Below the pieces are notes generated by a model. It searched no databases, was not told the DNA's origin, and worked only from the letters and a program-made list of their open reading frames with translations. A program made the position numbers and the translations under genes. This document shows positions 1-64,000 of a stretch of 64,000 bases of DNA, piece after piece. Origin of the DNA: Bolinopsis microptera (lineage: Eukaryota; Ctenophora; Tentaculata; Lobata; Bolinopsidae); NCBI RefSeq assembly GCF_026151205.1, contig NC_087072.1, positions 9,049,669-9,113,668 of the forward strand. The letters are read 5' to 3'. The first letter of the stretch is position 1, and each line of letters starts with the position of its first letter.

Positions 1-392
1 AATTGGAGAAAAAGATGGACAGTATAGACGAGTCCGTAAGGAATTGCATTCATGTCCTGGATCGCGGGCTCCAGGACATGAATTTCCTCCCTCAAGATAA
101 GGAGCCGAGGGACCACCCAAGCCCACCAAAGACCCCGGACCATGTGTCGATTACCATTGAGGAAGACCTTGTTCCCAACCTTCCAATCGGCATATGGTCC
201 GGCTGGAGCCCTCCTACGACACCCCGGAGTATGGAAACTACACCCAGCTCTGGGGACAGTTTTATTACTGTGATAAGGGCTCCAGGATTCCCAGGTTCAC
301 CACGATCAGTGGTGAGCCTGGAGGGCTTTTGGAATATGACCAATAGGACAGAAGAAGAGTCCTCAGAAGAAGAAGTCCTCTTCCCCGTGTAA
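1..392 (+). pseudogene. Array unit 1: coiled-coil/Pro-rich coding unit, open at the window edge
   Basis: An open frame runs in from the left edge and stops at 390-392. It begins with a charged helical stretch (KKMDSIDESVRNCIHVLD), continues with a Pro-rich linker holding PDHVSI, then LPIGIWSGWSPPTTPRS and FITVIRAPGFPGSPRS, and ends in an acidic tail (EEESSEEEV). The same blocks recur in at least four more units between 1430 and 3330, in differing states of decay. I do not recognise the family. It could be an exon of a lineage-specific protein or the coding part of a duplicated element. The many frame breaks in the other units favour a pseudogene array. Confidence 0.45.
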
Positions 393-1429
393 GAGAAAAA
401 AAGAAGGACTTACTATTTCTGTCTCTATGTAAATTTCTACAAGTAATTGTTTTATTTCAAATCTCACTAATTTGAAGCTCAATCATCTGAATTTTTAAAA
501 TAAATAAATTCATAACCAAATTTTTTCAAAAAATCAAACATTCAACAAATCACAAGCAATAATAATACGATGGAACTATTGGACATTAAATTACAGGAAT
601 ATCTGCCACAAGGGAAAACAATCCTGTGATCTTGAGTCTTGACCTGTTTTACTCTATACCACTGATCTTATTTCAGATTACAGAAATCGAGTTAACGGAT
701 GTGTGAAGACAAAACCATTACAATTTTTAAATCCGCTAGTGTTTCAGTGTTTGCATTAGAATCCAGGTGAGGGATGAGGTTTCGTCCCAGAGATAAAATG
801 ATCTTTGTTAGAAAAGTGCTGGATTCATCATATCTTAATCCTGCCGTTAATCGATTCAGAGTGATATTTCCTTAAGAAGTAGGTAGGCTATACGAGTGTG
901 ATTATTACCCGTTTCCATCTAAGATCTGTCAGATACATTGACACGTTGAATTTTGTTTATCGGACACATCGTGAATTTTGATTCTACAAATCTAGATTTT
1001 TCAATTAACGCACGCGCGTTACCGCTATGTTGAAAAAAAAACTTTTAATACGTCTGCGGTAATCGCGGCTGCGGAGAAATATGCATTCTAATGATTTCTA
1101 GCAACTTTCTGAAAGATGGGTTTTCTTCGCCGGCTAATTTTGTCCGGTTGATAATAGTTGGTGGTCTTCTGCACCGGTTCCGCCTCGAAATGGTGAAAAA
1201 ACTAGGCATGCAAACTGCAATTCGAAGGTGATCGCAGTCATAACTTAATTTGTACGTCTAACGCTTTTCGGCAGTTACTGAAACCGAAGAAACATCGACA
1301 ATTAGCGATATCATACACGATAGTAGCCGTACTTCAGAACTGCACGTGCATTCTAACTTGGCAGGTAACTAAGCAATAGCCTACAAAAATATGTAAATAC
1401 ACGTGCATCTTTATTTCAACACAACAACA
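393..1429. other. Spacer inside the array, no gene seen
   Basis: About 1 kb of AT-rich sequence between units 1 and 2. I see no convincing ORF, no conserved exon on either strand and no signature or Walker B motif of the ABC transporter. A purine-rich stretch and the polyA-like AATAAATAAATT near 500 could belong to the end of unit 1. Confidence 0.4.
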
Positions 1430-3330
1430 ACTTGAAAAAGCCTTATTGCTACTGCTCCTAGGAGAGCTTTATGCCCACATAAAAGAAATTGCAGAAAAAA
1501 GTGGACAGTATAGAAGAATCCCTAAGGAATTGCATTCATGTCCTGGATCACAGGTTCCAGGACATGAATTCCTCCCTCAAGATAAGGAGCCGAGGGACCA
1601 CCCCAAGCCCACCAAAGATCCCGGACCATGTGTCGATTACCATTGAGGAAGACCTTGTTCCCAACCTTCCAATCGGCATATGGTCCGGCTGGAGCCCTCC
1701 TACGACACCCCGGAGTATGGAAACTACGCCCAGCTCTGGGGACAGTTTCATTACTGTGATACGGGCTCCAGGATTCCCAGGTTCACCAAGATCAGTGGTG
1801 AGCCTGGAGGGCTTTTGGAATATGACCACAAGGACAGAAGAAGAGTCCTCAGTCCTGGAGTATGGAGTATGGAAACTACGCCCAGCTATGTGGACAGTTT
1901 TATTACTGTGATCCGGGCTCCAGGAGGAGCAGCAGCCTTTGTGCTGCTGCTTCTAGGAGGGCTATATGCCCACATGATATTTCTGGCAAAGAAATTGGAG
2001 AAACAGATGGACAGTATAGAAGAATCCCTAAGAAATTGCATACATGTCCTGGATCACAGGCTCCAGGACATGATTAACCTCCTCGAGATAAGGAGCCGAG
2101 GGACCAACCCAAGCCAACCAAAGAGCCTGGACCATGTGTCGATTAACTTTGGGAATGACCTGCACGAGCAGCTTAGCTTTTGCTACAACAACTACTACTA
2201 CAGCTACTATTACTAAAACATTATCATCAGAAACCAAGAAATGCTCCCCTCCTTCAGGACATGGCGAACCAACTCAAAGTAACTCAAAGTAAATTACACC
2301 AAATCCACACAAAATGCGCTCACTGGATGGCACTATCGATCAATTCATTCAGCGCCAAACAAAGATCTTAGAAAGGAGTCCAGTAAATAAACCAACGACC
2401 CCAGCGGCCCCAATAACTCCAAGGACCCCGGACCATGTGTCGATTGACATGTCACTCACATTGCATGGGGGACGACCTTGTGACCTTGTCCCGGATCTTC
2501 CAATCGGTACATGGTCAGGCCCTCCAACAACGACTAGAAGTGGAGCCCCAGAAGCACAAACTAGTAGCTCCCATAGAGGTTTCATCACCGTCATAAGAGC
2601 CCCAGAAGTCTGTGGTGAGCCTAGAGGGCTTCTGGGATCTTACCATTTGTAAAACAGGGCCTGACTGCAGTCAATAAATGGAGAAGATACGACGAAAAAC
2701 TCCGGAGGATTATCATGAGATATCCTACAAGCAGTAGCCCTAGTGCTACTGCTCCAAGGAGGGCTTTATGCCAACATTCTAACATCGGTAACTATCCAGA
2801 AGGACATAAAAGACTTAGAAAAAACGATAGGAAAGTTCAGTCATGTCATGGAGCTGGAGCTCTGGCGACTGGAGGACAAGATGAAACCCCGGACCATGTG
2901 TCGAACTGCTTGACGGAGCAGCTACAAGACTTTCATCTACAGAGCATCTTAAAAAACAAACCCAATAAAGAAACCAACGACGCCAACGGCCCCAATGACT
3001 CTAAGGACACCAAGGACCCCGGACGATGTGTCGATTAACATTGAGGACGACTTTGTTCCCAACCTTCTGGTGAGCTTGGAGGGCTTCTGGGGTCTCACCA
3101 TTGAGCCCTCCAACGACACCTCGGAGTATGGAAACAACGCTCAGCTCTGGAGACAGCTTTATTACTGTTATACGGCTGCAGCTCTCCTAGGACTGGAAAT
3201 ATCTCAACCACAGATGACAGCATAATCACAGTGATTAGCCCAAGAAGTCCCCAGCTCAACAGATCAATAAGGAAACTGGAGGACAAGAGAAAACACCGAA
3301 CCATGTGTCGAACTGCTCACGATATTCTTA
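1430..3330 (+). repeat. Diverged tandem array of TM + coiled-coil + Pro-rich units (units 2-6)
   Basis: Four further units and a stub follow unit 1: about 1430-1860, 1860-2216, 2230-2652, 2700-3225, and 3275-3325. A full unit reads as a hydrophobic segment (AAAFVLLLLGGLYAHM), a coiled coil (KKLEKQMDSIEESLRNC), PDHVSI, then the LPIGIWSG and FITVIRAP blocks. Units 2 and 3 are fused near 1860 with a frame change. In unit 5 the LVLLLQGGLYANI segment is in a different frame from the tail. The units share wording but not frame, so a single long protein is unlikely. The array lies beyond the Walker A exon of the ABCB6-like gene, on the opposite strand, where the next exons of that gene would be expected. 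Function unknown. Confidence 0.55.
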
Positions 3331-3410
3331 ATAACATTTATTTTTAAAATGGTGTTTTCTTTCTCCGTTATAGTAAATAGAATTTCAAAAACCCAAAACT
3401 TTAGACAAAC

Positions 3411-6400
3411 CTCAGAAATATCCTGATTATCAACAGTAATAAGACCAGAGTTGATATCGTAGAATCTGAACAGTAGTTTCATTATCGTGGACTTGCCGTG
3501 GCCAGAAGGTCCAACTATCGCCACCGACTTACCACTCTCAACCTGGAAATGTTAACATGATTGAGTATGTAAAATGTGGCCAAAGTACACGCGAAGAAAA
3601 GTCATAAAAATCATCGTAATTTCTTGACGTATTGCATTCAATTTATGAAGGCTGTGAAGCTGTAACTGAAACTCACAGTAAAGGAAATGTTGTTGAGGAC
3701 CTCCTTGTCCTCTCTGTATTTGAAAGTGACGTCATCAAAACAAATTCTACCCGCAGTGACCTGAGATGTTGTTGTTGAATAAAGAGGATTAAAAGATTTA
3801 AAAGCACTTTGAATAATGTCAATACTTATCAAAAATTTATAGATAAATTCTAGCAATGAAAAGATAAGATAAATTAAAATTGAGAATTTTATTAACATTG
3901 ATTTCAGGAGCATCAGGTTGATCGGAGACATCTTTGGGTTGGTCCAGTAGCTCGAACATATTCTCCATATCAATGAAGTTGTTCTGTATCATTCGGTAGT
4001 AGGTCCCGAACCAGTTCAAGGGGAGGTACAGTTGTCTGATATACGATACGAACAGTACAAAATCTCCTGAACAATTTAATTTTTAGAGCTGGCTAATTAA
4101 CTTAACTACAGCGTCCAAACGTCATCTTTCCCCTCAATAGTCAACCTTACTGATCAAACAGCGTATATGGGATGTGATACCAAAATTGATCCCAAATTAA
4201 GCCAAAAGCCCAAAAATGTTAGCTATTCTTTAACAAACACGATTGATATCAAAATCAACATTTTTGCTCAACACTTCAGTTATAGAACCCAGAGGGAAGG
4301 ACCTGGGATATCAAGAAAACATACCAACAGAGAGTCTACCAGCGTGAACATCGTAAACAATAAGAATGCAGCCTCCCAGAGTTCCTACACTGATAATCAT
4401 GTTTTGTACCAGGTTCAGGAGGTTTAGTGTAGAGACTGCCATGTACTGAGCTGTTAGGTATTCTCCTAGGGACTTCGCATACCTGACATAGTTTAGTTAA
4501 AGTGGCATGATAACTGGTATTGAATTTAAGATAAAATTATGCGTCATTGAATAGAGATTAGAGATTGATAAAAAATCTGATTCATTAATCGGATCGGGCG
4601 AAATCAAAATCATGAAAAAGGAAATAACAAACACTGCAATCTATAAAGTTTATTTGAGGATGTTTTGCACCACCAACATAATATAACAGTGTATACAACA
4701 GCAAATGGGCATTACAAATAAATTCACCTGTTAGACTCGAAGTCTTCAGCTCCGTAGTATTTGACAGTTTCAAAGTTGAGGAGCGTATCCACTGCTTTAG
4801 CTTTCACTTCATTATCACATTGGTTCATTGTACGTCGAAACTGGGTTCTCCATTCCGTCAGAACTATTGTGGCAACTGCGGAACAATAAATGGTTTACTT
4901 CCTCATTTGCCAACCAGATTGTATTTGTTTCATTTAAAGATTCAATGATATAAACGTACCGCAAGATGCAAATCAATAATTTATTAAGTTGATATAAAAC
5001 GGACCGGAGTAAACCAACTTACCCATGTAAAGAGACATTGTAACGAAGATGATGAGTCCATACCAGATGTTAAAAGCAATGATAAAGTACACAATAGCGA
5101 TCATAAGATCTATAATACAGGGTCCAATACTGAACAGGATATAACTGAGGAGAGTTATTATTTTATTAGGAGAAATGTTGGGAACTGTTGTGAAATTAGA
5201 TTGAGTTAGATAACACGTGCAGTAATAGTAATTTGAGCTGCTGATATTATAGTATTATGCAGTAGTAATTGTGATCTCTTACTTAAACCAGTAGTAAAGG
5301 AGTGTGGACAGTAACTATTTATATCGATTGAAAAAACGCAAAGGATCCTGCAGGATTCCTGCTATATATTGAAAAACTCTTCTAGTATTATAGATGAACT
5401 AGATGACTTATTTTACTGGGCTTACAGTTCAGCCTCATCAAACACCGTCCAACATGGTCACTCTCTCACTATTGCCACTAATGGCATATTTAGTGAACAT
5501 TACATAACATCCCATGTTGGAATGCTGTCTGCAAGCATACTTACTCCTCAGCTGCACTGGGCTAATAAACTGTTTCTGAACCTATAGCCCTGATTTCAAA
5601 ATGTATCTAAACTTTAGCTGTTGCAGTCTGATTTTATTAATTCAACTTTTTTAGTAATATTCGAGACAAGAGAAACGCCATCTTAGGACGAGAGGAGAGT
5701 AAGGACTCCTCGGACTACATTAAATCAATTCTTATTGTAACGTCCTCAAGAAATGTATTTAATTGTAGTTGTGGACATAGCTTTAAACTCATACTAACTC
5801 AACTAATATACATTGTGCATTGTACATTGTACATTGTACATTGTACAGTGCACTTACTTTAGTAAGTTGGTGATAGCACTGCTGGATCTGTCCACTATTC
5901 TTATCACCTCCCCTGTTTTCCGACCCAGATGCCAGGCAATTGATAACCTGTAATACGTGTGGTTAGTGGTGACTACATGTTAAATTCATTGCTTAACTGT
6001 TAAGATTTTACTAAAAAATTTAGAAAATTATAAATTTAGAAAAATTTAGTTTTTCCAGGTTAAGAGGGAAAAAGTGACTCAAAAGTCAAAAGTATGATAC
6101 GAATTAACTGTTTCACAATATAAATAAAACTGCACACTTACTCCTGAATATGTCTGAAGAGCTGACAGTTAACCTCCTTATTAGTGTACTGCGTAATACT
6201 TAACCACAGTTGACTGCGAGTAGAGCCTAGCAGCCCGCTGTTACCCATACCTGAACATACCACATTTTACATACCTGCACATACCACATGTTACATACCT
6301 GAACATACCACATGTTACATACCTGAACATACCACAGGTTACATACCTGAACATACCACATGTTACATACCTAAGCATACCGCATGTTACATACCTGAAC

Positions 6401-9400
6401 ATACCACATGTTACATATCTAAGCATACCGCATGCTACATACCTGAACATACCACATGTTACACACCTGAACATACACAATACATGTAATGTGCATTTAA
6501 GGTTCAGCGCTGTAATTCTACTTATCACAGGTTCAGTTAATTAGAAATTTGAGAACCACACACACACAGTACACAAAACATCTGGCCCAATAGAGTTAAG
6601 AGCCACACTTCTACAGTGTGCTGTGTTTTAACAAAATCAATAATGAAATTTAATAAGATTTAAACGTGATTATATTTTCTAGAGTAAGTAGGTCATAAAT
6701 ATATTGTAATAATATGTTGTAGCCGTGTATTAATTAAATGATCTTGCATTAAAGTATTAAATGTTTTCTGATCAGAAAACATTGAATATATAACATTGTA
6801 TAATACATGATATTGATAACATTATTTATTGCTATATCGGATCTGATGCTGCAGATTCTCAGAATATAAGAGAGGCTATATTTCAGACTAAAACGAAGTA
6901 TCAAATTTATTTAATTAATAAATGTATAGTAATTTAAGTATGTTAATAAATTTAATAACGTTAGGTTGGCAGATTGCAGCAGCTGTTATTTTGACAGATG
7001 TAAGAGAGTAAGATAAAATAGCAGTGAAGTTACGCAGGTAACATACGTAAATCCTTACGATTGTATAAGACAGTAAAATGTACCAGCTCTTAGTGCGTCA
7101 GTTTTATACAATCACCACTGTTAGTTGGATTATAGTGTACACTGTTAGTTGGATTATAGTGTACTTACCAGTGCCCTGAGCAGCGCAAACCAAGCAGTAG
7201 AGACAGATAGTCTTGAGGGCTAAATTTCCGGTTGACAACTCGTTCACTGGGAGGTAAAGGAGTCAGTGCCTAACAAACGTAGGCACTGCCTTAAGGAATT
7301 AATAAGTACATTATAACATTATAAGGTAATAAAAGTTGATAATACCAAGGCGGCACCTGCAAAGTACAAGTAATTTTAGCCATTTAACCTACCAGCATCT
7401 CTGTATAACAGAGGAAGGAGCACGTTTATAGCACGTCCAGCCGCCAGTAGTGCAATACATATTAGTACAAACATCTGCAACATTCTGAAGAGCGAGAGAG
7501 TAGTTATTTTACTTCTAAAGGCTTACCCGGAGTGATAGTCCACACCGTGGCTCCATAATATTTAATAACATTATGAAGAATTTGTTTAATTCTAGATAAA
7601 AAGATCGAATATGAAGTATGAACCATTGAACCATGTTTTAATAATTAATCCCAAAGTTCAAGAATACCAATTATGTACTATTTTAACTAACAAGGATCCT
7701 TTAGGCCAGACGAAAGGGAAAAGTTTGATGACTTTAACGAAGAAGTTAGACCAGGTAGATGAGGAGGTGATGTCAGGACGAGGTCCACCAGGAAGCCGGG
7801 GGTTTGTCTGTCCCTGCAACAGTTTGTTAAGAGTCCCTGGTAAAAGAGTACATTATTCTGTGTAGTGCTTGTTGGGTACACTTGATGTGGTGCTGACCAC
7901 CGCATATATAATATTATAGTGTATGTAAACATGGCACACTAGACAAGGGGAATCAGTCACGAGGGCGTCAGGGCGGAAGTACATACTCTGGGGATAGGGA
8001 CATACTCTCTAGAATATGTAAACATACCTTATTTTAGTGTGGTTAAAATGATTTCAGAATAATTTACATGCTATTGTAAATCGAGGGTTTTTTGAGAAAA
8101 AGGAAAATGGAACGGTAATTCGGGGTGCACATTAAATCGGAGTTTTATTTTTGAGTCACAGTCAAATCGCATGGTTTCTCTTTTCACAGTTGTGGTTCTC
8201 AATAATGAGTTGTGGTTGACAAGAACTCGATCAGGGTAGATAGGGCCAGGGTATTTAACGAGCCTGGCAGGCCATGAAGTCATGGTTATGGGGGAAATGG
8301 AATAGGTACGGCAAATCGAGATTTAAGCTTTTAAGGTAAATCAGAGTTTACTGTGCAGAATACTGAAGAGTATATGCTAGAATGATGTGCTTTTTTGGAA
8401 AATCACTGACACGATTAGAGGCTCTTTTGGGATTTAAAGCGTCTAGTATTTACTAATTCAATATTCCTATTTTTAATATCGAGATTGGAAACCTCAAACT
8501 GAGTGCCTGATAGTACGAGAATACGGTAATGGCATACCTCAACATGAGAATGAGAGCCTCCAAATAAGGACCTCCAGAAAGCGGGGGAAGTCTGTCCAAT
8601 ATTCATTATTACTCATCAATCTCAAATCCATGTTCATATCACACTCAACCCAATTAGAGGCAACATATAGGTGGCAGGTGCGGTAATATTTAGCAAAAAA
8701 TGCGATTCCGCACCTGCCTTGATTTTTATGTGCGGCACATTCGGAGACAAAAACACCGCAATTAAACTTGAGAACAATTCGCCAAATTTTCAGCCTTTAG
8801 GTACTATCAAGTTGAATTATTTGACAGCGTAGTATACTTATATTTAAACGTTATAACGTTCAGTGGTCGACCGGGGACGGGATTTTAACCGGGGCCGGGG
8901 ATTCCCAATCTAGCCGGGGTTGGCCATTGACATTTGGCCGGGACCGGGATATCTTCCATTTTGCTGGGGCAGGGGCCGGGGGTGGCTTACAATTCTGAAG
9001 TCAGAAATTGAAGCATAAATTTTATAATAATTTTCGAATTTTATAATAATTTTGGGCAAGTTTCCATAAACGATATTTTATGATCGGCGCCGATAATCGC
9101 TTATTGAGCGCTTTTTCGGCGCTTTTTAAAAAAAAACCGTTTACAATCGCTTTTTTTACGATTATAAACGGTTCAAAAAAAAATCGCTTATAATCGACTA
9201 TAATTGATGTCATAATTCAAAAAAGCGCTTTTTTTAATTTAAAAGCGCTTATAAGCGCTTTTAAGCGCTTACTAGCGTCGCTGAGCGATTTGAAAGCGGT
9301 TTTCCAGTATGATTGGCGCCAAAAACGGGTGGATAAGCGGTTGGCCGGATAAGCGATTCGTAGGCGCTTTTTTGAACCATTTATAAGTGATTATAAGCGC

Positions 9401-12400
9401 TTATAATTGGGGTGCAATTTAGCTGTTTGTAAAGCGCAAATAAAGCGCTTATAAGCGCTTTTAAAATTGAGTCAGGAAAACGCTATATTACATCTTATAA
9501 CCGCTTATAATCGATTATAAGCGTTTTTTAAGAAATCGCTTATTACGGCTAATTCATCGCTATTACCGCTTTTCCTATCATCCATGGCCAGGTGAGCAGG
9601 AATTAAAAAGCGCTTATAAGCGCTTTTTCGATGCTGCCCCTAGCCTGGTCGGAACGGGGTAGTGCCCGGAATTTAAAAGCGCTTATAAGCGATTTCTCAA
9701 TTCCCCTTAACCTGGTTGGAACTTTCATGTGCTTTTCTGAGCAACCTGGGGTGCACCGGCAGAGTCAGGATTTAAAAACGCTTATAGGCGCTTATGATCG
9801 CTTTTCTACCACTTTTCCTATCACCCATGGCATGGGTTGGCAAGAATTATAAAGCGCTTATAAGCGTTTTTCAATGCTGCCCCTTAGCTGGTCGGAACGG
9901 GGGAGTGCCCGGAATTTAAAAGCGCTTATAAGCGCTTTTTCAATGCCGCCCCTAACCTGGTCGGAACGGGGTGGTGCCCGGAATTTAAAAGCGCTTATAA
10001 GCGATTTCTCAATTCCCCTTAACCTGGTCGGAACTGGAGAGTGCCCACTTGCATGTGCTTTTCTGAGCAACCTGGGGTGCACCGGCAGAGTCAGGATTTA
10101 AAAGCGCTTATGATCGCTTTTCTACCGCTTTTCCTATCACCCATGGCCTGGTTGACAAGAATTAGAAAGCGCTTATAAGCGCTTTTAAATCCTGACTCTG
10201 CCGGTGCACCCCACTCCCCAGGTTGCACAGAAAAGCACTTATAAGCGGGCACTCTGATTTCTAGTTCCGACCAGGTTAAGGGGAATTGAGAAATCGCTTA
10301 TAAGCGCTTATTAATTCCAGGCACTCCCCCGTTCCGACCAGGTTAGGGGCAGCATTGAAAAAACGCTTATAAGCGCTTTATAATTCTTGCCAACCAGGCC
10401 ATGGGTGATGGGAAAAGCGGTAGAAAAGCGATCATAAGCGCTTTTTAATCCTGACTCTGCCGGTGCACCCCAGGTTGCTCAGAAAAGCACATGAAAGTTC
10501 CAATATAGGGGGGGGGTGACATGTCTCCAATGTCTCCCGCACCTTATCTTTTCGAAAAAGACAAAGACATTGGAGACATTGGAGACACAGCTTTTGGAGA
10601 CATTGGAGACATTGGGGACATTAGGGACATTAGAGACACAGCTTTTGGAGACATTGGAGACATTGGAGACATTGGGGACATTGGAGACACAGCTTTTGGA
10701 GACATTGGAGACATTGGGGACATTGGGGACATTAGGGACATTAGAGACACAGCTTTTGGAGACATTGGAGACATTGGGGACATTGGGGACATTGGAGACA
10801 TTGGGGACATTAGGGACATAAAATGGATATTAGGAGCATTGGAGACATTGGAGACACAGCTTTTGGAGACTCCTCCTCCTCCTCCTCCTCCTCCTCCTCA
10901 GTCCTCCTCAGTCGTTCTCCTCCTCCTCCTGAGTCCTCCTCCTGGGACCTGGGTCCTCCTCCTGACCTCCTGGGTCCTCCTTCTCCTGGGTCCTCCTCCT
11001 CCTCTTCATCCTCCTCCTCTTCCTCCTCAATCATCAGTCCTCCTTAATCCTCCTCCTCATCCTTCTCGTCTGTCCTCCTCCTCCTCAGTCCTCCCCAAGT
11101 CCCCCTCCTCCTCAGTCCTCCCCCAGTCCCCCTCCTCCTATTCAATCCTCCTCCTCCTCCTCCTCAGTTCTCCTCAGTCCTACTCCTTCTCAGTCCTCCT
11201 CCTGAGTCCTCCTCCTGAGTCCTCCTCCTGAATCCTCCTCCTCTTCCTGAGTCCTCCTCCTCCTAGGTCCTCCTCCTTCTCCTCCTCCTCCTCCTCAGTC
11301 CTTCTCCTCCTCCTCCTCCTCCTCCTCCCTCTCAGTCATCCTCCTCAGTCATCCTCCTCAGCCATCCTCCTCAGCCATCCTCCTCAGCCATCCTCCTCAG
11401 CCATCCTCCTCAGCCATCCTCCTCAGCAATCTTCCTCAGCCATCATCCTCAGTACTCCTCAGTCCTCCTCCTCAGTCCTCATCCTCCTCCTCAGTCCTCC
11501 TCCTCATCCTTCTCCTTAGTCCTCCTCCTCCTCAGGCCTCCCCAGTCCCCTCCTCCTCCTATTCACTCCTCCTCCTCCTCCTCAGTTTTCCTGAGTCCTC
11601 CTCCTGAGTCCTCCTCCTCCTCCTGAGTCCTCCTCCTGGGTCCTCCTCCTCCTAGGTCCTCCTCCTTCTCCTCCTCAGTCCTTCTCCTCCTCCTCCTCAG
11701 TCCTCCTCCTCCTCCCTGTCAGTCATCCTCCTCAGCCATCCTCCTCAGTCCTCCTCAGTCCTCCTCCTCCTCCTCAGTCCTCATCCTCAGTCCTCCTCTT
11801 CAGTCCTCCTCCTCCTGGGTCCTCTTCATCCTCCTCCTCTTCCTCCTCAGTCCTCCTCCTCATCCTTCTCATCAGTCCTCCTCCTCCTCAGTCCTCCCCA
11901 GTCCCCCTCCTCCTCCTCCTCATATTCAGTCTTCCTCCTCCTCCTATTCAGTCCTCCTCCTTCTCATTCCTCCTAAGTCCTCCTCCCTGAGTCCTCCTCC
12001 TCTTCCTCCTGAGTCCTCCTCCTGGTTCATCCTCCACCTAGTTCCTCCACCTTCTCCTTCTCCTCCTCAGTCCTTCTCATCCTGCTCCTCCTCCTCAGTC
12101 ATCCTCTTCAGTACTCCTCAGTCCTCCTCCTTCTCAGTCTTCCTCAGTCCTCTTCCTGAGTTCTCCTCCTCCTCCTGAGTCCTCCTTCTGGGTCCTCCTC
12201 CTGATCCTCCTAGGTCCTCCTCCTTCTCCTCAGTCCTACTCCTCCTCCTTAGTCCTCTTCCTCCTCCTCCTCCCTCTCAGTCATCCTCCTCAGCCATTCT
12301 CCTCAGCTATCCTCCTCAGTCTTCCTCAGTCCTCATCCTCCTCCTCAGTCCTCCTCCTCCTCCTCAGTCCTCCTCCTCCTGAGTCTTCCTCCTCTTCATC

Positions 12401-15400
12401 CTCCTCAGTCCTCAGTCCTCCTCCTCATCCTTCTCGTCAGTCTTCTTCATCCTCAGTCCTCCCCAGTCCCCCTCCTCCTCCTCCTCCTATTCAGTCCTCC
12501 TCCTCCTCATTTCTCCTCAGTCCTCATCCTTTTCAGTCCTCATGAGTCCTCCTCCTCCTCTTCCTCCTGAGTCCTCCTCCTGGGTCCTCATCCTCCTAGG
12601 TCCTCCTCCTTCTCCTTCTCCTCAGTCCTTCTTCTCCTCCTCCTCCCTCTCAGTCATCCTCCTCAGTCATCCTATTCAGCCATCCTCCTCAGTACTCCTC
12701 AGTCCTCCTCCTTCTCTGTCCTCCTCAGTCCTCTTCCTGAGTCCTCCTCCTAGGTCTTCCTCCTCTTCATCCTCCTCAGTCCTCAGTCCTCCTCCTCAGT
12801 CCTCCTCCTTCTCAGTCCTCCTCCTGAGTCCTCCTCCTGAGTCCTCCTCCTGAATCCTCCTCCTCTTCCTGAGTCCTCCTCCTAGGTCCTCCTCCTTCTC
12901 CTCCTCCTCCTCCTCAGTCCTTCTCCTCCTCCCTCTCAGTCATCCTCCTCAGTCATCCTCCTCAGCCATCCTCCTCAGCCATCCTCCTCAGCCATCCTCC
13001 TCAGCCATCCTCCTCAGCAATCCTCCTCAGCCATCATCCTCAGTACTCCTCAGTCCTCCTCCTCAGTCCTCATCCTCCTCCTCAGTCCTCCTCCTCATCC
13101 TTCTCCTTAGTCCTCCTCCTCCTCAGTCCTCCCCAGTCCCCCTCCTCCTCCTATTCACTCCTCCTCCTCCTCCTCAGTTTTCCTGAGTCCTCCTCCTGGG
13201 TCCTCCTCCTCCTAGGTCCTCCTCCTTCTCCTCCTCAGTCCTTCTCCTCCTCCTCCTCAGTCCTCCTCCTCCTCCCTGTCAGTCATCCTCCTCAGCCATC
13301 CTCCTCAGTCCTCCTCAGTCCTCCTCCTCCTCCTCAGTCCTCATCCTCAGTCCTCCTCTTCAGTCCTCCTCCTCCTGGGTCCTCTTCATCCTCCTCCTCT
13401 TCCTCCTCAGTCCTCCTCCTCATCCTTCTCATCAGTCCTCCTCCTCCTCAGTCCTCCCCAGTCCCCCTCCTCCTCCTCCTCCTCATATTCAGTCTTCCTC
13501 CTCCTCCTATTCAGTCCTCCTCCTTCTCATTCCTCCTAAGTCCTCCTCCCTGAGTCCTCCTCCTCTTCCTCCTGAGTCCTCCTCCTAGTTCCTCCACCTT
13601 CTCCTTCTCCTCCTCAGTGATTCTCATCCTGCTCCTCCTCCTCAGTCATCCTCTTCAGTACTCCTCAGTCCTCCTCCTTCTCAGTCTTCCTCAGTCTTCT
13701 TCCTGAGTTCTCCTCCTCCTCCTGAGTCCTCCTTCTGGGTCCTCCTCCTGATCCTCCTAGGTCCTCCTCCTTCTCCTCCTCAGTCCTACTCCTCCTCCTC
13801 AGTCCTCTTCCTCCTCCTCCTCCCTCTCAGTCATCCTCCTCAGCCATTCTCCTCAGCTATCCTCCTCAGTCCTCCTCAGTCCTCATCCTCCTCCTCAGTC
13901 CTCCTCCTCCTGAGTCTTCCTCCTCTTCATCCTCCTCAGTCCTCAGTCCTCCTCCTCATCCTTCTCGTCAGTCTTCTTCATCCTCAGTCCTCCCCAGTCC
14001 CCCTCCTCCTCCTCCTCCTATTCAGTCCTCCTCCTCCTCATTTCTCCTCAGTCCTCATCCTTTTCAGTCCTCATGAGTCCTCCTCCTCCTCTTCCTCCTG
14101 AGTCCTCCTCCTGGGTCCTCATCCTCCTAGGTCCTCCTCCTTCTCCTTCTCCTCAGTCCTTCTTCTCCTCCTCCTCCCTCTCAGTCATCCTCCTCAGTCA
14201 TCCTATTCAGCCATCCTCCTCAGTACTCCTCAGTCCTCCTCCTTCTCTGTCCTCCTCAGTCCTCTTCCTGAGTCCTCCTCCTAGGTCTTCCTCCTCTTCA
14301 TCCTCCTCAGTCCTCAGTCTTCCTCCTCAGTCCTCCTCCTCATCCTTCTCATCAGTCCTCCTCCTCCTCAGTCCTCCCCAGTCCCCCTCCTCCTCCTCAT
14401 ATTCAGTCTTCCTCCTCCTCCTATTCAGTCCTCCTCCTTCTCATTCCTCCTAAGTCCTCCTCCCTGAGTCCTCCTCCTCTTCCTCCTGAGTCCTCCTCCT
14501 GGGTCCTCATCCTCCTAGGTCTTCCTCCTTCTCCTTCTCCTCAGTCCTTCTTCTCCTCCTCCTCCCTATCAGTCATCCTCCTCAGCCATCCTCCTCAGTA
14601 CTCCTCAGTTTTCCTCCTTCTCTGTCCTCCTCAGTCCTCTTCCTGAGTCCTCCTCCTCCTCCTGAGTCCTCCTCCTGGGTCCTCCTCCTCTTGGGTCCTC
14701 CTCCTCCTAGGTCCTCCTCCTCAGTCATCCTCCTCAGCCATCCTCCACAGCCATCCTCCACGGCCATCCTCCTCAGCCATCCTCCTCAGCCATCCTCCTC
14801 AGTACTCCTCAGTCCTCCTCCTTCTCGGTCCTCTTCCTGAGTCCTCATCCAGCATCCTCCTCCTTCTCCTCCTAAGTCCTCCTCCTGGGTCATCCTCCTC
14901 CTAGATCCTCCTCCTTCTCCAATCATACATCTACGTCTCCAGTGTCTCCAATGTCTCCAATGTCTCCAAAAGCTTTGTCTCCAATGTCTCCAATGTCCCC
15001 AATGTCTCCAATGTCTCCAATGTCTCCAAAAGCTGTGTCTTCAATGTCTCCAATGTCTCCAATGTCTCCAGGACATGTCTCTGCACCCTATTTTTTCAAA
15101 AAAGACAAAAGACATTGGAGACATTGGAGACATTGGAGACATGTCACCCCCCTCCCCCCCCCCCCCCCCCCCCCTTATAAGCGGGCACTCTGATTTCCAG
15201 TTCCGACCAGGTTAGGGGCAGCATTTAAAAAGCGCTTATGAGCGCTTTTTTATTCCGGGCACTCCCCCGTTCCGACCAGGTAAGGGGCAGCATTGTAAAA
15301 CGCTTATAAGCGCTTTATAATTCTTGCCAACCCATGCCATGGGTGATAGGAAAAGTGGTAGAAAAGCGATCATAAGCGCCTATAAGCGCTTTTAAATCCT

Positions 15401-18400
15401 GACTCTGCCGGTGCACCCCAGGTTGCTCAGAAAAGCACATGAAAGTTCCAACCAGGTTAAGGGGAATTGAGAAATCGCTTATAAGCGCTTTTAAATTCCG
15501 GGCACTACCCCGTTCCGACCAGGCTAGGGGCAGCATCGAAAAAGCGCTTATAAGCGCTTTTTAATTCCTGCTCACCTGGCCATGGATGATAGGAAAAGCG
15601 GTAAAAGCGGTGAAATAGCGATGAATTAGCCGTAATAAGCGATTTCTTAAAAAACGCTTATAATCGATTATAAGCGGTTATAAGATGTAATATAGCTTTT
15701 TCCTGACTCAATTTTAAAAGCGCTTATAAGCGCTTTATTTGCGCTTTACAAACAGCTAAATTGCACCCCAATTATAAGCGCTTATAATCGCTTATAAATG
15801 GTTCAAAAAAGCGCCTACGAATCGCTTATCCGGCCAACCGCTTATCCACCCGTTTTTGGCGCCAATCCTACTGGAAAACCGCTTTCAAATCGCTCAGCGA
15901 CGCTAGTAAGCGCTTAAAAGCGCTTATAAGCGCTTTTAAATTCAAAAAAGCGCTTTTTTGAATTATGACATCAATTATAGTCGATTATAAGCGATTTTTT
16001 TTGAACCGTTTATATAATCGTAAAAAAAGCGATTGTAAACGGTTTTTTTTTTAAAAGCGCCGAAAAAGCGCTCAATAAGCGATTATCGGCGCCGATCATA
16101 AAATATCGTTTATGGAAACTTGCCTAATTTTGTTTGATTAAGTGTTTCATATTTTATAATTACGATTTAAGGTACAGTTAAATTGTGTATAATTGCTTAT
16201 TATATATTATAGTCATAACATTTTCTGAAATAATTCATTAAATCCCCGGCTGTGCCCTCGGCAGATGTATGGTTATTGGCCGGGGCCGGGGTAAATATTT
16301 TGGCCGGGGCCTGCCCCCGGTTAATTGCTAAATTTTGGCCGGGGCCGGGAAGAGCCGGGGTTGTGATTTTTGCCGGGGCCGGGGACCAGGTCAAACACTG
16401 ATAACGTTGCATTACACAATTGTTGAGTTTAACATAATATTATAACAAATAACTTATAAGGTTAATGTCTTACATTGAGTTTCCTTACAATTCAACTTGA
16501 ATTGTCGGGAAACTTGAATTGAATTCAAGATGTATAATTCTAGAATTATCCTCATAGAAGTTTTTACAATTAGCTGGGCAAGATGACTGGGACTAGTTGA
16601 GCTGGCGAAGCCGCGAAGGGCATAATTCAATATTGTAACTTTTGAACATTAGATTCCAATACATTATGTGTACTAGCAGGAACCCGTATAATATAACCCT
16701 AAACGGTGTCAAGACTCAATATACTAAAATAATTATTACCTATTTAATTGGCGTTTTTGACACCACTTGGGGGTCCAAATTTTAGGCTCTAAAATCATTA
16801 TTCCTTGGCCAATTTTTTATTTTTTCATGCTGATTTGAAGGCCATTAAAGCATTTGACCCAGCCAAAAAAGTTCCAGTTGTATATCTTTTACGGTTTTTG
16901 CGGAAAGTCGCGTTAAAGTTGATGCCGTGGTGTCAGTAAAATGGCACAGATATATATATATATCGTCTCGCTTTATATATAGTAAGATAAGCTAATATAA
17001 TAGCTAAGATGCCTGCAATATTATCTAACTACAAGTACAACTCTAATACATTTCATCGTGAATTGAGCGACTCTATTTCGATCTGTTGAGGGATTACGAT
17101 CCAAGATTAACCTTCTTTTGTTTTTATCAATTATCGATAGTATTAAAACTTGCTGCATTATCAACTTACCATCTGACAATCTGTTTTCCTGATTTAAAAG
17201 TAATACTTTCTCTCCGGTGTTTTTCATTTTACATTTGAAAAACTTTTGACCCTAACCATAGTTATGGGCATGTCGATATTATCTCATTGTACACAGCAGT
17301 ACAAAGTACACAAATCTGATCGAACAAATATCGGCCGATGGTGCGATAAAGTGCGGTATTAAGTAAATAGTGCAATTCTGCAAACCGCACCCACCGCACT
17401 TATATGTTGCCTCTGAACCCAATCATATGTAATTAAATTGTGCTCATTTCACTAGCAAAGCTTACAGATATAAGACCCGCGTTACAAACAATAAGAGTCC
17501 TAATGTAAGACACCAAATAGCCACCGATTATACCTGTGCATCAGAGCTGAAGAGGGTAGAAGAGGAGGTAGGATGAGGAACTTCAGGGCCACTACCAGAG
17601 TTAATGAGGAGGACTCTGTCACCATCAGAGGGTCTACAGCAGCACGTGCAAAACACTGAAGACACACTGTACACACAAATGTAGAGAAGACTCGCTACTT
17701 GCGCGACGTACAGGTAGAACTGTACTTCGTTCAATGTGTCTTGTCTGAGGGAGGTAACTTATTTGTTATCAGTCAGATAAAATTAATATATTCACGTCAA
17801 AACAATTGTACTTCTTGACTATAATAAGCTCTATGAATGGATGAAGCTTTAAAGAAGTACCAAAAAAGCAGGTTGACTTGAAGATAATTGAAAAAGGTTG
17901 GTCCAAATAGCAAACCTTTGAAAGAACCAGTGCGGACTATTCCAAGCAGAGAAAGAGCCCGCATACCTAGCAAGGTTACCAAACCAGAACAGGGACGGTA
18001 CTATGGGCAACATCTTCTTACTGGTCAGATAGAGGGATGTGGTAATTATCCAGGCTATCAGGTCTATACTGATCTGAGAGGGAGAGGGGTAATCATTTCA
18101 TTGTTAATTCAATGATTTGTTATTAAGTTGTGTTTTAAGAATACTATAATATCATGAAGATGATTTGAGTATGGACTATGAGGAGGTAGTCAAGTGACTT
18201 CTATTATCTAGTAAAACATTGTCCATATTATTAGTGTGTGATTAAAAAGTTCAAAGCATTGGAAATTATGAAATTATGAACACAAGATTATGATGTTTGG
18301 GATGTTTGTTATGCTTTATATAGTTAGTGAACCAGCTAACTACGTTTCCTTCGCTTTGTAATTATTGTTTAAATTATTTAGTTATATTTTATTCGATATC

Positions 18401-21400
18401 TTTGTCGCAAAGAAGCGGGGTAGTAAGTACTGTGTTTCGTTTCGTTTCGTTTCGTAATTGTTATTATTAATTGAGGGAAAGGCTTGCATTAAGCTTGTGT
18501 TACTGGAGCGTGTCACAGTTGTCAGAAGTGTGAAAGGAGCAAGCATGCCGTAACCACGGTAACGAGATTTTTACATCTAGCCATTAGCAGCCGGTAGCAC
18601 GATATTTTGCTGACTTAGCTAATTGTACTCCTAAGACTTCAGAATCATACGTCACCGGTCACCTGAAGACCGCGCAAAGCATAATTTTGTCTCACCCCTA
18701 TACCATGACAGATTGGCCATGGTAACGTGTAACTCTAGGTAGTATGTACTAGATATAATATAAATAGAAGGTAACAGGACCGACTATATATAGAGCCTGG
18801 AATCTAATCAGTTGTGATTTAATTATTGGTAGATATTGGTCTGATGACCACGTACCCCGATCATTTCCCCTTCTGTTCATGTTGTATTCTGCAGGCAAGA
18901 AGATTGACATGGTCAGACGTTTAGTGCAGTGGTCGTGTCATTTTTTAGGATGTTCCTTATGTAGATCGAGAAACTAACGCGAACGCCTTAAAATCAATGA
19001 ACAAATACATTTTTATGGTATTATTATATATAAGAGTAAAATATGTACGCTAATGACGATTACAGTAACTCGGCGACTGAAAGGATGCCCATAATTTTCA
19101 TCAGCACAAGATTGTATTGAAATATTATAAATCTATTATATCTAAGTGTCGTAAATCAATTTTTAATTGTCGTACGACAAAATTTATATCAGTCTGATTT
19201 TAGTTGGAATGTGACTACCGAACTTAGAAGTAGCAGCACAAATAATTCACTATTTGTCCTTCGATATTAGTTCCTATCTTAGAACAAGTATGTTCATCAG
19301 TTCATGGTTTCTTCCTTTGTGTGTTCTATTGATAAAATCAAACATTTGCTACGTCCGCCGCAGATTTTTATTCTTCCGCAGAACTTGTTTTTCTTGTGCT
19401 AATACTTTCTCGTCTCGCTTAATAAACACTAAAGCGTTTATTATTCTGAGCAGTGAGCTGTAGGCTCGAACACTTCCTCTTCTCGAAATTCGTCATGCTT
19501 ATCTAGTATCTACCCTCTCCTCGCTTGGATGTTTTCTACAATTACAAGGGCGGGGATAACTTGTTTTATTGATGTTTTCGAGCAGAAACAGTTTTTCTTC
19601 ACACCTGTACCGGATAACGGTTTGATAAGGACTTCATACGTTTTCTGCCTGATGTACGTGGGGTAAACACTTATGTGACTTTAATGTTTTTCTGAACCTC
19701 ATGACTAGTTTTGTTTATAAGGCTCTACAGTCTACAGTTTTCTTAATCAAGATATCACTGTACTATGGGGTTCTAATATTAAGACGCAATGAAACTACCT
19801 AACTATAAGGTTTTCTATTATAGTCTACTATCTAGGTTTCTCTTGTTACTCTTATTACTGTGCAAGCTGCACCTGAAAGGTGGTACTACTGATTTTGCTG
19901 GTGATATTTTGCAGTGATTACTGTGCAAGCTGCACCTGAAAGGTGGTATTATTGATTTTGCTGGTGATGTTTTGCAGTGATTACTGTGCAAGCTGCACCT
20001 GAAAGGTGGTATTATTGATTTTGCCGGTGATGTTTTGCAGTGATTACTGTGCAAGCTGCACCTGAAAGGTGGTATTATTGATTTTGCTGGTGATGTTGTG
20101 CAAGCTGCACCTGAAAGGTGGTATTATTGATTTTGCTGGTGATATTTTGCAGTGATTACTGTGCAAGCTGCACCTGAAAGGTGGTATTATTGATTTTGCT
20201 GGTGATGTTTTGCAGTGCTTTATATTAATATGATATGCACATTTTTTCTTCGCCGACACGTCAAAGCATAACTTGTAGTTGTACTGATCATTAAAATATT
20301 CGCAAGCGCCGAATCCATCTTACAGAGAAGCCATTGTAGTCCATGTTACAGTTGACAGTTCAGAGTTTCAGTTGTTGTAACTTCATATTGCATCTGTATC
20401 TTGATTGTAGATTTGCATTGGGTTTTGATGGCCACTCATATTTTTCATAATCGCACCAGATTTGTGTCCAGTTTTTTCTCCTCCATGCTAAGTGTAAGTT
20501 TTGAAACTTGTGACCGGACAGGGAGTGCAACTATAAACTAATCGCACCGTTTTGAGAGCACCTGACAACATAGTCGGATCAACTATAAACTAATCGCATT
20601 GATTTTCTAAAACGAACTGTAATATCGTGTTCCATAATTTCAATACATAAGGGGTCGTTCACATAATATCACGTAATCAATATTTAAGCAATTAATACCC
20701 CCCTCTGTAATCAACCGTAATTAAGACCCCACCCCCGCCCCCCCCCCCCCCCCCCCCTCCTGACAGCAATATTACGTAATCATGGCCTCCCCCCCCCCCC
20801 CCCCTTGACTTTTTTCCCTAGAAAACACTTATCTCTACGTTTCATGCTACCCTGATCATGCTATCATGATGAGCCGAAACCATTGTTATGATATCCAGCC
20901 AAGCACCTTCTAAACTACTGACTATTATAGCCGGATATTCGATCAATTTCTAAATTGTATCACTGCAGCTGAACTACAACGATACTTCCCAAAGAATATC
21001 TTCTCTCATAGTTCGTTATCCCCATGACAAGTCAGGATTATGAGTACAGTAACCAAACTGTTTATAGCATTAAAAGTGATGCAGTACGGTACACTTTGGC
21101 AGGATACTACCTGGTCGTCATCAGCTCATCTTTCATAGGAGACACAATCATTCTCATAGCATCTATAAAATACAAGGCTTTCAAACTGCACAATGTGATG
21201 ATTGTCATCATCCAGCACATTGCGGTCTGTGATTTGTTGGTTTCAGTTGCAGAGGTACTCCCGAAAGTTGTTTCTATTTCCGCTGGTGAATGGGTGTTAG
21301 GCAGATTCCTGTATCACCTCTTATATTATCTGAGACTTTATGTCATGATATCAAGCTTACTTCTTATCTGTACCATGACCACCAGCAAGGTGCTGCTCCT

Positions 21401-24400
21401 AGAATACCCCCTCCGACTCGGCGCAACATCATCCAACAAAGCACATGTGATCTGTGCGGCAAGTTGGCTAGCTGCTTTTGGGTTACCTCTGACTCATGCT
21501 ATCGTAGATCGACAGGATAGCTTCTTTTCATACAGAGATTATTCAATCGAATACGGTTACTCATCTGATATTTGGAAATGGCTGCGACCTTTAAGTGCAG
21601 TGATATTCGGAGTAGTACCAACGTGTCTGGTTGTAGTGAACACAATGTATTTGCTGATAAAAGCCAAGCGAGTGGCTCGCAGGGGCCAAGAAAGTCTGAA
21701 GTGGCAAGGGATCAACGCGACTATTCTTACAGCAACGGTTTACTGTCTTTCTGTCTTGCCAATGGTTACGTACTTTATTGGAGAATCCCAAATCAAAGTT
21801 GATGAAAAAAGCCAAAGTTTCTTCCACACCTCTTTTTACAGAATAGCTTCTTCATCATTTTCCCTGAATACCATCTGTAACTTTTACATCTATAGTTTGA
21901 CTGTGAATGGTTTCAGAAACTTTGTCCGATCGATAAAAACACTAGTGTCCAGTAGGCTTTCTGCCAATTTGGAGGGAACGTCAACTAAACACGGTGAGAG
22001 ATTTATTGACTTAATTTTATTTACCACACTGATAAATTTCAGTAAAATTTCTACTCAGTTGTCAATTACTTACTGTAACTGTTAATTCAGAGTGTTGTAA
22101 CAGTTCATTCTTCAGGTGGAGGAAAACCGAAAGCGAAAGCGAACACGGGAAATGCTAATGGTAAAATAATAGAAGGAACACCAGTATGATTGTAATTGGT
22201 AACATTTATTTTGGGAATGGATTTCGAAAACCTTTCGGAACTTGTAATTTTACAATCAGAAAATGAAAGAGACAGTTAAGTGACCCCGACCCTTTCTTCA
22301 GATATGAAAGTTGAGCCCATAATTTATAACTTTGTTAATATAAGAGTTTGTGTGTGTTTTATTATTTAGTTATTTATTTCCGGTGTTTTTACTAGGTTTA
22401 CCCCTTATTTCTTAATCAATGTATCTGTTGAAACTCTTATTGATCAGTGTTTTGTGAATGATTAATGTTGTGATGTGGTATACTTGGATCGTTTTGATAT
22501 TTAATATATAATTTTAATTTTATTCGTAACACAACTCATTCAGCAATTTAACTAAACCAAACAAATTCTTCTCAAGAGCATAAGAAATAATTAATGTCTT
22601 GATAAATGGTACACGAAAGTAATAGAATTTCAAATAATCACCAAACTCAAATTATAGCTGAAACGTTAGGTACTAACATGAATAATGAGGTAAGCGTATG
22701 AAGGACCCTGCATAACGATGTATGTTACCATCCGAGCAATCAGCACTCCTATCACAACCACGTGACACAGCAGTTTTAATCTGCTGCCCTGTTGAAATAA
22801 TATCGTTACTGTAGTTTTACCACGATTTTACCTCAGCGTTACCTCAGTGTTACCTTAGTGTTACCTCAGTGTTACCTTAGTGTTACCTCAGTGTTACCTC
22901 AGTGTTACCTCAGTGTTACCTTAGTGTTACCTCAGTGTTACCTTAGTGTTACCTCAGTGTTACCTCAGTGTTACCTCAGTGTTACCTTAGTGTTACCTCA
23001 GTGTTACATCGGTGTTACCTCAGTGTTACCTCAGTGTTACCTCAGTGTTACCTCAGTGTTACCTCAGTGTTACCTTAGTGTTACCTCAGTGTTACCTCGG
23101 TGTTACCTCAGTGTTACCTCAGTGTTACCTCAGTGTTACCTCAGTGTTACCTCAGTGTTACCTCAGTGTTACCTCAGTGTTACCTTAGTGTTACCTCAGT
23201 GTTACCTTAGTGTTACCTCAGTGTTACCTCAGTGTTACCTCAGTGTTACCTTAGTGTTACCTCAGTGTTACCTCGGTGTTACCTCAGTGTTACCTCAGTG
23301 TTACCTCAGTGTTACCTCAGTGTTACCTCAGTGTTACCTTAGTGTTACCTCAGTGTTACCTCGGTGTTACCTAAGTGTTACCTCGGTGTTACCTCAGTGT
23401 TACCTCAGTGTTACCTCAGTGTTACCTTAGTGTTACCTCAGTGTTACCTTAGTGTTACCTCAGTGTTACCTCGGTGTTACCTCAGTGTTACCTCAGTGTT
23501 ACCTCAGTGTTACCTCAGTGTTACCTCAGTGTTACCTCAGTGTTACCTCAGTATTACCTCAGTGTTCCCTTAGTGTTCCCTTAGTGTTACCTCAGTGTTA
23601 CCTCAGTGTTACCTCAGTATTACCTCAGTGTTACCTTAGTGTTACCTCAGCTCAGTGTTACCTCAGTGTTACCTCAGTGTTACCTTAGTGTTACCTCAGT
23701 GTTACCTCAGTGTTACCTTAGTGTTACCTCAGTGTTACATCAGTGTTACCTTAGTGTTACCTCAGTGTTACCTCAGTGTTACCTCAGTGTTACCTCAGTG
23801 TTACCTCAGTGTTACCTCAGTGTTACCTCAGTGTTACCTCAGTGTTACCTTAGTGTTACCTCAGTGTTACCTCAGTGTTACCTTAGTGTTACATCAGTGT
23901 TCCCTCAGTGTTACCTTAGTGTTACCTTACCCATGGTACAATCCAGCCACATAACAAGGAGTCGAGAGAAATTTTTGCAAGTATGACGTAATGACGGATC
24001 AAACATTCCAAATCAATCAGGGACCGTTCACATATTACGTAATCGCTTTTTGGTCAATTTTTAACCCCTCCTCTCTCCCCCATCCGTAATCAATTTTATA
24101 CATAGCTATTGTGTCAAAATTACACTAGCGTCATCATTTCGAACCCCCCCCCCCTCGGCTGATTACGTAATATGTGAACGACCCATAAAGAGACTAATCA
24201 GTTATTTAAACGAAGGTGAAAGTGAAACTACAAACCCACGTAGGGAGTTTGATCGGTTCTTTGGGGGCGATCAGTGAAACTAGGAGACCGAAGAACGCCA
24301 GGGTTCCCAGAAGAGTTGCACATAGCAACTCGTACATGCATGGGTTTATACCGTCATCAAACCATTGCGTTATCGAGATAGGACACACTGATTAGTTCAC

Positions 24401-24559
24401 AAATAATTAATCGTATTTATTCGAATTTGTCGAATCAGGGTAAATTATTTGCTGTTTAATAGGTAAAGTCAATTATTCAAATAAGAAAGAGGATAAAATA
24501 ATACTCGTAATAATATTCTGGAACCCACCATTGATGTCTTTAGGCAGTAGTACCCTCAT
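3411..24559 (-). CDS. ABCB6-like: ABCB6/HMT1-type half ABC transporter, 16 exons, 3' end not in window
   Basis: Minus-strand exons: 24529-24559 (ATG), 24236-24387, 22678-22788, 17916-18073, 17534-17744, 7692-7813, 7393-7484, 7169-7246, 6142-6250, 5858-5947, 5023-5144, 4728-4875, 4325-4482, 3897-4066, 3677-3760, 3411-3542. They join in phase to about 656 codons. The order matches ABCB6: extra N-terminal membrane domain ([18 protein letters not shown]), linker with FPFVWPKGS, six-helix domain ([70 protein letters not shown]), and the start of the ATPase domain ([11 protein letters not shown], Walker [29 protein letters not shown]). Family members transport haem/porphyrin or thiol-metal conjugates at mitochondrial or endolysosomal membranes. 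The signature motif, Walker B and H-loop are absent from 1-3410, so the gene either continues left of the window or is cut by the repeat array. The weakest junctions are the donors at 24236, 7692 and 3897. Confidence 0.88.
5811..5850. repeat. TACATTG heptanucleotide microsatellite
   Basis: About five copies of a TACATTG unit, ending just before the splice donor of the 5858-5947 exon of the ABCB6-like gene. It is intronic. Confidence 0.8.
6250..6475. repeat. 24-bp minisatellite abutting an ABCB6-like splice acceptor
   Basis: About nine copies of a roughly 24-bp unit containing CATGTTACATACCTGAACAT run from the acceptor of the 6142-6250 exon into the intron. On the gene strand each unit reads TATGTTCAGGTATGTAAC, so every unit carries an acceptor-like TTCAG and a donor-like GTATGT. 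The first unit includes the real acceptor. The open frame on this strand (a CGMFRYVT repeat) is an artefact of the array. Confidence 0.85.
7124..7165. repeat. Tandem duplication beside a splice donor
   Basis: Two direct copies of ACTGTTAGTTGGATTATAGT stand back to back in the intron, next to the donor of the 7169-7246 exon of the ABCB6-like gene. This is a recent short duplication with no coding effect. Confidence 0.8.
8640..8770. repeat. AGAGGCAACATATA repeat with a hairpin (copy 1)
   Basis: The sequence AGAGGCAACATATAGGTG is followed by a short perfect inverted repeat (GGCAGGTGCGG .. CCGCACCTGCC). A related sequence in opposite orientation lies at about 17330-17425. The two copies flank the hAT-type foldback element but have no visible target duplication of their own. 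Probably ends of another, older DNA transposon. Confidence 0.45.
10508..15174. mobile_element. Element E1: poly(G)/poly(C)-capped foldback element nested in the hAT element
   Basis: It begins with nine G (10508-10516) and TGACATGTCTCCAATGTCTC and ends with the inverse, GAGACATTGGAGACATGTCA, plus a C run ending at 15174. The left arm (to about 10865) is a tandem array of a 9-bp GAGACATTG unit with a hairpin turn CTTTTCGAAAAAG near 10550. The right arm (14935-15145) is its inverse with the turn TTTTTTCAAAAAA. The core (10866-14930) is about 4 kb of CCTCCTCAG/GCCATCCTC satellite. The flanks share only TATA (AATATA left, TTATAA right), so the target duplication is not clear. Ser/Pro/Leu-rich ORFs in the core are translated satellite. 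Confidence 0.82.
10866..14930 (+). repeat. CCT/CTC-rich polypyrimidine satellite core of E1
   Basis: About 4 kb of sequence on this strand is almost only C and T with periodic CAG/GAG. Recurrent words are TCCTCCTCAGTCCTCC and GCCATCCTCCTCA. Segments repeat at larger scale: the block beginning TCAGTCATCCTCCTCAGCCA near 11330 recurs near 12940, and the ATGAGTCCTCCTCCTCCTCT block at 12541 recurs at 14072. It has the same composition, in the opposite orientation, as the cores of E2 and E3. Confidence 0.9.
16745..16982 (+). repeat. Dispersed repeat with TGACACCAC/GTGGTGTCA inner inverted ends (copy 1)
   Basis: About 240 bp similar to 33476-33683. Shared words are TTTGACACCAC, AAAGCATTTGACCCAGCC, TTTTTGCGGAAAGTCG and GTGTCAGTAAA. 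In this copy TGACACCAC and GTGGTGTCA form an inverted pair. Probably a short non-autonomous transposon. It lies inside the large ABCB6-like intron. Confidence 0.6.
17330..17425. repeat. AGAGGCAACATATA repeat (inverted copy 2)
   Basis: Read on the minus strand this gives CAGAGGCAACATATAAGTGC followed by GGTGGGTGCGGT, related to 8640-8770 on the plus strand. It lies outside the right end of the hAT element. Origin uncertain. Confidence 0.4.
18115..19854. other. Intron sequence of the ABCB6-like gene, no gene seen
   Basis: Part of the intron between exons 22678-22788 and 17916-18073. It contains a short TTTCG repeat at about 18436-18455. No convincing coding exon or RNA gene was seen on either strand. 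Confidence 0.4.
19855..20216. repeat. 63-bp minisatellite, about 5.7 copies
   Basis: The 63-bp unit contains GTGCAAGCTGCACCTGAAAG and TGATTTTGCTGGTGATGTTT. One unit is truncated after GATG (near 20095). Each unit includes the near-palindrome GTGCA-AGC-TGCAC. As 63 is a multiple of 3, the minus strand stays open with a 21-residue repeat, but it has no start context or conserved homologue and lies in an ABCB6-like intron. Confidence 0.88.
20650..20820. mobile_element. GGG-TCGTTCACAT MITE with poly-C tracts (degenerate)
   Basis: The left end GGGGTCGTTCACATAATATC and internal TTACGTAATC motifs match the MITE at 24024-24185. Two long C tracts (about 20731-20758 and 20792-20805) lie inside. The right terminus is not clearly preserved. 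It stands about 200 bp upstream of the GPCR start codon. Confidence 0.5.
21024..22189 (+). CDS. Class A-like seven-helix GPCR, orphan, two exons
   Basis: Exon 1 runs 21024-21993 and holds all seven helices. A donor CACG|GTGAGA and an acceptor TTCAG|GTGGAGG give exon 2 at 22116-22189, in phase, adding a basic tail that ends GTPV and TGA: 347 residues. If the intron is retained, the frame runs to 22085 instead. Helix 1 has GDTIIL, helix 2 [11 protein letters not shown], helix 7 [12 protein letters not shown] followed by a short FRNFVR helix 8. The DRY position in helix 3 is replaced ([10 protein letters not shown]) and NPxxY is changed, so it is a divergent rhodopsin-like receptor. The C-terminal T-P-V fits a class I PDZ ligand. 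The ligand cannot be predicted. The gene is nested antisense in an intron of the ABCB6-like gene, 0.5 kb from its exon at 22678. Confidence 0.85.
22829..23930. repeat. 11-bp minisatellite GTTACCTCAGT, about 100 copies
   Basis: An 11-bp unit GTTACCTCAGT alternates with variants GTTACCTTAGT, GTTACCTCGGT and GTTACATCAGT over 1.1 kb. The T/C variant recurs in blocks (for example near 22920, 23180 and 23430), suggesting higher-order duplication. It fills most of the 1.45 kb intron between the second and third ABCB6-like exons, ending about 40 bp from the acceptor side. All its ORFs are periodic translations of the repeat. Confidence 0.95.
24024..24185. mobile_element. MITE with GGGACCGTTCACATATTACG terminal inverted repeats
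   Basis: A 160-bp element with inverted ends: left GGGACCGTTCACATATTACG and right GATTACGTAATATGTGAACG followed by ACCC. A C tract sits inside the right arm (about 24147-24155). The immediate flanks (ATCA left, ATAA right) do not give a clean duplication. A GGG..CCC start with short flanks recalls PIF/Harbinger-type MITEs, but this is not proven. Related sequences lie at 20650, 27901 and 62732. It ends about 50 bp from an ABCB6-like exon. Confidence 0.72.
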
Positions 24560-25550
24560 TTTCTCCCTCAAGATGGTAAGATCTCAGTTAGGCTATGTGT
24601 TATGTTGGCGAGCTAGATTGGTCCATCTGAATCCTTCGTGCACTAAGTCAGATTATTGTCATTGTTTTAAAAACTTAATACAAATTATTCATTTTTGGTT
24701 GAATTGTAATTTAAACTTTTAAACTGATCAAAACAAATAAGACAAGTTGGTTTGCTACTGTCCACTTTACGACAATATTAAACTATCATCATGATTTTAA
24801 ATTATGTGATACCAGCTGTATTAATTTAAATAGTTGCACGTGTAATTTGTATAGTTGTTTTGGTCCAAAAGAATTTTGGAAACCTTGATTGCATATTTTC
24901 TAGTATTATACTTTCAAAGAAAGGAAAATAAAGTCTATGAAATGAATTATGAACCCAAAATTATAATATAGTAAATTATCGTGACGCCACGGAAAAGAAA
25001 AGTGGAAGTAACCCCTTTATGTTTAAAAGCTATTTTCTTAGTTTTTAGCCAAAGCGATTTTCGCATAAAACATGATAACATATAATACAATTTTGGAACA
25101 ATCGAAAATTCAGCAATATTAGATTTTAAAATATATAAATTAAGCAAAATAAAGGTATATATACCTTTATTTTGCTTAATTTATATATTATTAAAATAAT
25201 GCGTGATTGAGCAATTAAAAGATTAGAACTGACAAAGAACAAAAATGAACAATAATTTAATATACAGAACTGTGAAGACTCACAGTGACCATTTGACCAA
25301 AATACAGATGTAACTTGTTGTTCTACAGTTCAGGTGTATTGATAAGCTTATCAAATTATGATAATACTATGTAACCCTGCCTTCGACCGGATTTCATTGT
25401 CGCAGTTAAAACGGTGCCAAAGTATAAACCCGCTTAGTCAAAAACCCGCATCAGACTGCAACAAAATTGTCAAGCAAATAGGAGTCATGAGTAAAGTAAA
25501 ATTTCAAGTAGCAGAATATGAAGTATTACCAGAGAGGGTGAAGCATTACC
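24560..25550. other. Intergenic region upstream of the ABCB6-like gene
   Basis: Presumably contains the promoter of the minus-strand ABCB6-like gene next to 24559. No TATA box or exon could be assigned. It holds a perfect 60-bp palindrome (25130-25189) and a 20-bp sequence at 25525-25544 that recurs just right of element E2. Confidence 0.4.
25130..25189. repeat. Perfect 60-bp palindrome without loop
   Basis: The 30 bases 25130-25159 are the exact reverse complement of 25160-25189, with the centre at GGTATA|TATACC. There is no spacer and no mismatch. Such a sequence can extrude as a cruciform or, if transcribed, fold into a perfect hairpin. It is not part of a recognised element. Confidence 0.95.
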
Positions 25551-27565
25551 GGGGGGGGGGGGTGTCATGTCCGTCTATGTCCGCCTATGTCCTGTCCTTT
25601 TTGGATTCTATGAGACAACGGACGTGTTTTTTGGGACATTGGCGGACACGGACGGACATTGGCGGACTCGGACGGACATTGGCGGACTCGGACGGACATT
25701 GGCGGACTCGGACGGACATTGGCGGACCCGGACGGACATTGGCGGACTTGGATGGACATTGGTGGACATTAGCGGACATTGGTGGACATTAGCGGACAAA
25801 CATTTTGAGGACTGAAGAGTACTGAAGAGTACTGAAGAGTACTGAGGAGGATGGCTGAGAAGGATGGCTGAGGAGGATGGCTGAGGAGGATGAATGAGGA
25901 GGATGACTGAGGAGGATGACTGAGAGGGAGGAGAAGGATCAGGAAGATCCAGGAGGAGGAGGACCCAGAAGGAGGACCTAGGAGGAGGAGGAGGAGAACT
26001 GAGGAGGATGACTGAGGAGGAGGAGGACTCAGGAGGAGGACTGAGGAGGACTGAGAAGGAGGAGGATGGCTGAGGAGGATGGCTGAGGAGGATGGCTGAG
26101 AGGGAGGAGGAGGAGGAAGAGGAGGAAGAGGACTGAGGAGGAGGAGGAGAAGGACTGAGGAGGAGAAGGAGGACCCAGGAGGAGGAGGACCCAGGAGGAG
26201 GACCCAGGAGGAGGAGGAGGACTGGGGAGGAGGAGAACTGTTGAGGACTGATGAGGAGGACTGAGGACGAGGAGGAGGAGTAGGAGGAGGACTGAGGAGG
26301 AGAGGAGGAAGAGGACTGGGGAGGATCAGGAAGACCCAGGAGGACCCAGGAGGAGGAGGAGGAGGACTCAGGAGGAGGAGGAGGACTGAGGAGGACTGAG
26401 GAGGAGGACTGACGATGACTGAGAAGGAGGAGGACTGAGGAGTACTGAGGAGGATGGCTGAGGAGGATGGCTGGGGAGGATGGCTGAGGAGGATGACTGA
26501 GGAGGATGACTGAGAGGGAGGAGGAGGAGGACTCAGGAGGAGGACTCAGAAGGAAGAGGAGGAGGACTCAGGAGGAGGACTCAGGAGGAGGACTTAGGAG
26601 AAATGAGAAGGAGGACTGAGGAGAACTGAGGAGGAGGAGGAGGAGGAGGACTGAATAGGAGGAGGAGAAGGAGGGGGACTGGGAGAGGACTGGGGAGGAG
26701 GAGGACTGATGAGAAGGATGAGGAGGAGGACCCAGGAGGAGGAGGACTGAGGACCGAGGAGGAAGAGGAGGAGGATGAAGATGAGGAGGAGGATTGAGGA
26801 GGAGGAGGATTGAGGAGGAGGACTGATGAGGATGGCTGAGGAGGATGACTGAGAGGGAAGAGGAGGAGGAGGAGGACTCAGGAGGAGGAGGAGGACTGAG
26901 GAGGACTGAGAAGGAGGAGGAGGAGGAGGACTGAATAGGAGGAGGAGGAGGGGGACTGGGGGAGGACTGAGGAGGAGGATGGAGGACTGAGGAGAAGGAT
27001 GAGGAGGAGGACTGAGGAGGACTGAGGACTGAGGAGGAAGAGGAGGATCATGAAGAGGAGGAGGAGGACCCAGGAGGAGGACTCAGGAGGAGGAGGAGGA
27101 CTGGGGAGGAGAAGGACTGTTGAGGAGGAGGAGGAGGAGTAGGAGGAGGACTGAGGAGGGGAGGAGTAAGAGAACTGAGGAAGATCAGGAAGACCCAGGG
27201 GGAGGAGGAGGAAGAGTAGGAGGAGGAAGCATCTAAATGTTATTTCCATTTTTGTCCGTTTCTGTCCATTTTTGTCCGCTTTGACCTTTGTCCGCTCTAT
27301 TTTTTGTCCGTTTTGAAAATATAGGGTACCGAACGGACAAAAAACATGATCCCCCTATAACAGCAAAAATTGAACATTTTATTTAGCAATTTAGGTGTCC
27401 ATTTATGTCCGCCTATGTCCGCCTATGTCCGTCTATGTCCGCCTATGTCCGCCTATGTCCGCCTATGTCCGTCTATGTCCGTCTATGTCCGCCTATGTCC
27501 TGTCTTTTTTGGGTTCTATGAGACAAGCGGACATAGACGGACGTGACACCCCCCCCCCCCCCCCC
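25551..27565. mobile_element. Element E2: poly(G)/poly(C)-capped foldback element with 6-bp TSD
   Basis: Twelve G (25551-25562) precede TGTCATGTCCGTCTATGTCC. The right end is the inverse, GGACATAGACGGACGTGACA, followed by 17 C to 27565. Flanks are ATTACC at 25545-25550 and again at 27566-27571. The left arm (to 25800) has a hairpin turn, CCTTTTTGGATTCTATGAGA, then tandem GGACATTGGCGGACTCGGAC. The core (25803-27230) is AGG/GAG purine satellite. The right arm (27231-27548) has GTCCGTTT and ATGTCCGCCT repeats and the same hairpin turn. Its ends are almost identical to those of E3. No protein is encoded. Confidence 0.88.
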
Positions 27566-27900
27566 ATTACCAAGAGAGGGTGAAGCGAACACATTTAAAC
27601 TTAATTAACATATCGAAACAGAATGTTGTGCCCTATTTGAACTTCCTATAAAGCACCGTTCACCCGACAATAACCTTATTACATGAAATTTTAACCTCTC
27701 TTTAGTCCGACAGTAAATTTTTGCTCACTTTATTTGTTGTCAGGGCGGACGGTAAGTAATTGGTATGGAGGCAAATCCGCTCCCTCACTCAGACTGAGGA
27801 GCTAAGTGTCTCGTGATCGGACCTCGTCTCTATTTCAGATCAATCTGTCGCTGTAATAAAAAGCAGCATGCGACCAATTCAACCACAAATTGAACCACTT

Positions 27901-27990
27901 AGAGGTTGTTCGCATATTATACAATCACTATTTAGCTAATTTGTAGCCCTATTGGTCCTATTGGTAATTTGCAGTGGCTAAAAAACATGG
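27901..27990. mobile_element. Degenerate copy of the GTTCACATATTACG MITE end
   Basis: GGTTGTTCGCATATTATACA followed by CAATCACTATTTAGCTAATT aligns by eye to the left end of the MITE at 24024. The right end was not found, so this is a fragment. Confidence 0.35.
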
Positions 27991-28200
27991 TGAAACTTAC
28001 ATCATCAACAAAAAGCTAAAACCAATTCATCAATATAGTATAACCCTCGATAAAAATTCGACTTTAATTATTCTTATTTCTTAACAAAAAAATCAAGCTA
28101 TTATTCTTGAAATCAATTAGTATTTAAGGTTTAATCTCAATTTAAATTTAACAACAAATATCAGCGCCTCTTTTGTCTACCAGTGTTTAAATTAGTTTAA

Positions 28201-29420
28201 TTAACTGGCTTTTTTAACTTGTCCGATGTACTCCGCAAATGATACAAGGCCGTCGTTGTTCTTGTCGAAATCTTTCAAAGTTAAATCTACGATACCTGAG
28301 AAAGAAATATCGTTAATATTAGGAGTAGTGCGCACATTTCATGATATTGTGTTACTTAAATAACATAAGAAAGGTGTTATGTATGGTTTTATGTATGGAA
28401 ACACAGATCGAGATGATTAAGTTGATTCTGAAATACTGGAAATTCAATGCAAACCATATATACAGATAATAAGATAATAACTTAAAGGAACTAACCGACA
28501 TAAGTTTGTAAATCTTTATCATATTGTTCAGCAGTGTAAGTGTCATCTATCTTCTTACTTCTGTGATCTCCAAATGAGGTGAGGAGTTCTAACCCGTCCA
28601 TAAATCCTGTATATAATTAACTTATAACTTTAGTGAACATTGTGATACATATAAGTTTAAAACTCGGCTTCGCCTCACACTTGAAGAGCCCTTCGGTGAA
28701 TAGACGGAGAAGTGAGAACCCTACGCAAAGCACTGTCAGTTCAAGGCAGAGTAAGTTCTCTTGGTTTAAAACACGAGTCTAATAAAGTCATTTAAAATCT
28801 TAAAATCTCTGATTTCTGAAAGAGACAAACCGTCTTTATCGGTGTCATGAACGTTGAAGTATCCAAAATAAACATCATCTTCAGTGTCTAGTTTCACATC
28901 CTCTGCCATCTCAGCTAAGTGTTCTTGTAGATGCCTGTAATCGTGGTATGTGAATATTCAAGAAATCACTTCCTGTCACTCAATAATTTGTAACTGTTCC
29001 ACAGCATTAGATATTATTAGCTTTGTAACGTTTAATAAAATGTTTACACAACAGTACACACCATCAAACCCTAGTGAGCGGTCAAAGTGCGGTCGTTCGT
29101 GTCGGGTTATGATTTAGTTCTGTCGAGTTCAGTCCTGTTTATAGTCTAATCTGCAATCTGTGCGATAGCAGTCTTTTGTTTAGTTAATATTCCGTTTTCT
29201 CAGAATATAGTCAATCGGAGATTTACCATTCTTTAAATTTTGACATGTCACTGTTGAGTCTGGTTGACAAGTTGTGTCTACCTCGTTGGGTTTAAGTCGG
29301 GTTTACAACTCACTCTTTCATGTGCTCATCATCAGGGTTAACTTCGAAACTCTTGCTTTCGTGTGCCATTACTCCACAGAAGAGTAGAACTAACACCAAC
29401 ATACCGGTCATAGCTGACAT
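28201..29420 (-). CDS. Secreted two-EF-hand protein, MCFD2-like, four exons
   Basis: Exons 29314-29420, 28831-28934, 28496-28606 and 28201-28295 join in phase to 138 residues. Exon 1 codes a signal peptide (MLVLVLLFCGVMA) and a short acidic stretch. Then come a helix (EHLAEMAEDVKL), EF-hand 1 (HDTDKDGFMDGLELL, split by an intron within the loop), a spacer, and EF-hand 2 (FDKNNDGLVSFAEYI). Both loops have acidic residues at the calcium positions. Length, order and the HDxD..DGLEL and DKNNDG wording resemble MCFD2, the calcium-binding partner of LMAN1 in ER-to-Golgi cargo transport. There is no KDEL (end KKAS). Other small secreted EF-hand proteins, such as CGREF1 relatives, are possible. Confidence 0.78.
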
Positions 29421-29967
29421 TTCTGTATTATATATGAGTTTATTTGATAGCGGTAGGAACCGAGAACATGATTAAATTACGATGTTTTTTATGTTTGATT
29501 CTATGACACAGAATACTCATGATAATAAATCCTCAATATTTTTTGTCTTAATTCATTGTTCTGTAATGCGTATTTTCTCAAGATTGGTGAGATGAAACAT
29601 TCCATTTACGAGCATTATGCTAAATAAAATTAAGAATACAATTAAAAGATAAATTTAAAAGATGTACAAATGACAACGAGATACATATTGCAGGATAACA
29701 ATTCCAGGGAACATAATACTTCAAAGAATGTTTCAAATTATAAAATAATGCTTCGTCACGCTTTCCCGACAATCCACTTCGTCAAATATTTTCAAACAGA
29801 ACAAAAATAGCTCTGAAAACCAGGACTTTATAAACATATTCAAACCACGGTTATTAATTAATGCATCTAATATTTTATCTAATATGAACTTTTAGAACAG
29901 TATCTTGTGAAAGTAACATAAACTGAATTATCGCCCTCTTTGTAAAAATGAAGCTATGTTTTTATCT

Positions 29968-32900
29968 TCACTGGATCTTATGAATAAAAGTGGTGAGATC
30001 CTCCACAACTCCATCAGTATTGTCAAGATGAGAGAAATGTCCTCCGTGGTCGTGGTAAGTAAATCTGAGGATAACAATTCAAATTATTGTGATAATAGCC
30101 GGTTTGGACTTTAAAAATAACGTCTAACGAGCCACAGATTTCTGAGCCTTGAATGCCACAAACATTAACAATAATTCACAAAATGAACAAACAAGGATAA
30201 ACTAACTGTTTGATGTTGTTGAAAGTTCTCCAGGACGTGAACTTGGTAAGATGTATTATCTCGTTAGGAAAGTTGGAGATAGCAACAGGAACTGTGGGAA
30301 TTGTGAAGTTCTCCAGATATTCTCGGTCATTCCAGTAAAAGTCGTAATACATCCTGTAATCAATTACATTAATCAACCAGCATTCCTTTACACAATATTC
30401 TGTTTTTATAACGTTCTACCACTCTGTAACATGAGCGGAAAGTTTGTCAGTTTATTTACGCTGAAAGCAAAGTTCAACTTTGACTCAAAGTTGTCCTCAA
30501 CCAGGATATATCCTGTAGCTGTCTTTGCACGGATAAGGAATAGTTTAAGTTCCATCTATCTTATTGTTGCTATCTTATTGTTGCTACAACTCGAAGAAGT
30601 AGCAAATAACAACAATCTCAAACAATTACCTGAGGGAAGCCTGAGCGTTCCTCATGGCCCAGAAGATAAGAACAGTTGCACAGACATTATCTAAACCATA
30701 GTTGATGAGTCCTTTTCTCCACTGTTTAGGGTCGTTGTTCGGAGCACTCATTGTAACCAGAGGAGAACCTTGAAAGAGGATAATTAGTGAAGGTTGAGAA
30801 CATACTTTATATTTACAGAAAATAAAGTGAGCCCAAGGCTTTAGAGCAAGCAGATTTCATAAAGCTCAGAAGTCGACAGATTATAAACAATTTCCAACTC
30901 TTCGTTGTGAGATATAAAACATATCCATGTGTTCACCTATCCAGGAGATGAGTCCGAGAGGTGAGTCCACTAGAGCGTATCCTAATGTGTCTGGTATAAC
31001 TGTCTGGATGTGGAAGAAGGCAAACTTCTTGTACATCCTGGGGGAGAGGGAGCTTAGCAATAATATCATTTATAAATACTTTAACATCACAAGCTGACTT
31101 ATAGATATATCAGGGCTAAATTACAATTAAAATACAGAATTGCATATTCGCAGTGACTACAAAGGTAGGTTACCTCTCTTCTAGTCCAGATATAGGGTTG
31201 ATAAAGGCCTCTTCCTGATGCGTCTGGTAAACCAACTTAGGAGCGAACAAGCCAACTAGCAGCTGACTGACCTGTCTCCAGCCGAAGTGAATGTGGTTCA
31301 ATGTGTTGTGCAGACCGATCACGTGATCAGGATACACGTGGGTCATTACAGCTCCGATTATTGCTCCCCAGTCTCCACCGTGTATCTGGTGAAATGGAGA
31401 GTACTGAGTAACGGGAGAATCAGTTTCAAGGACCTAGTTAGAATGTAGTGTCCTATAACCACACCTAAGAGACTGAACTTCATGATATAGTTATATTATA
31501 TCTTATTCAGCAGTTTGACATGCCCACTCTCCCGTTTTTGTATTTAAAGTACTTGAAAACCTCGGATTTTTGAGTGGTCTTTATGCACTTTTATCAGAAA
31601 CGGCAGCACTAACATCTGAATATATCATGTAAACGCAATTTAAACCATGTTTACACAAAGGATCCGTCCCCTAACTCACGATATATTTGTGATATCCTAG
31701 TTTCACCATGAGTTTGTGGTATGTAAGAGCGACAATACACGGTGAAACACCGGGCAGTGTGGGAGCTTCTGTAAAGCCGTGTCCAGGCAGACTGGGTGCT
31801 ATTACTGTATACCCTGGAGAAGATGGTGCTATTATTAGATTTACAGGGGCAGTGGTAATACATATATCAATCATCAATATTATCATTATTATTGAGATTT
31901 ACACAGAGCAGTGATAATCTATTAAGTTATCTTAGTTATGTTAATGTACAATAAGTACAAAGTAATATTATGTATAATATTAATGTATAGCAATATTATG
32001 TTGGTTCAAAATAAATAGGGCAAAAAACACTGTACTCAAAATGACAGAAAAGGGTAGAGGTCTAACCTTGCTCAACCAGCATTGGGATTGATTTGTGGAA
32101 CTCCCAAACTGTGCTTGGCCAGCCATGAAGTAACATGATAGGAGTGGACTTCTTCTCCTCACTTCCAACCATGTGTATAAAGTGCAAGTTGATATCTCCT
32201 GGGAAACAACAGGAAGTTAATATTTATTGTTTCTACAAACTTGAAATAATACCTTATTTACGAAGTATGTAAATGGAAAATGGAGCAGGTTAAATTTCAC
32301 AAAATCTTGACAACCAGTAAGTAGTCAATACAGTGGTCTCTGTTAAAAAATCTAACAACTTGCCTATAACAGTTTTAAAATGTTTAAACTGATCAAGGAC
32401 ACTGTTAACATCTGCAATCTCGTAGAAATCAGTCAGGTGATTAGCTACCATGTTAACATAGCTAACTGGAACACCGTAAGGGCTGCTGTCAGGGTCCTCC
32501 AGGTTATTGTTTATAACCCTCTTTCTCAGACGATCTGAATTGTGGAAAATGTGAGATTTGTGGATGACAACTTGATTGGAAAACTGAACATATCATCATT
32601 TAAGGGTTACAGTATAGGACAGTTTCAATGAAATTAAGTTTCAAATTCCTGGACGTTGCTATCACACAAAATAATCATTAATTGTAAATCACCTATCATG
32701 TCGAGAAAAAACTCCTCAGTAATCAGATCAGTAGGATTAAACTCGACAACATCTGAATCTTTCCAGGATTCGGCCAATTCAATATAGCCTTGTTTCCTTT
32801 CCTTCATCATGGCAGATATCTTGCGTTTCTTCATAAAGGTAACGAGTCCAGCCACAGCAAGGGGCATCCCAACTATCACTACTATGTAGCAAAGTTCCAT
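29968..32900 (-). CDS. EPHX1-like: Microsomal-type epoxide hydrolase, tandem copy A
   Basis: Exons 32693-32900 (ATG 32898-32900), 32364-32534, 32067-32198, 31680-31813, 31174-31385, 30937-31037, 30630-30768, 30207-30353 and 29968-30064 join in phase to 446 residues. An N-terminal membrane anchor (MELCYIVVIVGMPLAVAG) is followed by the family's N-terminal region (DRLRKRV, FKHFKTVI), the oxyanion motif HGWP, PSLPGHGFTE, the nucleophile in GGDWG (Asp) and the catalytic His in GGHFSHLDN. The enzyme adds water to epoxides of xenobiotics or lipids at the ER membrane; insect relatives act on juvenile hormone. The second intron starts with GC (GTTATAG|GCAAGT). Intron 5 lies further downstream than in B and C, although the coding length is the same. 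Confidence 0.88.
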
Positions 32901-33475
32901 CACTCTGAAGAAGGTATGGTTCAATTTTGCAAAACAAAGTTGATTATCAGAAAGCTTCAAGAAGGAATTTGTCTGTAAGTCGAGTAAATTAAGAAATGTC
33001 AATTTGACAAAGATTGTTTCAAAAATATCATATTAATATTGTGATGTTATCGATCAAAGCAAAATATTCAGTGTTCACTGGAAACGTTAAATTCAATTTA
33101 TAAAGCAACGCAACTCAATAGAATTTGATACTATTGACAATGAACACATTAGGGATAACTTAATCTTCAAATTATCTCATAAGCAAGAAGATCAAATTTC
33201 AACCTGAAATTGGTGATATCAACTCCCATCCAATCAAATATCTCCCAACATTAATTAATCAAATATCTCCAGTATTAATTAATAATTATGTTTACCTAAA
33301 TTATCTGCATCAACTTTAATCCGCCTTCTTGTCTTAGCACCCCACTGTATGATTATTTACCAATGTAAATAACATTATAAATCCAGCGAACTAATGTTGT
33401 TGAAACCTGTAACTGAGAGTTTGAAATAAACGAACAAAATTCGTCAAGAAACAAAAAACGATATTTTTTTAATTT

Positions 33476-33683
33476 ATCGATTTTGACACCACCTGAGAGT
33501 CTAATTTTTGGGACCTTTTGTATTTCTTCATACTGATAGAAAGGCCATAAAAGCATTTGACCCAGCCAAAAACGTTTCAATAATATATCTCTCACAGTTT
33601 TTGCGGAAAGTCGTATTGAAGTTGATACTGCAGTGTCAGTAAATGGCAACAGATATACACCAATATCGTCTAGCTTTATATAT
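33476..33683 (+). repeat. Dispersed repeat (copy 2 of the 16745 family)
   Basis: About 208 bp related to 16745-16982 (TTTTGACACCACC, AAAGCATTTGACCCAGCC, TTTTTGCGGAAAGTCG). It lies upstream of epoxide hydrolase A and directly abuts the TA-flanked MITE at 33685. Confidence 0.6.
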
Positions 33684-33874
33684 ACAGTAAAACCCCGATT
33701 TATTGCGCCCCCGATTCACCACATACCCCAAAATACCGCGGCCATTTCCTTTCCCCCAAATAGGGCTAAACATACATAATGTAAACCCAACAAACCCCGA
33801 CTTAATGCGGACCCCGATTTACCGCGGTTGTTTCCTTTCCCCCAAACTCCGCGGTAAATCGGGGTTTTACTGTA
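33683..33874. mobile_element. TA-flanked mariner/pogo-type MITE
   Basis: A 188-bp element (33685-33872) is flanked by TA on both sides. The terminal inverted repeats are CAGTAAAACCCCGATTTA and its exact reverse complement. TA duplication plus CAGT ends fits the Tc1/mariner superfamily, pogo/Tigger branch. There is no coding capacity. Internally, the TTTCCTTTCCCCCAAA block is duplicated (33746 and 33831). Confidence 0.85.
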
Positions 33875-33899
33875 GTACGATATTGGCAATTTAATGAAT

Positions 33900-34480
33900 G
33901 TGTGATTTTATATTTGAACACGCAAATAATTAATTAGATTGTGTCAAGAGTAACAGAGTAACTACGCGATGTATGATCATTTTGATAAATGGTCAAAATA
34001 TTACTACAATTCATATCAATTATTTCATGTAAAACCAAAAACACGATAAAAATCAAATAAATCAAGAACCTTACTTTTAAGCATTCGTAGGTGATAATTT
34101 AAATAGCTAAAGCCTTTCGATAAAACTTGATGAATCAAAACGTAAATTATATCTATTAGCTTGTGATAAAAGTGGTAATTCGTAATTAATTATAAAATTT
34201 GGTAATATATGTTAAATTAGTAAATAAAAACATAAAACTCATCTGTTAAACATCATTTATCATATAAAAACAAACAGTAAATTAGCACACAATGGTTCAG
34301 TTTAATTTATAAATACTCTGAATAAAAATCATTACAAGCTAAAAAGAAAGATATCACATCAATCATGTCTAAAAATCGTCTCCATAAAGTAAGGGTATTG
34401 ATAATTTGATGTAAGTCCACTCGACTTACTCGACTTAGGGCGGCTTCAACGTCCGAACATAAAGTCCAGAAGAGGGATTT
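33900..34480. other. Spacer between epoxide hydrolases A and B, no gene seen
   Basis: AT-rich sequence downstream of gene B. The segment around 34326-34395 is closely similar to 38160-38235, downstream of gene C, and so belongs to the tandem duplication that made B and C. No other feature seen. Confidence 0.5.
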
Positions 34481-34481
34481 T

Positions 34482-37200
34482 TCACTTAATTTTCTGGATA
34501 AAAGAGGTCAGATCCCCGACAACAGCCTTTGTGTTGTCAATGTGGGAGAAGTGTCCTCCGTGGGTATGGTAGTTGTACCTAGGGTTGAAAAAAAGTAGCT
34601 TTTTTTGACAATTTCAAGTCAGATAATTGAATTAAATCAAAATATTTCAGGCGCTTCAAAAATAAACATGTACGTCTAAAGAGTTGATAATCAATAGTGA
34701 TCTGAAAATATATTATACTCACTGCTTGATGTTGTTGAAGATGGCGCCGGTTGCAAATCTAGTCAAATGAATACCCTCGTTAGGGAAATTAGAAATAGCA
34801 ACAGGGACATTTGGGATACACAAGCTCGAAAGTAGTTCTGTATCGTTCGAGTAGAATTCGTGGTAAATCCTGCAATTTGAATTAATGGAGATTGAAGGTA
34901 GTATAATAGCTGATAAACAAAATAATATTTTCTGGCATTTAAAGATTTAATCAAAAGATCTTAGGATAAATAATGATTAGCACCACGTTGAACGTCAAAC
35001 GTTATTTTGTGATCAAAATATAGCCAAATTGGCACGTCATATCATATTCCAAATTTTTGCACACCCATTTTACACAATTCTAAGTCAGTGCCAACTGCTA
35101 TATCCGACTAGCACTCCATAACAAAAATCTCGAACCTGACAGGAAACAGTATTTTATATTCACCTCATTGAAGCTTGTGCACTTTTTACAGACCAAAATA
35201 TGCTTATCATGGCACAGATATTGTCAAGTCCAAAGCATTTTATCCCATCTTCAATATTGGCCATTGCACTCTTAGTCGTATCCTTTGAACTGCTAGCCAT
35301 AGCATAACAGGATCCTGAAAGCAGTATGTAAATTAATAAGAATTCAAAAAATGTATAGGCTTGGAAGATTTTCCACCCGAGAATACTATTCGAGAAGTCA
35401 AAATTCCACAGAAAGATTCTAGATGGTAATATCATTATTAGAGATTACCTATCCAACCAATAAGTCCAACTGGGGAGTCAACCATGCCATATCCATAGGA
35501 ATCCGGTAGCACAGACTGCACATGAAAATATGCAAATTTTTGATACAGCCTTTGACCAAATTTGGAGACAGGGTGCATAAATCCTTTCTCTTTTGCAGTG
35601 GTGTACACCAAAGAAGGAAACACTGCTCCAACCAAGGTTTGGAGTATTTGTCTCCAACCTGAAAAATTGGAAAGTGATTCATTTTAAATAAAAGTGCATC
35701 TTCAATAAATGAGTAAGATTCCTTCTTTTTTTTCAACAAGGTGCCCATTCAAGAAAGCCAGGCAGGAAAATTAAATTAAAATTATGATTTTCACGATAAA
35801 ACATTAGATTTCAACAGGTCAAAACAGTCTCAAAACTTACAAACATATGAAAATATTGCATACCAAATTTAACTTGATTCATAGTATTGTGAAGTCCAAT
35901 AATACTCTCAGGATACATATAGGTCATCAGAGACCCAATAATAGACCCCCAATCTCCACCATGGATCTGAAGAATTGAATAACTATCTGACCAAAAGTTG
36001 GGTTTGAAAATATTTTTTATCGGTGGCCAAAAATACAAGCATTAGCTAACAGATTACAGATAATAACCAGTATAATTGACACATTAACTTTTATAATTTA
36101 TATCAGAATACTTACAACGAATCTTTTATAGCCTAGCTGCAGCATTAGTTTGCGGTAAGCACAGGCCATCACAGCAGGGCTAACTCCGGTTACATTTGGT
36201 GGTTCTGTAAACCCAAGACCAGGGAGACTTGGTATCACTACGGTATAACCTAAGAATAATGTCTTTAAGAGTATAATATCAGTTCATATCATTCAAGGAA
36301 GCATTTAATGAACTATTAAACTCAAACTCAGGGCTTAAAATTTCAAGGATTGACACGTTTAAATGTTCAAACCTTGTTCAACCAGCATTGGGATTGATTT
36401 GTGGAACTCCCAAACTGTGCTTGGCCAGCCATGAAGTAATATGATAGGAGTGGACTTCTTCTCCTCACTTCCAACCATGTGTATAAAGTGCAAGTTGATA
36501 TCTCCTGGAGGAGTGACATGCTTATATTGAATTAATTATGAAATCAAAACTTGAGGTATAATTTTTAAATCAGCCACAACTATTCAATGGAGGTTCTAAG
36601 CATTAGTTAGTTTGCGATATTATTTGTCAAGCAACTGAGGAACTTACTTTGTACTGTTTAATGTTTATTCTACATACCTATTACTGTTTTAAAGTGCTTA
36701 AACTGACAAAGCACATTGTTCACCATAGAAAAATCAAAAGAATTCGTCAAATGATCTGCCACGAGATTGACATAAGTCGCTGGTGTTCCATAGGGACTGT
36801 TCTCGGGTTCAACCAAGTTGGGAATAACAATCCTCTTCTTCAGTCTATCTGGTAATTATAAAATTTTAAGTTTTAATATTGAGTACTTATACAGCATTAA
36901 TGCAATAGAAATACATTTTTTTCAGAGGAATCTTCCTGAAAATGCACCGATAAATGATCATTGTCACACAGAAACTGAATAATTCCATAGAAATGTACCT
37001 GTCATCTCATTGAAGTCAACTTCAAGCATTTTTGTTCGAGGATCAAACTCAATGATCTCAGATTTATCCCAGGAATTTGCTTTGTCCTTCAAAGCATCAA
37101 CAAGTTTTTTTAGTCGAAGAGACTTCCTCCTTTTGGCCAAAAGGACTATGAATATAATGAGGAGAAGAAACCCTCCTACGAGAGTTGAACAACAGAACAT
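34482..37200 (-). CDS. EPHX1-like: Microsomal-type epoxide hydrolase, tandem copy B
   Basis: Exons 36999-37200 (ATG 37198-37200), 36678-36848, 36373-36504, 36116-36249, 35864-35966, 35449-35658, 35164-35314, 34723-34869 and 34482-34578 give 448 residues, with each exon the same length as in copy C. Features: signal anchor (LLLIIFIVLLAKRRK), HGWPSTVWEFHKSIP, PSLPGLGFTEPP, nucleophile in IHGGDWGS, FHVQSVLPDSYGYGMVDSP, and GGHFSHIDN near the C terminus. Its ATG lies 35 bp from the G-run of element E4. A decayed second version of exon 7 remains downstream (see 34990-35135). B and C are clearly a recent duplication; A is older. Confidence 0.9.
34990..35135 (-). pseudogene. Decayed alternative exon 7' of epoxide hydrolase B
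   Basis: After the donor of exon 7 (35164) come 28 nt and then an acceptor CTGTCAG|GTTCGAGATTT, as in gene C. The following sequence matches exon 7' of C at its start (GSRFLLWS), but a TAG follows within about 13 codons and there are further stops and indels. The exon is dead in B and alive in C. Confidence 0.75.
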
Positions 37201-37234
37201 TTCACTTCAACAACCTAAAGAATTTAACCGTAAA

Positions 37235-37548
37235 GGGGGGGGGGGGGAACCAACGGGCATTAATGGGCATTAATGGGCATTAATGGGCATTAATGGCAAT
37301 GGCAGTCTGAGCAAAATTTTAAAATACTGCCATTAATATGCCCATACTTTTTTATTCGCTTTTGAAACTTTCAGGTCACTTTAGGGTACTGTGAAACTAG
37401 ACTCACATACTAAACTGATGATTTGGCACGTATCTACCGAAATTTAGAGACCATAGACATTTTTCTATTAAATATGGGCATTAATGTGCATTAATGTCAA
37501 TGGCAGTCTGAGCACAATTTTAAAATACTGCCATCAATGCCCGTTGGT

Positions 37549-37580
<32 letters not shown>
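37235..37580. mobile_element. Element E4: small poly(G)/poly(C)-capped foldback element
   Basis: Thirteen G (37235-37247), AACCAACGGGCATTAATG, then a 10-bp tandem repeat GGGCATTAAT, and a hairpin arm CAATGGCAGT .. ATACTGCCATTAA around the turn AAAATTTTAAAA. The right end mirrors this (hairpin, then AATGCCCGTTGGTT) with 31 C to 37580. The flanks share CGTAAA (37229-37234 and 37583-37588) with a 2-base offset on the right. E4 sits 35 bp upstream of the start codon of epoxide hydrolase B. Its hairpin arm is homologous to that of E6. Confidence 0.85.
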
Positions 37581-37581
<1 letters not shown>

Positions 37582-38262
37582 TCGTAAATAGTACATAAAC
37601 TGTACATTGTACATGTGCTCAAGTATTATCATAAATAAATAGGGTCATACACACATGCTTCAACACAAATTACCCATTTTCGGGCATGTTGTGGGAGTAT
37701 CTCTTATGCATGCCTATGATAATCCGTTGAGGAATAGGTGGGCTCTCGTTTTTTCATTTTCGAAGTTTTAAAATTTAACGGTGTGACACATTTCACTCTT
37801 GAAACAATTGTCTCCATTTTTTAAAGCACAAAATTACATCGTAAGAACTAACATTTTTACTGCTACAATAAATTGTTAATAGTTTTACTTTATTCGTACA
37901 AAACATCAAAAAGAAAACCATCACAATATTATAAAAACTACTAAGTTAAGCTGGAAATGTTTGCACATTTCGACAGCTATCTGCTATATATTAAATATTA
38001 TAATCAATTTTAATCAATCATAAATCATTAAAATCAAAACGTAAATCTTATCAGTTCAAAATCATTAGAATTTAAAAACATGCCGTATAATTTGCACACA
38101 TTGGTTCGGCTGAAGTAATGAAGTATTCTGAATGAAAATCGTAATTATGAATAAAAATCGTATCAAGCTAAAAAGAAAGATATCACATCAATCATGTCTA
38201 TAAATCGTCTCCATAAAATAAGGGTATTGATAATTTGAGGTTAAAGTCCCGGAGAAGCCTGT
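37581..38262. other. Spacer between E4 and epoxide hydrolase C
   Basis: AT-rich sequence, presumably the 3' UTR and downstream flank of gene C. No exon, RNA gene or element recognised. Confidence 0.4.
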
Positions 38263-41200
38263 TCACTGAAGTTTCTGGATAAAAGAGGTGAGATCCCCGA
38301 CAACAGCCTCTGTGTTGTCAATGTGAGAGAAGTGTCCTCCGTGGGTATGGTAGTTGAACCTAAGGTTGGAAGTGGTAAAAATAACAGAACAGTATTTAAT
38401 TTCTTCCAATTTCTTAAAAACTAGCTTCAGTTTTTTATTCAAGTTAAATTGAATTAATTTTAAAATATATGTGCTACTAACATGATGTGTATAATATATC
38501 ATATGTTTTAAAATTTGAGGCAATTCAAAATATATTTTAAGAATTTACTATTATCCATAGATAATCGACTCACTGTTTGATGTTCTTGAAAGTGGTCCAT
38601 GATGCAAATTTAGTCAAATGAATAATCTCGTTAGGGAAATTAGAGATTGCAACAGGGACATTTGGAATTGTCAAGTTTGAAAATAGTTCCTTATCGTTCC
38701 AGTAGAATTCGTGGTAAATCCTGTAATTTGAATTATTCTAGTCTAAACTGTTCATGTTTGAGGATGAAACAGTGGAATAGATCTATATTATCCAAATCTC
38801 GGGATTTTTATTCTTTTTGTTCATATTTTATTAAATCCTAAGAAGTACCTCATTGAGCTTAAAGCGTTCTTTTGTGTCCAAAATATAGCCAAATTACTGC
38901 ATATATTTTCAATGCCAAAATTTTGCACACCCTCTCTCCACATTTCTAAGACAGTGTCATATCCGTTGGTACTCCATAACACAAATCTCGAACCTGACAG
39001 GAAACAGTATTTTATATTCACCTCATTGAAGCTTGTGCACTTCTTACAGACCAAAATATGCTTATCATGGCACAGATATTGTCAAGTCCAAAGCTTGTCA
39101 CTCCTTTATTAAGATTGGCCATAATGTTCTTGGTCAAATCCATTTGACAGCTAACCAGGGGATATGTGGTTCCTGACAAATGATTTAAAATTTTGAAAAT
39201 GTTTTCTTTTTCACCTCAAAATAAAATTCGAAACGTTGGTCAATGGTATTAAAAGAATTATAGTATTATTGTTGAGGTTACCTATCCAACCAATGAGTCC
39301 AACTGGGGAGTCAACCATGCCATATCCATAGGAATCCGGTAGCACAGACTGGACGTGAAAATATGCAACTTTTCGATACATCCTTTCACTAAATTTGAAC
39401 ATAGGGTGCATGAATCTTTTCTCCTCTTCAGTGGTGTACACCAAGGAAGGGAACACAGCTCCAACCAAGGTTTGAAGTATTTGCCTCCAACCTGTAAGAT
39501 GAAAAGTCATCCATTGTATCTATGAAGTGCAACATCTCTAATCAAGTCAGATTTTAATAATGGATTAAATGAAACAATAGATTTGAAATTGAGTTTCTTC
39601 TGCCAAAAGGTGTTCCACTCAAGAAACTAAAGAGATAAATAAATAAAACTCAGAAAATGAATCAAAATATCGCATACCAAGTTTGAAGTGATTCATTGTA
39701 TTATGAAGTCCAATAACACTTTCAGGATACATGTAAGTCATCAAAGACCCAATGATTGCCCCCCAATCTCCCCCATGAACCTGAAGAGCCCCAAATCAAA
39801 GTTTAAACAGATTTAATCTAAACTGGATCTCCTGAGGATTCTCCTCTCAGTAAATGATTCAAAATGAATATACAGTGTACATATAACGAAATGAGCATAA
39901 ACAAACAGATAATATCCAGAAAATAACACATCCACACATTAATGTCAGAAGACTTACAATGAATCGTTTGTAGCCTAGCTGAAGCATTAGTTTATGGTAA
40001 GCACAAGCCATCACAGCAGGGGTTACACCAGTAACAGATGGTGGTTCTGTAAAACCATGGCCAGGAAGACTTGGAGCAATTATGGTGTAACCTAAGAACA
40101 GTGGCATTTGAAGGGCACAACCATTTAACATTCAACCTCTCGATATTATCATATTAACTTAGTTAGCAGATAAAGTTATTAAATGCGTCTTTTTATAGAT
40201 AATTATTGTTTATGCTAATTTAATACTGTTACACTGCAGTTCCACGGCTCAGTTTTGCAACCAGATTTGCTCACATTTTTTCTCACATTTTTGCGACCGG
40301 AAATGAAATTCAAAAATATTTCTCCGCACGGAGAAATATTTTTGATATGACTCAAAACTCCGTGAAAGCAGTTTTAACCTGGGCGCTTGCGTGGGACATT
40401 TCATTATAATACGCCCACGTGCGCGCGCAAATCTGCGTGCAAAAATACCAACCGTGGGAACGTACATTGTAAACAAAACTGCCTTCGCGGAGTTTTGCCT
40501 TACAAAACTCTTTTCGCGGAGTTTTGTGTCAAATCTGGTCGCAAAACTGAGCCGTGGAACTGGGCTGTTACCAGGGTTAATACCTAATTATGCCCTGAAA
40601 TTCATGTTCAAACCTTCCTCAACAAGCATTGGGATTGATTTGTGGAACTCCCAAACTGTACTTGGCCAGCCATGAAGTAACATGATTGGAGTGGACTTCT
40701 TCTCCTCGCTTCCAACCATGTGTATAAAGTGCAAATTGATGTCTCCTGAAAGAGTAACTGGGTAAGATTGAATTATTACAGAACCAAAACATGAGGTATA
40801 CAGTACTGTATTTACTTATTTACGTTGGCCACTTCTCTTCATATCAATGGGAAATGTAAATAATAAGTTGTATTATTGTGAAATTGTTAAAGCTACTTGG
40901 AAAGTTACTTTGTACTGTTTATTCCACATACCTATCACTGTTTTAAAGTGCTTAAACTGACAAAGCACATTGTTCACCATAGAAAAATCAAAAGAATTTG
41001 TCATGTGATCTGCCACCATATTGACATAAGTTGCTGGTGTTCCATAGGGACTGTTCTGGGGTTCATCCAAGTTGGGAACAACAATTCTTTTCTTCAGTCG
41101 ATCTGGTAATGATCATTTGAATTATAATATTACTTATATGCCATCTAACATGTGAAATAATCCTATCATTTTAGATCAAACTTAAATTTCATGAATATGC

Positions 41201-41454
41201 AAAGACACACAATCATTGTGACACAATCATGGATGATTCTCTAGAAATGTACCTGTCATTTCATTGAAATCATCCTCAAGCAATTTTGTTCGAGGATTGA
41301 ACTCAATGACCTCAGATTCATCCCAGGAATTTGCTTTGTCCTTTAGAGTATTAACACGGTTTTGTATTCTGAGAGACTTCTTTCGTTTGGCCAAGAAGAC
41401 AATGAATATGATGAAGAGAACCAACCCTCCTATGAGAGTAAGACAGCAGAACAT
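38263..41454 (-). CDS. EPHX1-like: Microsomal-type epoxide hydrolase, tandem copy C, with alternative exon 7
   Basis: Exons 41253-41454 (ATG 41452-41454), 40932-41102, 40614-40745, 39958-40091, 39678-39780, 39282-39491, 39022-39172 (exon 7), 38574-38720 and 38263-38359 give 448 residues. Features: N-terminal anchor (LVLFIIFIVFLAKRKK), FKHFKTVI, oxyanion HGWP, PSLPGHGFTEPP, nucleophile in VHGGDWGA, FHVQSVLPDSYGYGMVDSP, and His in GGHFSHIDNTEA. Exon 7' (38849-38993) can replace exon 7 in phase. The exchanged region lies between the cap-domain side and the last strands, so it may change substrate choice (inference). Element E3 starts 86 bp upstream of the ATG. Confidence 0.9.
38849..38993 (-). 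CDS. Alternative exon 7' of epoxide hydrolase C
   Basis: The 145-nt exon has acceptor CTGTCAG|GTTCG and donor AATGAG|GTACTT. It codes SRFVLWSTNGYDTVLEMW and NFGIENICSNLAIFWTQKNA, homologous to exon 7 (SFGLDNICAMISIFWSV). Exon 7 is 151 nt; both lengths leave remainder 1 on division by 3, so either fits but both together shift the frame. The gap between them is 28 nt (GTGAAT..CTGTCAG), too short for a normal intron. Together these indicate mutually exclusive splicing. Confidence 0.8.
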
Positions 41455-41540
41455 TTAAGCCTAAAGAAAAATCATAAACAGTTACTGTTCTACACAATTT
41501 GTACCTTCTTCTTCAAACGAAAGGCTGTTCAAACAATATA

Positions 41541-44500
41541 GGGGGGGGGGTGTCATGTCCGTCTATGTCCGCCTATGTCCTGTCCTTTTTGGATTCTATG
41601 AGACAACGGACGTGTTTTTTGGGACATTGGCGGACACGGACGGACATTGGCGGACTCGGACGGACATTGGCGGACTCGGACGGACATTTACGGACCCGGA
41701 CGGACATTGGCGGACTCGGACGGACATTGGTGGACATTAGCGGACATTGGTGGACATTAGCGGACAAACATTTTGAGAATTTTTCCCAGAAGGAGGACCT
41801 AGGTGGAGGAGGAGGAGAACTGAGGAGGATGACTGAGGAGGATGGCTGAGGAGGATGGCTGAGGAGGATGACTGAGAGGGAGGAGGAGGAGGACTCAGGA
41901 AGAAGAGGAGGACTTAGGAGAAATGAGAAGGAGGACTGAGGAGAACTGAGGAGGAGGAGCAAGAGGAGGACTGAATAGGAGGAAGAGAAGGAGGGGGACT
42001 GGGAGAAGACTGAGCAGGAGGAGGACTGATGAGAAGGATGAGGAGGAGGACTGAGGACCGAGGAGGAAGAGAAGGAGGATGAAGGGGAGGAGGAGGACCC
42101 AGGAGGAGGAGCTGAGGACTGAGGAGGAGGACTGAGGAGAATGGCTGAGGAGGATGACCGAGAGGGAAGAGGACTGAGGAGGAGGAGGAGGAGGAGGAGG
42201 AATCAGGAGGAGAAGGAGGAGGACTAAGGAGGACTGAGAAGGAGGAGGACTGAAGAGGAGGAGGACCGAGGAGGAGGAGGAGGACTGAATATGAGGAGGA
42301 TGGGGGGGACTGGGGGAGGACTGAGGAGGAAGATGAAGGACTGAGGAGAAGGATGAGGAGGAGGACTGAGGAGGACTGAGGAGGACTGAGGACTGAGGAG
42401 GAAGAGGAGGAGGATGAAGAGGAGGAGGACCCAGGAGGAGGACCCAGAACGAGGACTCAGGAGGAGGAGGACCCAGGAGGAAGAGGACTGTTGAGGACTG
42501 ATGAGGAGGACTGAGGACGAGGACAAGGAGTAGGAGGAGGACTGAGGAGGGGAGGAGGAAGAGGACTGAGGAAGATCAGGAAGACCCAGGAGGAGGAGGA
42601 GGAAGAGTAGGAGGAGGAAGCATCTAAATGTTATTTCCATTTTTGTCCGTTTTTGTCCATTTTTGTCCGTTTTTGTCCGCTCTATTTTTTGTCCGTTTTA
42701 AAAATATAGGGTACCGAACGGTGGAGGACTGAGGAGTACTGAGGAGGATGGCTGAGGAGGATGGCTGAGGAGGATGACTGAGAGGGAGGAGGAGGAGGAC
42801 TCAGGAGGAAGAGGAGGAGGAGGACTCAGGAGGAGGACTTAGGAGAAATGAGAAGGAGGACTGAGGAGAACTGAGGAGGAGGAGGAGGAGGAGGACTGAA
42901 TAGGAGGAGGAGAAGGAGGGGGACTGGGAGAGGACTGAGCAGGAGGAGGACTGATGAGAAGGATGAGGAGGAGGACTGAGGAGGAGGACTGAGTACCGAG
43001 GAGGAAGAGGAGGAGGATGAAGAGGAGGAGGAGGACCCAGGAGGAGGAGGACTGAGGAGGAGGACTGAGGAGGACTGAGGAGGATGACTGAGGAGGATGA
43101 CCGAGAGGGAAGAGGAGGAGGAGGAGGACTCAGGAGGAGAAGGAGGAGGACTAAGGAGGACTGAGAAGGAGGAGGACTGAGGAGGAGGAGGAGGAGGAGG
43201 AGGAGGACTGAATAGGAGGAGGATGAGGGGGACTGGGGGAGGACTGAGGAGGAGGATGAAGGACTGAGGAGAAGGATGAGGAGGAGGACTGAGGAGGACT
43301 GAGGAGGACTGAGGACTGAGGAGGAAGAGGAGGAGGATGAAGAGGCGGACGAGGACCCAGGACGAGGACCCAGGACGAGGACTCAGGAAGAGGAGGACTG
43401 GGGAGGACGAGGACTGTTGAGGACTGATGAGGAGGACTGAGGACGAGGACAAGGAGTAGGAGGAGGACTGAGGAGTAAGAGGAGGACTGAGGAGGGGAGG
43501 AGGAAGAGGACTGAGGAAGATCAGGAAGACCCAGGAGGAGGAGGAGGAAGAGTAGGAGGAGGAAGCATCTAAATGTTATTTCCATTTTTGTCCGTTTTTG
43601 TCCATTTTTGTCCGCTCTATTTTTTGTCCGTTTTGAAAATATAGGGTTACCGAACGGTGGAGGAGGACTGAGGAGGGGAGGAGGAAGAGGACTGGGGAGG
43701 ATCGGGAAGACCCAGGAGGAGGACCCGGGAGGAGGAGGACCCAGGAGGAGGAGGAGGACTGAGGAGGACTGACGAGGAGGACTGACAATGACTGAGAAGG
43801 AGGAGGACTGAGGAGGATGGCTGAGGAGGATGGCTGAGGAGGATGACTGAGAGGGAGGAGGAGGAGGACTCAGGAGGAGGACTCAGGAGTAAGAGGAGGA
43901 GGAGGACTCAGGAGGAGGACTTAGGAGAAATGAGAAGGAGGACTGAGGAGAACTGAGGACGAGGAGGAGGAGGACTGAATAGGGGGAGGAGAAGGAGGGG
44001 GACTGGGAGAGGACTGAGGAGGAGGAGGACTGATGAGAATGATGAGGAGGACTGAGGAGGAGTACTGACCGAGGAGGAAGAGGAGGAAGAGGAAGAGGAG
44101 GAGGATGAAGAGGAGGAGGAGGACCGAGGAGGACTGAGGAGGATGGCTGAGGAGGATGACTGAGAGGGAAGAGGAGGAGGAGGAGGAGGAGGAGGAGGAG
44201 GAGTCATGAGGAGGAGGAGGAGGACTGAGGAGGACTGTGAAGGAGGAGGACTGAGGAGGAGGAGGAGGAGGAGGAGGAGGAGGAGGAGGAGGAGGAGGAG
44301 GAGGAGGAGGAGGAGGAGGAGGAGGAGGAGGAGGACTGAATAGGAGGAGGAGGGGGACTGGGGGAGGACTGAGGAGGAGGATGGAGGACTGAGGAGAAGG
44401 ATGAGGAGGAGGACTGAGGAGGACTGAGGAGGACTGAGGAGGAAGAGGAGGAGGATGAAGAGGAGGAGGAGGACCCAGGAGGAGGACTCAGGAGGAGGAT

Positions 44501-44952
44501 GAGGACTGGGGAGGAGGAGGACTGTTGAGGACTGATGAGGAGGACTGAGGACGAGGAGGAGGAGTAGTAGGAGGACTGAGGAGGGGAGGAGGAAGAGGAC
44601 TGAGGAAGATCAGGAAGACACAGGAGGAGGAGGAGGAAGAGTAGGAGGAGGAAGCATCTAAATGTTAATTCCATTTTTGTCCGTTTTTGTCCGCTCTATT
44701 TTTTGTCCGTTTTGAAAATATAGGGTACCGAACGGAAAAAAAACATGATCCCCTATAACAGCGAAAATTGAACATTTTATTTAGCAATTTAGGTGTCCAT
44801 TAATGTCCGCTAATGTCCGCTTATGTCCGTCTATGTCCGTCTATGTCCGCCTATGTCCGCCTATGTCCGCCGCGCCTATGTCCTGTCCTTTTTGGATTCC
44901 ATGAGACAAGCGGACATAGACGGACGTGACACCCCCCCCCCCCCCCCCCCCA
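41541..44952. mobile_element. Element E3: poly(G)/poly(C)-capped foldback element with 6-bp TSD
   Basis: Ten G (41541-41550) precede TGTCATGTCCGTCTATGTCC. The right end is GGACATAGACGGACGTGACA with 21 C to 44952. The flanks are AATATA at 41535-41540 and 44953-44958. The left arm repeats GGACATTGGCGGACTCGGAC to about 41766. The core is AGG/GAG purine satellite. A spacer beginning CATCTAAATGTTATTTCCAT and ending TATAGGGTACCGAACGG occurs near 42621-42721 and 43566-43658, and a variant at 44655-44735, so the interior is a head-to-tail array of about 1 kb units. E2 has one such unit. E3 lies just upstream of epoxide hydrolase C. Confidence 0.88.
41780..44650. repeat. AGG/GAG polypurine satellite of E3, three ~1 kb higher-order units
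   Basis: Almost purely purine on this strand with periodic ACTGAGGAGG, GATGGCTGAGGA and GACCCAGGAGG. Boundaries of the larger units are marked by the GTCCGTTT spacer. A pure GGA run of about 80 bp lies near 44250-44335. Ser/Pro/Leu-rich minus-strand ORFs are satellite translations. Confidence 0.9.
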
Positions 44953-44958
44953 ATATAT

Positions 44959-45590
44959 ATATTACAATACATTCAATTAAATCAAGTGATTTGGTAGAGC
45001 ACAATAACCAAGCAACGAAAATTTCAATAATAGTGATTCAATCGGCAGAGCACCATAAACAAACAAAGAAAATGTCAATAATATGTACACTTATGTCCAT
45101 GTTAACAAGTTTCAACTTCTGCTTGGAATGCCCAAGACACACAGGTCCTCTCAGTACTACCAAGAATAATTTTAACAGTCACACACAAACATAACATTAT
45201 AAATAATGCCTCTCTGGGCATCTCAACAAGAAATTCACAGAAAATGAACAATCATATGACTCGCGAGATGGAATGAGATTAAATGGAATGAATTCCACAT
45301 GAGCCTCTTTCACTGCTTTTCCACTCACTCATTATATTGTAATTTTTATTTTGATTAATGCAAAACAGAGATTTTATTTTATACCCATAATAAATGTGTT
45401 CAATTAATAATCATAATACAATTTCAAAAATGTGTTTCGTAAGTAACGCTACTAAACTTTAGCCCAGGCAGAGAGTGCATGATTTAAATAAAAGTGTTAC
45501 CTAGTCTAGGAAGTAAGCTTAACATTACGTTGAATCCGATACAACATTACACATCTATGTACATTCTCCTCCATTGAGTCATCCTAATGA
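44959..45590. other. Spacer between E3 and the Penelope-like element
   Basis: AT-rich sequence without recognisable exon or repeat. A short imperfect duplication lies around 44989-45075 (two similar GAGCACAATAACCAAGCAA-like stretches). Confidence 0.4.
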
Positions 45591-47469
45591 TGCCTCGCCG
45601 GGCTAAAGTATTGGATGTCCTTGCTGTACGGCAAGTTAAACAAGGAACTGAAACTACTAGGTTCCTTACAGACTCAACTCTGCACCCATGTCAATATGTT
45701 CATTATATGCAAGCCTCTTGATTTATAATCACCGGGTCTAGCAATTGTTTAAGAGGATTGATTTTGGACACGAAGGGAAACACACAAATTTGGCTTGGAA
45801 ACTTCGTTTATTACATCGCTAGAGCCTACAAAAAAGAAATAAATTAGTCAGATAAAATCAATCATAATACTCAGTCAAAGAGATTCAAAAATTTATAAAA
45901 AGGTCATGATTAGAGAATATCATGAAAGACGATCAGAAAATGGAATACGATAAAATTGTTTCACTGATAGCGTGGTAGATAAAATTTATAAAGAAATATG
46001 ACGCAAAATTGGCACAAAGTTGTTAAAATTAATTAATTACAGAAATTGGTAAATACCACAAAAAAAACTATCTTTTAATTTCCATCCTATTTAAACCCCA
46101 AACATTAGTTCTAAACTTTGCACAAAATCTAGCCTCTTCCCTATCTAATAGGGAAGGTTTAGTCTTTTTCACAATCCCGAATTTGAAACAGTCAAAACTG
46201 AAAGTGTCCTTGTGTACATCGTAACAGTGCATTGATAAGGCTGAGTGCTCGTAGAGGGCACGGTCGTCAATGTTGAACTTGTTCCGGTGCCCATTGAGCC
46301 TAATGTGGAATGGAGTCAACGTCTGCCCAAAGTAAGTGTCCTCAGATCCCTCAATAGCCCTACACTGCTGGCATTGTGCAACGTAAATAATGTGCTTATC
46401 TTTGCACGTGAGGGATTCGTCTAGATTAAGCTCCATGCCGTTGACCATGATCTTAGAGTCAAGATCAAACAATACCGGGCAAGTCTTGCATCCAGGGGCT
46501 GAGCACTTCTGTGATGTTTTTTGGGGACATTCAGCCTTATTTCCAAGTTGTCGATTCTTCACTACCCTGTTCCCGATTGAAGGATGTTTTCGTGTGGCAA
46601 ATATCACACGTATATCTCCACAGATCCTCCTGATGTCCGGTCCAAGTTCGTGAATCAACTTCTTCAGCTGAATGTTGTCCGAAGAGTGTTGTACTGAAAA
46701 GACTAAGTTATCAGCGTTCTCACTCTCCTTAGACCTGTTGGCTCCGTGGGTGTTCTCCAGTACTCTGACAACTGCTCTCGGCTCGATCTCCTCTAACTTG
46801 ACGCTGTTATGTCCGCTTTTAGATAAATCTGCTTTCAGCTCCATTAAGTCTTCTACACAGGTTGAGTCTTGCGAGTTCCTTTCTATGATTCGTATCATCT
46901 GGGAAAACGCCACAGATTCGAATACATGGTGAGGATGAAAGCTATCCGTTCGCAAGTAATTCCTAGCATCTGTCTCCTTTCTGTAGAGTCTATATTGGAT
47001 CTGGTTGTAAGTATCCAAGGTTAGAGTGATGTCAAGGAAATTAACAGTTTTACCGATTTGTTGGTCAGCAAATCTGATTCCAAATGGTTCTGCCAGTTTG
47101 TTCAGTTGCTCCACGAATAGATTGAACTGTCGGACTGTTCCTAACCACACCCCAAGTACATCATCAATAAATCTCCTCCAGAGGTTCTCTGGCAGTTACG
47201 AAGCTCGAGAGAATGTGGGATACTGAAGGGAAAGGAAGCAGTTCTAACGAGCGCTTCTCAAACACAAGGATATATCTTGTGAACTTGGCTAGTATATATG
47301 AAACATTTGACATGGAGTTGTAGAGTGAGTTATGTGCCTCGCCAGGCTAAAGTAGTGGATGTCCTTGCTGTACGGCAAGTTAAACAAGGAACTGAAACTA
47401 CTAGGTTCCGTACAGACTCAACTCTGCACCCATGTCAATATGTTCATTATATGCAAGCCTCTTGATTTA
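45591..47469 (-). mobile_element. Penelope-like element, 5'-truncated, between direct pseudo-LTRs
   Basis: Two direct repeats of 135 bp, about 97% identical, at 45591-45725 and 47335-47469 (starting TGCCTCGCC, ending CCTCTTGATTTA) flank a minus-strand coding region. Direct terminal repeats of this kind (pLTRs) are typical of Penelope-like elements, which arise by tandem, partly truncated integration. The coding part starts only at the RT catalytic IDD region, so the element lacks most of its RT. A degenerate hammerhead-like core may be present at the pLTR start. Confidence 0.82.
46068..47190 (-). pseudogene. Penelope-like ORF: C-terminal RT plus GIY-YIG endonuclease
   Basis: The frame opens with RRFIDDVLGVWLG, where I-D-D is the RT active-site motif in its Penelope form, and continues through the thumb region (KTVNFLDITL, YRLYRKETDARNYL). 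After a Cys-rich zinc-binding linker (APGCKTCPVL) follows a GIY-YIG-type nuclease (HIIYVAQCQQC, TYFGQTLTPFHIRLNGHR, ..EHSALSMHC). The stop is at 46068. Upstream of 47190 the frame has a stop, and the fingers and palm motifs are missing. The element is therefore dead, although its last 360 codons are open. In live elements the protein primes reverse transcription at nicked DNA. Confidence 0.85.
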
Positions 47470-48046
47470 AAAACCATGATTAAGTGTTAAATGAGAAGGA
47501 ACCTTGCCAAAAGATCAAATATCTTTTAATAACAGGATTGAAGATACCCCTTTGGTATTAGTTCGACATGGACGTATTTTGAACACTGATTGTTAATGAC
47601 TTCACAGACATAAGGCTAAAATGCTTCCTTTGCAAATTATCGCGTAAAATTTTCTTATAAGGAAGTGGGTCAAATTTCCCTTTAGGCTGGGATGAGAATT
47701 TTTTAAATACTTTGAAAGCACCAATACACAATAACAATATTAAATTATATTAATTTTGTGGGTTTTTTCTTTTCCGTTGTTATTGGACTGAACGCTCGCT
47801 GCTATACTATATAACAAATAATTTGAGGTATGTGAAATGTACAAGTAGTGGAATCGTAAACAAGCTATAACGGTGGCTCTGACCAGACAAGGCCTCCAGA
47901 CCAGTCACTGAAGACCTTTCTTCACTTCTCATCTAAATCTTTAAAGGGAGTCCGACCCACAAGTCGGAACCTCTCCGGTGGGTTAAATCTTTCTCAATTT
48001 TGTTTCGACATCTTTGGATCAACACATACTTTGGACAGCGTTCGGA
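47470..48046 (+). other. 5' flank and probable 5' UTR of the LINE
   Basis: The sequence from about 47780 to 48046 is probably the LINE 5' UTR because it leads directly into ORF1. It contains short GC-richer self-complementary segments (CCAGACAAGGCCTCCAGACC, GACCCACAAGTCGG). The 5' end of the element is not delimited by a visible target duplication. Confidence 0.4.
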
Positions 48047-49447
48047 ATGGCTACTCCTATAAAGTTAATTTTAACTGAACTAACCTCTCCTCAGCTTGAT
48101 AGTGTTTTATCCAAATTCCAGCTGACTGCTCCAGAGGGCTATGACGAGGATGGAAAGCGCAAACTTCTTCGCAGCAGCAAAGTCTTCACAAGAGGAATTG
48201 GTAACCATGATAATGATAACACTTTGGCAGTATTTGATAAAAAAGGTACATTTGTTGATTTCGAATCAGTAGATGGAACGGTAAAAGGAATTTTTGCTAA
48301 ATCAGAATCGGGTAAGGTGATGTACCCATGTTCAGTTTGCTGTAAAGAGGTTACAAATAACTCGGATACATCAGGTCTTGGCATTGAATGCAGTGGATGT
48401 GGGTGGTATTTTCACACCAACTGCACAGAGAAGCCCATTAGTCTCAGCCTGTTTAAAGCACTTAGTGATTCTCCAACATACATTAAGGTGCTGTGCCCCC
48501 CATGTAACTCAGTTTATGGTAGTGCTCTATCCAAGTTGAAGCGTGTGGAGCGTAAAGTGGATGCTATTACCGTAAAAGTTACCACTGTTGTGAAACAGTT
48601 AAAACAGGCAGCAAATAAAGGACCATTATACAGTGCAGCTGTTTCAAACGGTATCTCCAAACATAGTCCTATCCCACAAAAGGTCATGGAGGGTCTGAAA
48701 TCGATTTCAAAAGCTAAACAGGACTCTGACGATGTTGAGCGACTCAAACGTACCAGAGTTGTTATCCGACCAGAAGATACTACCATAAGGACTAGTCGTG
48801 ATATCCGTAAGGCTTTTAATCAGCATTACCAAGGCATGGTGATCAAACATTGTAGGTTAACGGCATCAGGTTCCATCACATTTGAATTTGAGGATGAAAA
48901 CACAGCTAAAACTGTGCAGTCTAACTGGAAAACCAGTCATTTTGGTGGTAACAAAGGTATGAAAATACCAGGTGACTATAACACTGTTGCCATGGTTAAG
49001 CATGTGTATGATGATCACAACGAGGATGATATGAAGAAGGATATTATGCAGAATTACCCTGGTATAATCACTAAGTGTGAATTTCAACAGAAGAGGTCTG
49101 ATAAATCATTCAATGGAATGATCAAACTAGAATTTTCATCACGAGAAGCAATGACAAAAGTTATAACAGACAAGATAAAGTTTTGCCATCAACGCTACAT
49201 AGTTGAAGAGTACAAAAGAAAGTCTAGGGTAATCAAGTGCAACAAGTGCCAAGGTTGGGGACATATTCACCGATATTGTACCAAACCAGCTAAGTGCGGT
49301 AAATGTGCAGAAAACCATGAAAGCAATAGCTGTCCAATAACTAGTGGCTTCAAATGTGCACATTGCAAGGAAGATCATCAAGCAGGTTCTTTTGACTGTG
49401 CAGTGTACAAAGAGAAATTGGCTAAGTTCTCCCATGATGCATTATGA
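48047..49447 (+). CDS. LINE ORF1: PHD finger and CCHC zinc-knuckle protein
   Basis: 466 residues from ATG at 48047 (a longer frame starts at 48014 without ATG). Residues about 90-150 form a PHD-like zinc finger (CSVCCKEV, GIECSGCGWYFHTNC, VLCPPC). A coiled coil follows (about 165-195), then an RRM-like middle (RVVIRPEDTTIR, SITFEFEDENTAKTV). The C terminus has three zinc knuckles (CNKCQGWGHIHRYC, CGKCAENHESNSC, CAHCKEDHQAGSFDC). ORF1 proteins bind the element's RNA and help its integration; PHD fingers occur in ORF1 of some CR1, L2 and jockey-like clades. The frame is intact. Its stop overlaps the start of ORF2. Confidence 0.9.
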   Translation: MATPIKLILTELTSPQLDSVLSKFQLTAPEGYDEDGKRKLLRSSKVFTRGIGNHDNDNTLAVFDKKGTFVDFESVDGTVKGIFAKSESGKVMYPCSVCCKEVTNNSDTSGLGIECSGCGWYFHTNCTEKPISLSLFKALSDSPTYIKVLCPPCNSVYGSALSKLKRVERKVDAITVKVTTVVKQLKQAANKGPLYSAAVSNGISKHSPIPQKVMEGLKSISKAKQDSDDVERLKRTRVVIRPEDTTIRTSRDIRKAFNQHYQGMVIKHCRLTASGSITFEFEDENTAKTVQSNWKTSHFGGNKGMKIPGDYNTVAMVKHVYDDHNEDDMKKDIMQNYPGIITKCEFQQKRSDKSFNGMIKLEFSSREAMTKVITDKIKFCHQRYIVEEYKRKSRVIKCNKCQGWGHIHRYCTKPAKCGKCAENHESNSCPITSGFKCAHCKEDHQAGSFDCAVYKEKLAKFSHDAL

Positions 49448-52400
49448 TCAAAAATCATAACTCAATCGGAAATGCTGAAAATAACACTGTGCTTGGAAAA
49501 TTCTGCACAATAAACATCTGTGGTCTATCTCAAAGAAGCAACATGATGCTAAGCAAGTATGCGTCTGATAACAACATTCTTCTTTTTGGTGTGCAGGAGA
49601 CTGGTAGTAGCAGCCAGTGGAAATCACTAACCAACATGAAAACCTTTGAAGATACAAATAAGAATAGCAACAAAGGATGTGCAATTATTGTTAAACAAGA
49701 AGTCATGTTCACACAGCTTCCTGTTATCTCACATATTTCATCCAATATTGACTCGGTTTGGGGAATATTATCTTGGAACGGCAAGAGGTACATAATTGGG
49801 AACCTTTACCTGAAACTAGACTATCTATCAGGTGTCAAAGAGATGCTGGTAATGCTTGATAAGGCAAATGAACTGAGTAGGTTTTACAAATGTGCAGGTG
49901 TGATTGCTATGGGGGATTTTAATGCTCGCCATTATATTTGGAATGATACTGTGGTAAATAAGTACGGAAAATATATTGAAGAACATCTAGACTGGTCTAA
50001 GTTCTGTGTGCATGCATCTTCCTCAAGTACATTTTTGGCAAGGAATGGTAGCAGTCATATCGACTTTTTTATCACATCCACTCAACTTGATAAATATCTA
50101 GATCATCCAATTGCAGATCATTTTGCTAATTTGTACAGTGGGGCTCCCCTGAGAGGTCATGTCCCAATCTCAATCAATATCCAAGTACAACCTGTCGCAA
50201 TCAGGTCAGAGAATGTTAAGAAGTATAACCTTAAATCAATGGACTGGTTCAACTGGACTAGAGACATAGAGCTTGACCTGGCAATTGAAAAAATTGACAG
50301 CTTAGCTACTGATGGGACTATCAAGGAACTGCTGGAGGCCATTAACACAGCTATTGATGTTTCCACAAAAGAAAACTGCCAAATGAAATGTGTCTCCAAA
50401 CACAGCAAACCGTACTGGACCCCCAAGCTATCACTACTCTCTGAAAGACTCAGATTGGATCTCAAATCATATCTATCCAGAAATACTGACTCAGCCTTTG
50501 AAGCTCTGCAGGCTTCCAAGAAAGAATTTGAGGAAGCAAGAAAGCAGGCATGTCAGCAGTTTATTCTTCGAAAGACAAATGACCTTAACACTTCTCAGGC
50601 AAAAAAGTTCTGGAAGGAGTTTAATAAGCTTTTCAAACCCCCATCAGATCAGATGGTTGAAGCTCTTATATCGGAGGATGGAACTATTCTTACAGGAAAT
50701 GCTGACATTGAGAAAGAAATGTTTGAAACATTTTTCCAGGCTAAACACATCGAAAATAATATCGATAAATTCGATAATGCTTTCTTTCAGGATATAAACA
50801 AACTGTATGATGACATAAAATACAGAAACTTTCAACCCAGTGCAACTGAGGCAATGGCAGATAGGTTTACCAACAGCTCCACCCTTTATTGCCCTGTTAC
50901 ACCATGGGAGGTCTCTGCTACTCTGAAAGGCATTCAATCAACAGCTGCCAGTTTTGATAACCACGAAGTGCATCAGTCTATGCTAAAGAAACTAGGTCCG
51001 ATTGCAATTCATGCACTAAGCAAGCTTTTTACACTCTGCCTGCGAAATGGGCTCTGGCTGTGGAACGATTCTAAGATTGTGTTTCTCAAAAAAGACGGAA
51101 AGTCATCATACTCCCAAGCAGGTGCATACAGGCCCATTTCAATATCTTCATATGTAGGGAAATTGTTTGAACGAATCCTGGCACGACGACTTGATATATA
51201 TCTTATGAAAGTGGGACTTACGGATGTAAATCAGGAAGGATTCTCAAAAGGCAAGAATACTATTAGATACCTCAATCGACTGACTGTTGGTATTAAAGGT
51301 GATATTATAAAGAAGCTTACGGTACTTTGCTTGTTTATCGACTTCGAAAAGGCATTTGATTCCGTCTGGAAAAAAGGTCTAATTGTTAAGCTCTGGAGAG
51401 CTGGTGTTCATGGCTGTTACCTAAAAACTATAGACAGTTTTCTATTTGGTCGCACAGTGTGCCTATTAATAAATGGATTCCTTGGCCCTGTTAGGGACTG
51501 CTTGGACTATGGGTTACCACAAGGATCTGTGCTGTCTCCTATTTTGTTCAAATTCTTCATTATGGATATTGAGGCAGTCTGTTCAGTGTACCAACAAATA
51601 AGTGTGTTAAAATTCGCTGATGATGGTACGGTGAAAGTGGTTGGTAGAGACTTGGAAGAGTGCCTTTTCTATCTCAACCTGGCTATGGACAGCATTGAAT
51701 ATTGGACCTCTTGTTGGCGCATGGTTATTAACTGCAACAAAAATAAGACTGAAATTATTTGCTTCAACTGCTATGATCATGCTGGAGTCCCGACTTCATT
51801 CAACCTTGGAGGGAAAACAATTCAGTTAACGGATCAGACAAGGGTTCTTGGTGTCATTTTGGACAGTAAGTTAACCTTCAAACAGCATAGCAAGCATGTA
51901 CACAACAATCTAGTATATCGCTGGGTTTGTATGAGCCGTTATGCAAACAGGAACTGGGGCATGAACCAAGCAGTTATAGTGAGAGTGACCAAAACAATTC
52001 TGTTCTCGACCTTGTTTTATGGTTCTACCATATGGATGAACAATTCAAATATGTCAGACATAAACAAACTATGGTACAGAGTGTCTAAAGCTGCAGTTGG
52101 AGCTGTTTTCAACGTCCATGGGGCCATACTTGAAGTCATTCTGGGTGTGCCACCACTCCAAACTTTGGGAAGAATAATCTCGATCAAACACTACCTCAAG
52201 GTTCTCCATGACTCAAATGACATTCACTATGACTTTGTGAAAACTCAGCTAAATGAAAAGAACCCAACAGTGCTCTGTCATCTCCGAGAGGTGCAGAAGT
52301 TCCTACAATGGAAAGCAGAACATTTTAACACAGAAGTTCAGGCCTGTGACCTCGGTGAAATCAGCCACAGAAACCTGGACCACATTCTGCTACTATCCCC

Positions 52401-52902
52401 AAAGACTTACAAGTACACCAAGGGAATGATACAGCAGTTCACAGAGCTACTTTGGCAAGAAAGTCTACAAAACCTACTACTTATGGAAGGATGGTCTGAT
52501 ATTCCAAGAGTCTCCTGCAACCCCCTTCCCATCCCCTTTGGAGGGAGCCGCGAAGTGGAAGTATTGGTTATGAGTCTCATGTACAAGAACAATCTACTGA
52601 ACTCGTTTCTCTTCAGAGTTGACAGAGCAGCGGCCTCTCCGCTGTGCATCTGTGGCTCGGATGAGCAAACAGCACTGCACCTACTATCAAGTTGTGAGCT
52701 TGTGGACACAAATCTACAATGTCAAGCGGAACGAATCATCACCCTGTGCAACAGTGGTAGGCCCATAGTCGATCTAGCAACTGAGCAGGGCTCCATCATA
52801 CTAAACTGCTCAAGGGACGATATATTTATAAGTGTGTGTGTTAAAATTGTAGAAAGCAAGGGGTTAAATCTTAAGCGGAAGATAAATCCTTCGAAAAGAT
52901 AA
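49444..52902 (+). CDS. LINE ORF2: APE-type endonuclease and reverse transcriptase
   Basis: 1152 residues, intact. ATG at 49444 overlaps the ORF1 stop (ATGA), a layout for stop-start re-initiation. Residues 15-240 are an APE-like endonuclease (NICGLSQRSN, GVQETG, MGDFNARHYIWND, SHIDFFITS). The RT covers about 510-800, with YRPISISSYVGKLFERIL, CLFIDFEKAFDSVWKKGL, GLPQGSVLSPILF and the catalytic FADDGT. The C terminus holds a CCHC-type motif (LCICGSDEQTALHLLSSC). No RNase H domain is evident. Fits the jockey/CR1/I-like group; the exact clade needs a tree. With both ORFs intact this copy may be recent and able to move. Confidence 0.92.
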   Translation: MIKNHNSIGNAENNTVLGKFCTINICGLSQRSNMMLSKYASDNNILLFGVQETGSSSQWKSLTNMKTFEDTNKNSNKGCAIIVKQEVMFTQLPVISHISSNIDSVWGILSWNGKRYIIGNLYLKLDYLSGVKEMLVMLDKANELSRFYKCAGVIAMGDFNARHYIWNDTVVNKYGKYIEEHLDWSKFCVHASSSSTFLARNGSSHIDFFITSTQLDKYLDHPIADHFANLYSGAPLRGHVPISINIQVQPVAIRSENVKKYNLKSMDWFNWTRDIELDLAIEKIDSLATDGTIKELLEAINTAIDVSTKENCQMKCVSKHSKPYWTPKLSLLSERLRLDLKSYLSRNTDSAFEALQASKKEFEEARKQACQQFILRKTNDLNTSQAKKFWKEFNKLFKPPSDQMVEALISEDGTILTGNADIEKEMFETFFQAKHIENNIDKFDNAFFQDINKLYDDIKYRNFQPSATEAMADRFTNSSTLYCPVTPWEVSATLKGIQSTAASFDNHEVHQSMLKKLGPIAIHALSKLFTLCLRNGLWLWNDSKIVFLKKDGKSSYSQAGAYRPISISSYVGKLFERILARRLDIYLMKVGLTDVNQEGFSKGKNTIRYLNRLTVGIKGDIIKKLTVLCLFIDFEKAFDSVWKKGLIVKLWRAGVHGCYLKTIDSFLFGRTVCLLINGFLGPVRDCLDYGLPQGSVLSPILFKFFIMDIEAVCSVYQQISVLKFADDGTVKVVGRDLEECLFYLNLAMDSIEYWTSCWRMVINCNKNKTEIICFNCYDHAGVPTSFNLGGKTIQLTDQTRVLGVILDSKLTFKQHSKHVHNNLVYRWVCMSRYANRNWGMNQAVIVRVTKTILFSTLFYGSTIWMNNSNMSDINKLWYRVSKAAVGAVFNVHGAILEVILGVPPLQTLGRIISIKHYLKVLHDSNDIHYDFVKTQLNEKNPTVLCHLREVQKFLQWKAEHFNTEVQACDLGEISHRNLDHILLLSPKTYKYTKGMIQQFTELLWQESLQNLLLMEGWSDIPRVSCNPLPIPFGGSREVEVLVMSLMYKNNLLNSFLFRVDRAAASPLCICGSDEQTALHLLSSCELVDTNLQCQAERIITLCNSGRPIVDLATEQGSIILNCSRDDIFISVCVKIVESKGLNLKRKINPSKR

Positions 52903-53482
52903 GGCTTTATTATAGCATCTAATTTTGCTAATTTTGCTACTATTATGATAAAGGATTAAATACCAAGCATATTGAAGTGTAGTATAATGTTATTGGACTA
53001 TGTTTATTTGAAAACAATCACCTTTAAACTAAATATTGTTATATTAATAACAAGGGAATGAGTTTTTCTATTTGAGCTGTTCAGTTCACAGGAAAGCAGA
53101 TATGGACTGCTTTAAAACTTTTATTTTGGATAAAGTTTGTTTCAGTAACCATTAAGAACCAGTGGCCTTTTGTTACTGCATCTTCAACCTCAGTTTCATT
53201 TTGAAACGTCAAGAGACTGGTAAAGTCAAATATTTTGTTACATAAACATTTTTATTAATTTTTGAAGGGTAGTAATTGTTTAGATCATAATTTTTATACG
53301 AAACTATTAATGTTTTTTAATAGCTGTTAGCAGGGTAAAATTTGTTAGGTGTGTTTCTATAAATTTCTCTATTGGAAATTAAAGTTTTTGATCTCTACTA
53401 TTTATTGTTATTAAAATGCTCATTGTAGCCAGTTATTTTTAAAAGATTTTCATCATCATCATTGATCATCATCATCATCGCT
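52903..53482 (+). mobile_element. Probable 3' UTR and tail of the LINE
   Basis: AT-rich sequence after the ORF2 stop, ending in a CATCATCATC/TGATCATCATC microsatellite at about 53449-53479. LINEs of the CR1/L2/jockey type often end in short tandem repeats rather than poly-A. The end is inferred from that tail only. Confidence 0.5.
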
Positions 53483-54000
53483 GCGCTACATCAACTTTCG
53501 GGGGCCCTTTAAGAACAATCTCGAAGATCGACTGTAGATTGATTTAGCACGCTCGACTTCATGAACATTTCCAGTTTTATGTCGAAAGCTTTATTTGATG
53601 AACGGCGCGACCCAATTAAATAAATCATTATCAATCAAGACCAAGGTACAAATCGTTAATCAAATTTTTAAAAAAACAAAGCATATACTTGTTTGTTATT
53701 GACGCTAAATTTTGCAAATAGCCGCGCACTTTATCTCCCATGAAAGAACATTAAATTAATTTAATGCATATTAGCTAGTAGTATAGTTTTATAATTTGTT
53801 TTATTTTGCAAATTGACTTACTGGGCGGCACTCAGCCTGTCATTCGGCCGAATTTCTATTATGAACATAAATATAATAGCATGGGGTCCCCAGGTAACAA
53901 GTTGACGTGCCCATCGACCAAAATTAAACGGGGAATCGTTTAAAATTACTTGTAGCGCGATGCGTTACTGTGCCACGCCGCGCACTCAATTATGCTTTTC
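53483..54000. other. Non-genic sequence
   Basis: No ORF of note. A GCGATGCGTTACTGTGCCAC segment near 53957 is a third relative of the inverted repeat arms at 54007 and 55104. Confidence 0.35.
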
Positions 54001-54006
54001 GCAACC

Positions 54007-55157
54007 AGATCGGTGAAATGCGCTACTGGGCCTCACCGAGCTGCGATGAATGGACATCGCGATCGTCAATTGAAAATTACTTTCGACATTCGAGACATTT
54101 TTATTTAACAAAAGCTATTTATACTATTGTGCTTTTTACAAAGAATTAAGACAATATTGTTTTTGAGTTTGTTATTATCTTTCAAAATCATCCCAAGCGA
54201 TTCATACAAGTATAACTACGCCTTTTGCAAATGGTTAACAAAGTACACCGTTTAATTGCAACAACTTACATGCCCAACGCGAGCTGATTACTCAGCACTC
54301 AGAATGCGCGAGCACGTCAACATAAAATTTTTCGCGCCCTACAAACTTCGGTAGACCTTATAATTTGCAACTGAACGCTTGCGTATGTCGTAGTTCAAGC
54401 TGCGCGCGCGGTATGAGTATTTTCATTGCATCATACAACATAAATTATCGGATTATAAGTAGAAGCTATTTGTACAGGGATTTTCTCATCGATACTTTAA
54501 ATGACTAATCTTTAAAAAACAAGGTCGATTCTTATACAATTACAATATATTTTGCATATGCGCGTTAAATCAATTCGTTATCATGTAATAATGTGTGTCA
54601 TACTTAAAGCTAGGAATATTTGTGTATGGATTTTCATTCTAAAACATGGAAAGATTTCATCAATTAATGTAACTTGGTACTATATGGTTTATTTGATCTT
54701 ATATGTTATCGATCGCGATTTATATAGTTTTACGTTATCGTGTATCATGTATTGATAGTTATACATTATTATTATACAACGAGTCCAACCCAGCGCGCGT
54801 TTTGGTAGTTTATAAACCTACAAATAATTTTATCCCCTGATAAACTCCAAGATATTATACATCAACGGATTATAATCTCATTGTATAGTCACATAACATG
54901 ATACCATGACCTAAATTTTGACAAATGGCTAAGCTCTTGACAAAAATTATAACCTGTAAAAGTCATAAAAATGATAACTTCACATAATCGGGTGGAAATC
55001 ATGCTTTTTAAAATTTTTCACGAAAGTTTTTAACAGCATATTATTTATCACATTTTTTTACACAAGATTTGAATCATGTTGTAATTTTTTTTTCCATTAA
55101 TTGACGATGTCAATTCATGGCAGCTCGGCGCGGCACAGTAGCGCATCTCGCCGATCT
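54007..55157. repeat. 1.15 kb region bounded by 53-bp inverted repeats
   Basis: 54007-54059 (starting AGATCGGTGAAATGCGCTAC) matches the reverse complement of 55104-55157 at about 46 of 53 positions. The interior is AT-rich, without a credible ORF. It could be an old foldback transposon, but no target duplication was identified. Confidence 0.5.
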
Positions 55158-55204
55158 AGCCAGGAATTGATGAATTCCAGCAAAATACGCGCCAAAAGAC
55201 GCGC

Positions 55205-55495
55205 AGTTGCGGAGTGATGTCAACCATTACTTTACACACTGATATCACTATAATTTGGCGTGACACACGTGTAATAGTAGAAATTACTAAGCAAGAAGTA
55301 TACTTTCACAGGATTGACTTCGTGCAGTGATGTCAATGATTTCTTTGAGCACACCGATGTCATTATAATTTGGCGTAACCTGTGATATATATATAATAGT
55401 CTGAAAAGGAAAAACACATGGAGATTGTAGAAATTACTTAATTACTAGACAAGGAGTATACATTTACAGGATCGACTTCGTGCAAGCTTTCAAGA
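55205..55495. repeat. Imperfect tandem duplication of ~115 bp
   Basis: GATGTCAAC..ACTGATATCACTATAATTTGGCGT recurs as GATGTCAAT..CCGATGTCATTATAATTTGGCG. The AGAAATTACT..GAAGTATAC..ACAGGATTGACTTCGTGC block also recurs. About two and a half diverged copies, with no coding content. Confidence 0.65.
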
Positions 55496-55499
55496 CGGT

Positions 55500-56189
55500 A
55501 ATCACATTCGACCGAAAGAAACACGTAATATAATAGATTCGTTCAGACCCATGATATACTTTTTCCTCAGCAAGGGTGTACACTTAAGACAACAGGACCA
55601 TTAACCTTGCGCAAGTTTGTACAATACATTATAATAATAACAAATTATTAATCTCATCTCGGTAACTTTTTAAACGTTCATGAAGGCAGTTTTTGACAGA
55701 ATGGCAACTTTACTTGTTATCAGTGTTCATTGTCATGTTAAAGGTTTCCTTTATACAAGTGGTAGCTTAGGCGAACTTAATTATACTGTGTCATGTGTCT
55801 TAACAGAGTATTTACTATTATTGTGCGGCAAGTATCAGTATTCATGCGGCAATGCAAGGAATAAAAGCAAAAGAATCACAATTTTAATTGTTCACTCTCC
55901 GATCTAGCGCACCCTGACAGAACAGACTGTCCTTGCATGGTTTTACCATTACAACATGATGAATTAGGTAAAACCCCGGTAAAACTATAGCCGAGCACTC
56001 CCCAGCAAAAACGTGACCAATGCAATTCAATGTAATTCCACCATATCTATCAATCGTGTTAATGATTACAAAAGCCCGAGGTCCACCGGTAAATATAATC
56101 AAGTGGAAAAAGGTTGTAGACATATCACAAAATCTATATTAACTTAGATATTCTAATAATTGGGAATAATTTGATTACATACTTTAAAG
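55500..56189. other. Non-genic sequence
   Basis: I see only short unsupported ORFs and no recognisable exon, RNA gene or repeat. Confidence 0.35.
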
Positions 56190-57966
56190 AGAACAGTAAC
56201 CCTGGTCATTAGAAACAGTGAAACACCCCTAAAAGTTCGGTTTTTGACAAAAAATTTAAAACTTCTGTAATTTCATTTCTGTTTTAGTTACGCATTTGAT
56301 TTTTGGTATGCGTATAGAAAATCGATACGGCTTTAAAATGAGATGTCCGGCGACCTCTTAGCTTACTCACTAGACTCAGTAGGAGTGATTTAACTGCGAG
56401 GGACAATTGAGGCTAACGAATTAGCCTCATCACTTTCAAAAAATAACTTTCTCGTGTAACGTCCATGATATCCAAGTTGCAAGTATAATCCATTGTGATT
56501 ATACTTGATCGAGATCTATTCGAGGTGAAAATGAGGCTAACCACCTTTTGAGAGGGTGAAATGAGGCTAACAAGTATACTTTTGTGTATATTTTCGAGTA
56601 GGTTCGGTATTGTGACTATCTTAAATATGTCAACAACAAAGATTGATTTATCCTCTTCAAGCTCAACATTTCAGAAATCGCAGAGTCTACTTGTAGGATG
56701 CCGAAATGAGGCTAATAAAGAATTCGACCGCATTTTAACTTTAATGTACGGAAACAGGTTAACAGCTCACAAGTTACTTGATATCAAGGTTGCACATGAA
56801 ATTCCTTGGGATTATACTTAATCGGTATCTAAGCTTCAAATATTCGAGGTGAAAATGAGGCTAACCACCTTTTGAGAGGGTGAAATGAGGCTAACAAGTA
56901 TATTTTTGTGTATATTTTTGAGTAGGTTCGGTATTGTGACTATCTAATATGTCAACAATAAAGATTGATTCATCCTCTTCAAGCTCAACATTTCAGAAAT
57001 TAAATATTATAATAAGAGTGTCATGAGTTAGCCTCAATCTCACCTCTCAAAACTCATGTCAGGTTAGTATATGATTATCAACTAATCATGAATACAGGTT
57101 AGACAGAAACAATTTGAAGGGCTAGTCCGAAGAAGCAGTAGAACAAGAAATGAACAAAACCTTGATAGTTAGCCTTATTTTACCCTCCATCAAAAGACAG
57201 AAAGGGTAGGTGGAGTCTACCATCGACCTAAAGTATCCATATAATGTATACCAGGGCAAAGGATAGTTTAAAAGGACGTTATTGCTCAAACATAATTCAA
57301 AAATTAGAAAAGATTTGTCAGCCTCACTTTACCCTCCATTAGAACTAGAAGGAAAAAAGGGGTCGGCTGGGCCAGCCTTCGACCTAGAGCATCAATGTAT
57401 CTCATGTATTTTAGGTTAGAGGATACTTTGATAGACGTTATTGTTCAAAAATAATTCAAAAATTAGAAATGATCTGTTAGCCTCATTTTACCCTCGATTA
57501 AAAGGAAAAAAGGGGTCGGCTGGGCCAGCCTTCGACCTAGAGCATCCATCTCATGAATTTTAGTTCAGAGGATACTCTGATAGACGTTATAATTCAAATA
57601 TAATTCATAACTTAGTAATGACTTGTTAGCCTCATTTTCCTCTCAATTAGCGAAAAAATTTCCCTCTTCACTTCGGATTCTGAAAGAGTTCGATCTGACG
57701 AATCGATTGAACACGTTTAAACTTTTATTACATACTTGGAAGCTGTCATTAGAATACAAAATGTAAAATGACTCGTTAGCCTCAATTTGCCCTCGACTAA
57801 ATGCTTCACAAATTTTATTAATCGAAGCTCAATTAGTTGAAATATGGACTTGTGAAATATCATATGCCTATCTTAAAAGTTGTTGCTGTGACAATCTTCT
57901 AAAGTTAAATTGGAAAAAACGTGGTCCATCTCGTGCGAACTTTCCTAATGACCAGGGTCCAGAACA
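56190..57966. mobile_element. 1.77 kb non-autonomous element with CCCTGGTCATTAG ends and 6-bp TSD
   Basis: AGAACA occurs at 56190-56195 and 57961-57966. Inside are inverted termini: left GTAACCCTGGTCATTAG, right (inverted) GGACCCTGGTCATTAG. Internal motifs AATGAGGCTAAC in the left half and GTTAGCCTCATTTTACCCTC in the right half make the two sides complementary. A 160-bp block at 56520-56690 is duplicated at 56840-57005, and an AAAAAGGGGTCGGCTGGGCC block occurs twice (57354, 57508). No transposase. Superfamily undetermined. Confidence 0.68.
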
Positions 57967-58138
57967 TGATCAATGATGGAGACATTCGTAAACTATTGAC
58001 AAATAGATTTACGAGAGTGCTATGGCCAGTACCAAATACACAAATCACTAATCATGATTCCTAGCTTTGAATTTACCCGGGAACCCCGGGCTTTGTGTTC
58101 TCAAACAGTCGTTATATTAATATGAGACTTAAGTTAAT

Positions 58139-58140
<2 letters not shown>

Positions 58141-58176
<36 letters not shown>

Positions 58177-58864
58177 AACCATATTAAAGTATATTAAAAT
58201 GTAGGATTTTTCCCGATTTTGACCCGGGGATATACTTTAATATACTTTAATATACCTACAATATACTTTAATATCCCTATCTCCTTGGAGGCCTACTTCA
58301 AAAATTGTTGCCCAAAATAAGCTTGAAATGCAATTCTTAATCTATTCCAAAAAGTTCTTGAAAAAATATTGAAAACTGATGGAGTTATTTCAATTTTAAT
58401 GAAGTCATTTTGGCTAGTATTCCGAACCGAGATATTATGTGCAATTTTCCCAATTTTGTTCATGGAGGTCTTTTTACTTAGTATCCACTATATTCAACAA
58501 ACACTGAGTTATATCTTTCACATAGAGTTAGTCTCATTAAAAAATATTGAAATTTTATCGAATTTGGTCAAAAGCGAATTTGGGCAAAAGTGTATGCCCA
58601 AATAGGGCATACTTTTTAAAGCTCATAGCTCAGCCAATTTTTGACCAATCTGGATGGAAATTCATGTACTAGTCCTAAAACAGGCTTATCTTGCGAATCT
58701 GAGTGAAAAATATAGTTCATCATGTAAATCTTAACGAAGAATATAAATCTTCTAATTGTAAGGTATATTTAAGTATATTAAAATGTAGGATTTTTTTCCG
58801 ATTTTGACCCGGGATATACTTTAATATACTTTAATATGGTTGCCCCCCCCCCCCCCCCCCCCCC
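58141..58864. mobile_element. Element E5: poly(G)/poly(C)-capped foldback element
   Basis: Thirty-four G (58141-58174) precede CCAACCATATTAAAGTATAT. The right end reads ATACTTTAATATGGTTG followed by 22 C to 58864. Each arm contains a tandem TATATTAAAG-type unit, a turn (GGATTTTTCCCGATTTTGAC) and the inverted units. AATTT flanks both sides (58136-58140, 58865-58869). The unique middle (58260-58740) has no credible protein. Confidence 0.82.
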
Positions 58865-58869
58865 AATTT

Positions 58870-59824
58870 TAATAATATTCTTGATTGATACGTGTATGAA
58901 AACCTAAAAAACAGGGTCCCCAGGTAATAAGACTAGATTATATATTTCAAAGATTTCGATACGAGAGGTTATCATACCTCATGCTACTGCTAGCTATGCA
59001 TTTTTCGTATAATACAGAATGACATTAACTGCGGAGCACCGTACTAAGAGTAAGTTTCTACAACAAGGTCTATTATATACTGAACATGCGAAGATGATTA
59101 ATCACTCAACACTCGACTAACGCATAATATACTTTAACAGTTAACACGTACTTCAAGTAGTCCTTATTGACTATTTAAAATCCAAACCCAAACTAGAGCG
59201 CAGAGCATATGTTGAAAACCCTAATCCGTACGAGAAATTATACCAACATCCCTATTTGGTCATACCACCTGGTCATTATAAAGAGGTTCATAAAACCAAA
59301 ACATATCTAAATAATTTTTGATCAATTAGACTTAATTGACGTTCATAACGCTCAATAACAATCAAACAAATTTTCAAGTTTCAACTTGAATTGCTCCAAG
59401 AGTTTTTTGGCCTATTCTTGCTGCAAGGAGACTTCTTAGCTCTAGAGGTAGGTCTTTATCAAACAAGGATAGTGGGATTTGCTCTTCAGTTAGGTATCAT
59501 GTATGCCTGTTGAGGACTGTCGTGGTGATGGCTGATACTCTGTCTACACTCTTGTACTTCTGAAGACTATGTAACAAACGGATGTCGTCGGAGGCTGCAG
59601 ATTCAAGGAAAGAAGCGCTGAACCAAGCTCTCAAGTAAACGAAGACAACAAAGTGAACACGTTTCTCTTCTTCGTCCAGTGAAATGGTAGCTAATGAAGA
59701 AGAGCCGTCTTCATAATGTATATGGCATGGTGGATGGTGGTCAGCTCCAGGTCATTGTATCTGGAGGAATCCTTTCTTCATCTCTATGCTTTCTCACTCG
59801 ATTAGTTTAGCAAGCTCTAGGAAT
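58870..59824. other. Non-genic sequence
   Basis: No exon or RNA gene seen. The sequence is AT-rich with no clear repeat. Confidence 0.35.
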
Positions 59825-60546
59825 TCATTGTAATCTCCTGGGCTGGTTGTTGAGTTGGCGGATGTGATTAATGAAGGATAGAAGGTCTCCTAATCCTACG
59901 TCGTTCCTGTAGCAAGTAAGGATATCGGGAAGGACGATGTTCTGCAGATCGAGATCTTCCCAGGAGGTCTTCTTGATCTTGAAAAGGGTTATTTCGAGTG
60001 ATGTTGTGTCACCGAACAGTTGCTTGGAGGCAGATCCTCTTACAAGCTCCGCCTCCAGGACGTGATGTCTCCAGGCGGGTAGGCCATCCTGAGTATCTGT
60101 CGATTGTCGATTGAGGAGCTGCTGAAGAATAGTACATGCCCTTTTGTGAACTCCGCCAGTATTGGATGATGTCGTATCAAATCCAACGGCTATCATTTTA
60201 TCTGCTAGGCTCCGGTCGTCGAGAGTCTTCTTCACTTTGTCTGCTTCGTCATAGTCCTTGTAGAGTCACTCGTCTTACAGATTGCGAGTATCTTGTTCTC
60301 CTCATCTTGTACTAGGACCACAGCCAGTCTGTTTACTTTCCTAAATCCTCCGAGGTCTGCCAGGAGTTTTCCATCGAAATTTTTCTGTCTGACATTGGAC
60401 GTTAGGTCTCTTTTGATCTTTGCTGCTTGCTCTGATCGGATTGAGGCTCTGTGACGACGTGCAGTGGACTTTGAGAGAGAGATAACAGCCTCATATCCCC
60501 GTATCTTCACCGAGCATTGCGATGCAGTGTCTCCTCGAACCGTCAC
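59825..60546 (-). pseudogene. Frameshifted transposase-like remnant
   Basis: Two minus-strand frames join by one frameshift near 60235-60280: 60546-60232, then 60235-59825. The wording (RQKNFDGKLLADLGG, VNRLAVVLVQ, then IAVGFDTTSSNTGGVHKRAC, LPAWRHHVLEAEL) is like the core of a family of uncharacterised transposase-like proteins common in cnidarian and arthropod genomes, with FDTT.SNTG and CRHH.LE blocks. In this copy the Cys before RHH is absent (PAWRHH), and the region between the two halves is shortened. Recognition is from memory of the family pattern, so moderate confidence. Confidence 0.6.
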
Positions 60547-61310
60547 TGAGGGAAAGAAATGTTCACAAATCTGATTTATTTTTCAATAAATAATGAACAT
60601 GCAATATACATGAAGGTTTTAACAAACAGGGTTCAAGCCAGGCAGCATGGTTGAATAGTGAATAGTAATACCTGATAGTGAGAGAAACAACTGCACCAAG
60701 ACTGAAGACGAATGAACTCCGTAAATTTCTGGCCGAAAATAAATCGTCTTTGCAAATTGTAGATCCCCTCCTAAAAATATAATCTATATTTAAGAGATGT
60801 AAAAAATTACCCCATACGTTTGGTCTTATGGCATAACCATTCTTTATTAGTTTATATAATATGTTTAGCGTAAAAACATCGATTAGATCAGGTACTAAGT
60901 TCTGTACGTGGCATCGACTAAGTGTAATTTTGGAATTTAGTCAAAAACCCACCCACCGACCCTTCTGTGGTATTAAATGTTGAGAAATCACGGTACTAAC
61001 TGTGTCTTAGTATATAAACAGCTTTAAACAGCTCATTAAACAGTGGGAAAATTATACCCACTAGGGGTTTTGTTTTCAATGTAGTCGAATTAGATGAAAT
61101 AAAAAGTTACAAAAACAGGAATAAACTCAAAATCCCAAAAATACTCAAAATTGAAATTAGAGGTGAAATGGGTTTTTTGGGCTTAGTACCATATGCCTGT
61201 TTTTCTGGGAAATGTGCCATGTAATAACTGTGTTTTGGAAGAAAATATGACCCACCCCAACGTCACCTACGGTACTAAGTGTAAGATTCCCCCCCCCCCC
61301 CCCCCCCCCC
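60547..61310. other. Non-genic sequence ending in a C run
   Basis: Contains several short GGTACTAAGT/GTACTAACTG repeats (60894, 60990, 61271) and ends in a C run (about 61291-61310). The C run resembles the right end of an E-type element, but I find no matching G run or inverted left end. Confidence 0.4.
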
Positions 61311-61588
61311 GATTACAATCTAGCGATTGGTATGGACATGTAGTTAGAATGCCAGACTCTAGACTACCGAGGTTTCTGTTGAACTGGAAGCCAAATTATG
61401 GAAAGAGGTCAAGGGGCAGACCCCGTAAGAACTGGAAGTCCTGCGTACTCGAAGATGCTGCTAAGTTTACAGGTGTTGAAAACATCGACAACAACACAAC
61501 AGAAGCTTTGGCTACCAACCGAGTACAGTGGAGACATATGTTACGCCGCCAACGCGATGTGTGTGATGCAGGCCACTCCAACGACTAG
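61311..61588 (+). pseudogene. LINE reverse-transcriptase C-terminal fragment
   Basis: About 90 codons (WYGHVVRMPDSRLPRFLLNW, GKRSRGRPRKNWKSCVLED, RVQWRHMLRR) match the C-terminal tail of many LINE ORF2 proteins, where GHV.RMP and GRP.KTW motifs follow the RT. The frame ends with a stop at 61586-61588. Nothing of the RT precedes it. The sequence starts right after a C run, so this is a 5'-truncated dead insertion, unlike the intact LINE at 48 kb. The apparent start at 61193 is only an open frame through the C run. Confidence 0.75.
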
Positions 61589-61606
61589 GAGGAGACCTTA
61601 CCATGT

Positions 61607-62483
61607 AACATGTAGGGGGGGATGCAACGTCAATTAATGTCAATTAATGTCAATTAATGTCAATTAATGTCAATTAATGTCAATTAATGTCAATTAATGT
61701 CAATGTCAGTTTTGCAAAATTTTGGAATACTGACATTAATTGACACGATATTTTTCGACCAGAGATTATGTAGTTCTACCATATTTTTAGCACTTTAGAA
61801 CGTTTATATCATCAATTTATTCACTACTATCACATATGGAAATGTGAAATGTGAAAAAAATTCAGATCATTAAACAATAAAACTAAAATAATACGGTTTT
61901 CCGAAATTTAATTTTCTTAAATGGGCGTGGCCATCCAAGGGCGTGGTTCTCAACATCATCAGAACTTAAAACCCACATTAAACGAAATGCCTTCATGACA
62001 TTTATATTTGAATAACGAATCTTAAACAGCTAGCATTACTACTTCATACTAAAAAAGCCGATTCTAGATATTTTACCTGTAAAAGAAACCAATAAAATAT
62101 GGGCGTGGCCGGTGGGGACCGAAGATGGAAGAGTTTGAAGCTGAAATTTTTTTTTGTGGTCTTTGAACCTAAGGATCAACAGATAAGAACATACTCATAA
62201 TTATTCAAGGACATTTTGTTTTTTGAACCGGTCTAACTTACATAGACGTGAATATCTTGAATATTTATCGAATAATGATAATCTCAAATTTCAAGACAAA
62301 TTAATGTCAATTAATGTCAATTAATGTCAATTAATGTCAATTAATGTCAATTAATGTCAATTAATGTCAATTAATGTCAATTAATGTCAATTAATGTCAA
62401 TTAATGTCAATTAATGTCAATGTCAGTTTGGGGTTTTTATGGAATACTGACATTAATTGACGTTGCATCCCCCCCAACATGTA
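61607..62483. mobile_element. Element E6: poly(G)/poly(C)-capped foldback element with 8-bp TSD
   Basis: The element is 61615-62475, flanked by AACATGTA at 61607-61614 and 62476-62483. Seven G precede ATGCAACG, then a 10-bp tandem unit TCAATTAATG (about 7 copies left, about 12 right). Hairpin arms CAATGTCAGT .. ATACTGACATTAATTG surround a turn with AAAATTTT (left) or GGGGTTTTT (right). The right terminus reads TTAATTGACGTTGCATCC and seven C. The hairpin arms are homologous to those of E4. The middle codes nothing credible. Confidence 0.9.
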
Positions 62484-62731
62484 TGTATGTATGTACCAAT
62501 ACAAGTGTGTGGCTATATTGATTGATCCATGTCACGTGTCATTTGTATATGATATGATCTCTTAAAACTATTAATACTACATTCGAAGTGTTCTAAACGG
62601 TAAACATCCTTCATTCGTGTTTATTAAATTTTCGGCGAAATAACCACCGAAAAACAGTTCACTTTACCGTCTGTACTTGAAAATTCACGGGACGAACTTA
62701 TGAATATATCGAAGTTCCGGTGTTGTGTTAT

Positions 62732-62985
62732 AGTGATTTATGGACCGTTCACATAATACGTTATCAACACAGAGTCAGTATTACTAATTATTATCGAAAT
62801 ATATTATACGACTGAAAGATCAAGCCGTCTTAAATCCTGAGACAAAAGATTTAACGGAAGCTTCCTGAAAAAATCACACATTGAATAATTAAGCTAAATA
62901 ACGATACAGTTAATTCCCCCCCCCCCCCCCCCCCCCCCCGCCCCATCGGCTGATTAAGTAACATATGTCAACACCCCGGCCCCTC
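62732..62985. mobile_element. GGACCGTTCACATAATACG MITE copy with internal C run
   Basis: The left end GGACCGTTCACATAATACGT and the right part CGGCTGATTAAGTAACATAT..GTCAACACCCC match the family at 24024-24185. The C run (about 62918-62939) occupies the same place as in the other copies. The flanks are unclear. Confidence 0.5.
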
Positions 62986-63167
62986 AGTACGCCGGTGATA
63001 AAAACCGGAAGAGAAGCGCGGACAAACTTAGAAAGAACTGCTGAAAGAAGTGTATTTTATATTAAAACTGGTGTATTATAACTGATGTATAATTCTGTCC
63101 GTGACCCAGAACGTGATCTGAGCCGCGCGCACGTGCTACAACGGTGATTACTGCAGCTCGGAGCTGA

Positions 63168-63233
63168 CTCGGAGCTGACTCAGCTCTGTACACACAGAAT
63201 GGAATGTGTGTACAGAGCTGAGTCAGCTCCGAG
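63168..63233. repeat. Perfect 28-bp stem-loop
   Basis: 63168-63195 (starting CTCGGAGCTGACTCAG) is the exact reverse complement of 63206-63233, around a 10-nt loop AGAATGGAAT. A partial extra copy of the stem (GCTCGGAGCTGACT) lies directly left. Could be a short foldback or a structured RNA. No gene assigned. Confidence 0.9.
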
Positions 63234-63419
63234 CTGAGTGTAGATAACTGATTTGAGTGACACACTAACTATTCAATTTTAACTGTTTAGAGAGATTTTC
63301 AAAGAACGTTCCATGGTTCCTAGAATACCAAATAAAAGATTCGAAATGTAGCATACAGTGAATATGTCCCTATAAAACATTGTAATGTAGATTATTATTA
63401 TCGACAATATAGGCAGTCG

Positions 63420-63956
63420 GCAGAGTGAATGAGTTCAGCCATCTACAGATTATCGGGAGACCCCCGAATTGCCCGTATCCATGGAAACGTAAAAAATACT
63501 TAGACGTCGCTCAATCTTTCGCAGGTAAGTTTAAGGCATATCTTTTCTAAAACGGAAGAAAGACTGATTGTTTTAGTTCCATCCAGTTAAACCCAATTGT
63601 CAAGCGACAAAATATTTATGAATGTGCTAGAACCTGGTGTCCCTATATATGTAGACGAGATTATTTGTGAATTATTTTTACGACTATGATCATTTTCTCA
63701 GACTGTCAAAAGAGACAATTTTGAAAAAGCGTTGAAAGACCTCATGGATCAAATCAGCTTTGGATCAATGCCGTTTCTCGATAATGACTTGACAGAGGGT
63801 ATTATCAAATTGATTGTACAGGAGTGCCACAAAATCTGCTTTCCACAAGATTTGGATGCCTTGGTGTCGGGGTTGAGTGAGTCAACTAAATTGGACATCA
63901 TGGAAATATTTTACGATATTTTTAGATTGAAGAAGGTCGACGGGATTTCGATGTAG
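63420..63956 (+). CDS. Possible two-exon gene end, unrecognised protein
   Basis: A good donor (CGCAG|GTAAGT at 63524) and acceptor (TTCTCAG|ACTGTC at 63702) define an intron. The second exon is open to a TAG at 63954-63956. From its first ATG (63744) it codes 70 residues (MDQISFGSMPFLDNDL .. LDALVSGLSESTKLDIMEIF .. KKVDGISM), an amphipathic helical sequence. The first exon has no continuous frame in phase with it (a TAG precedes the donor), so it is either 5' UTR or wrongly joined. I do not recognise the protein. Confidence 0.4.
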
Positions 63957-64000
63957 TTATGTCTTATAGCAGTCGCAAATACATTTGACATAATATTGGA

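Follow-up and report, generated by a model that had tools for sequence, protein, structure and literature searches.

Non-coding transposons with G-run tips and same-way hairpin cassettes in a ctenophore genome

Six G-run elements in one window

The window analysed here is a stretch of 64,000 nucleotides, positions 9,049,669-9,113,668 of contig C1, in the 264.65-Mb, 232-contig assembly of Bolinopsis microptera. It carries an ORF for a rhodopsin-type receptor and a LINE; Mnemiopsis leidyi is the only organism named among the matches to that LINE's protein.

Six elements, designated E1 to E6 (Table 1), open on a run of G and close on a run of C, and all six pairs were confirmed: their inner tips are inverted, their arms consist of tandem repeats and their turns are rich in T and A. 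Runs of G or C of at least seven number 18 in the window against 4.6 expected, the maximum in 200 first-order simulations being 11. When 21 G/C-run pairs no more than 12 kb apart were examined for an inner inverted repeat, the pairs that passed were the six elements, E1 counting twice on account of its split C run, and random pairs of positions passed at a rate of 0.9%. The tandem units of the arms are 9-20 bp long in E1, E2, E3, E4 and E6, with shorter repeats in E5, and E1, E2 and E4 have a purine-rich satellite middle in common. The CAAC...ATTAA motif that the earlier note had seen just inside the G run is present in E3, E5 and E6 (at 37235, 58141 and 61615). Single-strand folding of a 120-nt stretch inward from every one of the 12 ends gave z scores of -1.5 to -8.4, against -1.75 to +1.25 in eight control stretches; 11 of the 12 ends lie below every control, and only the right end of E3 does not.

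The target-site duplications (TSDs) described earlier for E2 and E6 proved perfect at both flanks. The duplication AATATA is likewise perfect, but it belongs to E4, an element that was itself confirmed except that its C run ends at 44951. The supposedly offset CGTAAA belongs to E3 and is not offset, since it falls within an 8-bp register in which the two flanks agree at six positions.

Table 1. Positions of the six elements, their turns and their flanking duplications in the window
Feature	Position	Strand	Remarks
E1	10508..15174	+	G9 ... C6 T C21; satellite middle; no clear TSD (AATATA/TTATAA)
E1 left-cassette turn	10539..10563	+	borders approximate; 32/35 direct identity to right turn
E1 right-cassette turn	15083..15107	+	orientation as left turn
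E2	25551..27565	+	G12 ... C17; satellite middle
E2 TSD	25545-25550, 27566-27571		ATTACC
E2 left-cassette turn	25593..25617	+	23/25 direct identity to right turn
E2 right-cassette turn	27501..27525	+	orientation as left turn
E3	37235..37580	+	G13 ... C31
E3 TSD, degenerate, 8 bp	37227-37234, 37581-37588		ACCGTAAA / GTCGTAAA; 6/8, two transitions, by eye
E3 left-cassette turn	37303..37330	+	27/28 direct identity to right turn
E3 right-cassette turn	37504..37531	+	orientation as left turn
E4	41541..44951	+	G10 ... C20; family of E2
E4 TSD	41535-41540, 44952-44957		AATATA
E4 left-cassette turn	41581..41605	+	24/25 direct identity to right turn
E4 right-cassette turn	44884..44908	+	orientation as left turn
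E5	58141..58864	+	G34 ... C22
E5 flanks	58136-58140, 58865-58869		AATTT on both sides
E5 left-cassette turn	58200..58230	+	borders approximate; relaxed pattern
E5 right-cassette turn	58784..58815	+	orientation as left turn
E6	61615..62475	+	G7 ... C7
E6 TSD	61607-61614, 62476-62483		AACATGTA
E6 left-cassette turn	61707..61734	+	21/28 direct identity, weakest of the families
E6 right-cassette turn	62424..62451	+	orientation as left turn

Copies, cassettes and target sites across the genome

Exact family-specific tips number 1,389 genome-wide (129 for E1; 313 with CATG and 400 with CACG for E2/E4; 10 for E3; 444 for E5; 78 with at least seven Gs for E6; 15 for the sister family E6b), and reversed-pattern controls gave 0 for every family over the same genome. 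Among the matches listed for E2/E4, which cover 200 places with 28 left-end places on C3-C4 excluded because the right ends listed go no further than C3, 74 pairs of 1.2 to 6.5 kb could be formed and 24 ends were left single. Because 68 of the 74 pairs join a CATG end to a CACG end, the other six having two CACG ends, the two ends of these elements differ by a fixed base. A 200-kb sample of contig C2 held 0 canonical pairs, and its six score-passing rows all lie within a local tandem repeat.

Each arm is a hairpin cassette of its own, composed of units, a T/A-rich turn and inverted units, and the outer tips of the element are inverted. In 36 of the 37 copies scored the left and right turns agree in orientation (34 by the first patterns, with the E5 copy of the window and L123 added by a relaxed pattern), 0 have them opposed, and the last, L044, has one cassette; the six families tested (E1, E2/E4, E3, E5, E6 and E6b) all agree, copies within one family not being independent evidence in these counts. 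In direct alignment the left and right turns are identical at between 21/28 (E6) and 27/28 (E3) positions, and the two arms of L074 share a 111-bp stretch that is 98% identical in direct orientation. The shared plan proposed earlier holds for the runs, the inverted tips, the tandem arms and the turns, but the mirror-image arms that went with it are ruled out by the orientation of the turns. Same-way hairpin cassettes provide an anatomical rule by which these elements can be told from mirror-armed foldback elements, and they also offer an LTR-like route to solo copies. One such copy, L044, measures 144 bp and comprises only one cassette, in the order tip, array, right-type turn and tip; it has a TSD of its own, CGCCGATT. 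Its structure is what would be expected if two same-way arrays had recombined. Short pairs are rare in counts drawn by hand: one of 29 E6 pairs (134 bp) among the matches listed, and one of 36 E5 pairs (97 bp) from 100 of the 444 tips.

TSDs were scored with absorbed bases allowed, because a G or C of the target merges with the element's own run. The 8-bp TSD is perfect in 21 of the 22 E6 copies and has a mismatch in the other. In the wider 8-bp set of 29, which comprises these 22, L075, L076, the E6b copy L074, the E3 copies L050-L052 and the element nested in L029, with the 6/8 duplication of the window E3 standing outside it, 27 are perfect, and L039 and L076 have one mismatch each. A swapped-flank control at 8 bp gave 0 of 28 rows in a run in which 25 of 28 were perfect and L052 was misread owing to an interruption in its run. 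E2/E4 copies are perfect at 6 bp in 19 of 23 cases (20 of the shorter among the 74 pairs, plus E2, E4 and L053), where the swapped-flank control leads one to expect 0.3 of 23. Outside the window, six copies of the E1 family were examined and all six fit 6 bp, some of them also fitting 7 or 8 bp with absorbed bases, as do some E2/E4 copies. When no more than one absorbed base is allowed on either side, E1 and E2/E4 pooled yield 25 perfect 6-bp TSDs in 29, a count that leaves aside the window E1, which shows no TSD; the remaining four are imperfect or have none. E5 is mixed over eight copies, with 6 bp in four (L114, L116, L118 and, by eye, L122), 8 bp in L120, 7-8 bp in L123 (by eye), none in L112 and 5 bp in the window copy.

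The TSDs form two classes, 8 bp in E3, E6 and E6b and 6 bp in E1, E2 and E4, and the two differ in target preference. In the 6-bp class a central TA (T3/A4) is present in 43 of 50 half-sites (p = 1e-13). The 8-bp class has T at position 2 or A at position 7 in 31 of 54 half-sites (p = 4e-5), a moderate, nTnnnnAn-like preference that was spotted before its test, and G1/C8 in 18 of 54 (p = 0.01); these weaker p values are optimistic, because the motifs were picked after the counts had been viewed. What the earlier note took for one family must accordingly be divided into at least two target classes by TSD length and preference. A single family defined by CAAC..ATTAA was also considered and rejected, since the TSD classes cut across it, E3 and E6 having 8 bp and E5 mostly 6.

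Uninterrupted sites are available for two of the six insertions. E6 lies just behind the end of an ORF (61193-61588; no Pfam match, LINE-like by eye), and that ORF end is repeated in the genome. The joined flanks, with the junction at base 82, were used as query and had 556 candidate places; each of the 40 that were scored runs on past the junction and stops between bases 88 and 104, so that the crossings extend only 6-22 bases beyond it, mostly into a TGTA-repeat tail. E5 was inserted in another repeat, and 32 of 41 places among the matches listed cross its junction at 78-99% identity, the other nine being the window itself (eight) and half of an E4 flank (one). The three closest E5 empty sites exceed the joined query in length by one base, a difference that would fit a TSD one visible base shorter than the one removed; the E5 duplication may then be AATTT, or else TAATTT in which the first T has since changed to C. 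The flanks of E2, E3 and E4 matched the window only, apart from one half match for E4, and gave no empty site. Paralogues of the repeat flanking E1 lack the element, but gaps at the junction make this site imprecise and it is not counted. Nested insertions were also found, namely an E2/E4 copy in a LINE (TSD AATATG with an absorbed G) and, inside that copy, a G10 element with TSD TATTCA, or alternatively CTATTCAG if one C and one G were absorbed. With many copies, common tips and TSDs of fixed length, the elements are non-autonomous DNA transposons of MITE/foldback grade. The proposal that the G runs are transposon ends is borne out by the tips, the fixed TSD lengths and the uninterrupted paralogous sites.

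The length of the G run

Among E6 tips with runs of six Gs and up, 13 have exactly six, 50 exactly seven and 28 eight or more. In the 22 copies with at least seven at both ends, ends to which the TSD supplies no G or C have exactly seven in 30 of 35 cases and 8-11 in the other five; of the nine ends that gain a G or C from the TSD, two stand at 8 and seven have grown to 10-33. Growth is thus found at 7/9 ends with a TSD-supplied G or C versus 5/35 without (Fisher p = 5.8e-4). The tip runs of E2/E4, sought with a pattern floor of six, have a minimum of 7 and a mode of 8, and 29 of 46 ends have at least 9.

In E6, lengthening is concentrated at ends that receive a G or C from the TSD, which argues for slippage after insertion and not for a quadruplex signal. 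The transposon itself would supply about 7-8 Gs; runs beyond that length seem to be the product of later slippage, setting in mostly once the run exceeds seven. A single tract of seven Gs cannot by itself form an intramolecular quadruplex, and recognition through a G-quadruplex, as the earlier note had suggested, is unlikely when the usual run is only 7-8 and the commonest E6 tip has seven. The seven- and eight-G tips offer a natural experiment on the onset of homopolymer slippage.

Kinship, movement and the contents of long copies

We regard the elements as non-coding DNA transposons that two or more transposases, supplied in trans, probably mobilise. Each has an unrelated middle flanked by two same-way hairpin cassettes, with G7-8/C tips, and we give this reading as a whole a probability of about 0.86. 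Movement would be by cut-and-paste, and the arrayed units may act as repeated transposase-binding sites, like the subterminal repeats of hAT elements. The twin form could have originated when two hairpin MITEs, or one that was duplicated, began to move as one unit, and solo cassettes could then be the product of recombination between the two same-way arrays. The presence of two target-site classes with one odd terminus in a single genome points to transposases yet to be found.

The pairs might instead be chance or slippage-born G/C homopolymers near inverted repeats, or artefacts of assembly; G/C runs do also occur in the window outside the six pairs and in the 200-kb sample, which lacks a canonical element. 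That explanation is nonetheless exceedingly improbable, since the inner tips recur genome-wide, TSD lengths are fixed and uninterrupted sites exist, and the TSD controls contradict it. The 8-bp class (E3, E6, E6b) may be a non-autonomous hAT group whose transposase binds the arrayed units as subterminal repeats: its 8-bp TSD and moderate T2/A7 preference resemble the nTnnnnAn target of Hermes, which binds repeated subterminal sites, although Hermes, in the available part of its description, has 17-bp tips without G runs, is a full coding element and has repeats that are not a hairpin cassette (PMC10368747). We consider this assignment less likely than not, for the target preference covers 31/54 half-sites, no hAT gene could be linked to the tips among the long copies opened, and the tips begin with Gs. 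The tips of hAT elements usually begin with CAG or TAG. It is also possible, at a similarly modest level of confidence, that the same class is a non-autonomous Merlin group. Merlin is present in three ctenophore genomes and has conserved 5'-GG tips with TSDs of 8-9 bp, though its tips measure 24-462 bp, GG is their sole stated constant, and same-way cassettes go unmentioned in the part of the source available (PMC8101967). Here 5'-GG tips with TSDs of that length are confined to the 8-bp class, and they are insufficient for membership in Merlin; no Merlin gene could be linked to the tips among the long copies opened. One ORF of L076 looks Merlin-like, but it sits in a nested GGC..GCC element with other tips and has no Pfam match, and this link was dropped.

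All the families could alternatively be Mutator/Foldback-type elements with variable TSD length, to which class most foldback elements have been assigned in the available text on Tetris (PMC4079207) and whose MuDR/IS256 relatives give TSDs of 4-10 bp (PMC10045372, as far as its available text goes). We consider this unlikely, because TSD length is fixed per class, the classes differ in target preference, and no MULE gene could be linked to the tips among the long copies opened. Repeat-armed foldback elements are already known in Tm1, Tetris and Galileo, and the present elements do have long terminal repeats of short tandem units; mirror-image inverted arms throughout they do not have, only the outer tips being inverted. 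As far as the available text on Tm1 (Mutator/Foldback, Meloidogyne) goes, variable tandem units of 13-15 bp fill most of the terminal repeat, the outer tip motifs are short and most copies are non-coding, all as here, but TSDs are mostly 9 bp in place of 6 or 8, the tips are CGGTTAA/CCTACCC without G runs, the arms are described as terminal inverted repeats and a transposase-encoding member is known (PMC3169594). Tetris of Drosophila virilis is likewise non-autonomous, with repeat-bearing arms, a variable middle and a role as a source of satellite arrays, and its transposase was not found by its authors; the available account gives it repeats of about 220 bp and TSDs of 8-10 bp, and reports no G-run tips (PMC4079207).

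For the 6-bp class, IS3EU, GingerRoot and Polinton have TSDs of the length seen in E1, E2 and E4, but the available text gives IS3EU and GingerRoot TA..TA tips (occasionally TG..CA in GingerRoot) and not G..C runs (PMC10045372). Galileo, of the P superfamily, shares the long, internally repetitive terminal repeats, but in the portion of its description available its arms are terminal inverted repeats. Drosophila FB has long, internally repetitive terminal repeats too, and its arms are also terminal inverted repeats. We know of no G-run tips in Galileo or FB. The 6-bp class fits no tip-plus-TSD combination met in the sources compared. In the literature outside Repbase and most subscription papers, we found no family with G-run termini and no same-way hairpin arms.

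To return to the reading of twin-cassette transposons moved in trans, a stronger version of it would make them a lineage of animal DNA transposons with an uncatalogued G7-8 terminus, in which each of the twin cassettes is a complete mini-transposon that can exist on its own, the 6-bp branch (nnTAnn targets, G8..C8 tips) is moved by an undescribed superfamily, and seven Gs are stable where eight slip, so that any insertion next to a G gives rise to a homopolymer that mutates fast. In this full form we think the proposal doubtful.

A longer member with a transposase, which the earlier note had proposed to look for, was not seen among the long copies opened, whose ORFs were judged by eye; these copies hold only nested elements, satellite, or ORFs without a Pfam match (two each in L076, L074 and L123, and one more in L122). 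L050-L052 have satellite middles, L053 holds satellite only, and L124, a 13.6-kb pair on C10, held satellite only in the 6 kb read from its inside. A LINE piece lies inside L122 and a nested G-run element inside L075; L100/L101 (12.7 kb) contain a LINE, an E2/E4 copy and a G10 element, and L029 (8.1 kb) contains a nested piggyBac-type transposon flanked by TTAA at each end, together with another G-run element.

Surroundings and interiors of the long transposons

The G-run...C-run foldback-type transposon E1 may itself be housed within another, larger foldback-like element, a reading suggested by the pair of long inverted repeats of TTATAAGCGC-type units that enclose it (423 nt at 97% and 389 nt at 99% identity). 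The purine-rich satellite middle common to E1, E2 and E4 reaches many kilobases within the transposon, and in both L053 (an E2/E4-class copy) and L124 (from inside a 13.6-kb tip pair) large blocks of it are self-repeated, as judged from recurring translations.

Long copies also contain nested elements. The first ORF of a LINE in an E1 copy (L100) carries a 2OG-Fe(II) oxygenase (AlkB-type) domain (E 3e-18), with a weak GDSL-lipase match as well. In L076, a long copy of the 8-bp class, the ORF of the nested GGCAGTATCGAG...CGATACTGCC element had no matches in Pfam and by appearance may be a Merlin/ISXO2-type N-terminus.

Target-site duplications of E5

Target-site duplications are 8-bp-like in two E5 copies (L120 and L123) but 6 bp in four, and E5 copies are possible candidates for cross-mobilisation by two transposases.

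Homopolymer runs in other repeats

Every unit of a tandem array on contig C2 contains a G run; at this place G runs spread in satellite form too. In the window, the GGTCGTTCACATAATA / GATTACGTAATATGTGAACGACC stretches are an unrelated repeat containing C runs internally.

Coordinates of repeats and nested elements
Feature	Location	Details
Inverted repeats flanking E1	window 9045-10498, 15197-16134	units around TTATAAGCGC
Satellite middle (L124)	C10:11638500-11644500	
LINE	L100:845-2584	
GGCAGTATCGAG...CGATACTGCC element	L076:773-1555	with ORF
Tandem array	140800-144110 of C2:2000001-2200000 (L009-L028)	~74-bp units, G run of 8-21 in each
11-bp unit TTACCTCAGTG	window 22828-23927	~100 copies, 92% matches
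Further C runs (11-24)	window 20650-20860, 24050-24200, 62800-62970	adjoin GGTCGTTCACATAATA / GATTACGTAATATGTGAACGACC stretches
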